64,000 nucleotides of DNA from a virus. The stretch covers positions 46,026 to 110,025 of the IMG/VR virus record IMGVR_UViG_3300032249_000861. One strand, given 5' to 3'. The notes under the pieces were generated by a model that did not search any database, was not told the DNA's origin, and saw nothing but the letters and a program-made list of their open reading frames with translations. How positions within the stretch are numbered: the first letter of the stretch is position 1; every line of letters starts with the position of its first letter. Made by a program: the position numbers and the translations under genes. This document shows, in pieces, positions 1-64,000 of this stretch.

Positions 1-300
1 GGTTTTGGAGCAAAAGGAGCTACTGTACTTCCCAAGCCAAGAGATTTTGAAGTTCCTCAAGGTTTTGATATAACTCAACAGGGTTCTGATAGAAGACAAG
101 TACTAATTCCCAGCCAAGGTAGTACAGCATTTGTTGCAGATAAAACAGAAGACCAGACAGCAAAATATAGACAAGCTGGATATGATGTTAAGAACATAGA
201 ACGAACCGGTGGTATTAGTGGCACAATGGTTAGAGATTTAATTATAGCTGGAGATATGGCTAAACTTCAATCAGTATTGTCTCCTGGCGTATATGATCTT
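1..300 (+). other. C-terminal part of a nucleotidylyltransferase-like domain inside the giant protein
   Basis: The segment reads as the end of a cytidylyltransferase/NMN-adenylyltransferase-like fold: a conserved ISGTMVRDL motif (about bases 214-240) followed by a short helix and an LSPGVYDLV-like end. This matches the usual ISGT-x-[VI]-R signature and its following helices. The HIGH-type nucleotide-binding motif would lie upstream of the window, so catalytic competence cannot be judged here. Confidence 0.5.
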
Positions 301-3300
301 GTCTCGAATAACATAGGAAGAATACAAAATAGAGCTAGTGTTTTACCATCTCTTATAGAACAAGCTCAAAAAGAAGCACAAGCTGAAATGGGTCAGGTGG
401 ATCAACAGATAGAAGCTCTTGGAATCAAGAGAATAGATTCTAAAAAGTTGGAGAGTGACCCAGAATATGCAGCTAAAGTAGAAGTTCTTAAAGAGTTAAG
501 AGCTAAAAAACAAAAGATCAAATCAGCTGCGGGATTCACCCCATATAAATTATTAGATGCTTTAGCCGAAAAAGATCCGCAAAATTATGCATTGGACTTC
601 TCCACATCATCTAACCTGGGTAATGTTCCAGACATGAGGGTCATGGGACAAAACTCACAAGCTTCAATACCAGCTGGTAGAGTTGCTCAATTAGCTCAAG
701 AAAAAAATAAAAGTATTCAAGACGTTATACTAGAACAGCTAGGCGGATTGGGTGGTCCTGCTGGAGTTAAAAAAATACTTGGCATAGGTAGTGGAGATAG
801 AACATTAAGCTCATTATTACAAGCAGGAAATATTAAGGGAGGTAAAGGTCTAGACGAAGCAGCAGACTATGTTAACAGAGCTTTAGCCGCTAGGGGTATA
901 AGAGATGCTGCAGAAGCCAAAAGATTAGAGGAGTATCAAGCTAAGGCTCTTCATTTTGGTATTGCTGGTTTATTGCCAATGGATTACTCAAAAGAATTCG
1001 AATGGGATATTGGCGGTACCGATGTTTACGCTACTGCCAGAGGTTTTGGTAGTACGTATTTGGAAGAAGCAAAACAAATGCAGAAGGAGTCATCAGAACT
1101 AGCTCAAAGATTTGCAGAAAATGTGCAAAATAAAAATATCTTTGGTGGTGGTGAAAAATTGGCTTTTGATTTTGACAAAACATTAGTTGAGGATGCAGAT
1201 ATTCTTGATGCTAAGGGCAAGCCAGATATTGCAAAATATTCAAATAGAGAGGCTGTACAAGAAGCTCTCAAAAGTGCAAGACCAACCAGACTAGCAACTA
1301 AATTAAAATCACTCATAGAGCAAGATCCCCCATTTATTAAGAAAACCAGAATACTAACAGCTAGGCCACAAAGCACAGCAGACCTTCTTGCACAATCATT
1401 ACAAAGCTTTGGTCTTCCCTATGCCGAAACAGATATTACTGGAGTTAGTGGTGGCGTTAGTAGCAATATTCCTGCATTAAAAGCTGCTAATTTACAGAAA
1501 GAAGAGAAACTTATTGATGATAGTTTAGATAATATTATGGCTGTTCGTAAAGCTGGTAAAAAAGGATTTCAATATACTGAACCCAAATCCACAACATCAG
1601 AACTAGACGAAAAAATGGGTCAGGGTAATATCGAGGGTGCTATAATAGAAAAAGCTTTGGCTGTTTTGGGTGCTCCAGTAAGGCCGGATGCTAAACAAAA
1701 TAGAGCCATAGACTATCCAGACGGTTTAGGTAGTGCATCTCAATTCTTTCCTGGTATTGATCCTGGTATTCCAACAGAAGTTAAAAGAACAATTGACGGT
1801 AGTAGTTTAGAGAAAGTTAGAGAAGAGATTGGAAGATACATAACAGGAGGAGCCCAAGCTGTTAAATTAGCTAGAGGTGGAGCCGTTCAAAGCTTTATGG
1901 CCGGTGGAGCAGCAACCAAAACCAGAAAAACAAAAGAGCCTTTCGGAACTGGTGAAACAGAATTTCCAACAAGAATATCAAAAAAATATGCCGAAGAACA
2001 AAAAACTGCTGATGAATTTGCTAAATCTAAATTAGCATGGGATAAGTATCCTAAAGACGAAAGAATAATGGTTGACGATACAAAAGTGCAAGAAGCTTAT
2101 CAGCAACCATTCGATAGAGAAAGATTTGCTTCATCATTCAAAGAAAAAATTAGTCGCGACTCACTATTCCAAAGAATGTCAGATTTTGCTAAGTTTGTAG
2201 GACTTCCAGAAGAAGACCTATCAGTAGCATTACCCCTACAATTAGATTTCGGCGCTAGCAAAAGAGGCGGTGGTCTAGGCATGTTCGCTGCTGCTCAATT
2301 TGAAAAAGGAGCAACCGGAATTAGGCCATATGAAGGCTATGATTTATCTAAATTTGGATATGGAGAAAAACAAAAACAAGAAGCTTATGGATTAGAGAAG
2401 CTTATAACAGCAAAAGAAAAAGAAATAGCAAAGATTAGAAAAACACCAACTGAAACTTATGATGATGGTAGTTTCTCTTTTGATAGTGAAGCATTCCAGA
2501 AAACCAGTATTGAGTTAGATAGCCTTAAAAATAGATTATTTAAACTAAAAGATTTAAAACGTGACGCAGAAAAAGCGGCACTGTCTGAGCAAAATACTAC
2601 TTCATCAGCTGCCGGTCGAGGAACTATCAGCTTTGCTTCTTCTATGGGTTACTCTAGCGATACCAAGAACAGCACCCTATACCACGAAATGACTCATCAG
2701 CTATTTCAAGGACTAAGAACAAAATCAGCAGGGAGTTTTGATAAATATCGAGATAGAGTATCGTCATTATTTTCTGGAGATAATGATGATTTAGCAGACG
2801 CTTTTGACTCCTTAACGGCTGGGGGCGGATATTCTAGTGCTGATGTTGTATATGGTAGAAGCTATAAGTCAAATAACTTAAGTCAAATACTTTCGAGCTA
2901 TTATCGTCAGAATCTTGATTTTTCTAGAAGTGCTGCTACTATTCCCCAAGATACGACAAAAAATCTTGCTAGTTTAAGTACCCAAAGCACAGCCGCCAAA
3001 AGAGCCAGAGAGTATAGACCAATAAATCCTAGAGTTAACGAAGCTTTACTTCAAGCTGGCGATAAGTTTGGAATGACTCAAGAGAAGATTGATAGAATGG
3101 AAGATAATGGTAAAGAAGAGTTCTTAACAACCTTAATGGAAAAAGCCCCTCAGCTTGATCAAAATTTACAAGGAATTTTAGACTCTACTTTAACAGAACT
3201 ATTGAGTGGAGCTGGAATTCAGAGACAAAAATATGCAGCAGGAAGAAAAGTAGATTACGAATCTGGTGTTGGAGTATCACCATTCGGAGGTTCGATATCA

Positions 3301-6300
3301 AAAAGATTAAGCGAGTCAGTTTATAATCTGCAAAAGGGTACCGGACTAAGTGATCCAGAATTCAATGAGATCAAAAAGACAGCAGATACATACGGATATA
3401 ATGAAGAAGAATTTAAAGAATATTTAGCAAAAAGAATACAAGAGAAAAAGAATAAACAGGGACTAAGAGCCAGTCCATCAGCCTTGGCACAGCAGTTGAT
3501 GCAACAAAAAACAGTATCAACACCCAAACAGCTAGCATTAGCAGAAACACTAAAGGGTGAGCCAGATGCTGGTTATAGACCCATACCAACAGCAGCCGAA
3601 AGAATAGCTTCAGATCGAATGGCTGTTCAGAATGCCACAAGAAGATTTGCTAGTGGAGGCACTGTCTCGGCTTTAGTTAGTAACGGCGAAGCTTATGTTC
3701 CGCCAAAAATAGCCAAGAGAATTGGTTATGGTAATCTTAATCGTATGAATCAAGCTGATCGTAACGGGATGAGCAAGTTCTCTAGCGGTGGTATTAGTGT
3801 GTTTAAAGGTCCTGGGACTGGCACTAGTGACAGTATTCCTGCTAATTTACCAGTTGGTAGTTTTATTATTAGAGAAAAGGCTACGAAGGCTTTAGGTCTT
3901 AATAAGGGAGGTGCTGTACCAGCACAAAGATTTGCTACTGGGGGTAGCGTAACAAGCATGATTATGGAATGGTTGTCATCAGACATGACTGCTGGGACTA
4001 AGCCTAAAATGCCTCAAAGACCTGATATTGTTAGTAGGGCTACTGTTACAGCTTCTTCTGATACAACAAAAGAGTTGGATAATCTAGTTAAATCTCTTAA
4101 TGCTGTCGGGTTTAGTGCAAAAGAATCTGCAGACATATTGAATAGGGGCGGGCAGGTTAGTTATAAAACTATAGAAAAAGCTTTGGTTAAAGATATTGAG
4201 AGATTAAAAAAATCTACAGCAGGTATAGATCAAATTACTCAAGCAGAAACAACTTTAGCAAGAATTCGTAATCAGACAAAAAAAGATGTTGGTAGTAAAC
4301 AAAAAATGGAGGAAGCTTTCAGAGGATCAGGAAGATCATCCGGCTCTGTGCAGCAAGAAATTTATTCTACAGCCATGTCTATGGGCGAACAGAATATAGA
4401 AGCAAAAGAAGCTGCGAGAAGAAAGAAAATACCACAAATAGAAAAAAGAGAAAGAAAAAAGCTTATAGAAAGTAAGCGAGAAGATTTTATTGAGAAAGAA
4501 TATAAAAATCAAGTAGCTAAAGAACAAAAAACTAAAGGTAGAAAATTAACAAGTACAGAAAAAGATAAAGTTAGATCTGATGCAGAGCTTAAGGGAAATA
4601 CAAAAACTTTTAAATTAACTACAGAAGAAAAAACCAATGTTAAAGCAACAGCACAAGCCAAAACCACATTATCTGCTGAAGAAAGAACAAAAGAATACAA
4701 TAAAGCAGCGTTAAGGGCGACAACCTCGGTTACAGGAGCAAGTAAATCAGAATTAGCAGCTAAAAACGTTAAAGGTTCTGATATCTTAAGATATGCTCAA
4801 GAGAGTATGAGAGATCGTAAAACCCTAGCCGAAATGGATAAACAGTTTGTGGCTATGGCAATGGATGAGTATAAAAATCGTGGCACTGTAAATGGTATAG
4901 TTGTTAAGAGTGCGGCTGAAGCTAAAAAAGCTGCTGAAGAGGAGATCTCAAAGAGAAGAGAAGCTATTAATGCGAGAGCTTCACAGAATGGAGAAAAAGG
5001 AGTCGGTGCTGCTGGGTTGAGAGACTATAGAAATAGTCCCATACTTAATCAGATAAAGGGATTTATAAAATCTCCTGGAAGAGTAATGGGTGGAGTGTCT
5101 GTTGCTGCTGGGCTAGCTGCTGGCTCTTCCGATATGATTGCTAAAAATATGTATGATATGAGTACAACAGAGGGCCAAGGGAAAGCTGCTAAAACTTCTG
5201 CAGCTATTCAGTCTTCTGGTACTATTCTTAGTACTGGATTAGCAGCAGCATCACAGATGGCAACCATACCAGTTATTGGTCCTTATGTTGCTGCTCTTAC
5301 TGCTGTGGGAACAGCTGCTGCAGCTGCTGCTGATTATTTTTATGATTTTACAGGAGCTCAAAAGGCTGCTACTGTAGAATTCGAAAGATCAGTAAGGGCC
5401 AAAGAAATTGGAATTGCTATGGATGGTTTAGATAGAGCATTCCAAAATTTTGAAAAAGACATGGGTAATATTGATTTACAAAACGCTTTAGAAAAATCCC
5501 TCGGCGGCGCATCCTCTTTGCAAATTAAAGATAATATGGCAGAAAGAGACAATGCTAAAGCAGAGTTCTCTTTAAAGAATAGAAGTTGGTCGGATATTTT
5601 TAGTGGAAACTTCAAAGGTTCCGCCAAGATGGACGCTCTTCAGCAAGGTGCTATGGATAGTGAAATGTCTCAAAAGATAACACCAATAGCAGATAAGGCT
5701 ATGTCGTTATATGAGAAACAAATTAGTAGCGGTAAGAGTATACAAGATATTGTTAATAATGTTCGTACAGGAAATAAAGAGGCTGGAGCTGCTGGTTTTG
5801 CTGTTGCTGCAAGTGTAAATCCCAAGTTGTGGTCAGAGTTAGAAGCCAAGATAGCAAAATCAGGAGATACTTCAGAGCAGAATAGAGAAAAAATTCAAAA
5901 AGAAATAGCTGCTAGAGAATTACTGACCAATGTTCAATTACAGTCAATTGAAAGAATGGCTAAACTAAATAAAGAGATGGATGCTGCTGATAGAGCTGGT
6001 CGCAGATTGGCTGAAACTTTTGAACACATAGGTGAAACTATTGATCAGTCAATTCAGAGAATGCAAAGAGAGTCGCAAATTCGTCAAGCTCAAGCTAACG
6101 ACAGAGTAGAAGCTAGAAGAGGAAATGCTGGTTTTGATGAGAGGGCTGTTAATAACAGAAATGTTGGAGTACTAACCAGTCCAAAAGCATATCAAAATGA
6201 TCCTGGGCGCATAGAAGAAGCTATCAGAGCAGGAACTACCGGCATGTCCCCGGAACTTGCTCAAAAAATGGCTGGTGGAGCTAGATTAGAAGCTACTTTA

Positions 6301-9300
6301 CCTAATGTGATGAGAAATGCAGTATCTTCAGAGCTTAAAACAAATGCCAATTTAGATCTTGCTGAAGCAGCAGATGCCGCCAGGAAAAAAGGAACAGAAG
6401 CTATTCAAAGGTCTGGATTATCAGAAGCTGACCAAAAAGTTGCTATAGATAAATTAAACACAAAATTAAATAGTGAACAAGAAAAAGCACAAAAAGAAGG
6501 AGGAGATAGTCCAAGACAGAAAGTTGACTTTTTTATTGATTCTGTTAGTGAGCTTGGTCCAGAAATAGCTAATATATTTGGTAATGCTGGTAAGAGACTA
6601 GATGATATTATTCAAGCCAGACAAGGAATCTATGATACTTTTGCAAAGAATCTTCAAGCCGCCTCAGAAGCTGCTAAAAAAGCACGAGAATTTTTCAGTA
6701 AAGCAAGAGACATAAGATATAATGCTGGAATGGATTTGAGAGAAGCTCAAACGGGCGTAGGAGAAAGTTATGCTGAAGCAAAAGCTAAATCTGATAGTAG
6801 TATTGCACGATTAACTGGCGGGGTTACCGATCCTCAAGCTATTGGTAGAAATATTGATGCTTTAACGGCTCGTCGTGATCAGCAAATGAAAGCTAGAGAT
6901 GCCGCAGCATCTGATCCAAATCTAACTCCAAAACAACAAGAAGATGCGGCCATAAAATTTGCTAAAGATATTCAAGCTACTAATAATGCTTTAAACGATA
7001 ATAGAGAAGCACTAGATAAGCTAGCTAATAGTGCTGAAGTAGCACAAAAAGCTTTAGACGAAGTTAAGAACATTAGAGGACTACAACAAGATAGAGAGAA
7101 CTTTGTTAATCAATTACTAACAAATACTCCAGCAGAAGCAGACAAACTTAATCAATCATTTATTAGACTTCAGCGTAACTTGTCTGGTGGGTTAAATAAT
7201 GCTTCTAATCAAAGAGATGCCCGAAATGCTTTTAATGATACGTTACGTCGTACAGGTAATCTAAGAGAAGCTACTCGCGCTGGAAATACTGTATTAGCAG
7301 ATCAAAGAAAACAAACCCTACAGCTGATGCAAGATCCTGGATTTAGGGGTATGATGACCCTTAATATGAAAAATCAGGGAATGAATGATCAACAGATAGA
7401 TAAGAAATTCAGAGATCAAGAGAGTATGCTGATGCAGCAGATGGCTGTTGAAAGTGGAATGATCAATAATCCAATGGTCAGACAAGCACTAGCCGCAAAA
7501 CAAGATCCTAATGCTGATCCTGCCATGAAACGTGCTGCTGAACAATTTTTACAGTCAACGGGCTTACAGGCAAAAGCTACTGAGGAGCAAGGTCGATTAG
7601 AATTAGCTAATGTGCAAAGCTTATTAATAACATCTACTGATGATTTAAGAACGTCTATAGATGCTTTAACAACAAGTATTAATGCTTCGTTAGGTCCAGA
7701 CGGAGAAAGAGTTCCTGGCGCTGTTGGGCCTATGGTGCCTGTTCCAGCCGGGGCCAGAGGAGCAGGTCCTATTGGACGTCCTATTAGACGAGCTACTGGT
7801 GGTAAAGTCAATACTCAATATGCTAGTACTGGTAAATTAATAGACTTTTCTCCCAAGGGTACCGACACTGTTCCCGCCATGTTAACCCCCGGTGAATTTG
7901 TTGTTAATGCCAAAGCAACGGCAGACAATTACCCACTGCTAAAAGCTATTAATAATGGAACTAATCTAGTTGGTAATACGGCTATGATGAGTAAGGGTGG
8001 AGTTGTTTATTTAGATAATGGCGGATTAATAGATGAGTTTAGAAGAATAGATTCTAATAGTTCCAACTTTTTAGAAGTTGGTGAAATAGATCTTAAAATG
8101 ATGCAATTATTAGATACAGATAAAGATAATAAAGTTTCATTTAGAGAATATTCTGCAAGAGCAAAGAGCGGTGGTAGTGGATCTTCAAGATCTGGTCAAA
8201 GATCACCAGTTAATAGTAGTTTTAAAGCCGACAATCTAAGCTTTAAAGCGTATTCTAATGCTAGAGAAGAAAAATACTCAAAAAGATACGAAGGCACCAG
8301 AGATCGATTCCCTAGAGAAACAGAGAAATTTTCTAGTGGGGGCTTAGTTACTCCATACTATTTACAGGACGGAACAGAAAAACCACTATCTAAAAGACCC
8401 TTTATGGTAAAGATGGAGAAACCAGAAGACCCTCTTGAGGCTGCTGAACGCCGTCGTGCCCGTGCTCTTAAAGCGTCCCATCCAGAGATTACTAGAGTCA
8501 GACAACCATCTTTGGTTCCTGGGGATCCTAGAGCATTAAGACACAAAGAAAGCTTCTATAGACTAGATGTTAATAGTGATGGTGTTCTAGATGCAAAAGA
8601 AGGCAGACCACATCCTGAACTTGATAGAGATTTAGATCGAAGAATAACACTAGAAGAATGGGACGGAATCGATCCTGGTGAATTTGACCCAGATGATTCA
8701 AGCCATGTTCTGCGAGACAGTAAAGGCAATCCTTTAACTCCTGGACTTATGGGAAGCCCATTTGAAAAAAGGCATCGTTCTTTAATGGCTTCTGTTGCTA
8801 TGGATGAAGAAAAACTTGCTAAGGGTGAACCTTTAGTGGACTCTAATGGAAAACCCATAGACTTAGCAAGTAAAAGGAAAGAACTAGCCATATTTAATGC
8901 TCAGTCTGGTCTATATAATACTAGTCAATCACTTATAGCAAGACAAAAAAATATTGACGATAGTCTAACCAAACGATTAACTGGTGGCGGTTCTCTTCGT
9001 AATCCTGATAGTTCTTATGCTGTTACGAGAGAATTTAATAAGATTCGTGATCGGAGATCTGCTTTTGAAGAAGAAAGAAGAGGTCAAAGAGCCAAAGATG
9101 AGAACGCAACAGATGAAGAGATATTTGATCGCACAGTAGAAGCCTATGGGCAGGGAGATTCAGATTATTGGCGTAGTATGGGCGTTACTGAAGCACCAAA
9201 CTCTTATGATGAATCTAATACTCTGAATTTTATTCGCTCAGGTGATCGTCTTGCAAGCAGAGGAGATCCTTATGGAGACAAGGCCAGAGCATATATAGAC

Positions 9301-12300
9301 GGATATATCGCATCACAAGGTGCTAGACAACAGCAGGACAGAGTAGATATTGGCATGGGAAGACCTACCATATCTCCGGACAAAGCTGTAGTAGGTACTC
9401 AAGGTCCAGTAGACGATCTTAATTATTTGATAGACCGAAATGAAGTAGGTAGAGCGGTAAAGTATAAAGCAGAACAAGCAAAGACTGAGGAAGAGAATAA
9501 GCAGAGAGATGATGCTCAGGTAAAACAAGCAGAAAAACAAGCAAGCTTAGAAAAAAGAGATAAAGAACTAGGCATAGACACTAGCGGCATTAATCGAGAT
9601 ATATATGAGAGTGGTGGGGGTTTTTCAAATCAGCCAGGAAGTGGCAGAAAAGTTACAGTAGAAGAACAAACACAAAGAAAAAGAGAAAGGGCTATAGCAG
9701 ATAGATTTTCGTTCACAGATAAAACAGGAAAATACTCTACTGCTGGTACTATTGATAAGGTTGATTTTGAAAAAGGTACAGTTAAAATAGCTAAGATGGA
9801 TCCGAAAACTGGGGAGCCTATTACCAGAACGGTTCCGGTTTTTGCTGGTGGTGAAACAGAAGAAGCGATTAAGGCTTCTGGTAGAGATCCCAGAAGATTC
9901 AAGGTTGGGGAGAAAGAAGAACAAGTATACACTACTGTACCACTAGATAAGCTTAGTGATAAATCTAGAGATAAAGTTAGATCTTATGGCTTAGAGAAAG
10001 AAGCAGACAAAGCTAAGACTGGTGAAAATTTTACAGTTGGCACTAGTTTTGAAGATTATAAAGGTAAAATATTTAGAGTAGATGAAAAATCTGAAAAAGT
10101 TATTGTTCAAAAGGAAGATGGCAAACTAGTTAGTGTTCCTATGGGAATAATAGATCCCGAAACAAAAAATATAGCACTAGATCAAGCCAAGACAGCTACT
10201 ACAGTTACTGATTTAACACAGAAACAGATGGATGCAGATATCGGTAATATTGATTTCACTTCATCATTACCAGAACCTCAGGTTCCATTAATTGAGGACT
10301 TTACTGATAGAGCAAATGAAGTTCGTCAAGAGACTATGAACAATGCTGCTTTAGAACAGACAAAGATGGATCAGTTACCGGTGATGTCTGAACCAGTACC
10401 AACTTCAGGTACTATTGATCCTCTTACTGGCAAAGTTGTTGGGAATAATGTTTCTATGGACTTGAATCCAGACGGAACTCGCACTCCAGAACAATTAAAC
10501 ATATTAAACCAACAAGCTACCAGAGATGCAGACAGACGTAATTCTAACGCAAGATACGAGGAGCTTAGAGCTCGATCAAAAGCAGAGTCTTCATATGACA
10601 GATCATGGTTTGGAGAAAACTGGCCCAAAGAATGGGGAGGAGTATCAAAGCCCGAAAAAAGATTAACAAGAAAAGAATTAGAAGAACTTGGGGCTATGGA
10701 AAGTGAAAGAGGTGTTCCTGCATTATCAAGATTAGGAGCCAACACAAGAGTAGAACAAACAAGGAGAAATGCTGGGTTAGACGAAGCACAAATTGAAAGT
10801 TTGAGTCAACAAAAAACAGAACAGTTTAAAGCTGAACTTGAGAAAAAAAATGACGCAGAAGGTGGGGTGGCTGTTGGACTAGCTGCTCAAAGAGCAGTAG
10901 TTCCATTATTAGCTGGTGCTACCGCTGTTGCTGCTGCGCCTGCTTTAGTTCCAGCAGGAGTAATTGGTGCTGGACTTACCATTGCTGGCGGTGTTGGTTT
11001 TAGTTTGGGTGCTAATAAACTACAAGATGTGGCATTAGAAGGTACAGATTTTGACAAGAGGCAAAAAGAATTGGCAGAAAAAAGGCCAGGAGCAACTGCT
11101 GTTGGGTCTTTATTACCAGGATTATTAACGGGCAATCCACTGACTGGTGCAACTACTCTGCGACAAGCACTAGCAACAAGAGCTGCTAGCGGAGCTACTG
11201 AAGCAGCACTAGGGGCGGGCATCAGAGGAGCAACTAGTGGTGGAGATTTCGGTACCGTACAAGATGTTGGAATGGACTTTATCTCTGGAGCTATTCTTCC
11301 GTCTCCTAATTTTGGAGGTAAGGGATCAAAAAACTATAATATTCCAGAAGGTCCAGCAAAACCCAAAACAGAAGCAGTCGCTTTAAAAGAACTTGCTAAA
11401 ACAGTTAAGGCTGAACAACGAGCAATCACAGAAGAAAATGTTCTTGATGGTGCTGAAATATTAGCAACAAAAAGAAAACAAGAAGAAGTTAGAAGAGCAG
11501 CACAAGAAAAACAAAGAGTCAGAGATGAAGCAGAAGCAGTGAAAGAATCAGGAAGAGAAAAGGCTGTTTTTGATGTTTTCACTATTGGAGGAAGATTAAG
11601 TGATGATAATATAGCCAGTGCCCTAAAGTCAGCCAAGGAAAAAACTGTAACAGGAACCAAGTTACTAACCGGCAAAGTTACCGGCAAGCCTAGGGGAGAT
11701 TTAATAGAGCAGAATCCTACACTAGCTAGTAGACTAGGGGTGTCAACTCCAGGATTAGATGCTGTCAAGAATGGACAAAATATAACAGCAAAAGATTTAG
11801 TTGCAAAACTAAAAGATGAAGGTTTTAGTGAAGAATATGCTAAGAAGGTCTCAAGAGAGCGTACTCTTAAGATGGTATCAGATCTTGCTACCGAACGATC
11901 AAAAAGAAAAGATGAATCAATACAACAAGTGGCTTCTGAATATAAAGACGCTGTAACTGGTGTTGAAGATCCTAATAAGCGAGCCAAAATTAAGGCTAAA
12001 TTTCAAACCAGACTGCAAAAAGAACTATCGTCTATAGTATCTGACACTAACGACAGAGCAGAAGCATTTGATTCTGGTATGACGGTTCAAGAACTTAAAA
12101 AACAAAGAGCAGCAGAAGCTCAAGCCAAAGATAAAGCAGAGTCTGATAAATTAATACAAGAGTTTGATTCTACTCTAGGATCAAGTAAGCCAATAACTAT
12201 TGATAATCCGCCCATCGGAGAACCTCTCGATCTAGGAGTAGACCCACTCGCACCAATAACGTCTGCCAGGGATAATGCCGCTACTACGGCAGCTAGTACA

Positions 12301-15300
12301 AAACCGATATCAACAGAAGAACAGTCTCCGGTTGGAGAAACCACAATTCCTCAGCCTAATAAAGATGCTGCTGATACCGTAACTGCCGGTACAAAACCAG
12401 TCGATGCTGCAACAGTAGCAGCAAAAAACCAGACAGTAGTCAAGGCAGCAGAACAAGAAAATACATCTTCGCTACAAACATCAGCGATACCGCAGCCCAA
12501 ACCCTATAATCCTACAGATTATCCTATTATGGATAGTATTATGAGAGGAGGAAAGAACGGCCATTATGGTCCGATGGGTACTACTAATATAACAGGTAAA
12601 CAAAATATTCATGGAATAAGCGGATGGAAAACTAGACTCATACCAAAAGACGACGCGTCTGCAGCAAAAATTAAAGAATTTTTAGATACTCATCCAGATA
12701 TAGGGTCATATAAGTTAGCATTAAATGAGGGACCAGTACCAGTATTTAGTGTCTATTTCAAAAAAGGCACCAAAGATGAAGCACTATCTTTTGCACAAGC
12801 TAGTGAAAAAGGACTAAAAGATAGTTTAGATCCTCGTTTATATCAGGGTGCTGATACTCTGCTAGAAGGGACAAATATTTCCGCAAGATTTGATGCTAGA
12901 GATCTAAAGAATAAATCAGCATCATCAATTATAGATAGACAACTAGAGAATTCTCCTTTTAGTAGAGGATTTTTAAAAGCTGAAGAACTGAATCTACAAA
13001 TACTTCCATCAAATACGGCACCTGGGTCAACGGCTAGCAGAGCAATGCCAAACATTACTGCTGGCACCAGAGGAGTACCAGATACCGGGTATGTTGATTG
13101 GTTAAAAACAAAAAAGTTTTTGGCGAAAGATCCTAAAAAGATAGCTAGTCTAGATGCAGAGATACAAAGAGCTACTAACGTAGCAGATGATTGGCTAAAA
13201 GAAAATATGTCCGACATCTACAGCGCATCTGCTGAACGAACAGCTAGAGAATCAACAGGCCCACAACAACAAGCAGTAGTTGAAACAGCAACAAGAGACG
13301 CTACGAGCAGGCCAACCAAATCCGGTTTTGTTCGAGATAAATCATTACCGATAAACGAAGTAGACGATCTAGCTTCTGCCGGATTTGGAGTTATAAGCCC
13401 AGACCAAGAAGTAGAAAGTGTTATAAGGGGTGCAAGAGAAAATTTTCTTGGCTCTTTAACTAAACCAGCAGCATTATTACAGCCAGAAACATACCAAAAA
13501 TATGCAGACCAACTATTAGAACTAGAAAAATCAGGAAAAATAAAAATAACCAAAGGCGCTTCATTTGGTACTAGTGGCCAACCAAGTATATTTGTAGGAA
13601 AACCAGAAAATGTAGATATTCTTGCAAAAGCTTTTGAATCTGAAACAGCAAGGACACGAGAAACGAGAGGTTCAACATCAAATGAATTTAAAGAAACGGT
13701 AGGAAAAGCATTAGGATATAGTAAAGATAGTATAGCCCTACATATATTAGAAAAAGATTGGGATAAAGCAGGATTAGATATAGACACTATTCAAGATAGA
13801 TTACAAGTTAGTCGTGGTGCTGCTGCTCGGTATATGGTATCAGAAATTAATAAAGCTAAAGAACAAGCATCAGTTGAGCAAGGAGTAAAAGAATCAATAA
13901 ACCCGCCCATCAAAGATCCTATTACTGGAGATGAATTTGAATTAGGACCTGGAGATGATTTTCAATTAGGAGGTCTTGGAGAAGATCCGTTGGCACCGGC
14001 TCCTATAATAAAACCAGAAAATGTATTACCTGAAGCAAGAGCAGAATCAGAAGCTCGTAGAGCCGAAACAGCAACCTCACGAACTAAATCTAGTATTGTT
14101 GATGAAGATGAGTTTGTTTTAGGAGACATGGAAGATGATAGTACTGTCGTAGCTGTTGAGCCTGACGATGGTTCGAACTTTTTTGGAGAAGCATTCGCTG
14201 CCGCCGCACAAGAAGCCAGAGCCATAGAAGCAACAAGGGCTCAGATTGAAACCAACGATAAGTTTGTTGTTGACCAGCCTGATATGATGACAGCTTCAGA
14301 GCTTGACCCAATAACAAGAGCTTCTAGTAGGAGGGTTTGGGGATCTGATAAGGCTTTTGAAAATATGCCCAAACCCAAAATTTCTAGAGAAAAAGTCAAA
14401 GCACTAGACACTGGCGAGCCTGACGAGATGACAGCTTCAGAGCTTACTCCTCTACAGAGGGCCGTTATTAATAAGTCATTCGGACTTGATTCTGATAAAG
14501 GTTTCGAATTGCGAGAACAACTTATAGCTCAAAAAAGAGAAGCAGATATACTTCCAGAAGACTTTTTTCCAAACGGTTCATCAAGAACAGAAACTCCATT
14601 ATCTTCAGCTAGAACAGAAGCAGAAGCTAAGAATCCTGGTACCGTATTTGAAGGACAGTTAGAAGCAGCATTAACCGATGCTTCTTCTCCAGAAGCTTTA
14701 AAAGCTTCTGCAGAAGCTCAACAAAGATTAGCAGCACAAAAATTAGCAGCAAAATCTCCAGAACAAATATCTGTAGAAAAAACATATGGTCCTTTATATA
14801 GAGAAGCTAAAAAAGCTAATGATACAGCGGAGATGGCCAGAATACGATTAGAAGCTAATGCAGAATTTAAGAAACGCTCTCAAGAAGCTTCTACAAGATC
14901 TGAAGATAAAAAGAACAATTTCCTTCCTGTTATGGGTAGGGTCTTAAAGATAGCCGCCCCAATCGGATCAGCTATTGGTTATGGACTAGGATCGTTATTA
15001 AGTGGTTCTATGGGCAGAAAAAAAGAAGAACCTCAAGATTTAGCTTCTAGGTTAGAAAATGCTTCTGATCTACAAGAAGTTTTTGATCTTTTAAAACTAG
15101 CAGAAAAAGACAAGATAGGAAACCCGACTAATCCTTTAAGAGAAATAGGCGGATCATCCCCACTTATTGCTAAATTACAAAAACTAGCTCCAGAAATATA
15201 TGGTAAAAAAGGTAGTGACTATTTTAGCTCTCAAGACTTAGCAGCTATGCCGGAAGACGCATATAATGAGAATTTTCTAGAAAGATTAAAAGATAATGCA

Positions 15301-18300
15301 ACATTCGAGAAGATGAAAAGAGAACAAAAGGTAGCTGAACCTGCTCGCTTAAAGAGTGATGAGGCTGCACGGGCTACAACAAGAGATCTTATAACGCAAT
15401 GGTCTCAAGACTTTGCTATGGCGGGTAATGATGTCCGAACTCCTCCAGGTTCTGATCCTAAAAAAGCTAGAAATCCGTTAAAAGCCATGTCACGAGAAAT
15501 GGCAGAAAGAGCACAAGAAAGAAGAAGTGGATTCCCCACAGACGATCAAGGAAACGATCTACAGATAGGCACTATGATTCCCGCCCCGATATCGGTTTTA
15601 GATCGTACAAAAAATGATGCTGCAGCGATGAGAGAAATTGACGAAAAAGATAATAATGCTGCTCCGATGCTGGAAGTTAAGAAACCAGTAAAGAAATCTC
15701 TTGGGGGTTTAATTTATGCGTCGAAAGGAACCTTAGTAAACTACCAACCTCGTGGAACTGACACAGTACCAGCAATGTTAACTCCGGGCGAGTTTGTTGT
15801 TAATGCCAGAGCAACAGCAGATAACTACCCATTACTAAAAGCTATTAATAGCGGAACTAACGTTGATACTACTGCTAATATGAGTAAGGGCGGTGTGGTT
15901 TATGCTCAAGAAGGAGCATTAGTACCTAGCTTCGGAATGCATATTCCATCTTTAGATCCAGACAAAAATACTAAATTAACCCTATTACCAGAAAGCTCTT
16001 TAGATCAAGCAAATACAAAAGAAGCTTTTCGAGAATATGGAAACGCTCGACCTTCCTATCAATCAAGACCACAACTACCAAAGCCAACTGTTCAATCAGG
16101 ATCTTTTAAAGAAGGAGTTCATGATAGAAATTCTGTTATAAAAGATAGTGAATATTCTAGAAGTTTAAAGAGAATGGGTATTCCACACGTATCACAGAGT
16201 GGTGGATCTAAAACCTATTTGGATCAAAATGGCAGAGAAATTTCAGCAAATGAATTTAAACTTTTACCAGAAACGTCTTTTAATCATCCAGAATATGCAG
16301 TCATGCGTAGCAGAGCAGCTTTTGCTGCTGGAGCTGCTAAGTCTGTTGTTCCTCAAATGGGGGCTACGTCTGGGGCTATAGCAGGAGCAGCTGCCGGAGC
16401 CGTATTAGGACCTCCCGGAGTAATTGCCGGAGGCTTGATTGGAGGTTTGACTGGTGGTATAATGGGATCGGCATTACAAGAAACAGCATTAGATATAGCA
16501 AATCCAGAGGCTAACGCTATAGCTAATCAACTAATGGATCAAAATCCCGTATCAGCAATGGCAGGATCAGCAGCAGGAGACATTGCAACAGGAGGATTAC
16601 TATCATTAGCCTTGCCTTCTATACCAACACCAACAAGGGCTGGAGATTCAATGGTTGGTCCCGGAGGACTAACACCAAAACAAATAAAACATGCTGAAAA
16701 AGGATTAAATAGACCCATATCAGAAGCGATTACTCCGTTTACAGGAATGAAAGGATTTGGAGGTCGTTATGTTGACGGTCCAATAAGTGTTGATCAGTTA
16801 GTATATAAATCCAGAGACAACTTGGCTGAGAGTATTCATTACTCTGGGGCAGATCCCAAAACATTTGATTCATTAACAACAAGATTAACAGAACCTGTTC
16901 CTGGAGCTCTTGGTGATTATTACCAGGGACTAAGCAGGATATCTCCTAAAGCTCCTCCAGAACATATTATTGGAACAATAGCTCATGAGGCTGGCCATCA
17001 TTATCAAACAATGAAGGACCCTACTGGAAGATTCGTAAAAACTTGGATGTCAGATAATAGAGATCAAGCAAGTGACTGGATTTTAAAAAGAACATCCTCT
17101 CCTCAATATCTTGAAACTGCAACTCCAAGAAACCAGGTGAATTATGGAGTTAATGATATGCTGAGTGGGGATTTTTATAAACAGAGACAAATGGAACAAT
17201 TAAGAAAAGAGTTTGGAGAGGATGGTTTTAAGACTTTATTAGAAGACTCGTTAGCACATACTCTAGGGGCTGGTAAAAAAGGCATAGCTGGAGATGTAAA
17301 TTCAGCACTAAGATTTGAGTCTCAAAACTATATTCGCGGCAGAACTGGTGGCAGATATGGCGAAGCAGGACTAGCATTTGGAGGCGAAGACCTGTCTCGC
17401 ATAGATCCCGATATAATGGCAAAGGTTGGAGTAAGAGCTCCACAAACCTTAACAGGTCACGACAGAGTTTTAGACGCTATGACAAGATATGGTCAGGATA
17501 AGGGTTTTGCATTTCCTAATTTTGTAGATAATGCAGAAGTGTCTGGTAGACAAGAATTTCTTACGTCTATGTTCCAGGATTTAGGAGGAGCAGATAAAGA
17601 AGCCAGAGGATTATCTCAAGGATTAGTCAAATTTATCGAAACTAAGGGTGGAGAAGGCGTAAAAATGACTCCACCGCCACTTCCTCCATCTCCACCACCA
17701 CTTCCTGTTAATAGATACGCAAATGGCGGAATGGTCAATATGTCTGAAGGTAACAAGATTCCATCCGAAGTATGGGCAATAGGTACAAAATATACAAATG
17801 TTATGTCTCCTGAAGATTTTGAAAAACGCAAAGTCATTAGACCAAAATTATCTGATGATAGTACCTATGATACCCCCAAGGTTTTTAAAGACTATCACGA
17901 AGCACATAAAAAACCTATTAGTATTGATCCAGCATTACTAGATAAACAATCTTCTTTCTCTAAGTATTTACAGTCTGGCGGTCGAAGAATGTCTAATAAT
18001 GTTGAAATTGCACCAAAATTAACCACAGATGAAGTATTACAATATTTTCAAAATATAAAAGCAAAAGAACGTCGTGAAGGTTCTCCTCCTGCTGGTGGTA
18101 GGGTTCAATATGCAACTGGTGGAATAGTTTATGCAAATAATGGTGCCCTCATAGCTGCACAACCAATGGGAACTGATACTGTTCCAGCGATGCTAACTCC
18201 AGGAGAATTTGTTGTCAAAAAAGAACAAGCTCAAAAACACGCTCCAATATTACATGCTATAAATAGTGGAGCTTATAGTAGGGGTGGTATTGTTAATTAT

Positions 18301-18942
18301 TTGGCTAATGGTGGTATTGTTAATCCAAACTATTTATCTTATGGTGGCTATGCCAAAATGGGAGAGCAAGATCGTCGAGATCCATTAAAAGAGATGAGTC
18401 AGAGAGTAGCAGAATATAACGCCGCTGCAGCACCTCAACCAGTACCACTTCCTGCTCCAGCCCCAGTTCAAGTTCCATCTCCAGCACCAGTTGGTGGTGT
18501 ATCTAATAATATTGGTATAGATTTAGCTGGTTTGCAATCAATAGTGGCTAATTTCCAGAAAACGGTCAATGATTTTGGAGCATCGGTGCCTTCGCTTTCA
18601 CAAGTGGCAGAGAGTATGAATACTGGTTTTAGTTCTTTCGTAACAGGAGGATCTCAAATAGGAGAGATGTTAAATAGTGCAACAGCTGGTTTACAACAAG
18701 TTAATCTTCCTGATAGGATTAGACTAGAAGGTTCAGTAAGTAATAATGTAAATATTAACGGTGCTGAAGCAGCCGCTAGGGTTATGGATACTATGGGCGG
18801 TGCTATTCAACAGGGCGCAAATGAACAAATAGGCAGATTCGCCGGAGCTATTAATAGAGGTATTGGTAATTTGGGTGAAGGAGCATTAGGTCCAGATACT
18901 GGTCAAATTATGGGTCAAATAGGTGGTTCAAATTATGCTTAA
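1..18942 (+). CDS. Giant tail tape-measure protein with embedded enzyme-like domains (5' end outside window)
   Basis: The frame is open from base 1 without a stop, so the real start lies upstream; 6313 residues are visible (numbered from base 1). Tape-measure identity rests on four glycine-rich modules, three of them carrying GTDTVPAMLTPGEFVV, on long Ala/Gln/Lys-rich helical stretches and hydrophobic segments (around residues 1755-1780, 3620-3680, 4980-5005, 5435-5500), and on its place just before fibre and baseplate genes. Embedded are the end of a nucleotidylyltransferase-like domain (ISGTMVRDL, about 71-79), a HAD-like domain (DFDKT 390-394, TARP 453-456, DDS 506-508), HEMTH at 895-899, EF-hand loops between 2684 and 2886, and HEAGHH at 5662-5667. 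Family knowledge: tape measures set tail length and often carry peptidase or lytic domains; giant phage polyvalent proteins combine such enzymes. Whether the domains are active, or cleaved off, is inference. It is exceptionally long for a tape measure. Confidence 0.8.
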   Translation, partial: GFGAKGATVLPKPRDFEVPQGFDITQQGSDRRQVLIPSQGSTAFVADKTEDQTAKYRQAGYDVKNIERTGGISGTMVRDLIIAGDMAKLQSVLSPGVYDLVSNNIGRIQNRASVLPSLIEQAQKEAQAEMGQVDQQIEALGIKRIDSKKLESDPEYAAKVEVLKELRAKKQKIKSAAGFTPYKLLDALAEKDPQNYALDFSTSSNLGNVPDMRVMGQNSQASIPAGRVAQLAQEKNKSIQDVILEQLGGLGGPAGVKKILGIGSGDRTLSSLLQAGNIKGGKGLDEAADYVNRALAARGIRDAAEAKRLEEYQAKALHFGIAGLLPMDYSKEFEWDIGGTDVYATARGFGSTYLEEAKQMQKESSELAQRFAENVQNKNIFGGGEKLAFDFDKTLVEDADILDAKGKPDIAKYSNREAVQEALKSARPTRLATKLKSLIEQDPPFIKKTRILTARPQSTADLLAQSLQSFGLPYAETDITGVSGGVSSNIPALKAANLQKEEKLIDDSLDNIMAVRKAGKKGFQYTEPKSTTSELDEKMGQGNIEGAIIEKALAVLGAPVRPDAKQNRAIDYPDGLGSASQFFPGIDPGIPTEVKRTIDGSSLEKVREEIGRYITGGAQAVKLARGGAVQSFMAGGAATKTRKTKEPFGTGETEFPTRISKKYAEEQKTADEFAKSKLAWDKYPKDERIMVDDTKVQEAYQQPFDRERFASSFKEKISRDSLFQRMSDFAKFVGLPEEDLSVALPLQLDFGASKRGGGLGMFAAAQFEKGATGIRPYEGYDLSKFGYGEKQKQEAYGLEKLITAKEKEIAKIRKTPTETYDDGSFSFDSEAFQKTSIELDSLKNRLFKLKDLKRDAEKAALSEQNTTSSAAGRGTISFASSMGYSSDTKNSTLYHEMTHQLFQGLRTKSAGSFDKYRDRVSSLFSGDNDDLADAFDSLTAGGGYSSADVVYGRSYKSNNLSQILSSYYRQNLDFSRSAATIPQDTTKNLASLSTQSTAAKRAREYRPINPRVNEALLQAGDKFGMTQEKIDRMEDNGKEEFLTTLMEKAPQLDQNLQGILDSTLTELLSGAGIQRQKYAAGRKVDYESGVGVSPFGGSISKRLSESVYNLQKGTGLSDPEFNEIKKTADTYGYNEEEFKEYLAKRIQEKKNKQGLRASPSALAQQLMQQKTVSTPKQLALAETLKGEPDAGYRPIPTAAERIASDRMAVQNATRRFASGGTVSALVSNGEAYVPPKIAKRIGYGNLNRMNQADRNGMSKFSSGGISVFKGPGTGTSDSIPANLPVGSFIIREKATKALGLNKGGAVPAQRFATGGSVTSMIMEWLSSDMTAGTKPKMPQRPDIVSRATVTASSDTTKELDNLVKSLNAVGFSAKESADILNRGGQVSYKTIEKALVKDIERLKKSTAGIDQITQAETTLARIRNQTKKDVGSKQKMEEAFRGSGRSSGSVQQEIYSTAMSMGEQNIEAKEAARRKKIPQIEKRERKKLIESKREDFIEKEYKNQVAKEQKTKGRKLTSTEKDKVRSDAELKGNTKTFKLTTEEKTNVKATAQAKTTLSAEERTKEYNKAALRATTSVTGASKSELAAKNVKGSDILRYAQESMRDRKTLAEMDKQFVAMAMDEYKNRGTVNGIVVKSAAEAKKAAEEEISKRREAINARASQNGEKGVGAAGLRDYRNSPILNQIKGFIKSPGRVMGGVSVAAGLAAGSSDMIAKNMYDMSTTEGQGKAAKTSAAIQSSGTILSTGLAAASQMATIPVIGPYVAALTAVGTAAAAAADYFYDFTGAQKAATVEFERSVRAKEIGIAMDGLDRAFQNFEKDMGNIDLQNALEKSLGGASSLQIKDNMAERDNAKAEFSLKNRSWSDIFSGNFKGSAKMDALQQGAMDSEMSQKITPIADKAMSLYEKQISSGKSIQDIVNNVRTGNKEAGAAGFAVAASVNPKLWSELEAKIAKSGDTSEQNREKIQKEIAARELLTNVQLQSIERMAKLNKEMDAADRAGRRLAETFEHIGETIDQSIQRMQRESQIRQAQANDRVEARRGNAGFDERAVNNRNVGVLTSPKAYQNDPGRIEEAIRAGTTGMSPELAQKMAGGARLEATLPNVMRNAVSSELKTNANLDLAEAADAARKKGTEAIQRSGLSEADQKVAIDKLNTKLNSEQEKAQKEGGDSPRQKVDFFIDSVSELGPEIANIFGNAGKRLDDIIQARQGIYDTFAKNLQAASEAAKKAREFFSKARDIRYNAGMDLREAQTGVGESYAEAKAKSDSSIARLTGGVTDPQAIGRNIDALTARRDQQMKARDAAASDPNLTPKQQEDAAIKFAKDIQATNNALNDNREALDKLANSAEVAQKALDEVKNIRGLQQDRENFVNQLLTNTPAEADKLNQSFIRLQRNLSGGLNNASNQRDARNAFNDTLRRTGNLREATRAGNTVLADQRKQTLQLMQDPGFRGMMTLNMKNQGMNDQQIDKKFRDQESMLMQQMAVESGMINNPMVRQALAAKQDPNADPAMKRAAEQFLQSTGLQAKATEEQGRLELANVQSLLITSTDDLRTSIDALTTSINASLGPDGERVPGAVGPMVPVPAGARGAGPIGRPIRRATGGKVNTQYASTGKLIDFSPKGTDTVPAMLTPGEFVVNAKATADNYPLLKAINNGTNLVGNTAMMSKGGVVYLDNGGLIDEFRRIDSNSSNFLEVGEIDLKMMQLLDTDKDNKVSFREYSARAKSGGSGSSRSGQRSPVNSSFKADNLSFKAYSNAREEKYSKRYEGTRDRFPRETEKFSSGGLVTPYYLQDGTEKPLSKRPFMVKMEKPEDPLEAAERRRARALKASHPEITRVRQPSLVPGDPRALRHKESFYRLDVNSDGVLDAKEGRPHPELDRDLDRRITLEEWDGIDPGEFDPDDSSHVLRDSKGNPLTPGLMGSPFEKRHRSLMASVAMDEEKLAKGEPLVDSNGKPIDLASKRKELAIFNAQSGLYNTSQSLIARQKNIDDSLTKRLTGGGSLRNPDSSYAVTREFNKIRDRRSAFEEERRGQRAKDENATDEEIFDRTVEAYGQGDSDYWRSMGVTEAPNSYDESNTLNFIRSGDRLASRGDPYGDKARAYIDGYIASQGARQQQDRVDIGMGRPTISPDKAVVGTQGPVDDLNYLIDRNEVGRAVKYKAEQAKTEEENKQRDDAQVKQAEKQASLEKRDKELGIDTSGINRDIYESGGGFSNQPGSGRKVTVEEQTQRKRERAIADRFSFTDKTGKYSTAGTIDKVDFEKGTVKIAKMDPKTGEPITRTVPVFAGGETEEAIKASGRDPRRFKVGEKEEQVYTTVPLDKLSDKSRDKVRSYGLEKEADKAKTGENFTVGTSFEDYKGKIFRVDEKSEKVIVQKEDGKLVSVPMGIIDPETKNIALDQAKTATTVTDLTQKQMDADIGNIDFTSSLPEPQVPLIEDFTDRANEVRQETMNNAALEQTKMDQLPVMSEPVPTSGTIDPLTGKVVGNNVSMDLNPDGTRTPEQLNILNQQATRDADRRNSNARYEELRARSKAESSYDRSWFGENWPKEWGGVSKPEKRLTRKELEELGAMESERGVPALSRLGANTRVEQTRRNAGLDEAQIESLSQQKTEQFKAELEKKNDAEGGVAVGLAAQRAVVPLLAGATAVAAAPALVPAGVIGAGLTIAGGVGFSLGANKLQDVALEGTDFDKRQKELAEKRPGATAVGSLLPGLLTGNPLTGATTLRQALATRAASGATEAALGAGIRGATSGGDFGTVQDVGMDFISGAILPSPNFGGKGSKNYNIPEGPAKPKTEAVALKELAKTVKAEQRAITEENVLDGAEILATKRKQEEVRRAAQEKQRVRDEAEAVKESGREKAVFDVFTIGGRLSDDNIASALKSAKEKTVTGTKLLTGKVTGKPRGDLIEQNPTLASRLGVSTPGLDAVKNGQNITAKDLVAKLKDEGFSEEYAKKVSRERTLKMVSDLATERSKRKDESIQQVASEYKDAVTGVEDPNKRAKIKAKFQTRLQKELSSIVSDTNDRAEAFDSGMTVQELKKQRAAEAQAKDKAESDKLIQEFDSTLGSSKPITIDNPPIGEPLDLGVDPLAPITSARDNAATTAASTKPISTEEQSPVGETTIPQPNKDAADTVTAGTKPVDAATVAAKNQTVVKAAEQENTSSLQTSAIPQPKPYNPTDYPIMDSIMRGGKNGHYGPMGTTNITGKQNIHGISGWKTRLIPKDDASAAKIKEFLDTHPDIGSYKLALNEGPVPVFSVYFKKGTKDEALSFAQASEKGLKDSLDPRLYQGADTLLEGTNISARFDARDLKNKSASSIIDRQLENSPFSRGFLKAEELNLQILPSNTAPGSTASRAMPNITAGTRGVPDTGYVDWLKTKKFLAKDPKKIASLDAEIQRATNVADDWLKENMSDIYSASAERTARESTGPQQQAVVETATRDATSRPTKSGFVRDKSLPINEVDDLASAGFGVISPDQEVESVIRGARENFLGSLTKPAALLQPETYQKYADQLLELEKSGKIKITKGASFGTSGQPSIFVGKPENVDILAKAFESETARTRETRGSTSNEFKETVGKALGYSKDSIALHILEKDWDKAGLDIDTIQDRLQVSRGAAARYMVSEINKAKEQASVEQGVKESINPPIKDPITGDEFELGPGDDFQLGGLGEDPLAPAPIIKPENVLPEARAESEARRAETATSRTKSSIVDEDEFVLGDMEDDSTVVAVEPDDGSNFFGEAFAAAAQEARAIEATRAQIETNDKFVVDQPDMMTASELDPITRASSRRVWGSDKAFENMPKPKISREKVKALDTGEPDEMTASELTPLQRAVINKSFGLDSDKGFELREQLIAQKREADILPEDFFPNGSSRTETPLSSARTEAEAKNPGTVFEGQLEAALTDASSPEALKASAEAQQRLAAQKLAAKSPEQISVEKTYGPLYREAKKANDTAEMARIRLEANAEFKKRSQEASTRSEDKKNNFLPVMGRVLKIAAPIGSAIGYGLGSLLSGSMGRKKEEPQDLASRLENASDLQEVFDLLKLAEKDKIGNPTNPLREIGGSSPLIAKLQKLAPEIYGKKGSDYFSSQDLAAMPEDAYNENFLERLKDNATFEKMKREQKVAEPARLKSDEAARATTRDLITQWSQDFAMAGNDVRTPPGSDPKKARNPLKAMSREMAERAQERRSGFPTDDQGNDLQIGTMIPAPISVLDRTKNDAAAMREIDEKDNNAAPMLEVKKPVKKSLGGLIYASKGTLVNYQPRGTDTVPAMLTPGEFVVNARATADNYPLLKAINSGTNVDTTANMSKGGVVYAQEGALVPSFGMHIPSLDPDKNTKLTLLPESSLDQANTKEAFREYGNARPSYQSRPQLPKPTVQSGSFKEGVHDRNSVIKDSEYSRSLKRMGIPHVSQSGGSKTYLDQNGREISANEFKLLPETSFNHPEYAVMRSRAAFAAGAAKSVVPQMGATSGAIAGAAAGAVLGPPGVIAGGLIGGLTGGIMGSALQETALDIANPEANAIANQLMDQNPVSAMAGSAAGDIATGGLLSLALPSIPTPTRAGDSMVGPGGLTPKQIKHAEKGLNRPISEAITPFTGMKGFGGRYVDGPISVDQLVYKSRDNLAESIHYSGADPKTFDSLTTRLTEPVPGALGDYYQGLSRISPKAPPEHIIGTIAHEAGHHYQTMKDPTGRFVKTWMSDNRDQASDWILKRTSSPQYLETATPRNQVNYGVNDMLSGDFYKQRQMEQLRKEFGEDGFKTLLEDSLAHTLGAGKKGIAGDVNSALRFESQNYIRGRTGGRYGEAGLAFGGEDLSRIDPDIMAKVGVRAPQTLTGHDRVLDAMTRYGQDKGFAFPNFVDNAEVSGRQEFLTSMFQDLGGADKEARGLSQGLVKFIETKGGEGVKMTPPPLPPSPPPLPVNRYANGGMVNMSEGNKIPSEVWAIGTKYTNVMSPEDFEKRKVIRPKLSDDSTYDTPKVFKDYHEAHKKPISIDPALLDKQSSFSKYLQSGGRRMSNNVEIAPKLTTDEVLQYFQNIKAKERREGSPPAGGRVQYATGGIVYANNGALIAAQPMGTDTVPAMLTPGEFVVKKEQAQKHAPILHAINSGAYSRGGIVNYLANGGIVNPNYLSYGGYAKMGEQDRRDPLKEMSQRVAEYNAAAAPQPVPLPAPAPVQVPSPAPVGGVSNNIGIDLAGLQSIVANFQKTVNDFGASVPSLSQVAESMNTGFSSFVTGGSQIGEMLNSATAGLQQVNLPDRIRLEGSVSNNVNINGAEAAARVMDTMGGAIQQGANEQIGRFAGAINRGIGNLGEGALGPDTGQIMGQIGGSNYA
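1141..1600 (+). other. HAD-phosphatase-like domain inside the giant protein
   Basis: HAD superfamily signatures occur in the right order. The DxDxT nucleophile loop (AFDFDKTLV) is at bases 1162-1188. A motif-II-like threonine lies in ILTARP (1351-1368). An acidic motif IV-like IDDSLDN is at 1513-1533, with a Lys-rich stretch before it. The first aspartates (DFD) are intact, so phosphohydrolase activity is plausible. It follows the nucleotidylyltransferase-like end, an order that resembles fused nucleotide or RNA-processing enzymes. The substrate is unknown. Confidence 0.6.
2600..2800 (+). other. First zincin-like HExxH site in the giant protein
   Basis: LYHEMTHQLF at bases 2677-2706 has the HExxH zinc-binding and catalytic motif with hydrophobic flanks, in a region rich in Ser/Gly and followed by helical sequence. 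This is the usual look of zincin metallopeptidase domains found in large phage structural proteins. The third zinc ligand was not identified. It may process the virion or clear host barriers; this is inferred. Confidence 0.45.
3640..3965 (+). repeat. Tape-measure glycine module 1 (divergent copy)
   Basis: A divergent member of the module family: FASGGTV, then a basic stretch, FSSGGISVFKGPGTGTSDSIP, a NLPVGSFIIREKA segment and a closing GGAV/TGGSV pair. It keeps the order GG-[IVT], GTxxSIP, PxGxFIIRxxA seen in the later copies but shares few exact residues with them. Such modules are a recurrent hallmark of tail tape-measure proteins. Confidence 0.6.
7789..8035 (+). repeat. Tape-measure glycine module 2
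   Basis: The module runs ATGGKV, YASTGKLIDF, KGTDTVPAMLTPGEFVVNAKAT, NYPLLKAINNGTN and closes with SKGGVVYLDNGG. It is nearly identical in protein to module 3 about 7.9 kb downstream, while many third codon positions differ. This indicates an old duplication held under protein-level selection. EF-hand loops follow it directly. Confidence 0.75.
8050..8658 (+). other. EF-hand-like calcium-binding loops in the giant protein
   Basis: Three 12-residue loops fit the canonical D-x-[DN]-x-D-x-x-x-[STD]-x-x-E pattern: DTDKDNKVSFRE (8113-8148), DVNSDGVLDAKE (8566-8601) and DRDLDRRITLEE (8623-8658). A fourth, degenerate loop starts at 8050 and pairs with the first. The two pairs are separated by a Ser/Arg-rich linker. 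Calcium binding is expected by family rule; its role in a tail protein (folding or host-contact sensing) is inference. Confidence 0.65.
15697..15935 (+). repeat. Tape-measure glycine module 3
   Basis: The module runs SLGGLIYASKGTLV, RGTDTVPAMLTPGEFVVNARAT, NYPLLKAINSGTN and MSKGGVVYAQEGA. It is the closest relative of module 2, with the same residue spacing and mostly synonymous base differences between the two. It sits between a long acidic and Ala-rich region and the second glycine-zipper and zincin-like region. Confidence 0.75.
16310..16510 (+). other. Glycine-zipper hydrophobic segment in the giant protein
   Basis: About 60 residues made almost only of Gly, Ala, Val, Ile and Pro (AGAAAGAVLGPPGVIAGG and similar), followed by an ETALDIANP-like boundary. 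A related segment lies at about 10861-11040. Segments of this kind can span or perturb membranes, and they are known from tape measures and polyvalent phage proteins delivered into the cell. Membrane insertion during DNA injection is inference. Confidence 0.5.
16970..17060 (+). other. Second zincin-like HExxH site in the giant protein
   Basis: TIAHEAGHHYQTMKD at bases 16975-17019 contains a clean HEAGHH, the commonest form of the zincin motif, preceded by a hydrophobic helix (HIIGTIA). A long helical region with further acidic and His residues follows (for example LLEDSLAHTLG near 17245), which could supply the third ligand. It is a second candidate metallopeptidase, about 14 kb of coding sequence away from the first. 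Confidence 0.55.
18106..18360 (+). repeat. Tape-measure glycine module 4
   Basis: The module runs ATGGIVYANNGALI, MGTDTVPAMLTPGEFVVKKEQA and ILHAINSGAYSRGGIVNYL, then two more GG-[IV] steps. It lies about 200 residues from the C-terminus of the giant protein and is followed by a Pro/Val/Ala-rich linker and a final helical domain. It keeps the GTDTVPAMLTPGEFVV core but differs after it from modules 2 and 3. Confidence 0.75.
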
Positions 18943-18962
18943 TCAATATATGAGAATTTATT

Positions 18963-21900
18963 ATGGCAAATAAACTGGTAAAAGTTTTTGATAATATAGG
19001 ATTTAATTTTCAAATCATTAATGGGAAGATTAGTCCTATAAAAACCCTAGTTGGATTTAATGGGTTAAATCAAAAACATGTAGGTTATTATATACCGTAT
19101 ATATGTCGTAATAAAAAACTAAACTTATTAGAGATTGGTATAGGAGATGTTCAAAACGACGATTCTGGTAACGTAATTATTAATAAGCATAAAATAGTAG
19201 TATCCTCAAATAATAATAATGCTGTTAATTTTGAAAATGATAGTAATAATGAATTTTTTGTTTTTGCCAATCAGAATATTTTTAATAGTAGCATTAGTAA
19301 TGTTGTTGTAATAGACTCTAATACCTTTATAGACAATGTCTCTGCTATTTATCTAGCAGATTGCTCGAACCAATCAGTATCGGTCACATTACCAGAAATA
19401 TCTCAAGCAGAAAACTTGGTACTAGAATTTAAGAACATTTCACCTAATCATGATTTAATTATTAGAGATAGTAAGGGTGGTTCAGTAACTATACTAGATG
19501 GTCAAAAAAGTTATTCTAAACTAGTTACCACCAATGACCAATGGATATCTTTAGATAACAATAATAGTACAGAATATCTAAATACTCAATCATCAGAACC
19601 AATACTATCTGCTCAAAGTTCTCCTGTTGGCGATGATTTCTCACTACAATATAAACAAGGCAGTAATTTTGCTGACTCTAATATGTACTGGGATTCAGTC
19701 AATAACGATTTATTATTAGGCGCAGACAATAGTACTGATGCTTACTCAGTCATTCCAACATCTGGTAATAGACCTCTATATATTAATCAGAAAAAGTTAA
19801 ATAGTGATTTAGTTGTTTATGGTAGTGGTAATAGGAATCTATTCTTTTCTTATGATGGTAGATTAGGTCTGAATATTCCATCAGGATCTAGACCATCTAC
19901 CATATTTCATATTGTAAATACTGTGTGTCAAGAAGGTTTCAGACTAGAAAATCGTAATGCTTGTCATCCAGCAGACATTACTTTATTTCATAAGCCCAAC
20001 TCAGCTATTGTTAATGGATCTATCATATCTCAAATTAATTTAGCTGGTAAGAATACTAGTGGAAATAAAACAGATTACGGAAGCATAGAGGCTTTGGCAA
20101 TTAATACGACAGCAAATCTTGAAGAAGGAGGATTGCAGTTTAAGATTGCTGCTGCGTCTACTGGAGTAAAAGTTTTTGACAGTAATTATTCAGCCACAAC
20201 GGTAGGCTATAGTGGTAATAGTCTAACTATTAATCGTACAGGATCAACAGTATTACAAAATAACAACACCTCTGTTACTTTGTCTTCTAGTAGTGTGAAT
20301 ATAAGCGGATCAGCAGTAACACTAAATACATCTAATTTAGTTCTTGGTGGTGCGGGATCTTCTGTTAGTGTTCCTGGTGCAATTGCCGCTGGACCAATAT
20401 CAGCAACCTCATTACAGTCAAATACTATAATTGCTCCAAATATTGGTAGCGGCAGTTTTATTACAACCAACGGAGATAATAGGCTTGTCGGCAGTACCAC
20501 AATGTCTGTTAATTCTTTGGGTACTCTTAATTTACCCATTACGCCAAACAAACTATTACAAACAACAACAAACGGTGCCATAACTGGTATATATTCTACA
20601 GATGATTATTTCAGAACAGATGGAGATATTGTTTGGAATAAGTACACGCAGAGACTAGCATCAGCCTGTTTAAAACAAATAACATTCGTTAACCCCGTAT
20701 CTGTGGATGAATATAGTGTTGGGGATCAGTTAGCAATTGTATCATCTTCATCTACTTTTTACAGAAGAATTGCGGATGTTTATGTTGAGAATAATGCTAT
20801 CACAGGACTACTAGTTGATCAGGATGTTTCTCCTACAGATATTGATGGAATAACAGTGTACTCTGTTACCAAAGGAGGATATCTTGATATACAAGTGTCT
20901 ACCGAAGAAGGAGTAATATCTGATTCTACAAAAAATGTTATTAGCGCTAGACCAGGAACAAGTACGCTATTTAATACTCTACAAAAAGATATAGATTTTT
21001 CAGTATACGGCATAGACTCTACCCCAGCATTAAAGATTAAAGCTAACTCTGGTAAAATCAGCATAATTTCTGGTATGTATCGCGCCTTTTCTCCAAAGCA
21101 TGAATTGCCAGCATTTCCAATTGTTGTAACTACTGGTGGTGTCGGTATATCTAATTTATATTCTTCAGCTAATTTTAATTATAGTAATACCCAAAATTTA
21201 TTTTCTGGCATAGTATCTGATGTTGGGTCTAATGGACTACCTTCTCATTACGGAACATATGATCAAAATGGTAATGCTTCGGAATGGATAGAAAAACCAG
21301 GAATGTTAGAAAGTAGAGATAAAGAAGAATTTGTTGCTGGTGGTTCTTATTCTACATCAAATGCTATTGAAGGGAAAGTCCTAAAACATGTAGAAACATT
21401 AATCAGAGCAACTGGATACTCTTACGTCGGCTTTAGAGTAGCATCTCTTTATAACACAACAGATCCCACTAACATATCAGCACCAGACAAATTATCAATG
21501 AGCTTTGTTGGCGTTGTTGATCCTCAGAATACTGAAGATGTTTCTACAACCTATATCCGAAGTACTACCGGTGGTATTGAACAATTTAATTCAATAGTTA
21601 TAAATAATCTGGGCGTTGTCGATAGTATGTACAGGATTGGAAAGTATGAAGTAACAAATAAACAATATTGTCAATTCTTAAATGTTGTTGCTAAGAATAA
21701 CGATAGAAGATTATATGATTCTAAAATGGGTAGTGATGCTGTTGGGGGTATTGATCGTATATTTGATGCTGAATACATATATATTGTTAAACCTAATATG
21801 GATAATAAGCCAGCAGTATTTGTAAGTTATTTAAGTGCTATTAGATTTATTAATTGGCTTCATAATGGAGCTGCTACAAGTATAATTGAATCAAATATTG

Positions 21901-22493
21901 ATTATACTCTAGATATTGGTGCTTATACAATTATACCCATTGGTACAGATTCTTATAATGTTGTCCAGTCTTCTTATAGAAAATATTGGCTACCCAACCT
22001 TAATGAGTGGCATAAGGCAGCTTATTTTGAACCAGTAGATGTTAATGCTTATGCTGGTACGTCAACAGTTATGGTTAAGAGAGATGATCCTTATCTTGTT
22101 GGTTCTGGTGTTGATACAGATACCAAAAAATTTAAGGAGCTATTTGCTAATCTAAGCATTAGTGGATGGTTGTATGTTGACCATTTAATAGTTGGAGATG
22201 GAACAATACGGTCATCTAAAAAATTTACCGGCTTAGTCCCTCCGACTGGTAATCCTGCTACTACCCAAGGCGAAGACACGACAACACAGTCTACTGGTGG
22301 TATCAGGTTGCCACCTACCTCATTAGATGATATTATTAATAAAGACAATAATGCTGCAGAATCAACATCTGCAACAACATCTGTTGGAACAAGTATACCT
22401 GGCATTCCGTTAAGAAGAGTTCAAGATACTGATTGTGCTGAAAATCCACCTTGGTTCTGTAATCCTAACAATACTGGTCCAAGCTTATTTTAG
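18963..22493 (+). CDS. Tail-fibre-like virion protein with a permuted FGE-sulfatase/C-type-lectin-like domain
   Basis: 1176 aa, starting 20 bases after the tape measure with a weak GAG ribosome site. Residues 1-200 form a beta-rich N-terminal part ending in a VTLPEISQAENLVLEF-type motif common in fibre and decoration proteins. Residues 350-560 are Ser/Thr/Asn-rich fibre-like sequence. Residues about 560-735 share a module with the next gene. Residues about 737-1026 are FGE-sulfatase-like, but the halves are swapped: GTYDQNGNASEW (about 764), GGSYS and GFRVAS come before GKYEVTNKQYCQFLN (about 892), INWLHNGA and YWLPNLNEWHKAAY (about 1008). The C-half carries no cysteine, so it lacks the FGE catalytic pair and is probably a ligand-binding lectin-like fold. 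Probable receptor-binding fibre or baseplate protein. Confidence 0.65.
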   Translation: MANKLVKVFDNIGFNFQIINGKISPIKTLVGFNGLNQKHVGYYIPYICRNKKLNLLEIGIGDVQNDDSGNVIINKHKIVVSSNNNNAVNFENDSNNEFFVFANQNIFNSSISNVVVIDSNTFIDNVSAIYLADCSNQSVSVTLPEISQAENLVLEFKNISPNHDLIIRDSKGGSVTILDGQKSYSKLVTTNDQWISLDNNNSTEYLNTQSSEPILSAQSSPVGDDFSLQYKQGSNFADSNMYWDSVNNDLLLGADNSTDAYSVIPTSGNRPLYINQKKLNSDLVVYGSGNRNLFFSYDGRLGLNIPSGSRPSTIFHIVNTVCQEGFRLENRNACHPADITLFHKPNSAIVNGSIISQINLAGKNTSGNKTDYGSIEALAINTTANLEEGGLQFKIAAASTGVKVFDSNYSATTVGYSGNSLTINRTGSTVLQNNNTSVTLSSSSVNISGSAVTLNTSNLVLGGAGSSVSVPGAIAAGPISATSLQSNTIIAPNIGSGSFITTNGDNRLVGSTTMSVNSLGTLNLPITPNKLLQTTTNGAITGIYSTDDYFRTDGDIVWNKYTQRLASACLKQITFVNPVSVDEYSVGDQLAIVSSSSTFYRRIADVYVENNAITGLLVDQDVSPTDIDGITVYSVTKGGYLDIQVSTEEGVISDSTKNVISARPGTSTLFNTLQKDIDFSVYGIDSTPALKIKANSGKISIISGMYRAFSPKHELPAFPIVVTTGGVGISNLYSSANFNYSNTQNLFSGIVSDVGSNGLPSHYGTYDQNGNASEWIEKPGMLESRDKEEFVAGGSYSTSNAIEGKVLKHVETLIRATGYSYVGFRVASLYNTTDPTNISAPDKLSMSFVGVVDPQNTEDVSTTYIRSTTGGIEQFNSIVINNLGVVDSMYRIGKYEVTNKQYCQFLNVVAKNNDRRLYDSKMGSDAVGGIDRIFDAEYIYIVKPNMDNKPAVFVSYLSAIRFINWLHNGAATSIIESNIDYTLDIGAYTIIPIGTDSYNVVQSSYRKYWLPNLNEWHKAAYFEPVDVNAYAGTSTVMVKRDDPYLVGSGVDTDTKKFKELFANLSISGWLYVDHLIVGDGTIRSSKKFTGLVPPTGNPATTQGEDTTTQSTGGIRLPPTSLDDIINKDNNAAESTSATTSVGTSIPGIPLRRVQDTDCAENPPWFCNPNNTGPSLF

Positions 22494-22512
22494 AAAGCAT
22501 TAAGGAATAATT

Positions 22513-24996
22513 ATGAGTACTCCATGGTACACAATATTCGGTCCTAGGTCTTGGCCAGGAGTAGAAATCAATACCGGCAATAAAAAAATAGATGCTGTGT
22601 ATTATAACCTTTTGAGTGATAACAATGTTCAATTAGCTGCTAGCGGAGTAATGTGGTTAGTTGCTGGTACTGGTATCAGAATGATTACTCCTGGTTATGT
22701 TGATGTTAGCGGACTAAGAGCACATACTATGCTTTTTAAGGAAGCTAAGAGAATTGATAATAGTGGACAGATTATACCTACTTATATCGGAAGCACAGGA
22801 TCTGTAGTATATAAATATGATGATCATAATCTTGCTGGTATTCCTAGTAATGAATTAGTATATAATACTGGTATTGGTAAATTAACAATGCCATCTAAAC
22901 CGCTAGGAATGTTATATGTTAGTAAAGGGAATACTATAGAGGGAGAAGCTCCTACAAAAGAATTTGGATCATTTGAAGAGATCGTTCCGGTACCAACAAT
23001 AGTTGTCCCAGGCGAAGACGGTGCTCCTCCAACCATAGTTCCTTCATATGTTACAGTAAATACTCATGCTATATTTACCAGCGGCATATCTATATATCCT
23101 AATTTAGATAGCTATAAGGGAAGTATTCTAACCCATATGGGTTCTGGAAATAAAGTAGAATGGTCTAATGCTCCGTACTTAAAAGCAGATGGGGCCACAT
23201 GGACAAGGTTTCCTAAAAGGCCAATATTTATTGACGGAGATAGAATAATATTTTATAGAGACCAGCCAGCATGGGCACAAGACTGGGTTAATAGTCCAAC
23301 ACCAGAAATACTTAAAAAAGAATTTGGTATTGGTGAGGATACTATAGAATTGATAACGTTAAAGGACAGATCTGTTACACAAGTTAAGTTTGCTACCACA
23401 ATTCTTTACGGTGTTGGAGATGTTCAAACAGAAGATGGTCCAGACTTATTGACTCCATTAACATCTCTATTTACTACCGTATCATTTATTGATCCTGATG
23501 ACACGGCTTCTGGACTAGAAAAAATAGGCTACGCTGTTAAAATCTGTAGTCCAAAACCATGGGATGGAACAGCAAAAACTAATACTAATGGATATGCATT
23601 TTCTGTTACTAAGGGAGCTTATCTTAGTATGCAGTTGTCTCCAGATGCTACTAAGAGATTTAATTGTATTGATGGGTTTCCTAACAGCCCATTCAGATTT
23701 AAACCAAGCACATCAAATAATATTAGCATAAGACCAAATGTTAATACTGGTTTTAATTTACTAGCAGAAAATATTGACTTCATGGTTTTTGGTCAACGCC
23801 AAACAAAGTTCAATAATTATGAAGAAGAGTTATTTGATTTAGACGACTCTCTTACGCCTAGTGGTTTAATTCCAGCGTTTAAGATAGATGCCAATATACC
23901 CAATGCTGCTAGTGGTACTGTAGAGTCAGGGGTTTACTATGTTAAATACTTAGATAGAGCTAGACTTAATCCTTCGGGATGGAGTTATGACAGTAATCCA
24001 AAAATTACTATAAACTCTAAGACAGCATATCAGATATCTTCATTAGCTACTGGAATTAATGCTGGACTAGGTCTATATGCTGATTTAACAGTAAGCGGAA
24101 TAACCTACAGCACTCAGCTTATAGCAGATAAAATATTCTTGAATCCAAAGCCAACAGATGATAACTCTGGTGGGTATATTGCTAATTCATTGCTTACTCT
24201 CGACAGATCCGGAAGGGTCATCTCTCGTGTTCCTAGACAAAATCCCACAGTTCCATCAGCACCAAGTGGCATAAGACTAGATCCTGGTCATACTAATGGA
24301 ATAGGAAACACAGAAGTTTCTCTCGTATGGATATCGCCAGAGAATGATGGTAGAAGTGCTTTGTTAGGTTATTCTCTACAGTTCTCTAGTAACGACGGAG
24401 AAACATGGACAGACTTACCGAATACCTTATATAGTATTGACAGAGCGTCAGAAGTTACTCCATTAGCAACTATTGTTGGATTATCTCCTCTTATCTCATA
24501 TAGATTTAGAGTTGCTGCACAAAATGGAATTGGTGTTGGAGATTATTCAAGTGGTTCTGCTCCTATTGTTCCTGGTTCTGAAGTTCCCAAAAGACCAGAT
24601 AATTTCACTTCTAGTAGAGTATTTGATGAAACACTGTATTCTAATATACTTCTTTCTTGGGATCCTCCTCAAGCCGGAGCAGATTCTGTATTGGGATATG
24701 TTATCGAAGAGTCAACAGATGGCGGAGCAACTTGGCAATACTACAATTTACCAACAGCACTAATATCCTCAGATTCAGAGTTAATATCAGCAACAGAGTC
24801 TGTTGTAGATTATGTATATAAAATATCAGCATGGAATTCTTACGGTCAGAGTGCTTTTGCCTATACTTATGTTCAGGGTAATGCTATTGATGAAGCTGAT
24901 CCTGAGGAAGAAGCTAGACAAGAAGAAACAGCAAATGACGTTTTAAGTAATTGGGATTTCGGAAAAGTACTATTTACAGGAGTATGCCCCACATGA
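22513..24996 (+). CDS. Virion protein with two C-terminal fibronectin type III domains
   Basis: 827 aa; AAGGA ribosome site before the ATG. Residues about 350-470 share a module with the upstream gene (TKGAYL, NISIRPN, NIDFMVFG, PAFKIDAN against TKGGYL, NVISARP, DIDFSVYG, PALKIKAN). Residues about 577-680 and 693-800 are two fibronectin type III domains: a PSAPSGIRL start, SLVWISPENDG, GYSLQFSSNDGETW and YRFRVAAQNGIGVG in the first, and the same plan in the second. FN3 domains are common on phage tails and are thought to aid surface attachment. The stop codon overlaps the start of the next gene (ATGA), suggesting translational coupling. Likely tail-tip or fibre component. Confidence 0.6.
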   Translation: MSTPWYTIFGPRSWPGVEINTGNKKIDAVYYNLLSDNNVQLAASGVMWLVAGTGIRMITPGYVDVSGLRAHTMLFKEAKRIDNSGQIIPTYIGSTGSVVYKYDDHNLAGIPSNELVYNTGIGKLTMPSKPLGMLYVSKGNTIEGEAPTKEFGSFEEIVPVPTIVVPGEDGAPPTIVPSYVTVNTHAIFTSGISIYPNLDSYKGSILTHMGSGNKVEWSNAPYLKADGATWTRFPKRPIFIDGDRIIFYRDQPAWAQDWVNSPTPEILKKEFGIGEDTIELITLKDRSVTQVKFATTILYGVGDVQTEDGPDLLTPLTSLFTTVSFIDPDDTASGLEKIGYAVKICSPKPWDGTAKTNTNGYAFSVTKGAYLSMQLSPDATKRFNCIDGFPNSPFRFKPSTSNNISIRPNVNTGFNLLAENIDFMVFGQRQTKFNNYEEELFDLDDSLTPSGLIPAFKIDANIPNAASGTVESGVYYVKYLDRARLNPSGWSYDSNPKITINSKTAYQISSLATGINAGLGLYADLTVSGITYSTQLIADKIFLNPKPTDDNSGGYIANSLLTLDRSGRVISRVPRQNPTVPSAPSGIRLDPGHTNGIGNTEVSLVWISPENDGRSALLGYSLQFSSNDGETWTDLPNTLYSIDRASEVTPLATIVGLSPLISYRFRVAAQNGIGVGDYSSGSAPIVPGSEVPKRPDNFTSSRVFDETLYSNILLSWDPPQAGADSVLGYVIEESTDGGATWQYYNLPTALISSDSELISATESVVDYVYKISAWNSYGQSAFAYTYVQGNAIDEADPEEEARQEETANDVLSNWDFGKVLFTGVCPT

Positions 24997-25562
24997 GCCT
25001 TCTACTATTTAAAAGAGACGAAACAGGATTCGGTCATCCATCACCAGAACAGTTATCTGTCGGAGAAATTGTTATCAATAGCGTCACAGGCAAACTATAT
25101 ACTAAGTTAGTAGATGGTTCTGTTATAGAGTTTATAGGACAAAAAATTTGTTTTGATCCTCTTCCAGAAATATTTACACTGTATGAAAATTCATTAATAT
25201 CCAATGATATTGTTACTAATTTTTGTTGTACTGGTGCTTTATTAGAATTTGAGGTTAAAAAACTAAAGTTAGAACCAACACCGTATTCTTTTAGATTTAT
25301 AGAACTAACGAATAATGCTGACCCGCAAGATATAACAATCCAAGCCCCTAAATTTTCTATATACGAAGAGATTACCCCTGCAACACCACCGAGTACAACA
25401 GTGACTACTCTAACATACAGAAAAGCTATTGTTCCAATTAACTTAGCTATAAATCTAAGCACTCAAGGGATTAGTTTGTTTAAGTTTGGTGTTATAGGAG
25501 ATCCTAGTAGACCACCAATATTAGAAAAAATTGTAACCATCAGATGTCAAGAATCAATATAG
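24993..25562 (+). CDS. Small tail-fibre-like protein with GEIVINSVTGKLYTK motif
   Basis: 189 aa. The start chosen is the ATG that overlaps the previous stop (ATGA at 24993), because an AGGAG ribosome site lies 10 bases before it (24978-24982) and the protein then begins MSLLLFKRDE. The first 45 residues hold a VGEIVINSVTGKLYTKLVDGS pattern. This is the repeated head motif of many phage fibre and hyaluronidase-like proteins, where it forms a short beta-structured attachment region. The remainder is beta-rich with no recognised domain. Probable minor fibre or adaptor. Confidence 0.55.
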   Translation: MSLLLFKRDETGFGHPSPEQLSVGEIVINSVTGKLYTKLVDGSVIEFIGQKICFDPLPEIFTLYENSLISNDIVTNFCCTGALLEFEVKKLKLEPTPYSFRFIELTNNADPQDITIQAPKFSIYEEITPATPPSTTVTTLTYRKAIVPINLAINLSTQGISLFKFGVIGDPSRPPILEKIVTIRCQESI

Positions 25563-25572
25563 GACAACCTTT

Positions 25573-26460
25573 ATGATAAATACTATTAATCACAGTCTAG
25601 AAGAAGGTGAAGCTGGATTACTACTTCGTTTTAATGTTGATTTAGCACAGCTCAAAAAGAGAGACCAGTATATCGTTCAGTTTGATTCTCCTGTTTCGTT
25701 GCCATATGATCCTCCTGTTACTCTGTCTTTCACACCAGACCCACCATCCTATTCGATTATAAATAGTGGCGGAATTATTCCACAAATTTTTGTTAAAATC
25801 AAATCTCTTCACAGAGCAGAAACTAAAACTTTACTAAGATTAACTATTAAAGACGTATATAATAATATTTTATATATTGACTATTTGTTAATAGTTTGTT
25901 CACCACAGTCCACACTAAAATTTGACGCATCACTATTACCGTCAAATATTGCTGGTAATATCGGAGATAATGGCGGTAGTAGAATTAAATTATCTCAACC
26001 AAATACCATTAGATTAGATAAGGGAATGTCAGTTAAAGGTCCTGGTCTATCTGATAGTATATCATATACTATTAGAACCATAGAAACTAATGACACTATT
26101 GAATTAGATAAATTAATACCAACATTTGATAATAGAACAATAACTGGAACATTTATTTTTACTAGAATTACAGGATGTGTCGATCCTGGCTTACTATCTC
26201 TAAGATCGTCTCAGCCAGTATATACGATTTTAGATTTTAGTAATAATTGGACATACGAAATTGGTAATAGAATTATTGCTCAGTTTATTGTAGAGAATAA
26301 AAACGATAATCTAGATACTCTCGTATTATTGCCAATTAAAAATGCTTCTTTGTTAAATAATTCTGACAACTCGGCTTCAATACCAAGCATCTCTGTAATT
26401 AAAGGTGCGGGTAGAGTTATAGGCGATTCTCAGTGTTTATCCGAACTAGTTTTTAGTTAA
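25573..26460 (+). CDS. Beta-rich virion-cluster protein, unknown
   Basis: 295 aa, 10 bases after the previous stop. No signal peptide, coiled coil or catalytic motif. The sequence alternates short hydrophobic strands and Pro/Asn turns. The stretch about residues 60-115 (VTLSFTPDPP, LLRLTIKDVYNN, YLLIVCSP) looks like an immunoglobulin-like sandwich and may be a distant relative of the Cys repeats in the next three genes. Its position within the fibre/adhesin block is the only functional clue. No product can be named. Confidence 0.5.
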   Translation: MINTINHSLEEGEAGLLLRFNVDLAQLKKRDQYIVQFDSPVSLPYDPPVTLSFTPDPPSYSIINSGGIIPQIFVKIKSLHRAETKTLLRLTIKDVYNNILYIDYLLIVCSPQSTLKFDASLLPSNIAGNIGDNGGSRIKLSQPNTIRLDKGMSVKGPGLSDSISYTIRTIETNDTIELDKLIPTFDNRTITGTFIFTRITGCVDPGLLSLRSSQPVYTILDFSNNWTYEIGNRIIAQFIVENKNDNLDTLVLLPIKNASLLNNSDNSASIPSISVIKGAGRVIGDSQCLSELVFS

Positions 26461-26519
26461 TTGATAAAATAATAGCATGGTGTAATTAATTATGAGTTTC
26501 CATATTTTGAGTAAATAAT
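26461..26519 (+). other. Longest spacer in the virion block; possible weak promoter
   Basis: Spacers elsewhere in this block are 0-24 bases; this one is 59 bases and very AT-rich. It starts with TTGATA, and TAATTA follows after 16 bases, which is a poor but possible sigma70-type pair. Only trivial ORFs of a few codons occur in it. No hairpin was seen. Confidence 0.2.
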
Positions 26520-27719
26520 ATGATTATAAATAGCCAGTTTTTTATTACATACTACATAGGCACAGAGCCACTTCCGCTCAAAACCGTACCACCATCACTA
26601 CCTATCAATAGTGTTGGTCGCATAGAATACGACACTTTCATACAAGCCATAGACACAATTTACGGCAGTCAAACTCTGGATGGTTCGATTCCAAAATTCT
26701 GGACTAGAAGAACCCAGTCCGTTGATCGATTAGGAAATATCAGATATTTTTATGAACCACACCCTGATTCTACATTATCTCAATTAGATAGTAAGTCTTC
26801 TTATTATTTTATTATTAGAGATACTACAGAAATTCCACTTAGAGTTCCTTCTGTTGGTGGATTATTATTAGGGTTTACAGATGCTAATAAATTACCAAAT
26901 GTTCTACCAAGCAGCATACCAAACACAGGACTGTCTACCGATAGTAAATATGCTTTCTCTCCAAAGATCGAAAATTTACAACCTTACGAACAATACAGAT
27001 ACGAATTTAAAACAGTTAACTCTAATTGGCCAGTAAGTATTAGCTCCATATCTGGCATAATTAAACCATCAACCGACAGAGCTTCTATAGAGAGCAGTAT
27101 CGGTTTCTGTCCCAGTACTGGAAATTGTGATACTAATATCATGCCTTTTACACTACCAGAAGAATGTACCTTATCTGGTTCTGATAATAAAACAATTACT
27201 ATGCAGTTGTCAATAATGCCAGTATCTTACAATGGTATGGAAGTATTGAGTAATCAGTTTACAATTGAGTGTAAAGACTGTTTGCCAAAACCTTCCATAG
27301 TCATTTCTGGAAAATCTTCTCCTCTTGTAGTAGAACCCACAGGAGATGATGCAGAGCCTGCGTCTTATTCCTTTGAGTTGCTTACCAAAAATTTAGAATT
27401 AGATAAAAGCTATTCCTATAATATTGAAGTATTGAGATCAGAGTGGCCATTCCTATTTACTACTCCGACATCTGGTAATATAATAATTAAATCTTCAACA
27501 GACAAGCCTTCACTAGATGGTAAAATATTTTTCTGTCCAACAACTGGGCTATGTCCACCAAATATTAATGGTGTTGGTAGCTACTCTGTTCCATCATATC
27601 CAAAATTCTTAACCGGAGCAGCGTCCTATAATGTTACTCTAAGAGCCGTATTAAATTCTGCTGAGTGCGATACAGAAACCATATATAGTTTACCTATCAC
27701 CATATCATATAAAAATTAA
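26520..27719 (+). CDS. Cys-repeat virion protein, two repeats
   Basis: 399 aa. Residues 1-140 are a unique N-terminal region (SYYFIIRDTT and VPSVGGLLLGF segments). Two copies of a roughly 130-residue repeat follow. Each copy has Y-x-Y-x-[FI]-x6-8-[NE]-WP, then SG, FCPxTGxC, and in the first copy a closing ECKDCLP. The repeat looks like an extracellular beta-sandwich in which the four cysteines could form disulfides or a metal site. The next two genes are built from the same repeat, so the three probably form one filament or adhesin layer of the virion. I do not recognise a named family. Confidence 0.55.
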   Translation: MIINSQFFITYYIGTEPLPLKTVPPSLPINSVGRIEYDTFIQAIDTIYGSQTLDGSIPKFWTRRTQSVDRLGNIRYFYEPHPDSTLSQLDSKSSYYFIIRDTTEIPLRVPSVGGLLLGFTDANKLPNVLPSSIPNTGLSTDSKYAFSPKIENLQPYEQYRYEFKTVNSNWPVSISSISGIIKPSTDRASIESSIGFCPSTGNCDTNIMPFTLPEECTLSGSDNKTITMQLSIMPVSYNGMEVLSNQFTIECKDCLPKPSIVISGKSSPLVVEPTGDDAEPASYSFELLTKNLELDKSYSYNIEVLRSEWPFLFTTPTSGNIIIKSSTDKPSLDGKIFFCPTTGLCPPNINGVGSYSVPSYPKFLTGAASYNVTLRAVLNSAECDTETIYSLPITISYKN

Positions 27720-27722
27720 ACC

Positions 27723-29915
27723 ATGAATACAGAACAACCATCTTCACAAACTAACTTTGTATCTTTAGCTGATACAACAGAACCAACAAAAGGCCATATC
27801 CAAGATCTATCTGCATCGGTTAAAGGATTAATAAAAAGATTAGAATATAAATATGAAATAGAGGGATTGGGAGCAAATTGGCCATTGGCCATAGTGCCTA
27901 TTTCTGGTACGTTTATTGCCGCTTCAAGAACAGCAGAGATCAAAGTTAAAGCAGTTTTCTGTCCGAGTATTGCTTTGTGTCCTTCTGGCAGTCCTGATGT
28001 TTTAGACTATAGTTCTAATTATAGCTATGGTATTGATAAAACAAAAAATCTACTATTTTCTACAGTTAGAGCTAAAGTGTCTGAAGTAAATTCTAATAGT
28101 GATTTTCTATATAGCGAACCAGTCACACTCTCTTGTTCAAATTGCTTACCTCAAGTTGGTCCGAGAGTTATATTACCGGATACTATGATATTAAATACTG
28201 GCACCAAAAATACTATTACCGTTAGTGGTGTTGCTAGTGGTATCTCTCCTGATATTAGATACTCTTACATATTTAAAGTACTAGATTCTACATGGCCTGT
28301 TGATCTGTATCCTATAAGCGGCACTGCCCAGAGCAATACCAATGAGCTTAAGCTATTTACTCAACTAGTATTTTGTAAAACTTCCGGACTATACGATTCT
28401 GGTATGTGTAGCGATTCAGATAAAAGAGCTACTGTTAGTTTAGAGCTATTGCCGTTGTCAGATGATTTTGAAACAGTGTCTATACTAGCTGTCAACGATA
28501 CTGAAAAATTAGTCAGTAATAATAGTCTAATACATTGTAATAATTGTTTACCCTCAAATCCAAAAATTACTCTACCAGAAACCCTAACATTGAATAGCAG
28601 TACTAAAAATACTATCGCTATTACTGGAACAATAAGTGGAATATCTCCCTACACAAGATACTCTTACGTGTTTAAAACACTAGATACTACTTGGCCAATT
28701 GAACTATATCCCATAAGTGGTACAGCATATACTAATGGTGAAGAGTGTAAAGTTTCCACCCAGGTGGTATTCTGTAAAAATTCTGGATCATATGATTCTG
28801 ATGCTTGCGGTACTATTAAAAGCAAAAGAGCTACTATTAATTTAGAGGTAAGCTCTTTAAATAATGCTATTAAATTAATAAGTAACGATAGTCTAATTTC
28901 ATGTGATAATTGTATATCTTATCCTAAGGTTACTTTACCAGATATTGTCTTATTAGATGATAAAACCCAAAATATCATTACTGTTAGTGGTGTTGCTAGT
29001 GGTATATCCCCAGATATTCGTTACTCATATAGATATAAGGTACTAGATGCCACATGGCCAGTTTCTCTTTATCCTTTGAGCGGAACTATTAAAAGTGCTA
29101 CCGAAGTAGTATCAATACCAAGTCAGTTAGTATTTTGTGAAACATCAGGGAATTACCAAACTGACATGTGTGGCACTCCTAAAGAGAAGAGAGCAACACT
29201 AAGTCTGGAACTAACGCCACTAGCATCAGATACTGAAACAGTATCAATTCTGTCTATTAATAATAGTAAGATTATCAGCAACGACATGATTGCAGAATGT
29301 GACGGTTGTATACTATATCCCAACGTTTCCCTAGTCGCATTATCTTCAAATACCAAAGCTGTTACCTCTGGAGTCATTCCTAATAGCGGAGTAAATCCGG
29401 CTGTGTCAGGATCAGGAGTATCAGCACTTGGAGATTTACAGCAGATGAGTTCTTCTGTACCGACTGTAGGTATAACAACCTCTTCTACCAGTGTCCTACC
29501 AATAAGTACAAATAAGGCTAATAGAATAAATATTGCTGCTTCTATTCAAAATGTAAAAATTAATCGTACCTATAATTATAGTTTAGAAAATATTGACTCT
29601 AATTGGCCGTTGTATGTAGGTTCTATATCTGGTCAAATTACCCCTGTTTCTAGTACCACCACACTAAATTTTGTTGGAGAGTTTTGTCCAGCTCCGTCGG
29701 TATGTCCATCTGGATCATCTGCTGTAATACCATATTCTACAGTTATTAGTCATACTAACTCTTATACATCATCATCATTTAGACTTAAGCTGGTTGACCC
29801 GATCATTACAGGCTCTTATTATAGTAATAACATTAGGGTCTACTGTAGTGACTGCTCTCAGAATTTTGCCCCAACTGTGGTGTCGTCTCAGGTTTCGGAA
29901 AACCCCTCTTGTTAA
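27723..29915 (+). CDS. Cys-repeat virion protein, five repeats
   Basis: 730 aa, starting 3 bases after the previous stop. Nearly all of it is five copies of the Cys repeat. Copies 2-4 are closest to each other (VSGVASGISPDIRYSY, TWPVxLYP[IL]SGT, FCxxSGxYxxxxC, CDNC) and so arose by recent internal duplication. Copy 5 is preceded by a Ser/Val/Gly-rich linker (about residues 540-600). There is no signal peptide; phage tail proteins need none. A multi-domain extended rod is the most likely form. Ligand unknown. Confidence 0.55.
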   Translation: MNTEQPSSQTNFVSLADTTEPTKGHIQDLSASVKGLIKRLEYKYEIEGLGANWPLAIVPISGTFIAASRTAEIKVKAVFCPSIALCPSGSPDVLDYSSNYSYGIDKTKNLLFSTVRAKVSEVNSNSDFLYSEPVTLSCSNCLPQVGPRVILPDTMILNTGTKNTITVSGVASGISPDIRYSYIFKVLDSTWPVDLYPISGTAQSNTNELKLFTQLVFCKTSGLYDSGMCSDSDKRATVSLELLPLSDDFETVSILAVNDTEKLVSNNSLIHCNNCLPSNPKITLPETLTLNSSTKNTIAITGTISGISPYTRYSYVFKTLDTTWPIELYPISGTAYTNGEECKVSTQVVFCKNSGSYDSDACGTIKSKRATINLEVSSLNNAIKLISNDSLISCDNCISYPKVTLPDIVLLDDKTQNIITVSGVASGISPDIRYSYRYKVLDATWPVSLYPLSGTIKSATEVVSIPSQLVFCETSGNYQTDMCGTPKEKRATLSLELTPLASDTETVSILSINNSKIISNDMIAECDGCILYPNVSLVALSSNTKAVTSGVIPNSGVNPAVSGSGVSALGDLQQMSSSVPTVGITTSSTSVLPISTNKANRINIAASIQNVKINRTYNYSLENIDSNWPLYVGSISGQITPVSSTTTLNFVGEFCPAPSVCPSGSSAVIPYSTVISHTNSYTSSSFRLKLVDPIITGSYYSNNIRVYCSDCSQNFAPTVVSSQVSENPSC

Positions 29916-29933
29916 ATAAATAAGGTATATATA

Positions 29934-32249
29934 ATGTCAAATGTTAAAAGCATAGGAATTAAAGTTAGTGGCTTAAGTCCACTAGAAACATATAATTATC
30001 AATTTTCTAATAAGGGCGGAAACTGGCCTGTAAGAGTATCTCCAATTTCTGGAATATTCAAGCCTAATTCTCTAGATAATGTATATGAAATTAGATCCTA
30101 TGTAGAATTTTGTCCCACCACAGGCTTATGTCCAGCAACAGACCCAAATGTTCTGTACAATGCCCCGCCAGTGGACGTTAATTCTGGTGCGTCTGTTGAT
30201 AGAACAGCATTATATTCTGTGGTAGGGTTGTCTGTTACTTCTCACACAACATCAGAAAATGTTTTAGAAAATCAAACACTAGTACAATGCGATAACTGTT
30301 TGCCAAACATTACTCTAGCTACTGAAGAAACTATATTATTGAATGATTCTTCATTAAATACCAAACAAATAGCTACTTCTGTTAATGGCTTAATTCCAAA
30401 TCAAATATATAACTATGAATTTTCTGCTATTGATAGTAATTGGCCAATAAGAATATCTCCTAGAACAGGATCTATAAGATCAGCATCTGATTCTGCAACT
30501 ATTAGATCCTTAATAACAGTATGTAATAGTGCTGATGATTGTGTAAATTCACTGGAATATAATCCTACTCAAAATTGTGATATCGGACAAAATCCTTTTG
30601 CTGCCATTAAATTAACGATAACTCCAGAAGGGGGTTATCAGTCTCCAGTATCTTCTGATTTTACTGTTGTTTGCGAAGATTGTATTCCAAAATTATCTCT
30701 AGTATTACCATCAACAATACAATTAGATAGAATATCAAAAAATAAAACTTCTATGAATATGGTAGCATCTAATTTAAAAATTGGAAAACAATATGTATAT
30801 AAGATTAATAGTGTAGATGCTAATTGGCCAGCAATTGTTACCCCAATGAGTGGGAAATTAACAGCACACTATGATCGTATGGATATTCCAGTTAAAGTTA
30901 CTCTTTGTTCTTCCACAGGACTATGTCCATCAAATAATCAAGACGTTATAGATTATAGTATAGATGATACTTGTTTATTAAATTATTCTAATCTAGATAG
31001 ATTTGTCAGGTTTAATGCGGATATTTCCGCAGATAATTGTGTGGAGTCATTAGATAGAGTTTATAGTAATGATGTCCTTATTAGCTGCGTAGACTGCTTA
31101 CCAAAAGTCAAAGTCTACATCCCTAATACTACATTATTATCTTCAGACTCTACTACAAATGTAACTATTTTTAATGCTGACTTAACTGATCTTACGCCCA
31201 GACAACAATATGAGTACAAATTTAAATCAGTAGATGGCAATTGGCCTATCTTAATATCTCCAATAAGTGGAACAATAGTATCAGACAGTACTAGTGCAAG
31301 CATATCATCAAGACTAACATTTTGCAGATCAACTGGATTGTGTGATGGGGTAGATAATTTACTAGATTATACATATGATACTAGTAGCTTATACACAGAG
31401 GGACTAGAAAGATATGGATCTATAGTTTTAGAAGTTAATCCAACGGATTGTTTCGATATGTCTAAGAGTACTAGCAATACTATGTTGGTTAGATGCGACA
31501 ATTGTCTGCCAAACCCGACCTTGACCCATCAAACCAATTCATCAACATTATCTGTGCCAGGAGTCAGTCGCTATCAGCTCTCAACGTCTGCACAAAATTT
31601 GATTGTTGGTGAAACATATAGGTACAATATCAATTATATAGACAGCAACTGGCCAACCATAGTATCAAAACAATCTGGACAATTCGTTGCTGTTGCTGCT
31701 AATAAAAACATAACAACAGAACTACAGTTTTGTTTTCCTAGCGGAACCTGTTCGCAAAATCCAATAGACGTGATGCCATATAGAGTAAGTCCGATTACCA
31801 GCAACACAAATAAATATGCAATTATTAATTTATCTATAACAGATATTACTAGCAATAATACTCCTGTTATTAGTGATGATTTTTCTCTAACTTGTTCTAA
31901 TTGCTTACCAGACATTAATTACACTATAGCCTTCTCTGGTAGCCCAACTCTAGTATTACCAAGCAACTGCTGTTCTGGTAATCAGGTTATGAGAGTTAAT
32001 ATTGGTGGTGCTGTGCCTGGAGATATACACAATTATGTATTATCTTCATCAACACCGAACGTGTCTTTTATGCCATCAACTGGTCAGATCGTCTTTAAGC
32101 AAGGGGGGTCTGGAACAATTATTAGTATGATGAGCACAGCACTAAGTGACCAAACATCAGCTATAGCACAATGCAAGCTGACTAATATTAGTTCAAACAT
32201 AGAAGCTGTTGACTTTTTGGTTATAAAATGTGGATCCAGTGCTTGCTAA
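29934..32249 (+). CDS. Cys-repeat virion protein, five repeats plus a degenerate C-terminal one
   Basis: 771 aa; AAGG ribosome site. It starts directly with the first repeat (VSGLSPLETYNYQF, NWPVRVSPISG, FCPTTGLCP) and carries five full copies closed by CDNCLP, CEDCIP, CVDCLP, CDNCLP and CSNCLP. A final domain of about 110 residues lacks the WP but keeps Cys residues (NCCSGN, KCGSSAC). Repeat spacing is 128-139 residues. Together with the two genes before it this gives the phage a set of homologous rod-like proteins of different length, a common plan for nested fibres. The function is inferred from position only. Confidence 0.55.
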   Translation: MSNVKSIGIKVSGLSPLETYNYQFSNKGGNWPVRVSPISGIFKPNSLDNVYEIRSYVEFCPTTGLCPATDPNVLYNAPPVDVNSGASVDRTALYSVVGLSVTSHTTSENVLENQTLVQCDNCLPNITLATEETILLNDSSLNTKQIATSVNGLIPNQIYNYEFSAIDSNWPIRISPRTGSIRSASDSATIRSLITVCNSADDCVNSLEYNPTQNCDIGQNPFAAIKLTITPEGGYQSPVSSDFTVVCEDCIPKLSLVLPSTIQLDRISKNKTSMNMVASNLKIGKQYVYKINSVDANWPAIVTPMSGKLTAHYDRMDIPVKVTLCSSTGLCPSNNQDVIDYSIDDTCLLNYSNLDRFVRFNADISADNCVESLDRVYSNDVLISCVDCLPKVKVYIPNTTLLSSDSTTNVTIFNADLTDLTPRQQYEYKFKSVDGNWPILISPISGTIVSDSTSASISSRLTFCRSTGLCDGVDNLLDYTYDTSSLYTEGLERYGSIVLEVNPTDCFDMSKSTSNTMLVRCDNCLPNPTLTHQTNSSTLSVPGVSRYQLSTSAQNLIVGETYRYNINYIDSNWPTIVSKQSGQFVAVAANKNITTELQFCFPSGTCSQNPIDVMPYRVSPITSNTNKYAIINLSITDITSNNTPVISDDFSLTCSNCLPDINYTIAFSGSPTLVLPSNCCSGNQVMRVNIGGAVPGDIHNYVLSSSTPNVSFMPSTGQIVFKQGGSGTIISMMSTALSDQTSAIAQCKLTNISSNIEAVDFLVIKCGSSAC

Positions 32250-32268
32250 ATCTAAGATATAAGAGGAT

Positions 32269-35200
32269 TTGATAATGCTAGATATTATAGGACTAAATAC
32301 TGCCAACTATAAAAATTGTGTAGAGTGGAGATATTTACCTGGAGACTTAACAACCGTTGGCTATAATGGTGGTCCTAGTTCATATTATACTTATGATCAG
32401 TCTGGTAATGTATGGGAATGGACAGATAGTTTAGATACTATTACATACAATAATACTGATTATTATTATCGAAAAATCCGTGGCGGGTCTTTTAAAGAGA
32501 GTGCTCAAAAATTAAGTTCATTATATAATCATAGTAGATATGTTAGTGATCAACCAGATTCTGATAATGGTCTGGTTCTGAAAGATGATGTAGGCTTTAG
32601 GGTTGTATCAAGAACTAATCCCTTGTCTCTTTCTTATTTTGTAACTGTTTCTGATCCTGGTAATCAGCCTTTAGTTTTAACCGAAGACTATGCTGGATCA
32701 TATGGTTCTGTTGATTATGAATATGCAATTAGTCAATTAGAAATTACTAATGATGATTATGTGATGTTTTTAAATGCTGTTGACCCAAATGGCTCTAGAA
32801 CCCAATTGTCTCCAACATCTAATACTTATGGTCAGCCAACAGCCAACAATCAGAATATTCTATATCATTTTTATATGTCGTCTGATCCTAGAGGTGGGAT
32901 TGACTTTAATCCTGGAGAAGCTGTAGGTAGAAAATATTTTTCCAAAAATAATACTGGAAATAAACCCGTTAATTTTATTACATGGTATATGGCAGCTAGT
33001 TATTGTAACTGGCTACACAATAAAGTCTCGGATCCAAATACTACAACCACCAATAGTGGAGCATATAATTTATCTTTGGACGACAACTTAATAGTACGTG
33101 ATCCAAATAGTTATTATAGTTTACCTTCGGATGATGAGTGGTTTAAAGCAGCTTATTATAAGGGAGGGTCCGCCGATGCAGGATACTGGACATATGCAAC
33201 AGGTTCCGATGATGCTCCATCGTGTATTGATATTGATGAAAATGGAATAGGTCCATGGCAAAAATCACAAGATTATGTTAATATATCCTTAAAAAATCTC
33301 AATATTGGACACTCCTATACTGTCTCATTCTCCGTCTCTAAGAACTCTCTATATTCAGTAGAATTAGACAAAAGCGAATATACATTCATAGCTTCTGCTA
33401 TAACAGAAAATGTTTTAATATGTGTTACTAAGTATTTGGTAGTTGATTTTTGTATAGTAACATCAACATTATTTAATAATACAACAAATACTATTGAATC
33501 TGTAGAACCAACAGTCATACAATGTTCTTCAAGAAATGTTTGCAAACTAACTAGAACTCCTACTCCAACAAAAACTGTTACTCCAACACCAGCAGCAAGT
33601 CAGAGTCCTACTCCAACAACAACTCCTACTCCTACGATAACTCCAACAATAACACCAACAATCACAGTTACCTCAACTGCTACTCCAACAGTAACCAGAA
33701 CAGCAACGCAGACCCCGTCTCTTACAGCTTCTGAAACTGCTACTCCGACAGCCACAAGAACATCCACTCCAACACCCACGCCTACAATTACTGTAACAAG
33801 AACAGTTACCCCGTCTATTACTGCCACAGCTTCATTAACTCCAACTATAACAGTAACAAGAAGCGAAACACCTACTCCAACAGTAACCAAAACAACAACA
33901 CCAACACCAGCAGCTAGTCAAACACCAACGCCAACCGTTACTCCAACAATAACAGCATCTAGAACGCCAACCGCTACAGTTACTCCAACAATCACCATTA
34001 CTCCTAGTATTACTATAACCAGAAGCTCAACTCCAACGCCAACAGTTACTCGAACAAGTACTGCTACTCCTACGGTAACACCATCGGTAACGACCTCATT
34101 AACTCCGACTATAACAGTAACTAGCACAAATACAAGAACACCAACACCAACAAGAACAACAACACCAACAGTTACTCCAACATTGACCCCTACTCCATCA
34201 AGACCTTTTGCTTTTGTCAGCACATGGAATACATTAAGTACTAGCACTGGTAGTAGTGGGTCTAATCAAATTAGACTACCATTAATATTAGGAGGAACTT
34301 ATAATTTTACTGTTAATTGGGGAGATGGAACTAGTAATAATATAACTTCTTGGAACCAAACCGAGACAACTCATACATATACTAGTACTGGTAGTAAAAC
34401 TATAACTATTACTGGAACTATCAAAGGATGGGAATTTAATAATAGTGGAGATAGATTAAAGATTACTAATATTAGTAATTGGGGTCCGGTAGATCTGCAT
34501 GTGGCTGGCAGTTCCAGAAACTTTAGTGGTTGTGCTAATTTAAATATTACTACTGGAGGATCTCCAGGTATGCCAGTTCTTTGTACTGGCATGTTTGAGG
34601 GTTGTAGTGCTCTTGTTGGAGTTGGTATTAACGATTTTAATATGGCGAATGTAATCAATACTTCATATATGTTCTCTTCTTGTCCATTCTTTAACGCTCC
34701 AATTAATAATTGGAATACTAGTAACATAACCAATATGAGTGGCATGTTCTTTGGAGCTACTAGCTTTAATCAGCAAATAGGAACTTGGAATACTAGTAAG
34801 GTTACTAATATGAGCAGCATGTTTAATGGGGCTGCAAGTTTTAATCAGCCATTAAATACTTGGAATACTTCAGCAGTTACTAATATGAGTAGTATGTTTG
34901 CCAATACGGGCCAGTATAATCAAAGCATGAGTAGTTGGGACACCAGTAAGGTTACTAATATGAGTAGCATGTTTTTAAACGCTCTTGCTATGGACCAGGA
35001 CATTAGCATGTGGAATATATCTTTGGTAACGTCTATGGATGTAATCTTAAGAGGTGCAGTTAAGTTTAGTCAAACCAATTACCATGCTTTACTTAATTCT
35101 TGGGGTAATGGTACTACACCTACTCAAAATAACATTAATTTTACTGTTGATCAAGAATATTCCTCAACAAATGCTACAATAGTAAGCAGAAGACTATATT

Positions 35201-36060
35201 TAATAAATAATAGGGGTTGGAATATTATTGATCATGGTAATGAAACTAGTATGATATTAAAATATAATAATACTAACGATAGTAGATATAATGTTAATAG
35301 TGGTTGGTATAGCACTAATGAATTCTTTACTATACTTAGGCCAACAGCAAACGATACCATAGTAGAAGTTAACTGGGGAAATGGACAAAATTTTGTATAT
35401 AATATAGGCAACAACGTATTAGCAGGAGTCTATGCTCCTGCTTATTCTACAAATACTACATATACTATTAGAATAACAAAAAGAAGTGGGTCTGGAAATA
35501 TTCGACTGTCTCCTTTTCAATTTTATAATTATGGCGCTAGTTACGGTAACCCACAGTATTATACTCCATTTCAAAATAGCGTAACTTCCATAGATAGATT
35601 TGGAAGTAACATCATCCTTAGCGATAACGGAAGTCATTTTGCTTATTATTACAATCTTGTTTCGGTGTCAAATATAGATGCGCCAATCAATCCACCAGAC
35701 AATTCCTATCGTAATATCTTTCTTGGTTGTTCAAAGTTTGTTGGAACTGGTTTGAACAATTGGAATACTAGCTCTATAACTGATATGTATGCTGCATTTC
35801 AGAATAATACTAGTTTCACTTTTGATTTGAGAAACTGGAATTTATCTAATGTTGCAAATATGGATTATATGCTAACTGGCGCTAATAATTTTGGTACGAC
35901 AAACTATAGTAATCTGTTAATATATTTAAATGATAATAATATTAAAAGTAATGTTCCTTTAAGAAGTAGTTCTAGATATTTTAACCAAGCCAGCGTAATT
36001 TCTGCTAGAGCTAGTTTAGTATCAAGAGGATGGACTATTATAGATAGCGGAGCAATATAA
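32269..36060 (+). CDS. Adhesin-like virion protein: permuted FGE/lectin domain, Thr-Pro stalk and BspA/DUF285 repeats
   Basis: 1263 aa; strong AGAGGA ribosome site. Residues about 10-115 match the C-half of FGE-sulfatase/lectin-like domains (TYDQSGNVWEWTDS, KIRGGSF, DVGFRVVS), and residues about 120-315 match the N-half (ISQLEITNDDYVMFLNAV, NWLHNKVS, SLPSDDEWFKAAYY), so the order is permuted. Residues about 320-425 resemble a degenerate Cys repeat. Residues 428-646 are a Thr/Pro/Ser/Val stalk of TPTPTVT type. A PKD-like NWGDGT part follows (about 683), then BspA-type DUF285 repeats (NWNTSNITNMSGMF and four similar, residues about 774-925) and a second, shorter DUF285 part (about 1153-1205). 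DUF285 proteins are bacterial surface adhesins. Probable receptor-binding spike on a flexible stalk. Confidence 0.65.
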   Translation: MIMLDIIGLNTANYKNCVEWRYLPGDLTTVGYNGGPSSYYTYDQSGNVWEWTDSLDTITYNNTDYYYRKIRGGSFKESAQKLSSLYNHSRYVSDQPDSDNGLVLKDDVGFRVVSRTNPLSLSYFVTVSDPGNQPLVLTEDYAGSYGSVDYEYAISQLEITNDDYVMFLNAVDPNGSRTQLSPTSNTYGQPTANNQNILYHFYMSSDPRGGIDFNPGEAVGRKYFSKNNTGNKPVNFITWYMAASYCNWLHNKVSDPNTTTTNSGAYNLSLDDNLIVRDPNSYYSLPSDDEWFKAAYYKGGSADAGYWTYATGSDDAPSCIDIDENGIGPWQKSQDYVNISLKNLNIGHSYTVSFSVSKNSLYSVELDKSEYTFIASAITENVLICVTKYLVVDFCIVTSTLFNNTTNTIESVEPTVIQCSSRNVCKLTRTPTPTKTVTPTPAASQSPTPTTTPTPTITPTITPTITVTSTATPTVTRTATQTPSLTASETATPTATRTSTPTPTPTITVTRTVTPSITATASLTPTITVTRSETPTPTVTKTTTPTPAASQTPTPTVTPTITASRTPTATVTPTITITPSITITRSSTPTPTVTRTSTATPTVTPSVTTSLTPTITVTSTNTRTPTPTRTTTPTVTPTLTPTPSRPFAFVSTWNTLSTSTGSSGSNQIRLPLILGGTYNFTVNWGDGTSNNITSWNQTETTHTYTSTGSKTITITGTIKGWEFNNSGDRLKITNISNWGPVDLHVAGSSRNFSGCANLNITTGGSPGMPVLCTGMFEGCSALVGVGINDFNMANVINTSYMFSSCPFFNAPINNWNTSNITNMSGMFFGATSFNQQIGTWNTSKVTNMSSMFNGAASFNQPLNTWNTSAVTNMSSMFANTGQYNQSMSSWDTSKVTNMSSMFLNALAMDQDISMWNISLVTSMDVILRGAVKFSQTNYHALLNSWGNGTTPTQNNINFTVDQEYSSTNATIVSRRLYLINNRGWNIIDHGNETSMILKYNNTNDSRYNVNSGWYSTNEFFTILRPTANDTIVEVNWGNGQNFVYNIGNNVLAGVYAPAYSTNTTYTIRITKRSGSGNIRLSPFQFYNYGASYGNPQYYTPFQNSVTSIDRFGSNIILSDNGSHFAYYYNLVSVSNIDAPINPPDNSYRNIFLGCSKFVGTGLNNWNTSSITDMYAAFQNNTSFTFDLRNWNLSNVANMDYMLTGANNFGTTNYSNLLIYLNDNNIKSNVPLRSSSRYFNQASVISARASLVSRGWTIIDSGAI
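33550..34204 (+). repeat. Thr-Pro-rich stalk
   Basis: About 218 codons of almost only Thr, Pro, Val, Ile, Ser, Ala and occasional Arg, in degenerate TPTPTVTPTIT-type units. The DNA is a low-complexity run of ACT/ACA and CCA/CCT codons, liable to length change by slippage. Its antisense strand is also open by composition alone. Likely a rigid, extended, possibly glycosylated linker. Confidence 0.75.
34588..35040 (+). repeat. BspA/DUF285-type repeats
   Basis: Five tandem units of about 24 residues with core [FW]NTS-x-[VI]-TNMSSMF and an upstream FNQ. This is the signature of the BspA-like/Mycoplasma lipoprotein repeat (PF03382, DUF285). In bacteria these beta-solenoid repeats are surface adhesion modules. 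Finding them on a phage virion gene suggests a host-binding or mimicry role. Confidence 0.75.
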
Positions 36061-36506
36061 TGAAACTAATTAATAATACTAATAAACACATATACTATTA
36101 TATCTCACAAGACCAAAGTTATGGATTCTTGAATTTTGGACAACAACTAGAAACAAACAGAAATGTTGTTTCTTTTTTATCGGCTGAAGAATGGAAAAAT
36201 CATATTAATACTACACTAGGAACAGACACTTGGCTGAACGAAAATTTAAAAAAGGAACTAGAAGAGCAAAGTAAAGATACAGCAAAACATAGCGATGTTG
36301 GATATTTAACAGCTTACAACTTTAGACTACCAGTAAATGAAGAAACCGATTCTAAGCTTAATCAACTATTATCGTCCAACACAGATCCTGTGAGAATAAC
36401 TGCTATGTCGGGTGACGTTTATACTTTAAGCAAAGATAATCTAGTATCTTTAATTGATCAATATACAAAAGACAAACCCTTATATCTAGCTATGGTAGAG
36501 AAATAA
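36060..36506 (+). CDS. Small protein between two FGE/lectin-domain genes, unknown
   Basis: 148 aa. Its ATG overlaps the previous stop by one base (TAATG), implying coupled translation. A beta-rich N-terminus (HIYYYISQDQSYGFL) is followed by a helical region (WLNENLKKELEEQSKD) and a mixed C-terminus. There is no transmembrane segment or known motif. Its place directly between two stalked lectin-like proteins suggests a chaperone or assembly factor for them, as small proteins in this position often are for phage fibres, but that is inference from context only. Confidence 0.5.
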   Translation: MKLINNTNKHIYYYISQDQSYGFLNFGQQLETNRNVVSFLSAEEWKNHINTTLGTDTWLNENLKKELEEQSKDTAKHSDVGYLTAYNFRLPVNEETDSKLNQLLSSNTDPVRITAMSGDVYTLSKDNLVSLIDQYTKDKPLYLAMVEK

Positions 36507-36507
36507 T

Positions 36508-38010
36508 ATGTTATTAACTTGCAATAGTGCTAATTACGGAAGCAGAGCAGACTGGAATACGTTAGATGGTAATGTATCAACAGTTGGTTCTAATGGCAAA
36601 AGTAGTTACTATGGCACTTTTGATCAAACGGGAAATGTTAATGAGCTATTAGACACTATTAGCGGTAGTTATCCTATGATTCGCGGAGGTTCTTTTAATA
36701 ATGAACAGACATATCTAACCAAAACATATTTTGGTACGCAAGCAGTAGACGGTAAGACTAGTAATATCGGATTTAGGGTGGCTAAAGCATCTTCAAGCAT
36801 AGATGCTACTAATTATGTTTTAGTTGAAAATAAAGATAACGGTGGAGATGGTGGTGGTGTTTTTAGTCCTGGTAGAGTCAATTATGACTATCAAATAAAA
36901 AAATATTTAGTAACTAATAATGAGTATGTAGAATTTTTAAATGCAGTCTCTACTAAGCCTAATACTCTTGGATTATGGGATATTAATATGACCGACCCTG
37001 TAAATCCTCCAGCCGGATGGATAAGAACAAGAGGTGGTATAAATCGTGCTCTGATTAGCGGATCATATGTCTACACTGTTTCTCCAAACATGGGTAACAA
37101 ACCCGTAAATTATATCAACTGGTTTTCTGCTGTTAGATATATTAATTGGTTGCATAATGGTAAACCAACTGGCGCTCCAGCAGCTAGTACTACAGAGGAT
37201 GGAGTCTATACGTTACCCGGTTCTGTTATTCAAGGGACCAGCAAACCATCACCGAATAATAAAAATTCATACTGGCTTCCTTCGGAGGACGAATGGTATA
37301 AAGCCGCATACTACGATCCTAATAAAAACGGACTTGGTTTACCAGGATACTGGACTTATGCAACAATGTCTGATTCTATTCCTGATGCTGTTGTTGTTGA
37401 TGCGACAGGAACAGCAAATAATACACATAGTAATCCTAATATTTGTATTAGTCCCACACCAACTCCAACAGTTACTCCATCTATTACGGTGTCTCCAACA
37501 GTGACTCCTAGTATAACAGTGTCAGTATCTGCAACACTTACAGCCACTCCTACAACAACACCAACAATTACTATTACATCTAGTGCTACTCCTACTAAAA
37601 CACCGACTAAAACTCCAACCATGACTCGTAGCTTAACTCCGACTCCAAGCTTAACCGCTAGTGTTAGTCCTAGTGTTACTGTCTCAATATCTCCAACAAA
37701 AACCCCAACAATGACCAAAACACTAACTCCAACAGTTACTCCTACTGCTAGCGTAACTGTCACTCCTTCAAAGAGTTTGTGTGCGCAGAAGAAATTAGGA
37801 GAATTATTGTATCAGAGTTCTGTTTATGTAAATGACGATATTAAGATACTGCATAAAGGATTTTTATTACAGGGTAAATTATTGCCTAATATAAGTGTTT
37901 TATACGAAGTTCCAGAACCACCCTCAACAACCAGCACAACACCAAATCCAACAAGAACGCCCACACAGACTCCAAGTTTGTCGCCGTCGCCTACGCCTAC
38001 TGGTACTTAG
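36508..38010 (+). CDS. Stalked virion protein with a permuted FGE-sulfatase/C-type-lectin-like domain
   Basis: 500 aa, starting one base after the previous stop. Residues 5-100 are an FGE/lectin-like C-half (NSANYGSRADWN, YYGTFDQTGNVNE, IRGGSF, IGFRVAKA). Residues about 105-285 are the N-half (IKKYLVTNNEYVEFLNAV, GGINR, NMGNKPVNYINW, INWLHNGKPTG, YWLPSEDEWYKAAYYDPNK, GYWTYAT), so the order is again permuted. Residues 316-421 are a Thr-Pro stalk, then about 50 residues with one Cys and a second short TPT tail at the C-terminus. Similarity to the usual bacterial form of the domain is strong in both halves. Only one Cys lies near the C-half, so FGE oxidase activity is unlikely. Probable receptor-binding protein. 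Confidence 0.65.
   Translation: MLLTCNSANYGSRADWNTLDGNVSTVGSNGKSSYYGTFDQTGNVNELLDTISGSYPMIRGGSFNNEQTYLTKTYFGTQAVDGKTSNIGFRVAKASSSIDATNYVLVENKDNGGDGGGVFSPGRVNYDYQIKKYLVTNNEYVEFLNAVSTKPNTLGLWDINMTDPVNPPAGWIRTRGGINRALISGSYVYTVSPNMGNKPVNYINWFSAVRYINWLHNGKPTGAPAASTTEDGVYTLPGSVIQGTSKPSPNNKNSYWLPSEDEWYKAAYYDPNKNGLGLPGYWTYATMSDSIPDAVVVDATGTANNTHSNPNICISPTPTPTVTPSITVSPTVTPSITVSVSATLTATPTTTPTITITSSATPTKTPTKTPTMTRSLTPTPSLTASVSPSVTVSISPTKTPTMTKTLTPTVTPTASVTVTPSKSLCAQKKLGELLYQSSVYVNDDIKILHKGFLLQGKLLPNISVLYEVPEPPSTTSTTPNPTRTPTQTPSLSPSPTPTGT
37453..37770 (+). repeat. Second Thr-Pro-rich stalk
   Basis: About 106 codons of TPT/TVTPSITVS-type sequence, like the stalk in the gene two upstream but more Ser-rich. 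Shared DNA patches such as accccaacaatgac-type codons suggest common origin or exchange. A further short TPT tail ends the same protein at about 37920-38007. Confidence 0.7.
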
Positions 38011-38034
38011 TTAAATAAAAGGACTTAGGACTTT

Positions 38035-40041
38035 ATGGTATATTCCCAAGATTTTTTAGATTCAACATTAGATAATATTAATAATATAACAGCTATGACA
38101 GCAGGATCAAGTAGTCCTGTTGTACAAGTTCTATTTAAAGGGAGTGGTGTTCATAGTGTTGGTGGACCAACTCCATTTGTTGAATTATCAACGTCTGTTG
38201 AAAGTAATTCTGTTGGTATTCCAGAATCTACTACTACTAAAATTACATTAACTGGTAAAATTGTTAGACCCCAAGCTGCTAATGCTACTGGTAGCGGTAT
38301 TAGCCATGTATTGAGTGGCATAAAACAATTAAATGATTTATTTAAGCCAGAGGAGTTTGGCGAGTTTAAAATACAGTGTAGCTCTAATGATATTTATAGT
38401 GTTACTGGAGTTAAAGTTGTTAGTGTAGATATTAGTAAAACTAGTGATAATTGGGTACAAACGGCCGATTATATAGTAGTGTTGGAAGGATATAAAAGTG
38501 CAATATCAGGATATTCTGTTAAAGGACTAGTTGATTCATGGAGCATAGAGTCTTTGGAAGATTATACATATAGTAGTTTTACAATTAATAATATTACTCA
38601 AAAACAAGAACATCATAATCCTAATTTAAAACCTACAGCACCATCAGTCGGTAATCCACAACCAGGAGGAACACAGTCCGGAGGTGGTGGAGGTATGAGT
38701 CCAAATGTTAATACTGCTACTCTAAATGTAGTGTCTATTCCACAATTTAAAGTTAGTCATACTGTTAGTGCTATCGGAGTGCCTAGTGGTACTGGAGGTA
38801 CTCTCTCTAATACTGGCTTAATGAATTCTATTTACCTAAATGCTAAAGCTTGGGTAGATTATAGATTAAATTATAGCATAACAGCATCTTCAACATCTAC
38901 TCCATCTGGCCTAATTTTTCTTAATAACCCAGGACAGACTCCTCCTTATCATTTAGCCACAGGATATTTGTATAATCATATTCGTAATACAAATTTTAGT
39001 ATGACAGAAGGTAAATACGAGGTAGTAGATAATTGGATAGCTATGCCAACAGGTATTGGTTTTATAGAAGACTATAATATAGATATGTCTACTGATGAAA
39101 AGTATATTCATACCGTAAGCGTTAAAGGAGAAATTAGAGGATTATCTTTGGGAGGTGAGTTCGGCTCTGCTCACACTCATGTTACAGGAACTAATATGAG
39201 TAGTTTAAATGCCCCTCCTTCATTAACAGGATATGGAGGAACCACAGGAGGAACACTCAACCATGATGTTCCAGATGTAACTTCGTCAGTGAGTGCGGCA
39301 ACAACTATAACAACAAATAAATATCAAAACGCACTAAGTGGATGGATATATGATATTAAACCATATTTATATCGTAGAGCTTGTGTATCTATGAGTACAG
39401 CAGATAGAACGGTCGGATATGTTGCTCCATACGCTGATAATGGCCCACAATCTCCTCCAAATAATCCCGTATATGCTATGCATAGTTTATTAAATATTAT
39501 TCCAGTATCCACTTCAGAATCTCATAATACTCGTAAGGGCGTTATTTCTTATTCTTATGATTTTAATAATAAGTTTACAATGATTACAGGAGTAATTGCA
39601 GAAAACGTAAGCATAGAAGATACCGGTCCAGTTGATGTTATAGGAGAAGCATTCGTATTGGGTCGCGCTCTTGGTCCAGTTTTACAAAATCTTGGAACAA
39701 AAACCACAGCTAAAAAGAGTGTATCTATAGAAGTTACTGTTGTTCCACCATCTAGTTTAGCCGGATTCTTCATGCAGAATAGTGTTTGTCCATTATGGAC
39801 AGGAGGAACAATATTTACTACTATTACAGGTATACTTGAGGCTTTAAAACCATTCGGAGATAGAGCATCATCATTTATTGGGGCCTCTCCTGTGACTCGT
39901 GGAAATGCAACTAATGATACTGGACAAGTGTTTGTTGCTCAAGACAACCAAAGTTGGGATCCTACTAATGGAAAATATGTTCGCTCTGTTGCTTGGAATT
40001 ATCAACAATGTACAAATTCTAGGAACTGGTTAAATCACTAA
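38035..40041 (+). CDS. Large virion protein, baseplate or tail-tube-associated, unknown
   Basis: 668 aa; AGGA before the ATG. Two related beta-rich parts: residues 1-195 (VQVLFKGSGVHSVGG, VVSVDISKTSDNWVQTADYIVVLEGYK) and about 235-640, joined by a Gly/Pro-rich linker (PQPGGTQSGGGGGMSP). Repeated phrases such as EDYNIDMSTDEKYIHTVSVKGEIRG and SVDISKT recall distal-tail and baseplate proteins that lay down ring-shaped assemblies, but no named family is certain. It is followed after 2 bases by a still larger protein of similar style, so the two are probably partners in the same substructure. Confidence 0.5.
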   Translation: MVYSQDFLDSTLDNINNITAMTAGSSSPVVQVLFKGSGVHSVGGPTPFVELSTSVESNSVGIPESTTTKITLTGKIVRPQAANATGSGISHVLSGIKQLNDLFKPEEFGEFKIQCSSNDIYSVTGVKVVSVDISKTSDNWVQTADYIVVLEGYKSAISGYSVKGLVDSWSIESLEDYTYSSFTINNITQKQEHHNPNLKPTAPSVGNPQPGGTQSGGGGGMSPNVNTATLNVVSIPQFKVSHTVSAIGVPSGTGGTLSNTGLMNSIYLNAKAWVDYRLNYSITASSTSTPSGLIFLNNPGQTPPYHLATGYLYNHIRNTNFSMTEGKYEVVDNWIAMPTGIGFIEDYNIDMSTDEKYIHTVSVKGEIRGLSLGGEFGSAHTHVTGTNMSSLNAPPSLTGYGGTTGGTLNHDVPDVTSSVSAATTITTNKYQNALSGWIYDIKPYLYRRACVSMSTADRTVGYVAPYADNGPQSPPNNPVYAMHSLLNIIPVSTSESHNTRKGVISYSYDFNNKFTMITGVIAENVSIEDTGPVDVIGEAFVLGRALGPVLQNLGTKTTAKKSVSIEVTVVPPSSLAGFFMQNSVCPLWTGGTIFTTITGILEALKPFGDRASSFIGASPVTRGNATNDTGQVFVAQDNQSWDPTNGKYVRSVAWNYQQCTNSRNWLNH

Positions 40042-40043
40042 TT

Positions 40044-43000
40044 ATGCCAACAAGACCGTGTAGTTCTGAACCTAAACAGATTGCTCAAACACTATTTTTA
40101 GGAGCTAGCGTAGCTAGTTATAGCACTAATGCTGGTTGGGGTAGTCAACCATCTCAAATTACTGTTAATCTTATAGAAGATGAAGTTGCACCAAAATGTT
40201 TGCCAAGCACCAATGGTACTCCTACTGGACAAACATACAATCAGTTTGCTGCTTCTAGTCATGGTAGTGAAGATGATCATTATACTACTTGTGAAGGAAT
40301 TGGTTGCTATGTTGATAAATATAGTGGAGAAGCTGCCAGCAATACCACTCCTGTTGAAAATCGTATTCTCCCAGGAAAAGTTTATTATTTTTTAGATACC
40401 GATGGAGGCTTAAAGTCTCGTTATTGGAAAAAACCAGATCCTGGATTTTTTGGAAATAGCACAAAAATAGATGATAATGGAGCTGATCAAACCGCAGGCA
40501 CTACAACATATAAATATGATATTATTGATACTCCTGTTTATTTTAAAATGGGTAAATTTACTTTTGGAGGTTTTGTACAATCTTGGTCAAGAAATTTAAA
40601 TAGTGGAGGAAAACAATATAGTGTTATAATTAATGGTCCATCAGCTATCTTAAAATCTTGTTATGTTATATTAGATAAATTTGCTGGAGCAATTTTTAGT
40701 AAAGCCACTTTAGGCAATCCGTATTATGGTACTCCTAAAAATTATACCCAAGCTAATGGCAATGTTACTTATGATAATACTGATTTAAACAGGGGAATTT
40801 TGCCTAATGTTTTTAATGTTTATGGTTTTTTAGAATCTTTTGGCACAAATAATTTTGGCGGTTCTGGTAAAAACGAAAATGGAGTTAGTCTTAACTATGT
40901 TTTAGACGCTCTGTCAATATTAACATCAATAGCTCCAGGGACTACTCAAGGATTGTGGGCTACTGGAACAACACTCCCTAGATCAGCATTTTCTCCATTT
41001 GGACGAATAATATCCAAATGTATGGCAAAAGATAAAGCAAATAGTGAGATATATAACACTATAGGAACTGGTTTTTCTTCGTTTGGAATTATTCCACCAC
41101 AAGTAGCAAACATGGGCGCCCCAAACACCGAAGGAGGAAACAGATGTCAATTTGCTTTAGATTTGAACGAACTTATCTACTCAGATCTTGCCAGAACAGT
41201 TAAACGAATGCCCGATGACATTAGAACAACTGGACCAGTAATGAGTATTATGGATCTTATTGATTTGGTTGCTGAAAAAACAGGACAAGACATTTTTATA
41301 GAGATGATTCCTACACTTATTAATGGTGTTGTTACGCACGTTATTAAGGTCAGGACTATTTCTCGTTTAAAGCAACCTATTCCTAATGTTATTGAGAGCA
41401 CTATAAAAAATATGCAATGTAATGGATATCACATATCCTCAAACACTTTTGGAAAAGAAAAAAACGAAACTCCATCAAGAGCAATGATAATTGGTGGACA
41501 ACAGCAAAGGCTATACCAGGTTAAAAGTTATAGATTAGCATATTCTCAGTCTAATTTTATTTATAATCCTAAAACAGGTACTTTTGTTAACTACAGAGTA
41601 TATAATCAACCCAATAGTAGTCCCTCTTCTCTGACCTTATTTAATTCAACCAACCAGTATGGTCACGGAAAGATAAAAACTGCTAATTTTTGTACCACTC
41701 GTAATAAACCATTAACAGACTACATAAATGCCAACAATGGATTTTCTTATCATGATATAGTGAGCGACGAAGATAAAATTGTTGGAACAGCAGCTAGTTT
41801 TACCTCCGGAGATGCCACATGGGCAGACACAAATGAAACAGGTAGCGGACTAGATTGTATTACTGGTAATTATAGTGGCACTATAAAACTAAGACCCAAT
41901 GCTAGTCCAACCCCAGATCAAGACAGATGGATACCATTATATATGGATACTATTTGTCCATTTTTTGGATTTGTTAACGACGACACTGCTACGATTTCTG
42001 TTAACACAGCTAATTCTGACACCAATACTGACAGTAGACGAATTCGTCCCGTTTGGCTAGACTCATGGACTGGACAAATAAACGTTGTAATAAACGTTAA
42101 TGAATTACCAGAATTAAACGTTAATTTAACTAGAGCCAACCTTGTTGGAGGATCTTTTAATCTTCCATATACTGTTGCTCGACCTATTATTGGTCCACAA
42201 CGCGTCTTTAATAATACCGGATCATTAGCGTCTCTACCAAACTCAGAATATTTCTATATTACAGAATCAGAGATACGGGCAGCATTGGCTGGTTTTGATA
42301 ATTTCTTAGTTTATTGTTTATCGAAAACATATAAACCAGATTTAATAGAAATGGTTAGAAGAGCATATTTTCTACAAACAAGAAAGAAATTAACAGACTT
42401 AGGAGTTTCTACTACTGAAGCTGAAGCAATTGCTTTTAAAGAAACAGACTGGTATTGGAAATTAATGGGAGGTAATATAGGCGGAGACTCGTTATATCCA
42501 GTACCAATTAGTCCAGACAAAACTGACGGAAGTCAGTATATCCAGGAAAAAGCATTACAAGACTTGAAACTATTACATAAGTTTGTAAGCGGAGTTGGTA
42601 AACACTATGGTAAAAAATATATGGTTACAGCATGGAATTTACAGGCTTATAAAGACGAAAGTTTATTCGGTGCTGCTTTTAGTACAACACAGGGATATGG
42701 ATATGTTTTTTCTGGAGATGGTAAGTTAACATATAACTATACTCCAACAAATGATGGAGCTTGGGAAGAATATGGTAATATTATTGATGATAGTATTGTT
42801 GTTGGAAGTCCTGAGTGGTATTCTATAACAGATGAACAAGGTAAGATCAAGCCTATACTAGGATATAATAATAACTACAATTTTGACCATGTCAGATATG
42901 CAAAATGCATGGTTGCTAATAATACTAATTTTTCCAACACTAGTAACGAGTGGAATCAATCAAAAGCTAATCCATATTTTAGTTTTAATACTTGGTTAAC

Positions 43001-46000
43001 TTTGCAAGAGGCTAAAAGAACTACTTGTTCAGATACTTATGTTTTTCCATCATTAGACACTTCGTCATTATCTACTTCTGAATATATCGTAATTAATCAA
43101 AAGGGCCAACAAACAGCGACTCATGGTTTTGTTACTAGTGCTGGAGGAACGTTCGGTGCAATATCATTAAGTAATGCGTTAAATTCTTATAATGCTTGGG
43201 GTGAACAGCTTAAAACAATAAATTCCGAGGGAACAACGGTAGCACTAACAAAATCCAAGGTATATATACCTACTACAGTAGAAGAAGACTATATTTTCTT
43301 AGATCCTATCAACAGAGAGTATGCTAAAATACTTATTGATTCTCCAGGATTGAGTTTGTATTTATCTAGCGAAGAAAATGCTAAAGATCCTAATAGAACA
43401 GTTATCTCTAATGTTGCCTCAGAGGATCTGATTGTTTATTTAAAAACTCATAATGTTTATGATTATGATTGGATAAGATACATGTTGAGCTATATCGTCC
43501 CCATGAGTCCTACTAATGCTATTTTGGGCGGAGACATGTTATATGGTACTCTTGCTGCTAGTAGCAATACTACAGCCAACAATGTTGAACTGGCACCCAA
43601 AGCTGCTCATCCATTCTTTGCAGCAATACCTATAAAGTCTAATGTCTGTGTTTATGGTCCATGGACTAATTATCCAAATATACGAGGAGTAGATATTTTC
43701 CCCAATAGTACTACTGTTGAGCAAAATACTACAGTCTCTCCAATAACATGCACACCATCGTCTTTTGTTACAACTGCAGAAGCAGCAAAAAAAGCAATCA
43801 ATAATATGATTACTTCTGTAGAAATTGATGTTCAAGAAGATTTTGTTCCATGGAATTATGGTGGAATGTATAGTCTAGATATTGCTGCATTTAAAGAAAT
43901 TGAGACAAAAATAAACTATCAGTCCATAATAGAGACCGCACAAATAGAAATGCCAGGACTTCCATTGTTTAGTCTTGGTGGATCTTTTGTTTATGCTAAT
44001 CTTAATTTAAATTATCAAGCATTAACAACTAGGAATATCTCATATACTGCAAGAAATTATACTCCTTCTGTTTTGGTTGATTTAACATATGCCGGTGGTG
44101 GTTTGGTTTATAATCCTAATTCTATTAACGATAATGCATTCACATATTCTGTTGTAGACCTTAAACCAAATGCTAATACTGTTCAAGGTCCAATTATTAC
44201 TAGTATTCAAACATCAATTGGACAACAGGGCATTAGTACAACTTATACTTTTAGAACATATACTAGAAAAATTGGACTATTTAATAAAGAAGAAAATGAT
44301 CGAATGAAAAAATTAGCTAAAATAAATATACAACGAAATAAGCAAATAGCTAATCTTCATACGCAAATGCAAAATGTTAAGCAACAACAGCTTAAATTCA
44401 TGACCGACGAAAGACTTAACAAGGCAGAATTTGGTAGTAGTGACTTATCTTCTAAGCTATATGGTTGGAGTCCTAGTATGGTAATTATTGGACAAGCAAG
44501 ACCTTATATTGAAGAACCATTAAGAACTCCTAAGTATATTGAAGATTTTACCTTAAATAGTAATCCTGGTGGTCTGGGTACTCAACCAGGAACGCCTACA
44601 AACTGGAGCGTTCCATACGGAAGTGATCAGGGAGATTCATCGTCAGAAAAGAATGGATTTTTGACAGGCACGAACAATGCCAGAACTTTTCTAAAGAGCA
44701 CAGGAAGAATAACATCAACAGTTCAACTATATGAAAGAAAAGAAGTTAATGGACAATTAGACAAAGACTACGGTATGCAATCTGCAATGAGTTTGGACGG
44801 TTTGTTATCTCCAATATCTTTTTATCCAACAGATAGAAATTCTACGTTCAGCTATTCTTTGCATGATACTGGTAGATGTCCATTTTGTAAAGGTACAAAG
44901 GTTAGAAGTGTTGAGACTGTAGAATATTTGTCTAATGGAGCAAAAAATAAAGGAACTATCAACATAACTTGTGATAAGTGTACATATCTTAATAAAAAAT
45001 TAAATGCTGTTTTAAATATTGAAAATGCTGAAGTTCCAATCAATCTTATTACTTTAAATCCTATTATTGTTCCAAAAGGAGAATTTAAAAATAGTAATAG
45101 TCAAAACTATAGTGGTAATCATCCTGATAAATTACATACCGACCTATCTAATGTAGGAGGGTATTTAGGTCAAACACGATATTTTAGAGACAGATTAAGA
45201 CATTGTATAGAAATTGTAGCACGAGGGTCTGTTCCTCAATCAAAAGCAGGATACGCTCTAGAAACTAGTCGGAACGTTAATGAAGCTAGCAGTAATATTA
45301 CTGCTGATAAATATAATTTAGATTATCATAATGAAGATATTATGCTTAGTCATATGAGAAGTAAGTATGGAGACAATAATAATAATACTATAGTTCATGA
45401 AAATAATCAAAGATTTATTGGGTTGCGAGGCCCTCTAGTACTACACTCTTGGGGATATGATCAAGATGGATATCCAGCCCCTAATGCTGCTGATGAACCA
45501 TATCAATTTGACTCTTATGGTCGCCCTATGAGATTTAAGATAAAGATTGTTCGTAATCCAACAACTAAAAAATACAAATCATTAAGTGTTGGAGATGCTT
45601 TTTCGTTATCAACAGAAGCAAACGCAGCTGTTTATGCTAAAACTTTTAATAGTCAATATATTCCAAGTACAGTAACAGATACCACAGATGTCTATCCTGT
45701 AGAACTAACAAATAATCTAAGGCTAGACGGAGGATTTGATCCTGCTCAGGGGTATACTGGAGACATTATTGGTAAAACACAAAAGTGGAATGGTAGTCGC
45801 TGGAGTGAAAAGGTTCTTACCAATGACTTTTATTTAAACTGGGCAGAAAGACCTGATTTATGGAAGGTTGGCCCAGTTGATTTGGTGTGGGACGAAGAAA
45901 GAAGAGTTTGGACAGGGGGTAGTGGAGGGGAGGAGTTGATGCCGCCATATGTTATGACCAATAGTAATGATATTAGTTCATTAGATGACTTTTTAAAGAA

Positions 46001-46457
46001 AAGAAAAAAGAAGAAGGCTTCATACCAGCATATTTATGCAACATTGGAAGAAGATTTAATTAAACAAACAGATTTTGATGAAACATATGCTACAAGAGCT
46101 TTTATCGATGATATAGAATATTCGAAAGACCCATTGCTAAGTGGATATAGGCGCTTAATATATATTAAAGATAAATGTGGATATACTGCTCCAAGAGGAA
46201 CCAAGCTTCTGTGCAGATACAATAGAGTCACGGGATTCTATGAACCAATTAGCAAACCAGTTATTATGGCCAAAGGATCAATTGTTAGTAGCAATAAAGC
46301 AACAATAGAGTTACATTATGTTCAAGGCAGAAGATCAAGTACGGTACCAACAGTTTTAATGGATTATACAAACCCAATGGCGTTTACAACAACTACAAAA
46401 TCAATAGGAATGTTTACGTTTATTAATGGGATGTGGACTTTAATTTCTATCAAATAA
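40044..46457 (+). CDS. Giant baseplate/tail-hub-like protein with a four-Cys zinc motif
   Basis: 2137 aa. Residues 1-480 are beta-rich and Cys-containing, with phrases (FGGFVQSWSRNLNSGGKQYSV, MDLIDLVAEKTGQDIFIEM) like those of tail-hub proteins that carry a contractile or flexible tail tip. A charged, helical, probably coiled-coil segment occupies about 1416-1470 (RMKKLAKINIQRNKQIANLHTQMQ). CPFC at about 1612 and CDKC at about 1643 form a likely zinc ribbon. The C-terminal 300 residues are beta-rich again. No lysozyme or peptidase motif was seen. Position after the tape measure and fibre genes, and size, support a structural role at the tail tip. Confidence 0.55.
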   Translation: MPTRPCSSEPKQIAQTLFLGASVASYSTNAGWGSQPSQITVNLIEDEVAPKCLPSTNGTPTGQTYNQFAASSHGSEDDHYTTCEGIGCYVDKYSGEAASNTTPVENRILPGKVYYFLDTDGGLKSRYWKKPDPGFFGNSTKIDDNGADQTAGTTTYKYDIIDTPVYFKMGKFTFGGFVQSWSRNLNSGGKQYSVIINGPSAILKSCYVILDKFAGAIFSKATLGNPYYGTPKNYTQANGNVTYDNTDLNRGILPNVFNVYGFLESFGTNNFGGSGKNENGVSLNYVLDALSILTSIAPGTTQGLWATGTTLPRSAFSPFGRIISKCMAKDKANSEIYNTIGTGFSSFGIIPPQVANMGAPNTEGGNRCQFALDLNELIYSDLARTVKRMPDDIRTTGPVMSIMDLIDLVAEKTGQDIFIEMIPTLINGVVTHVIKVRTISRLKQPIPNVIESTIKNMQCNGYHISSNTFGKEKNETPSRAMIIGGQQQRLYQVKSYRLAYSQSNFIYNPKTGTFVNYRVYNQPNSSPSSLTLFNSTNQYGHGKIKTANFCTTRNKPLTDYINANNGFSYHDIVSDEDKIVGTAASFTSGDATWADTNETGSGLDCITGNYSGTIKLRPNASPTPDQDRWIPLYMDTICPFFGFVNDDTATISVNTANSDTNTDSRRIRPVWLDSWTGQINVVINVNELPELNVNLTRANLVGGSFNLPYTVARPIIGPQRVFNNTGSLASLPNSEYFYITESEIRAALAGFDNFLVYCLSKTYKPDLIEMVRRAYFLQTRKKLTDLGVSTTEAEAIAFKETDWYWKLMGGNIGGDSLYPVPISPDKTDGSQYIQEKALQDLKLLHKFVSGVGKHYGKKYMVTAWNLQAYKDESLFGAAFSTTQGYGYVFSGDGKLTYNYTPTNDGAWEEYGNIIDDSIVVGSPEWYSITDEQGKIKPILGYNNNYNFDHVRYAKCMVANNTNFSNTSNEWNQSKANPYFSFNTWLTLQEAKRTTCSDTYVFPSLDTSSLSTSEYIVINQKGQQTATHGFVTSAGGTFGAISLSNALNSYNAWGEQLKTINSEGTTVALTKSKVYIPTTVEEDYIFLDPINREYAKILIDSPGLSLYLSSEENAKDPNRTVISNVASEDLIVYLKTHNVYDYDWIRYMLSYIVPMSPTNAILGGDMLYGTLAASSNTTANNVELAPKAAHPFFAAIPIKSNVCVYGPWTNYPNIRGVDIFPNSTTVEQNTTVSPITCTPSSFVTTAEAAKKAINNMITSVEIDVQEDFVPWNYGGMYSLDIAAFKEIETKINYQSIIETAQIEMPGLPLFSLGGSFVYANLNLNYQALTTRNISYTARNYTPSVLVDLTYAGGGLVYNPNSINDNAFTYSVVDLKPNANTVQGPIITSIQTSIGQQGISTTYTFRTYTRKIGLFNKEENDRMKKLAKINIQRNKQIANLHTQMQNVKQQQLKFMTDERLNKAEFGSSDLSSKLYGWSPSMVIIGQARPYIEEPLRTPKYIEDFTLNSNPGGLGTQPGTPTNWSVPYGSDQGDSSSEKNGFLTGTNNARTFLKSTGRITSTVQLYERKEVNGQLDKDYGMQSAMSLDGLLSPISFYPTDRNSTFSYSLHDTGRCPFCKGTKVRSVETVEYLSNGAKNKGTINITCDKCTYLNKKLNAVLNIENAEVPINLITLNPIIVPKGEFKNSNSQNYSGNHPDKLHTDLSNVGGYLGQTRYFRDRLRHCIEIVARGSVPQSKAGYALETSRNVNEASSNITADKYNLDYHNEDIMLSHMRSKYGDNNNNTIVHENNQRFIGLRGPLVLHSWGYDQDGYPAPNAADEPYQFDSYGRPMRFKIKIVRNPTTKKYKSLSVGDAFSLSTEANAAVYAKTFNSQYIPSTVTDTTDVYPVELTNNLRLDGGFDPAQGYTGDIIGKTQKWNGSRWSEKVLTNDFYLNWAERPDLWKVGPVDLVWDEERRVWTGGSGGEELMPPYVMTNSNDISSLDDFLKKRKKKKASYQHIYATLEEDLIKQTDFDETYATRAFIDDIEYSKDPLLSGYRRLIYIKDKCGYTAPRGTKLLCRYNRVTGFYEPISKPVIMAKGSIVSSNKATIELHYVQGRRSSTVPTVLMDYTNPMAFTTTTKSIGMFTFINGMWTLISIK

Positions 46458-46460
46458 TCA

Positions 46461-49400
46461 ATGCTATCATCTAGACTCGTAGATACAACCGACAAGTGCG
46501 ATATTATTAAAACATCACTAAAAGATGATTTGTATCCATACACAATATCTTCTGACGGCTCTATAATAAATTATAGCAATGGCTCTTCTCTAGTAATAAA
46601 TTATAACCAACTTTCAGCAATAGGAACTTTAGCAAGTCAGTCTTATTCTTCTATTAATACTGACGCCATGGCCGACTGTTGGTTGCCAGTTATCGTAGAT
46701 AGTGACACGTATGTTAGTAATAAGATGCTTTCTGATGATGGTAGTTATGCAAACGCTAATCCCGCTTTATCAAGTGGTAGATTAGGAATAGAGAACTTTT
46801 TATCTTTTACTCCAAGCTTTCGTAATTTCTCTAATGTTGGACAAATGTCTATTGACTGGTTATTAAGTCGTCATAATGTTCCATATGCAGTATATTACGG
46901 AATAATGTGTTGGGTAAGAAGAAATAGCACTTCTAATGTTATGACTATAGGAGGGTCTTCAGCAAAGCTAGAAACTTTTCCAAAAGGCACAAGACTAAAA
47001 CACTCATCAAGACCAAATGATATTTTAATTAAAATTGATAATAATACATTATTTGTTGTTAATAGTCAAAGATATGTTGTGGGTACTTCTATAACGTATA
47101 ACGATGAAAACACTTTTATACTTCAAGCGGGCACAATAACTCCAGATAACTATTCATTAGCAGATAAATCTATTAAAGAAACATGGACAACATTATCTAC
47201 CACAACATCAACAGAGACATTGGACGGCTTTCCAATACAGGGCTTAACAAACAATGTTAGATTGTGGATTCCTGATGGAGATTGTTTTTTTTACTACGAA
47301 TCAGAGCCAGAAAAAATAGTAGCAGAGGCAGCTGGTGTACCAACCAACGGCTTTATTTCGCCTTGCCTAACAAGATATTACACCTCTATATATAGAGTAC
47401 TAACACTTGATCAACCAAGAAGTTTTGCTAAAAAGAATCTGAAAATTTCTAGATGCTATAGAAAAATAGCCCATGCATTGAGTACTAGTCCTTTTATTGG
47501 AGAATTTGCAATAAGAGCATTAGACTGCAAAGACATAAAAGGTATTGTTGATACGTATGTAAGCTCTAGTGCACTATCCCGAGACATTAATCAAGAAAAA
47601 ACTCTTTTAAAAACCGCACTTAAAGATATTAGCTTATACTTACAAAAAACTATTACTACAGGTAATGGAACTTCTAATACCGGTATATATATTGACACAA
47701 AGCCTTCTCCGTATAGTTTAAATAACAATTTAATAGCAAATAAAAGTCAACTGTTTAATAAACTAATTACAAAATATGGCGCTGGGCTATTGATCTCCTC
47801 TTCTTCGACGCTTATAGTTAATAATTCTCTATTTAAAGATAATACTGGCGTTGTTATTACTCAGGCAATGGACTATTATTGTCCCAAAAACACAACCAAT
47901 TCTTTGTTGTTTAATAATCAAAGAATATCCTATGACGGGACAACAATACAAACAGTAATGAGTAGTACAGAGTCTAAGCTTTCTATACAGAATACTATAG
48001 ACAGAGAAGAGACTGTATCAATACCTCTTTATGATATTGCTAAACCAGATATCGATGGTAATAATTCATTAATCTGTCCCACACTACTGTATTTAGGATA
48101 TATCGAGAAACGATATATGTCTAATGATGTATTATATCATCCTCCAAATACATTAATTAATGCCAGTTTGGTATATAAGTATGCTATGAAAACCTCCTCA
48201 TACATTGCTATCGACGGTACTATTAAAGATAATCCGGTATTGATAAAAGGAGAAGAGGCCGGGCCGGAATTAGATGCTATGGATTTACTACTAAATGTAA
48301 GAGATGATGATAGTTTATTATTGCATGAGACATATATAGAAAATCAAATGTCCTTTTACTGGGAAAAGTTATCAGGTCCAGAGGACTGTGAATTTATAGA
48401 AAACAATGGGGGTTTCATAAATAGTGCCAAACCATCTAACACAACAGCCAATAGTAGGTTTATACAGCTAAAAATTAAAAATTCTGGTAAATATGTTGTA
48501 CAATGTACTGTAAACTCTCCTTATGGAACATTTAAAAAACAAAAAACTATATATGTTTATGATGGGGCTGATCTTATAGAAAGGTATAACGACAATGGAG
48601 CACCTGCTACATATGTTCCCAATCCCATGATAAATAAGTGGTATGATGAAAATAATCAAATATGGACTACTGTTCCGGTAATACCAGAAAACGATCCAGA
48701 ATTTCAACCTATTCCTCTTAATAGAGACAAATTAAGAGTTAGATGCAGTAAATTTAGTAGAGTTGCTATTAGTCAAGTGGGCGGAGTATTCGCTCCAATA
48801 AAAACGGGATTTACCGTTAAAGAATTTATTGGAATGGCAGGATCAGCACCTGCTAAAGAGGTTACTAAATTAGATGAGTTATATAAGTTTTCAACAAAAA
48901 AAGCATTTACTCCGACAACATCTGCTAGTTTAAGTATAACATATACTCTAGAATCTAATACTATAGCTAAAATTTTATCAATATATATTGAAAAAGTAAG
49001 GAGTAATGCTACAGGATGCGAACAATGTTATAGTTTATATGAACCCAAATTACGGGCAGAAAAAACTACAGTATTTACAGGATCTAGCAGAGTGAATGCT
49101 GTACGGTACAATCGTATTAATAAATCTCCAGAAGGTTTTTTGTTTTATAAGTACAAGAGCAACATAGATGGAACATCAGCTAATTCGATTGAAACAGTGT
49201 CCTTTGGATATCCGGAAATAACAACAAAAAACTCACCGCCGGTAAAAACATATGGAGGATATAATTTAAGTACTATTAACAGTTTTAATATTCAAAACAA
49301 TATTAATAATACTGTTTATAACTCTATTATTCCTGGTTTACCAACTCCTACTGTTAATGTGGGAGATACCAACTCTATAGCTGCTGCACAACCTTCAACG

Positions 49401-52400
49401 CTACCTCCTGTAACAGGTTTTCCATTAGACGTAGCTAATGACGAAATTCCAGGTAAGCACAAATTATGTTACCAGAGACAATTACCATATGTAGGTGGCG
49501 GACCTATAACATTTAATAAGGGAGTTTTACATCCAAACAGCGGATGGATACCACACACATCTGATGACTACGCCATTCATGCTAATCGTAGTAGTGTTTT
49601 AAAGTTTAACCCAGGCGCTAGAAGTACCTTTAGTTTTATAGGCCCAAAACTATCTAATATTAGTTCAACGTCTGCAAATATTTCTAATAATGTTGTTGAG
49701 CCAAATATCTTATCTAGTTCTATCGATTTGAAAATATCTCCAGGTGTTCAGTGGGATCCAGATTGTGAATGTGCATCTAGCCCGGGTGGCTCGGTACAAA
49801 TGTATAATGATAATCAAAAACATAAAGAATATATTGATACAACAACAAATAGGTCATCTCATGGATATAGATATTTAAATGGTGGACAGCCTAAACCATT
49901 AGAAAGAACAGCACTAACTAATGAAGCAACATATAATGACGAATTTGGAACAGATCAAGATGAGGATACATTCTCATACTCTTTTGCTGTAACTGGTCCA
50001 GCATCGGTACCAGATGAAATTGATGGTGATGACGGTAGAAAACATTTAAGAATTCCAACAGTAAAAGATTTTGGTATTAAAGATATTGAGGTTAAACTAA
50101 ACTTTTTAAACTATGTCAATACTAAAAATCTTGTTATATGGCTTGAAGTTCAGCCCGATGCTTCAGAGTCCAGCTCGCGCAATAGACCAGATAGAAATGG
50201 TATCTACCCTTCACCAATAAGAGCACCCCAAAAGTTTTTAGATCAAACTATTCCACCTACTATGGTATCTGGAACTTCATATCAATCATCTATCAATTCA
50301 TCCCAGTTATATGCAAACATACCTAATAATAAAATAGCAAACTATTTAGATTGCTTACTTAATGCACAGTCAGGTGTGGCTGGTGGACCGCTAAGACTTT
50401 TATTATTGAATCAAGAACACATAGAAAATAACGGATATAATCTTAGTGTTAAATTTACTGATAGTGCTTCTAAATATAATGTTCTATATGATCAAAATCT
50501 TGTAAATGGAACACCAGCAACAAGTGGAACATTCTTTCCTCCTAATCAACTTGCTAATATAGATAAACACCAAAAGATAGTCAGAAATAATGGAATAGTT
50601 AGGCCATCATTAGCTGCCAACTCATACTCAGATAGAGAGTCTTGTGAATTCAGCAAAATATTACGTAATAATAGATTAAATGTTACAGCAGCTAGTTTTA
50701 GCAAATTTAATACCAATACTTTATTCAGAAATATTCTTCCATTACAAGGCCCTTGTCCAGAAAGAGCTCCAAAACAAAAACAAGGAGATTTAGGAGGTGT
50801 TACAAAATTTACTTTAAAAATAATGGTATTAGATGAAACAGACGATATGTCTCCTAACGATACGCTAATCAACAACCAATATCTAACAGGATTAGAGTCT
50901 GCAGAAAAAACACAAAGCTCTACTGATATATTTAACTCTTTATGTAATTGGGAACTAATATTACATGTTGGAGATGTTCCTAAATTCGTTCCTCATACCA
51001 ACCCTAATTTAGCATCTTATGGTAACTGTGACTCTTTATCTTTGTTAGACTATAGTAAGAATTTAAAATATCCAGGGTATAGTTTTATTGCTGATTTAAC
51101 CAATTACCAACATCTATTACCGTTGGCCAATATTGATGCGCCAAATACTGCGATATCAGACACATCTCTTTGCTTAACTACCAAGAATGATCCAATAAGT
51201 AGGGGTTTTGTTGTTAAACCATATGAAAAATTTCCTGACTGGGCGATTGTACAAATTGTAGCGGCGTTATTGCCTGGAACTACTGGTACTCTCATAGGAA
51301 CTGCGATGGTTCCAGGACTTGGCTATGGACAAGGATTTAATGCTATTGTGAGTTGGTTTGGAGAAAGTAGATTTTTAAGCAATTTAGAAGATTCTGGCAG
51401 GCAGATTTTTACGCAGTCTTATACTAAATATCCATTTGGTTCTCCAGAAAAAATTCTACTCAATGTTAAGAAATCAGACTCGTTGTGGTATTCGTTAGAA
51501 GCTACTATAATGAAATATCATAATACTCCACTTCTTCAATTAAAAAAACACAACTATGTTAAGGTTCAAAGAGGAATAAGTAAATATGCTACAGAATTTA
51601 ATTTTGATACCATTAGTGATTACCAAGATCTATTGGATTTAAAAAACATTCCAGAAGTCTCCCTATCCTGTGCTGGGACTTTGCCCTTTCCCCGAGCAAC
51701 TATTACATATCCGACAGCCTCTTATGGTAATTACATTATTAACTATGGTGATTTGGTTAACGTGACTGTAACAGGTTGCCCAGCCCCAAATAATAATGAT
51801 GGTTTGTATGTTGCTCTAGATACTGGATGGAGTAAAATTACTAATCAGTCCATAGGAGACCTAACAAAATCTATATCTTTTCTAAAATATAACTCTGTAT
51901 TAAGTTATAATAATAGCTTATTTTATAATGGGTTAAAAGATGATATAACAGCTTTAAAAGTTATAATTTGCTCAACACGCATACCATATGATATATTTTT
52001 TGTAGGAGATACTGTAGAATGCTATGCAAAGGATGATAGACTATTGTCTTCCGGAGGAAGTATAATAAATCCTAGTATAGTTAAAAAGGGATTAATAAAT
52101 AAAAATAATAAGCTATACTCTGTTTTTGTACTAGACACAGCAATAACCAGCCAAAACACTATCTCTCCAACACCACAGACAAATACATTATTATTATATT
52201 CTAATAATACTACAAGAGAAAATAATATCAATAAAGACTATAATGCTTGGGGGCTTGATTCCAACGGCTATATTAAAGAAACTCCTCCGTATGCAGGGTT
52301 TTCTGCACATAGTGTTGGCTCTTATGGAAACGTTTCTCCTTTCGTGAATAAAAACTTATTAGATAAAAATTTTAGATATAATTCATTACAACCAACACAT

Positions 52401-54464
52401 AAAATATTAAATAATCATGAGAACGATAAAATTCAAAAGAATAAGGTAAAAGTATATGGATATAGCAACGACTCACTTTCTGAAGTAACTTCTTTTACTA
52501 ATGATATGGCTTGCGGTTTTTCGTATAATGAGAATGATCTTTATGACAGTTCTGTCTTTCAGACTAAAACCAGTAACGTTGTTGTTGCTCCCGAAAATAC
52601 AAGACAAGTAGATGGAGATTTTTCTGTTTTGTCAGATAGTTTATTTGAACAAATTAAAAAAACCACTGGATATAATGAGAACAACTACTCTTTTATGTAT
52701 CTAAGAACATCTTCGTCTTCCTCAAATACTGCGACCCCTCTGCCGGACGACACCACAACTTCTCCACCAGATGATACTACACCCGCGCCTCCACCAAGCA
52801 CTCCTATCCCCGCCATTCCATTTTCTGGATATGTTTCAATAGAGAACGATTATGAGGAGTATATTCCTGTTAAATTTATTGACTTAACTGATATTTCAGC
52901 AAGGCTTAACACAATAGATACCTTAAAAATACAACCATTATTAGAAAATGTTGTTGGAGACCCAAATCAAACAGCAACAATTCTTGCATCTTCAAATATT
53001 AAATATATAGAAACACACTTAAAGAAACTAATTAAAGATGATCCGAGTAGCTGTCACAGAGTCGGAGCTGTCATAGCAGACTGTCCTAAATTAAGAACCC
53101 AAACCAAACTCAATAAATTATACAGTGAACGCACCGATCTGATTAAGCTACTAGAAGAACAAGCAGTACAGTCCGCCTCTGTAGCATATGTAGATGACTC
53201 TGGTAATACACAAAATGTTTCTGGCACAATAGTTGCAGAAAGCGCTACGTCGATTTCTTTAAACATAGCAGGCACTACTAGAAAGATTATTAAATCTAAT
53301 ATCATTAATACAGACACACAATATGGTTTGGTAAGATCTTTCATAAGAAAAGACAGATTGGAAGCAAACCATGTACATAAGCTTCCACCAGATATTTTGC
53401 CAAAAATAGAACCAATTATAACCACTAATACCGATAATAGTATAAATATACAATATTCTGGAGTTAATCTTAACCATTATTGGATTAATATTGATCCTAA
53501 ACAATCTTGTGTTTTAGATTTTACTAGTAATCCTAAAGTATTAGACTCTACAGAATATTTTTGCATAAGAGCTAACGTATCTGCCTCAAACCTGGCTGGT
53601 AGCGAGTTAGCAGCAGACAATAATGTGTGTCCAGAATTTGCTGTTAGACAAAGAGTTCCACAATTTCCAGATGATGCTATTGGAGATGAAGGATTTTCTA
53701 TTAAAGGAAGACAGTATAAATACATGATCCCTTTTAATACTATTGAAACAAACAAAGAAACATTAGCGAGCCAATATCCGGCAATTACTGGTTGGACTAA
53801 ATTTACTAAAGAAAGATATTTTAATATTAATGCAGACAATAGTTTAGGATTTGATGGCGTAGGAGTAGAGACTACTGTCCGGTCTCAAGAAACATATTGG
53901 ATACCATTAGTCGATAATACTCCAATAAATAACGATAATTCAGCAGACGCTCAATCTGTTACGGGAATTGAGCAATGTCAAACAAATCTCGGTAGTCCTG
54001 GAGGGTTTGGTTTAATTAGTTCAAATTATAGAGAAAGAGTTGGAACCAGCACCAGAGTGCAAAATGTTTTTAATCTAGATGATGTGAATTCTATTGATGT
54101 TCAAATTAAGAGAATACCGAGATTATTGAGAGGCTGTGATGTACTAGGCACAGTATACAGATATGGTAATCGTAATATCTTTAGACAGCAATCGTTAGCT
54201 AATCCTAGAGTGCCTTTTGAGGTAGACGGAATAGGAGTTAGTGGACCACTAAATAATGGACTATATTGCTGGATTTGTTTGCAGCAAAGATTAAGTGATA
54301 ATAGTCTCAGATACGCGCCCTTGCCTCCATTTTTACAGCATCAAAATGAAATGATGTTTAGAAGCTTTTTTGGCAGCATAGACAGAATAGAAAACAGAAC
54401 AGATTTGATGGTATCTTATTATCCCTGGGAGCTTATTCCTTATGAGTACGCAGCAGCAAGGTGA
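46461..54464 (+). CDS. Giant virion protein, tail-tip or fibre-like, unknown
   Basis: 2667 aa, 3 bases after the previous stop; the largest complete gene in the window. Visible parts are: an Ig/PKD-like domain at about 627-703 (SFYWEKLSGPEDCEF, GKYVVQCTVNSPYGTFKKQKTIYV); a region at about 1172-1240 (SYSFAVTGP, IKDIEVKLNFLNYVNTKNLVIWLEV) that weakly recalls proprotein-convertase P domains; a hydrophobic segment near 1594-1637 (VQIVAALLPGTTGTLIGTAMVPG); and a Pro/Asp-rich linker at about 2089-2124 before a 540-residue C-terminal part. No catalytic motif is clear. Its stop overlaps the start of the next gene by 23 bases. A structural role is inferred from the context. Confidence 0.55.
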   Translation: MLSSRLVDTTDKCDIIKTSLKDDLYPYTISSDGSIINYSNGSSLVINYNQLSAIGTLASQSYSSINTDAMADCWLPVIVDSDTYVSNKMLSDDGSYANANPALSSGRLGIENFLSFTPSFRNFSNVGQMSIDWLLSRHNVPYAVYYGIMCWVRRNSTSNVMTIGGSSAKLETFPKGTRLKHSSRPNDILIKIDNNTLFVVNSQRYVVGTSITYNDENTFILQAGTITPDNYSLADKSIKETWTTLSTTTSTETLDGFPIQGLTNNVRLWIPDGDCFFYYESEPEKIVAEAAGVPTNGFISPCLTRYYTSIYRVLTLDQPRSFAKKNLKISRCYRKIAHALSTSPFIGEFAIRALDCKDIKGIVDTYVSSSALSRDINQEKTLLKTALKDISLYLQKTITTGNGTSNTGIYIDTKPSPYSLNNNLIANKSQLFNKLITKYGAGLLISSSSTLIVNNSLFKDNTGVVITQAMDYYCPKNTTNSLLFNNQRISYDGTTIQTVMSSTESKLSIQNTIDREETVSIPLYDIAKPDIDGNNSLICPTLLYLGYIEKRYMSNDVLYHPPNTLINASLVYKYAMKTSSYIAIDGTIKDNPVLIKGEEAGPELDAMDLLLNVRDDDSLLLHETYIENQMSFYWEKLSGPEDCEFIENNGGFINSAKPSNTTANSRFIQLKIKNSGKYVVQCTVNSPYGTFKKQKTIYVYDGADLIERYNDNGAPATYVPNPMINKWYDENNQIWTTVPVIPENDPEFQPIPLNRDKLRVRCSKFSRVAISQVGGVFAPIKTGFTVKEFIGMAGSAPAKEVTKLDELYKFSTKKAFTPTTSASLSITYTLESNTIAKILSIYIEKVRSNATGCEQCYSLYEPKLRAEKTTVFTGSSRVNAVRYNRINKSPEGFLFYKYKSNIDGTSANSIETVSFGYPEITTKNSPPVKTYGGYNLSTINSFNIQNNINNTVYNSIIPGLPTPTVNVGDTNSIAAAQPSTLPPVTGFPLDVANDEIPGKHKLCYQRQLPYVGGGPITFNKGVLHPNSGWIPHTSDDYAIHANRSSVLKFNPGARSTFSFIGPKLSNISSTSANISNNVVEPNILSSSIDLKISPGVQWDPDCECASSPGGSVQMYNDNQKHKEYIDTTTNRSSHGYRYLNGGQPKPLERTALTNEATYNDEFGTDQDEDTFSYSFAVTGPASVPDEIDGDDGRKHLRIPTVKDFGIKDIEVKLNFLNYVNTKNLVIWLEVQPDASESSSRNRPDRNGIYPSPIRAPQKFLDQTIPPTMVSGTSYQSSINSSQLYANIPNNKIANYLDCLLNAQSGVAGGPLRLLLLNQEHIENNGYNLSVKFTDSASKYNVLYDQNLVNGTPATSGTFFPPNQLANIDKHQKIVRNNGIVRPSLAANSYSDRESCEFSKILRNNRLNVTAASFSKFNTNTLFRNILPLQGPCPERAPKQKQGDLGGVTKFTLKIMVLDETDDMSPNDTLINNQYLTGLESAEKTQSSTDIFNSLCNWELILHVGDVPKFVPHTNPNLASYGNCDSLSLLDYSKNLKYPGYSFIADLTNYQHLLPLANIDAPNTAISDTSLCLTTKNDPISRGFVVKPYEKFPDWAIVQIVAALLPGTTGTLIGTAMVPGLGYGQGFNAIVSWFGESRFLSNLEDSGRQIFTQSYTKYPFGSPEKILLNVKKSDSLWYSLEATIMKYHNTPLLQLKKHNYVKVQRGISKYATEFNFDTISDYQDLLDLKNIPEVSLSCAGTLPFPRATITYPTASYGNYIINYGDLVNVTVTGCPAPNNNDGLYVALDTGWSKITNQSIGDLTKSISFLKYNSVLSYNNSLFYNGLKDDITALKVIICSTRIPYDIFFVGDTVECYAKDDRLLSSGGSIINPSIVKKGLINKNNKLYSVFVLDTAITSQNTISPTPQTNTLLLYSNNTTRENNINKDYNAWGLDSNGYIKETPPYAGFSAHSVGSYGNVSPFVNKNLLDKNFRYNSLQPTHKILNNHENDKIQKNKVKVYGYSNDSLSEVTSFTNDMACGFSYNENDLYDSSVFQTKTSNVVVAPENTRQVDGDFSVLSDSLFEQIKKTTGYNENNYSFMYLRTSSSSSNTATPLPDDTTTSPPDDTTPAPPPSTPIPAIPFSGYVSIENDYEEYIPVKFIDLTDISARLNTIDTLKIQPLLENVVGDPNQTATILASSNIKYIETHLKKLIKDDPSSCHRVGAVIADCPKLRTQTKLNKLYSERTDLIKLLEEQAVQSASVAYVDDSGNTQNVSGTIVAESATSISLNIAGTTRKIIKSNIINTDTQYGLVRSFIRKDRLEANHVHKLPPDILPKIEPIITTNTDNSINIQYSGVNLNHYWINIDPKQSCVLDFTSNPKVLDSTEYFCIRANVSASNLAGSELAADNNVCPEFAVRQRVPQFPDDAIGDEGFSIKGRQYKYMIPFNTIETNKETLASQYPAITGWTKFTKERYFNINADNSLGFDGVGVETTVRSQETYWIPLVDNTPINNDNSADAQSVTGIEQCQTNLGSPGGFGLISSNYRERVGTSTRVQNVFNLDDVNSIDVQIKRIPRLLRGCDVLGTVYRYGNRNIFRQQSLANPRVPFEVDGIGVSGPLNNGLYCWICLQQRLSDNSLRYAPLPPFLQHQNEMMFRSFFGSIDRIENRTDLMVSYYPWELIPYEYAAAR

Positions 54465-54852
54465 CAGTTCTTGGTTTTGTAATTTTATAGAGGCAGGTTT
54501 AGATACTTATATATGTTCTAAATGTGGAACTAGAATAATGTCTGAAGACGGACCGCCACCCTTAATGTGTAGCATACCATTTGCTAAAACAGACCAAGAA
54601 AATACAGTGCCATTTTCCACGAAAGTTAAAAACTTTATCAGTGCAACATCTGATCATCTAAACAATGGAGCAAAACTTTGTTCAGATGAACAAATAGAAC
54701 AAAGATATTCTATATGTAATAGCTGTGAGCATTTTGTTAATTCTTCTTGCAATAAGTGCGGTTGTCCAATAGTTCGTAATAAAAGATTTATTAGCAAACT
54801 ATCGTGGGCTTCTTCAGAATGTCCAGTAGGGAAATGGGGGAAAGAGGACTAA
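54442..54852 (+). CDS. Small double zinc-finger protein
   Basis: 136 aa; the start overlaps the end of the giant gene by 23 bases. Residues about 12-50 have FCNF and CSKC with a further Cys (PPLMC). Residues about 80-132 have C-SDEQ, RYSICNSCEHF, SCNKCGCPI and the end CPVGKW. The second part matches a common phage protein pattern (ICNxCxxF, CxKCGC, CPxGKW) of unknown function with bound zinc. It is the last plus-strand gene, and its stop overlaps that of the convergent minus-strand gene by 4 bases. It may be a tail-assembly or regulatory factor; no function can be assigned. Confidence 0.6.
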   Translation: MSTQQQGDSSWFCNFIEAGLDTYICSKCGTRIMSEDGPPPLMCSIPFAKTDQENTVPFSTKVKNFISATSDHLNNGAKLCSDEQIEQRYSICNSCEHFVNSSCNKCGCPIVRNKRFISKLSWASSECPVGKWGKED

Positions 54853-54864
54853 CTCTTCTTCCCC
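54837..54864. terminator. Hairpin over both convergent stop codons
   Basis: GGGG at 54837-54840 and AA at 54841-54842 pair with TTCCCC at 54859-54864. AGAG at 54843-54846 pairs with CTCT at 54853-54856, leaving a 2-base bulge. The loop GACTAA contains the overlapping TAA and TAG stops of the two convergent genes. There is no clear T-run on either side, so bidirectional termination is only plausible. Confidence 0.4.
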
Positions 54865-55196
54865 GCTTTGCCCTCTGCTTGATCTTTTGACCATTTATGC
54901 CAACCTTTGTTGGGCAATATCGTTCCATTATCATCTTTCCTCTTTGGAAATAATGTTCCGCCCTTTTTATGTTGACCAAAAGCAAGAATTGCTCCACAGT
55001 CTGCACAGCGCAGTTCGTAATAGTCATTACCTTCAACATTTCTAACGATAAATCTTAAATTAGTTGAAGAACACAAACCACACTTGTCTTCTGCAAAAAT
55101 TTCTTGAATTACTGCTAGTTCCTTAAAAACTTCTTTTTGACCAGAACCTTCTAATTCAAAAGTTAGTTTATCGCTAGCCGTATATATTACTTTCAT
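54849..55196 (-). CDS. Small zinc-ribbon protein
   Basis: 115 aa from the ATG at 55196; a TTG 12 bases further upstream is possible but inside the previous gene. GGAAA lies before the ATG. CGLC (about residue 39) and CADC (about 68) form a probable zinc ribbon in the middle, with a beta-rich N-terminus and a basic Gly/Lys-rich tail (KGGTLFPKRKDD, KAGKKS) that could bind nucleic acid. The pattern is that of small phage proteins annotated only as zinc-ribbon. It lies in the same direction as the recombination-like gene, 2 bases downstream of it. Confidence 0.55.
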   Translation of the reverse strand: MKVIYTASDKLTFELEGSGQKEVFKELAVIQEIFAEDKCGLCSSTNLRFIVRNVEGNDYYELRCADCGAILAFGQHKKGGTLFPKRKDDNGTILPNKGWHKWSKDQAEGKAGKKS

Positions 55197-55198
55197 AA

Positions 55199-55945
55199 CT
55201 ATTTCCAATCTTTAGAATATCCAACAATACTATCTGATATCTCATTGGTGTTCTGTTGATACTTAGACAATAGCCTAATTATAGTCACAGCATCCTCATG
55301 AGAGATTCCATAAATATTGTCGGTTGGTAGTTGATTATCTGAGAAAAGCCTCATTACATTAATATTAAGTCTTTGAGCCATAACGTCAATGAAATTAATC
55401 TGATTATTACTAATCTTAGAGACAGTATTTAAATCAGGATTATCTTCAATTTCCTTAGATATTTCTTCTGCCGCTACTACCTTCCTGAGTTTTAATGCTC
55501 TGCGAAGAGCCCTGCCTTCCGCCCTTGTTTCTGCAACAGCTACCGGATGATTGCGGTATATCTTGTCACAATTACCCCAGTAAACGTCCGCAGCGCCATC
55601 CACGGTCACAGTATTTAAATCCTGTGTGTCACTTGACTGGTTTTTTAAAAGATAGCTTATAGAATGAATCACGGTTGCTCTTTTTTCATTTTCTGGACTA
55701 GGTGCTTGGGCAACTGAGCTAGTTGATGATATTACATGACAATTTAAGGCCAATTCAAAAATGCGACGTAATCCATCAGTTGTTGGATTTCCAGAAATTT
55801 TCTCATCATCGGACAAAAGACCTAATACATAATCTGTCCATTCTAGATCAGTAATTTTAGGCACAATTACAACTTCAGCTTCAGGAGTTGGTGTTGGTGC
55901 TACTTTGGTTTCTGTTTCTTTGTTCTTGTCAGCTTTGGCCATCAT
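55199..55945 (-). CDS. Possible Rad52-like recombination mediator
   Basis: 248 aa from the ATG at 55945, chosen because GAGG lies 9 bases before it; a TTG at 55960 is in frame. The first 30 residues are a Lys/Pro/Glu-rich, disordered tail. The core at about 75-170 has ATVIHSISYLLK, DVYWGNCDKIYRNHP and VAVAETRAEGRALRRALKLRKVV. The AETRAxxRALRxAL segment is a hallmark seen in Rad52/22 and DdrA-like single-strand annealing proteins and related phage recombination proteins. Neighbourhood with a nuclease, ssb and a DNA polymerase fits. The rest of the fold does not decide it, so it remains a tentative call. Confidence 0.45.
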   Translation of the reverse strand: MMAKADKNKETETKVAPTPTPEAEVVIVPKITDLEWTDYVLGLLSDDEKISGNPTTDGLRRIFELALNCHVISSTSSVAQAPSPENEKRATVIHSISYLLKNQSSDTQDLNTVTVDGAADVYWGNCDKIYRNHPVAVAETRAEGRALRRALKLRKVVAAEEISKEIEDNPDLNTVSKISNNQINFIDVMAQRLNINVMRLFSDNQLPTDNIYGISHEDAVTIIRLLSKYQQNTNEISDSIVGYSKDWK

Positions 55946-55949
55946 ATAA

Positions 55950-56747
55950 TTAGTCCTCAATGTTTAAAATTAATGGTGTTTTAGATTGTTCACAAGATTT
56001 AATTGCTTGTAATAATCTTTCTAAGATAATTGTTCCTCTAGCATTTGAAAAATCCTTCGTTTGCTTAATCCTGATCAAATGCCAACCTTTGCCTGTTATT
56101 AACCCTTCCTTCTTTTTATCATACTTGATATTCCTACTTAGAGATTGTTCGCCCCATACTGGTTCGAAATGAGAAGGGCCATCAACCTCAATAGCTGTAC
56201 CAATACTAGGAAGGAACAGGTCAATCTGCAACTTGGTAGTAACAAGAGACTGCTCCTTATGAAACTCCACATGCAAACCAGAAGATAGTAGTTTCTCTAG
56301 TAAGAATTTTTCTAATTTAGATCCAACTTTACTAGATTGTCTTATTGCAACAATGGCTGCTTGCTGCATATTTTCTTTTTGATCATGATCTAATTTTTCC
56401 CAATTAGCCTTTGCTTTAGCCTTGCGAGAGTCCAGTTCAGAAGGATCTAAGGATTCCCATGAGTTTAGAACTCCCATACCAATTTTATTTTTAATCTCGG
56501 ATGATCGTTCTTGACCTTTCGTCGGATGTTTGTGCTTTCCTGTATTCAAAGCGTTCTTCTGAGCGTCTGACTTGTTGCGTATTTGTATTTGAAATTTTTT
56601 AGCATCTCTTCTAATTTTGTTTGCATAAGTTGACCATGCTGTTGCAATATCGGCAAAACTTTTATTTAGTTCTTCATACCATGTTCTGATAATTTTTTCT
56701 TTCTCACTATCAGACAATTGGTCATATGTACTTTGAGAGTTCTTCAT
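55950..56747 (-). CDS. Probable PD-(D/E)XK endonuclease with N-terminal DNA-binding region
   Basis: 265 aa. Residues about 1-60 form an HTH-like helical region (LSDSEKEKIIRTWYEELNKSFADIA). Residues about 65-100 resemble a NUMOD3-type DNA-contact stretch (GKHKHPTKGQERSSEIKNKIG). The C-terminal 120 residues fit the very-short-patch/DUF559-like restriction fold: LEKFLLEKLL, FHKEQSL, QIDLFLPSIGTAIEVDGPSHF (D, E-x-D), then a Lys-rich helix and GWHLIRIKQ. This combination is that of free-standing homing-type nucleases in phages. It could alternatively act in phage DNA repair. Its C-terminus stops 4 bases before the recombination gene starts. Confidence 0.6.
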   Translation of the reverse strand: MKNSQSTYDQLSDSEKEKIIRTWYEELNKSFADIATAWSTYANKIRRDAKKFQIQIRNKSDAQKNALNTGKHKHPTKGQERSSEIKNKIGMGVLNSWESLDPSELDSRKAKAKANWEKLDHDQKENMQQAAIVAIRQSSKVGSKLEKFLLEKLLSSGLHVEFHKEQSLVTTKLQIDLFLPSIGTAIEVDGPSHFEPVWGEQSLSRNIKYDKKKEGLITGKGWHLIRIKQTKDFSNARGTIILERLLQAIKSCEQSKTPLILNIED

Positions 56748-57180
56748 AATTAAATTGCTCCACTGTGGCTATCGGGGGCTTCCAACACATAGAATATAAA
56801 TCATTTAAGACTGGACTGGTTACTATAATATCAAGATTATCTTGTTCATATACGGATCTCCATTGTTCGTACATTCCAGCATTAGTTTGTGTCCAATGAG
56901 TATCCGATGTGAATAATATCCGCCTGCTAATATTTGGAAATTGATTGCTAAGAACAACACTAGGCATGTCAAACAATATTAACTTGCCATTAAAGAATTG
57001 TGACTGCTGAAGATGAAAAATTGGAACATTAAATGTGTTGATTTTTTCTGAATAACTATTGAATACCACATGCTGTTGGTATGGACGGCGCTTAATAAAT
57101 TCTGATACAGTATTTAGGATACTATCATAGGTCTTATTGTTTAAAAGTTTTATTAGAACAAATCCTATATCTTTATTCAT
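56722..57180 (-). CDS. Glycosylation-cluster protein, unknown
   Basis: 152 aa; the ATG overlaps the stop of the previous gene (ATGA) and its end overlaps the nuclease gene by 26 bases. Alternating strands and helices (GFVLIKLLNN, FNGKLILFDMP, RILFTSDTHW, LDIIVTSPV) suggest a Rossmann-like half domain. It lacks a complete nucleotide- or sugar-binding motif, so it may be one half of a GT-B-type enzyme or a partner of the next gene. The tight coupling with the glycosyltransferase genes is the main functional clue. Confidence 0.4.
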   Translation of the reverse strand: MNKDIGFVLIKLLNNKTYDSILNTVSEFIKRRPYQQHVVFNSYSEKINTFNVPIFHLQQSQFFNGKLILFDMPSVVLSNQFPNISRRILFTSDTHWTQTNAGMYEQWRSVYEQDNLDIIVTSPVLNDLYSMCWKPPIATVEQFNYEELSKYI

Positions 57181-57914
57181 AGTTGAAATAGCTCTCTTAA
57201 AAATTGGTTATATGTGGTTTTTGAAGTGTCTGAGCTCTCTGATAAAATAGAAAGATAGCTGTTGTCTTTGATTTGACTTAAAGATACTACTTTAGATCCG
57301 CAAGCTATAGCTTCATTAATATAGTTAAATCCAGAATCCTGATTTAGACTTAGATAATATTTGTGTGTTTGTAATAGCTTTGCCCTATCTTTTTCTGTTA
57401 CTATACCTAGATTTTGATAGTGTTTAATATTAGGACAGTTGAATAGTTTGATTGGTATTGAACTATTTGGATATAGCAAGTCAATTAGCTCATTAGAGAT
57501 AGTGGTCAGTCCATCCATAAAGCAAACTATACCATCTTTAGTATTAGAGTTTGTGTTATAAAAGACTTGATCATTAACCAATCCTGTAGGAATAGCTGAA
57601 TCATAAGTGTCATCATATCCAATATGAGCTACTTTAGAATTTTTAGGTAACAAAGACTTTACTTTATCATACGAGTTATGGTCAATATGAAAAAAATAAA
57701 TATGAGTACTATCACCATAGTCTTCACAGAACTGTAAAATTTCTTTATCTATTAAGCTACCAGAAAATATGCAGTATTCTGGTTTGTGTCTGAAAAATGT
57801 TTGATATAAATTATTCCCTATTGATATATCTATTATAAGAATGTCGTCAAATGATAAAGCAGAACAGTTTTGCATAAACTTTTCTGGACTTTGTTGTATA
57901 AGCAGAGATTTCAT
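57177..57914 (-). CDS. Probable GT-B-fold glycosyltransferase
   Basis: 245 aa, coupled to both neighbours by ATGA overlaps. The N-half has Rossmann-like strands (DDILIIDISIG, EYCIFSG, IYFFHIDHN). The C-half has a shortened GT-B core ending in YYLSLNQDSGFNYINEAIACGSKVVSLS. This resembles the EGFGxxxxEAxACGxPVV donor-binding region of family 4-type enzymes but with Q/N in place of the first Glu, so activity is uncertain. It is shorter than a full GT-B protein (usually 350 or more). It may act with the neighbouring small proteins. Confidence 0.45.
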   Translation of the reverse strand: MKSLLIQQSPEKFMQNCSALSFDDILIIDISIGNNLYQTFFRHKPEYCIFSGSLIDKEILQFCEDYGDSTHIYFFHIDHNSYDKVKSLLPKNSKVAHIGYDDTYDSAIPTGLVNDQVFYNTNSNTKDGIVCFMDGLTTISNELIDLLYPNSSIPIKLFNCPNIKHYQNLGIVTEKDRAKLLQTHKYYLSLNQDSGFNYINEAIACGSKVVSLSQIKDNSYLSILSESSDTSKTTYNQFLRELFQL

Positions 57915-58582
57915 ATAAATACTTTAGCCTTTGGTAAATCCTTGATAGTATTGATTTTCATAATTTTGGTTTTGTTAAGATAGTATTTATCTAATATTGT
58001 ATTAGACGACAGCATCTCGTTTAGTAGCTCAAATAAATACATTTGACTGGTTTTCTGTTGCTGAACTATAGAAGACAAATTGTTTATAGCAATCTTATCC
58101 AAGTAAACACATTCCGCCCAAGGCTCTGGCAAGTCATAGAAAATGTATTCCGTAACAGACTTGGTTAGTGCACAACCTAAGTTAAAATTTTCTTTAGCTT
58201 TGTCAAGCATAAAGAGTTTTGATTGTCCAGACAGGAGGAGTTTATTCAAAGTATTATTCTTCATCAATATTCCATTATTAATAATCAAAAGATGTTTCGG
58301 AGAATATTTCTCTAAATATAGTCTTATGGACTCTCCCTGATTAGTATCTTTATAAGTTGGATTAAAAGTATATTCTATACTCAGTTTATCTAGAACGGAA
58401 TGTACTTTCTCTGCCTCAAATCCAGTAGCAACAGTGATTTGTGTTTTAACGTCAAAGCTTTTAATATTATGTATTTGATATTCTAGTACCTTGGTGTGTT
58501 TTTTAATGTCCAAAAGAGCTTTGGAGCCTAACGACTTCATTCCTTTTGTTATTTCTGGAACCAGAATCAAAACATGTAACAT
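57911..58582 (-). CDS. Probable sugar nucleotidylyltransferase
   Basis: 223 aa. The N-terminus carries a GMKSLGSKALLDI-like loop, close to the G-x-G-(T/S)RL-x5-PK loop of sugar-1-phosphate nucleotidylyltransferases and MobA-like enzymes. KVLEYQIHNIKSF and ITVATGFEAEKV follow, then FNPTYKDTNQGESIRLYL, in the order expected for that fold. The usual Gly-rich loop is modified. Family knowledge: such enzymes make NDP-sugars, so this gene could supply donors for the glycosyltransferases around it. Confidence 0.55.
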   Translation of the reverse strand: MLHVLILVPEITKGMKSLGSKALLDIKKHTKVLEYQIHNIKSFDVKTQITVATGFEAEKVHSVLDKLSIEYTFNPTYKDTNQGESIRLYLEKYSPKHLLIINNGILMKNNTLNKLLLSGQSKLFMLDKAKENFNLGCALTKSVTEYIFYDLPEPWAECVYLDKIAINNLSSIVQQQKTSQMYLFELLNEMLSSNTILDKYYLNKTKIMKINTIKDLPKAKVFI

Positions 58583-58585
58583 CGT

Positions 58586-59002
58586 TTATATATTTACTCT
58601 TTCGATACTTATACTAATATCATATTCAACATAATTAATATTAATAAGTTTAAATGTATTTGTGTCTAATAAAGTTAAAATATCTTCAATAATTACTATA
58701 TTGCTTTTGCCTCTCAATGAGTCAAATATTTGTGATGATGGTATTTTGGAATTTAAAAAGTCCTCAAACAACTTCTTAAAATTTGTTAGACTAATAGTAA
58801 TTCTTCCTTGTGGTTTGATTTTTGACAAGGTTTGATTCAAAGTCGTTTGCAGGGTAGGCTTGTCTTGATATTCTAAACATGAACATAGAATATTATCAGC
58901 AGAATGATTAACTATTTGTTCTATGTTGTTTATTAGTGTCTTTTGATATCCAGAAATATTAGATGCTGGTTCTGAAATGCTAACTATGTGATAATTTCTC
59001 AT
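58586..59002 (-). CDS. Short methyltransferase-like protein
   Basis: 138 aa. The region ADNILCSCLEYQDKPTLQTTLNQTLSKIKPQGRITISLTNF looks like motifs IV-V of class I SAM-dependent methyltransferases. However, the glycine-rich SAM-binding motif I is missing at the N-terminus and the protein is too short for the full fold. It may therefore be a truncated or scaffold-type relative. It is coupled to the upstream glycosyltransferase gene by ATGA overlap. Methyl groups are often added to phage sugars, which makes the place in the cluster sensible. Confidence 0.4.
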   Translation of the reverse strand: MRNYHIVSISEPASNISGYQKTLINNIEQIVNHSADNILCSCLEYQDKPTLQTTLNQTLSKIKPQGRITISLTNFKKLFEDFLNSKIPSSQIFDSLRGKSNIVIIEDILTLLDTNTFKLININYVEYDISISIERVNI

Positions 59003-59877
59003 GAAACAAAAAACTCCTCGATTTTAATTTTTTGTAATAATTTGTTAGTTTTGTTGTAAAATTCTTCAAAGTTATGATTAGACTGTATCCACGACTGATT
59101 ATGTAAAACATCTTCTTTACTAAGTTCATCATTAATAATTGAACGTAACACAGTATTAATCTTACTATAATCAAAAAGCTGTGTTATTCCTTTAATTTCT
59201 GTAGAATGCGAAGTAGCAGTTATTGATTTGCATCCTAGATATTGAGAAATTAAAATATTCATTGGATTGTATATGTCTATACATACTTTATATTTAGACA
59301 TAATACTATATAGCGCATTCATTGAGTCAATATGTTGAAGTCCGTTAATTATTTGTGCTGTTGGGAATTCCGTCTTGATATGTTGATATAAATTATATAT
59401 CTCTTGGCTATTGTTGGGATTCATTACCAATACAGATTCTGTTTTATTTATAGCATCAAGATTTTCAAAGACGGGTAAACCATATGGTATAACGATATTA
59501 TTATCATCAACATTATACCCCCAAGCTCTTAGTACTGACATATCAGAAAATATTTTTTTTGTATCATGTAGTTGATTTTTAACCAAAGCAATATCCTCTT
59601 TTTTGAATTTTGTTGGAGGACTATTGTGGAACCAAACTATATCTGTCAAATGTTCTTGATTAGCTATGGCTTTTGTTTGCTGAGTATGTTCTAGAAAATT
59701 ATTGCTCCACAGTAAGTCATAGTAATAATTTTTAAGAGAACCATTCAACTGGTATAAATTAGCATCCAATAAATTTACTAGTAAGTCAAAAGAATTTTTT
59801 GTTGGAGAATACAGTATATTGATATGTTTATCCGTATACTTATATGCTATATTATATACGGGATTAGAATAACTCAT
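58999..59877 (-). CDS. Probable GT-B-fold glycosyltransferase (family 4-like)
   Basis: 292 aa. It has an N-terminal Rossmann half (INILYSPTKNSFDLL, LTDIVWFHNSPP) and a C-terminal half with VIPYGLPVFENLD, VLVMNPNN, YKVCIDIYNPMNILISQYLGCKSITAT. This is the layout of GT-B transferases. The donor-binding E-x7-E of family 4 is replaced by D-IYN-x-ILISQ, so the exact family is open. It lies between another GT-like protein and the short methyltransferase-like gene; acceptor unknown. Confidence 0.5.
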   Translation of the reverse strand: MSYSNPVYNIAYKYTDKHINILYSPTKNSFDLLVNLLDANLYQLNGSLKNYYYDLLWSNNFLEHTQQTKAIANQEHLTDIVWFHNSPPTKFKKEDIALVKNQLHDTKKIFSDMSVLRAWGYNVDDNNIVIPYGLPVFENLDAINKTESVLVMNPNNSQEIYNLYQHIKTEFPTAQIINGLQHIDSMNALYSIMSKYKVCIDIYNPMNILISQYLGCKSITATSHSTEIKGITQLFDYSKINTVLRSIINDELSKEDVLHNQSWIQSNHNFEEFYNKTNKLLQKIKIEEFFVS

Positions 59878-59878
59878 T

Positions 59879-60880
59879 TTATAGATATTTATTAATGTGG
59901 TGTGTTTTGAATAAAGAACTTGTATTATATATTTGTTTTGAATCTAAATATTTTTTAATGCTTGTATTAATGGTTTGAGAAGAAATTTTTAAAGACCCAA
60001 TTTGATTAATTTTGTTATGTCCATCAGTTAAACTAAAAATATAATCTGGATCAATTTTAATAACGCTTTTCTTTAAACTATTGGCTATTTTAAGATTAAT
60101 GCTATTCGATCCATAATCAACTGCATCAATAAATATATCACCAGATTTATGGGCAGCATAGATATTATTTAGATCTGATGTTATTGGAGCAATTATAACT
60201 CTATTTATAGAATGACCAAGATCCATGCTGGTATAAGCTTCCTTAATAAATCTTTCCAACTCAGCTTTTTCAGATGGAGATATATCAAGAGTAAACAAAA
60301 CCAATACTGTGTCTTTCGATTTTACGTTTCCGATAAAAGAGATGATAATATCATATATGACTCTGGTGTTATTTTTACAGCTGCATATCATGTATAGTTT
60401 TTCACTATTATTAAGTAGACCTATACTGAAGCCTAATTTATGAGACGGATCAATATCAAAAACATAATCAATATGCTTAACTAATTTTTGTAAGGAGGGA
60501 TATGCTTGAGAAATTCTAATAGAATCTGATTTATTATCTACTAATATTCCATCAAATCTTGATATCTTATCTATATTATTTTTTGGTATTAAATTAGTAT
60601 TCACAATGGGAATAAGTATATTTCTGCCTATTGAATCTATAATATTTGCTTGATCTAGAGGAACATGCTGAATAACAGTATCGATTTTTGATAATCTTGC
60701 ATTTTCTCTTTCGCATAGTGATTTGTCTATATCTTTTATAGCACATTTACTATCTAGGAATATGGGTCTAAGTGCCAAATTATTTGCTTGATTACTAAGG
60801 ATGTTTTGTGCTAGGGCTGTTGACCATAAGCCATCAATATCTCTTTGTCGGTATGGTCCAATATATAGAATATTATTCAT
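59879..60880 (-). CDS. Probable glycosyltransferase-like protein
   Basis: 333 aa, 4 bases after the previous gene's stop. The pattern is of GT-B type: NILYIGPYRQRDIDGLWSTALA at the start, then a central region with SIGRNILIPIVNTNL and DGILVDNKSDSIRISQAYP, and a C-terminal half with LYMICSCKNNTRVIYDII, TVLVLFTLD and SGDIFIDAVDYGSNSINLKIANSL. The acidic donor motif is not well kept. The pairing with the larger family 4 enzyme just upstream suggests a joint role in building one glycan. Confidence 0.45.
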   Translation of the reverse strand: MNNILYIGPYRQRDIDGLWSTALAQNILSNQANNLALRPIFLDSKCAIKDIDKSLCERENARLSKIDTVIQHVPLDQANIIDSIGRNILIPIVNTNLIPKNNIDKISRFDGILVDNKSDSIRISQAYPSLQKLVKHIDYVFDIDPSHKLGFSIGLLNNSEKLYMICSCKNNTRVIYDIIISFIGNVKSKDTVLVLFTLDISPSEKAELERFIKEAYTSMDLGHSINRVIIAPITSDLNNIYAAHKSGDIFIDAVDYGSNSINLKIANSLKKSVIKIDPDYIFSLTDGHNKINQIGSLKISSQTINTSIKKYLDSKQIYNTSSLFKTHHINKYL

Positions 60881-60884
60881 TTTA

Positions 60885-62552
60885 TTAAGTTGTGCTTTTC
60901 AAGTGGGCATATGTAATAAAGTCTTCATCGAATTTAGTATTATTGTTCTTAACATTTTCTGCTTGATTATTATTATTAATCATCGTATTGATATAATCAA
61001 GAGTGTTAGTAAAATCAAAAGGAGCCATTGAGGTAGCACTAGATTGTACAAATCCGTAATCTGCATTCTTTAATAGTTCCAGCATCCTGTGAGATCCTAT
61101 TAGTTCTGTGTCTTGGAAATTATTGTTACATATTCCAATCAGTCTATCAAAATGTGTCTGTGGATCAATGTCTGAGTCTTTTGCTACTGGTGTTTCATAA
61201 TTGCCGGTATTCCATTTTGATCGATATCCTTTTGAGTCTAATTCATCAAAATATTTTTCCCATTTCTTGGCAATAATATCCCAATTATACTGTTGGTGTG
61301 CTAGATCTTGAATTTCGTATCTTAGTTTTTCTCTGGTGGGTGTTGGTCTATTTATAAAATCTATAATATAGTTAGCTAAATCCTCATTATCTGGATAAAC
61401 TCGTAAAGCTTTGGTTTCTAGTTCTTTAAAGAGCGTTTGAATCTTGATAGGATAGGCTTTTAGTTTTTTAACAATATCACACATAGCACTATAGTCTACT
61501 GTTGCTATTGGAACCCCACAAGCACCAGCTTCTACTTGAGGCATACCAAATCCTTCACAGATAGAATATTGAACATAAAGATCAAATATATTATATATGC
61601 TACTTAAAGTATCAGAAGACACGCCTTCTGTTACGGATGGAAATGTCATGGTTTTGCTCATACATTTTTCACAGACCTTTTGTGGTCCAGTAAATACAGA
61701 GCACTGGGTCGTCTTACAATTTTTACAGATATAGGTGAATAGAACCTTGTTGCTGACTCTTGACTGTCTTAGCAGTTCGGGAATATCCCATCCCATATCT
61801 GGATAACTAGTATGAAGATATAGATATAAATTTCCCCCTAAAGAACTGTTAGAAGCTTCTAGTCTGTCTAGAACTTTTCTGAAAGTGGTAAACAGTTCTG
61901 GTATTAGTTTGCGTTTTTGGTTACGCATAACTGATCCTACTACGATAGAGTCTGGAGGTAGTCCAAGTTGTTTTTTAATGTCTGTTCTGTTTTTTATCTT
62001 GAAGACATCAATATCCACGCCAGGAGAAACAGTATCTATATAATTAATCTTATTAGACGATTGTGTTTTTAGTACTTCTGCACCCCAATCAGAATATGTG
62101 AATATCGCATCTGCGTCTAAAAACGTATCTATCCATTCTTCTTGTTGTGGTGAAGAATCCACTGTTGGCATTAGTATCCAATGGAAAAATTTCCTTAGAG
62201 GAGAAGATCCTTGATAGGCACTCATCCAATAATCTCGAACATCGATAACAATATCTGGTTTAAAATCTAGTAAGACTTTTTCAAAACGCCAACGACCAAA
62301 CTGATTATCTGTTCTTGATGTATATTCTTTATGCCTATGATCTGTGTCTTTAACAGCATTAGCGTAATATTTCCAGCCTATTGATATGTCTCTTGGATCG
62401 TTAACAAAACCATACGAGGCAAACTCTGCTATTTCATATTTGTTTGTTTTATGTAAACGACTTAGCAGTTCTTTTGCATATATACCGAAACCAGAATGAA
62501 CAAAGCTGGCTTCAGAGCACATCAGTATTTTTAGTTTATTGTTTTTTGTCAT
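60885..62552 (-). CDS. Glycosyltransferase family 4 with an inserted zinc ribbon
   Basis: 555 aa from the ATG at 62552; in-frame ATG 62576 and GTG 62579 are alternatives that fall in a hairpin. The N-half begins KILMCSEASFVHSGFGIYAKELL, which is the family 4 acceptor domain. The C-half keeps VGSVMRNQKRKLIPELF and the donor motif EGFGMPQVEAGACGVP (E-x7-E, about residue 331). Between them, at about 274-297, lies CKNC ... CEKC, a probable zinc ribbon not usual in this family. A C-terminal extension of about 130 residues (from SKWNTGNYETP) is unique. First gene of the cluster; likely a retaining transferase. Confidence 0.75.
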   Translation of the reverse strand: MTKNNKLKILMCSEASFVHSGFGIYAKELLSRLHKTNKYEIAEFASYGFVNDPRDISIGWKYYANAVKDTDHRHKEYTSRTDNQFGRWRFEKVLLDFKPDIVIDVRDYWMSAYQGSSPLRKFFHWILMPTVDSSPQQEEWIDTFLDADAIFTYSDWGAEVLKTQSSNKINYIDTVSPGVDIDVFKIKNRTDIKKQLGLPPDSIVVGSVMRNQKRKLIPELFTTFRKVLDRLEASNSSLGGNLYLYLHTSYPDMGWDIPELLRQSRVSNKVLFTYICKNCKTTQCSVFTGPQKVCEKCMSKTMTFPSVTEGVSSDTLSSIYNIFDLYVQYSICEGFGMPQVEAGACGVPIATVDYSAMCDIVKKLKAYPIKIQTLFKELETKALRVYPDNEDLANYIIDFINRPTPTREKLRYEIQDLAHQQYNWDIIAKKWEKYFDELDSKGYRSKWNTGNYETPVAKDSDIDPQTHFDRLIGICNNNFQDTELIGSHRMLELLKNADYGFVQSSATSMAPFDFTNTLDYINTMINNNNQAENVKNNNTKFDEDFITYAHLKSTT

Positions 62553-62563
62553 AAAAATAGACA

Positions 62564-62586
62564 GGGGCCTGCTCATCACAGACCCC
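62564..62586 (-). terminator. Hairpin downstream of ssb, overlapping possible GT start
   Basis: On the minus strand GGGGTCTG pairs with CAGGCCCC around a TGATGAG loop (8 bp with one G-U pair). Five T's follow 6 bases later, just before the ATG at 62552. This fits a rho-independent terminator after ssb. The alternative ATG at 62576 lies in its loop, so the element could instead control translation of the glycosyltransferase. Confidence 0.45.
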
Positions 62587-62604
62587 CGCTTATTGTGTCC
62601 TTAC

Positions 62605-62610
62605 ATTATA
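62605..62610 (-). promoter_or_regulatory. Possible -10 box for the glycosyltransferase operon
   Basis: A perfect TATAAT on the minus strand just after the ssb stop, about 50 bases before the GT start. No good -35 box is seen at the right distance. In such AT-rich DNA this may be chance. Confidence 0.25.
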
Positions 62611-62616
62611 ATATGA

Positions 62617-62988
62617 TTAAAATGCTACAGGTTCAGATGAGTCCTGCTTAGTGTTCTTTGTTAAGCGAGTAATCTTAGAAAAGTTATTTACCCTAACCTT
62701 CAGACTGCTATGCTTAACTCCGTCCTTTTCCCAGCTATCATTCCTTAGAGATCCTTCAACCATCACCAAATCACCCTTTTTGAATGATTCAGCAATCATA
62801 TCGGCACCACTATCCCAGGCTTCGCAATTGATGAAAGAAGTGATCTTATCCTTGTCTCCACTAGCCTTCGTATATTCACGAGATACTGCTACTGTGAAAT
62901 TAACGACAGATGTTTGCTTACCGCCAGTATTAACAACCCTTAGTTCTGGATCACGAGCAAGATTACCTCTGAGCAATGTAATATTCAT
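62617..62988 (-). CDS. ssb: Single-stranded DNA-binding protein
   Basis: 123 aa. A strong AAGGAG ribosome site 8 bases before the ATG sets the start. The OB-fold reads in bacterial SSB order: MNITLLRGNLARDPELR, VVNFTVAVSREYT, SFINCEAWDSGADMIAESFKKGDLVMVEGSLR, SLKVRVNNFSKI. It is shorter than E. coli SSB (178 aa), with a brief tail ending SSEPVAF instead of the acidic DDDIPF tip, so host SSB-partner binding may be altered. It coats single-stranded DNA during replication and recombination. It has its own consensus promoter and lies next to a DNA polymerase gene. Confidence 0.9.
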   Translation of the reverse strand: MNITLLRGNLARDPELRVVNTGGKQTSVVNFTVAVSREYTKASGDKDKITSFINCEAWDSGADMIAESFKKGDLVMVEGSLRNDSWEKDGVKHSSLKVRVNNFSKITRLTKNTKQDSSEPVAF

Positions 62989-63029
62989 TTATCAAACTCC
63001 TTGTAAAAAAGAAAACACGCAACTACTAC

Positions 63030-63057
63030 ATTATAGCAATGAGCCGTGGGCTGTCAA
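63030..63057 (-). promoter_or_regulatory. Consensus sigma70-type promoter for ssb
   Basis: On the minus strand TTGACA (63057-63052) is followed after a 16-base spacer by TATAAT (63035-63030), both perfect matches to the bacterial housekeeping consensus. Transcription would start near 63023, giving a leader of about 35 bases that contains the AAGGAG site. The -35 box overlaps the stop codon of the upstream polymerase gene. Confidence 0.75.
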
Positions 63058-64000
63058 GTTATAGGCTCAAAACACTTTTCTACGATCAAACCGTCCTTAC
63101 TTTTACTTTTATTTCCTGAAAAAACTAAAATATTTCCAACAAATAAATAGGATCTATATTTTGAAAACTGTTCAGGGAAAAATACTACAGAATCTAATGT
63201 TCCGTATTGATCCTCCATAGTTACAAAAGCCATCTCCAGTCCTGGATTTTTACCGCTCTTAGTTTTTGTGACATTAACATTTCCTATTTCTCCAACCAAA
63301 ACTATATTTTCTTTTAGTAGTGACGTTTTAAAGGTTTTACAATTGCAATTTGTCATGGTAACATCATAAACGTCAAGCTTAGAACATGTGATTCCAACAC
63401 CTAGTAAATCATTTTCTTGATCTGATAACCATTCTATTTTATCGACTAAAGAATACGGAGGATGTTTTAGTGATTTTATATAGTTTGCTATTGTCTCTTT
63501 TCTTCCTCTAATTAGCTTAGTCTCAGCATATAGACTACTTAAAATACCTGTTGTACTACTCTCTAATTGAGTTTTTGAATAAATATTGAATATGGTTTGT
63601 TCTTTTTTGGTCAAGCCAGAACATATCTCGTATTCAAATAGCATCTCTGATCTATTTTTCTTATAGTGGTCAAAAGCCCCACAGCTTATCAAAGCTTTTG
63701 CTGCAACAGAATTAATATTCATAAGAATATTGCCAATCATCTGAGGCCATGTTATATCATTAACCTCTGTGTTTTTAGTTAGCTCTAAGATTTTCTTATA
63801 TACGGACTGTCCAACCCCTTTAATGTCTGTTAATCCAAAGTATATCTTTTGATTCTTTAATATAAAAAGCTCATTTAAATTTCTAAAATCAGGAATATGA
63901 ACTTCTATATCCATTTCCATTGCGTTTCTAGCTAGCTCTTTTATCTCTTGTTGAGGATCTATTTTGTCTTTGGCAAACCGAAGATATGAAGCAAAAAATA
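63054..64000 (-). CDS. dnaE: DNA polymerase III alpha subunit-like, C-terminal part (5' end outside window)
   Basis: The frame is open to the right edge, so the start lies outside. About 315 residues are visible: end of the fingers region (LARNAMEMDIEVHIPDF), YFGLTDIKGVGQSVYKKIL (the DnaE GL-x-IKGVG segment leading to the helix-hairpin-helix region), ALISCGAFD, a central linker, and a C-terminal OB-fold (NIVLVGEIGNVNVTKTKSGKNPGLEMAFVTMEDQYGTLDSVVFFP). These are in DnaE order, but this is only the last quarter of the usual 1100 or so residues and the catalytic palm aspartates are not in view. Phage-coded family C polymerases are known from large phages. Followed by ssb in the same direction. 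Confidence 0.8.
   Translation of the reverse strand, partial: FFASYLRFAKDKIDPQQEIKELARNAMEMDIEVHIPDFRNLNELFILKNQKIYFGLTDIKGVGQSVYKKILELTKNTEVNDITWPQMIGNILMNINSVAAKALISCGAFDHYKKNRSEMLFEYEICSGLTKKEQTIFNIYSKTQLESSTTGILSSLYAETKLIRGRKETIANYIKSLKHPPYSLVDKIEWLSDQENDLLGVGITCSKLDVYDVTMTNCNCKTFKTSLLKENIVLVGEIGNVNVTKTKSGKNPGLEMAFVTMEDQYGTLDSVVFFPEQFSKYRSYLFVGNILVFSGNKSKSKDGLIVEKCFEPIT

Follow-up and report, generated by a model that had tools for sequence, protein, structure and literature searches.

A 7,574-residue tape measure protein with length-conserved parts and exchangeable enzyme-like cassettes in an IMG/VR virus record

With regard to its size, the protein encoded at the left end of the DNA studied here raises the question of what a phage gains from a tape measure protein (TMP) of several thousand residues that also carries enzyme-like domains: does all of it set the length of an extraordinarily long tail, or is much of it cargo that does not serve as a ruler? 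The stretch analyzed, in the following termed the window, comprises 64,000 nucleotides corresponding to bases 46026-110025 of a 110,025-base IMG/VR virus record (IMGVR_UViG_3300032249_000861).

Extent and identity of the gene

Within the window, positions 1-18942 are open from the first base and end with a stop codon. Once upstream sequence was included, the gene proved to be complete, reaching from base 42243 to base 64967 of the record. It begins 3,783 bases ahead of the first window base and encodes 7,574 amino acids from an ATG codon without any internal stop. The window contains the 3' five-sixths of the gene (residues 1262-7574, plus strand) as an intact frame, and residue n of the TMP corresponds to window base 1+3(n-1262). 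A previous sequence-only reading had described one very long frame with a lower bound of 6,313 residues; both statements were correct, and the whole protein is 20% longer now that the true start has been found. Given the base composition of the gene, an open frame this long would arise at random with a probability of about 1e-247. In addition, the giant frame is not an assembly accident, because relatives contain intact frames of up to 6,561 residues and a 7,737-codon frame (7,515 residues from the first ATG) is common to two further records, G060 and G061.

The N-terminal domain (residues 1-590, plus strand, outside the window) is that of a genuine tape measure protein. It matches PF10145 with 79.5 bits (cut-off 33.2) and the PHROG family of TMPs, phrog_28, with 92 bits, which bears out the identity originally proposed. 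Residues 241-451 are a distant sequence match to SPbeta YomI. Genes for TerL and portal are located upstream of the TMP gene, and the two genes directly downstream (window 18963-24996, plus strand; 1176 and 827 residues), the second of which combines an fn3 domain with weak matches to minor tail proteins, appear consistent with a tail module. A tail tube or chaperone gene adjoining the TMP gene was not recognized. The contractile sheath family PF04984 was found in none of nine records of the lineage, some of which are possibly fragments, and the control genomes were matched; this fits a siphovirus, without proving it. Three hydrophobic, transmembrane-like segments begin at residues 3017, 4893 and 6719 of the TMP, and the one in the central part recurs in most of the relatives checked. 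No peptidoglycan hydrolase family was detected in the giant TMP by Pfam, a DFDGD-like RNA polymerase signature is absent from it, and phmmer returned no match for residues 1-2500 in the PDB.

Fixed parts, variable zones and their cassettes

A first scan yielded 21 related loci, and a profile built from the first 590 residues identified 141 related stretches in IMG/VR, 80 of which were kept. If one frameshift and the frames evidently truncated at contig ends are disregarded, the family frames comprise about 2,600 to 7,737 codons, and the 7,574-residue protein is one of the two longest members, the other being the frame from G060/G061. Three contigs of metagenome-assembled genomes (MAGs) carry the TMP N-domain and stem from three different phyla; therefore, no host is assigned. 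One SAR202 MAG (locus L112; G056) contains two diverged TMPs of the family, 2,540 and 2,179 codons long, on two contigs (C9:36294 and C7:119441), for which a prophage, a co-binned phage and contamination are the candidate sources. A further pair, G047 and G048 (L093 and L094, ~18,700), with frames of 4,293 vs. 2,932 residues, was considered as a natural length experiment and rejected, since the DNA is 99.99% identical and one or two small gaps split a single TMP frame; a sequencing or assembly frameshift is the best reading, and the case calls for caution in automatic surveys of TMP length.

Proteins of the family contain two to nine copies of the TPGEFV module, the consensus of which is near GG-V-x-GG...GTDTVPAMLTPGEFVIN, and the positions of these modules divide the TMP into an N-terminal part, variable zone 1, a central part, variable zone 2 and a C-terminal part. 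The lengths of these sections were compared for up to 36 related TMPs of 2,958-7,574 residues. The N-terminal (median 527 residues, CV 0.10), central (median 1,262 residues, CV 0.10) and C-terminal parts (median 221 residues, CV 0.12) hold their length, whereas zone 1 ranges from 327 to 2,309 residues (CV 0.40) and zone 2 from 1,023 to 3,440 residues (CV 0.36), i.e., 3-7-fold between relatives. Total TMP length correlates with the lengths of the two zones (rho 0.74 and 0.73, respectively) and not significantly with those of the N-terminal, central or C-terminal parts in this sample. In a separate relative of 7,515 residues, the central part measures 1,260 residues. The zones also differ from the Pro-poor N-terminal and central parts in proline content (4.5-5.0% vs. 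1.5-2.3%).

In the window, where all features described lie on the plus strand, the central segment is opened by tandem GG-hinge/TPGEFV-type modules at positions 3649-3951 (residues 2478-2578), extends over positions 3952-7791 (residues 2579-3858) as a length-conserved stretch, predicted to be all-helical, with a hydrophobic part at residues 3017-3035, and is closed by another TPGEFV module at positions 7792-8007 (residues 3859-3930). An extra module is located within zone 2 (15700-15900; residues 6495-6561), and the last one (18112-18294; residues 7299-7359) precedes the C-terminal region, which is length-conserved in the family (18295-18939; residues 7360-7574). AlphaFold2 predicts residues 2650-3845 as nearly all helix (mean pLDDT 68.5, with values of at least 70 in 645 of 1196 residues), so that the helical regions on which the original proposal of a tape measure had been made to depend are indeed predicted. 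A Foldseek search with the helical central model gave no significant match; its weak matches include several TMPs.

Zone 1 of the 7,574-residue TMP contains, in this order, a nuclease-like motif region, a P-loop domain, a nucleotidylyltransferase (NTase), a HAD and a zincin-like cassette. The first of these (residues 600-790, plus strand, outside the window) features E..D..ExK at residues ~690-740, a possible nuclease-like motif recognized at motif level and without a profile match. The P-loop domain (residues 983-1169, plus strand, outside the window) has a motif that is invariant across relatives, and its model, which is of low confidence, shows a weak Foldseek match to zeta toxin. The HIGH-type NTase cassette spans residues 1181-1467, its 3' part occupying window positions 1-618. 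PF16581 was detected in 11 of 11 and PF01467 in six of 11 members of this cassette, with the 7,574-residue TMP itself staying below the curated cut-offs, and the TxGH and ISxTxVR motifs are invariant across relatives. AlphaFold2 confidence for the P-loop/NTase region is low (pLDDT 62); with the low-confidence NTase model, Foldseek found cytidyltransferase-like viral proteins (prob 1.00, E 6e-4 to 9e-4) and NMN adenylyltransferase (NMNAT, prob 0.97). Motifs, family matches and predicted fold support membership in the HIGH nucleotidylyltransferase superfamily, while the NMNAT-like fold of the model suggests, as a lead only, a connection with nucleotide or NAD metabolism. The HAD phosphatase-like cassette (window 1042-1842; residues 1609-1875) exhibits an invariant DFDxT and a conserved DD; a HAD profile search gave no match, and the PHROG search gave a weak match to a 5'-3' deoxyribonucleotidase (E 0.009). 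The first zincin-like cassette (window 1927-3252; residues 1904-2345) includes HEMTH at positions 2683-2697, a motif found as HE[ML]TH in eight of eight sequences, and neither a profile nor a PDB match was obtained for it.

Zone 2 contains two EF-hand-like loops at positions 8086-8157 (residues 3957-3980) and 8551-8601 (residues 4112-4128), both with sub-threshold Pfam scores. They are followed by a cassette common to relatives G001 and G003 only (10015-11337; residues 4600-5040), which contains a hydrophobic segment at residues 4893-4911. Another cassette, without assigned function, is shared with G003 (12385-14097; residues 5390-5960); here, identity is 90%, dS is 0.13 and dN/dS is 0.5, the latter above that of the enzyme-like cassettes, values that could stem either from an exchange of very recent date or from selection that is relaxed or diversifying. 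Further downstream, a glycine-zipper stretch (residues ~6715-6750) and then a second HExxH domain (residues 6690-7160), with HEAGH at positions 16984-16998, are encoded at 16285-17697. A type VI secretion effector needs glycine zippers for its translocation, and such zippers are also present in TMP C-termini (PMC10240207), and on account of this role the zone 2 zipper may aid membrane passage.

Taken together, motifs combined with weak profile and fold matches support, at strengths that differ between domains, the presence of several enzyme-like domains in one polypeptide. The nucleotidylyltransferase-, HAD-, zincin- and EF-hand-like parts listed in the sequence-only reading were all recovered, the zincin at motif level and the EF-hands at low strength; the P-loop, the second HExxH domain and the possible nuclease motif had been overlooked.

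The enzyme-like cassettes in the two zones are either present or absent, and their order differs between relatives. In G009, G010 and G016 the zincin cassette lies ahead of P-loop/NTase, whereas in the 7,574-residue TMP, G001, G003 and G005 it comes after it; in G035, the HAD cassette precedes P-loop/NTase. Compared with G001, the backbone of the 7,574-residue TMP yields dS values of 1.25 (N-terminal) and 1.24 (central), as opposed to 0.24 for NTase, 0.36 for HAD and 0.56 for both P-loop and zincin, and the bootstrap intervals of the cassettes do not overlap with those of the backbone. Relative to G002, the central part is 42% and the cassette at residues 600-790 is 97% identical, and relative to G003 the N-terminus is 88% and the NTase 34% identical. 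As the parts of the gene disagree in synonymous divergence, we conclude that cassettes have been exchanged between backbones. In close relatives, dN/dS of the enzyme-like cassettes amounts to 0.10-0.22, like that of the backbone, and by this measure they are under purifying selection. NTase occurs in 17 and zincin in 12 of 37 records, in single copy and always inside the TMP frame; the 26 zincin loci inspected from a broader scan are all part of long open frames, and standalone cassette copies sought in the same records were not found. No near DNA match exists among 50,697 isolated phage records, where protein matches are confined to the TMP core and the TPGEFV module in searches that did not take residues 2501-5000 as a block, and the P-loop/NTase and zincin cassettes had no match. 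A report of cassette shuffling in TMPs was not found in the literature searched, the coverage of which was incomplete. In terms of size, cassette number and exchange rate, the giant TMP is unusual among enzyme-fused TMPs.

A proposed ruler and its cargo

We consider it probable that this TMP, putatively of the siphovirus type, is a modular chassis combining a fixed ruler with swappable enzyme-like cargo that is probably ejected into the host together with the DNA. The three fixed parts, i.e., the N-terminal TMP domain, the helical center of ~1.3 thousand residues and the C-terminal tip region, would do the work of ruler and ejection, whereas recombination at the GG-hinge/TPGEFV modules would insert, remove and reorder cassettes in the two zones, the cargo set consisting of putative P-loop, nucleotidylyltransferase, HAD, zincin and EF-hand domains and of domains without assigned function. 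Either the entire chain or pieces cleaved from it would exit the tail together with the DNA. In the periplasm or cytoplasm, a destination that we infer because TMPs leave the tail ahead of the DNA and reach the inner membrane, the cassettes would then act right at the onset of infection. The TMP of lambda arrives at the inner-membrane complex ManYZ during injection and is labeled by an inner-membrane partner (PMC13190303). The chain may be cut by one zincin or by both, which would free the other domains. The tail lumen is ~4 nm wide, and folded cassettes, possibly in several copies, must therefore fit into it or be unfolded. That a large phage lineage has turned its TMP into a programmable delivery vehicle, with a ruler of fixed length, payloads swapped by recombination between standard docking modules, several different enzymes per chain delivered as the DNA enters, and release by built-in proteases, is a serious though tentative proposal. 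If it is true, a phage tail protein would act as an evolvable injector of several enzymes and would be the tail-ruler-based counterpart of polyvalent proteins, and phages would obtain pre-made enzymes ahead of any phage gene expression.

The closest precedent for a giant enzyme-carrying TMP is gp96 of Thermus phage P23-45, a TMP of 5,002 residues fused to a virion RNA polymerase in a phage with a tail of >800 nm (PMC10770324). Both proteins are giant TMPs fused to an enzyme meant for genome entry (predicted in our case), have transmembrane segments (transmembrane-like in our case) and contain a metallopeptidase domain, a putative one in our case, elsewhere in the chain. On the other hand, gp96 possesses one N-terminal polymerase that has been shown to be active, whereas the protein studied here is ~50% longer, carries several predicted cassettes in two internal zones, lacks DFDGD and exhibits strong shuffling between relatives. 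A resemblance to polyvalent proteins had been suggested as well, i.e., to proteins of phages and conjugative elements for which entry into the host along with DNA and processing by zincins have been proposed (Iyer et al., 2017; PMC5512222). This likeness holds for the very long multidomain chain and may extend to the zincin, which is typical of polyvalent proteins and assigned by motif in the present case, but not to the remaining cassettes: the chassis is a TMP, a HIGH-type nucleotidylyltransferase and HAD occur instead, and the ART and SWI2/SNF2 domains typical of polyvalent proteins were not found by Pfam in the giant TMP. TMPs with peptidoglycan hydrolase domains, e.g., those of mycobacteriophage TM4 and SPbeta (YomI), also harbor an enzyme domain that acts during infection (in our case, an enzyme-like one that would do so); theirs is a hydrolase, whereas the enzyme types predicted here suggest intracellular substrates. 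The TMP of Nodularia phage vB_NpeS-2AV2 (3,404 residues) has two TPGEFV modules that match the family profile, but the models for the central part, P-loop, NTase, HAD and zincin find nothing in it.

An ordinary ruler in an extraordinary tail, with all 7,574 residues counting and with a ruler that includes the enzyme-like domains, packed into the lumen, appears unlikely. The predicted tail measures ~1.1 micrometer for the whole chain, vs. ~0.3 micrometer for the fixed parts alone (~527+1337+275 residues at 0.15 nm each), and to our knowledge a tail of ~1.1 micrometer would exceed any known. P23-45 speaks for such a ruler, as 5,002 residues go with >800 nm although part of that TMP is an RNA polymerase, and so does lambda, the TMP length of which sets tail length (Katsura and Hendrix, as cited in another paper). 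Tails within one family would, however, have to span ~0.44-1.1 micrometers as dictated by cassette swaps, while three parts of the protein hold their length and the Pro-rich zones do not resemble helical rulers. Of the two options that the sequence-only reading had left standing, enzymatic cargo is favored over a very long tail because the fixed parts keep their length and the enzyme-bearing zones vary, swap order and recombine independently; its corollary that cargo adds nothing to the ruler is insecure, because P23-45 seems to need nearly the whole chain to span its tail. The constant segment length could instead mirror folding constraints rather than use as a ruler. With a modular chassis, it would become testable whether each residue of a TMP contributes to tail length, and docking modules together with natural cassette swaps would provide a natural experiment on protein delivery by phage tails.

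Alternatively, the cassettes could act before or during tail assembly, in proteolytic maturation or in a chaperone-like manner, and then be cut off, so that nothing enzymatic would enter the host. The zincin cassettes could serve maturation, and lambda gpH, which is cleaved during assembly, offers a parallel; we nevertheless regard this as very improbable, as no assembly role is obvious for the nucleotidylyltransferase, HAD or P-loop domains and as cassettes that come and go freely on the same backbone better suit accessory, host-directed functions. That the cassettes are functionless recombination hitchhikers or degenerate remnants, tolerated by an insertion-accepting TMP, would agree with their high mobility and weak similarity to characterized enzymes, but is largely refuted by the low dN/dS, the invariance of catalytic motifs in the P-loop, NTase, HAD and zincin cassettes and dozens of frames without internal stops.

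Other genes of the record

Two giant proteins of 2,137 and 2,667 residues are encoded after the tail genes (window 40044-46457 and 46461-54464), neither with a Pfam match. Proteins with FGE-sulfatase (C-type-lectin-like) and Mtd_N domains are encoded at window 36508-38010 and at bases 24714-27215, 21579-23750 and 27341-29443 of the record. As these are the kinds of proteins that diversity-generating retroelements target, such an element was considered and rejected, no reverse transcriptase being found in the TMP record or in six related records. A 1,263-residue protein (window 32269-36060) matches phrog_17273 (168 bits), a family of unassigned function, and, like several other tail-region proteins, the 'kinase' family phrog_18508. 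The tail module is followed by a block of reverse-strand genes (window 54849-63920, minus strand), within which a glycosyltransferase of 564 residues is encoded at 60885-62579 and G+C drops to 0.29 near window 58-60 kb.
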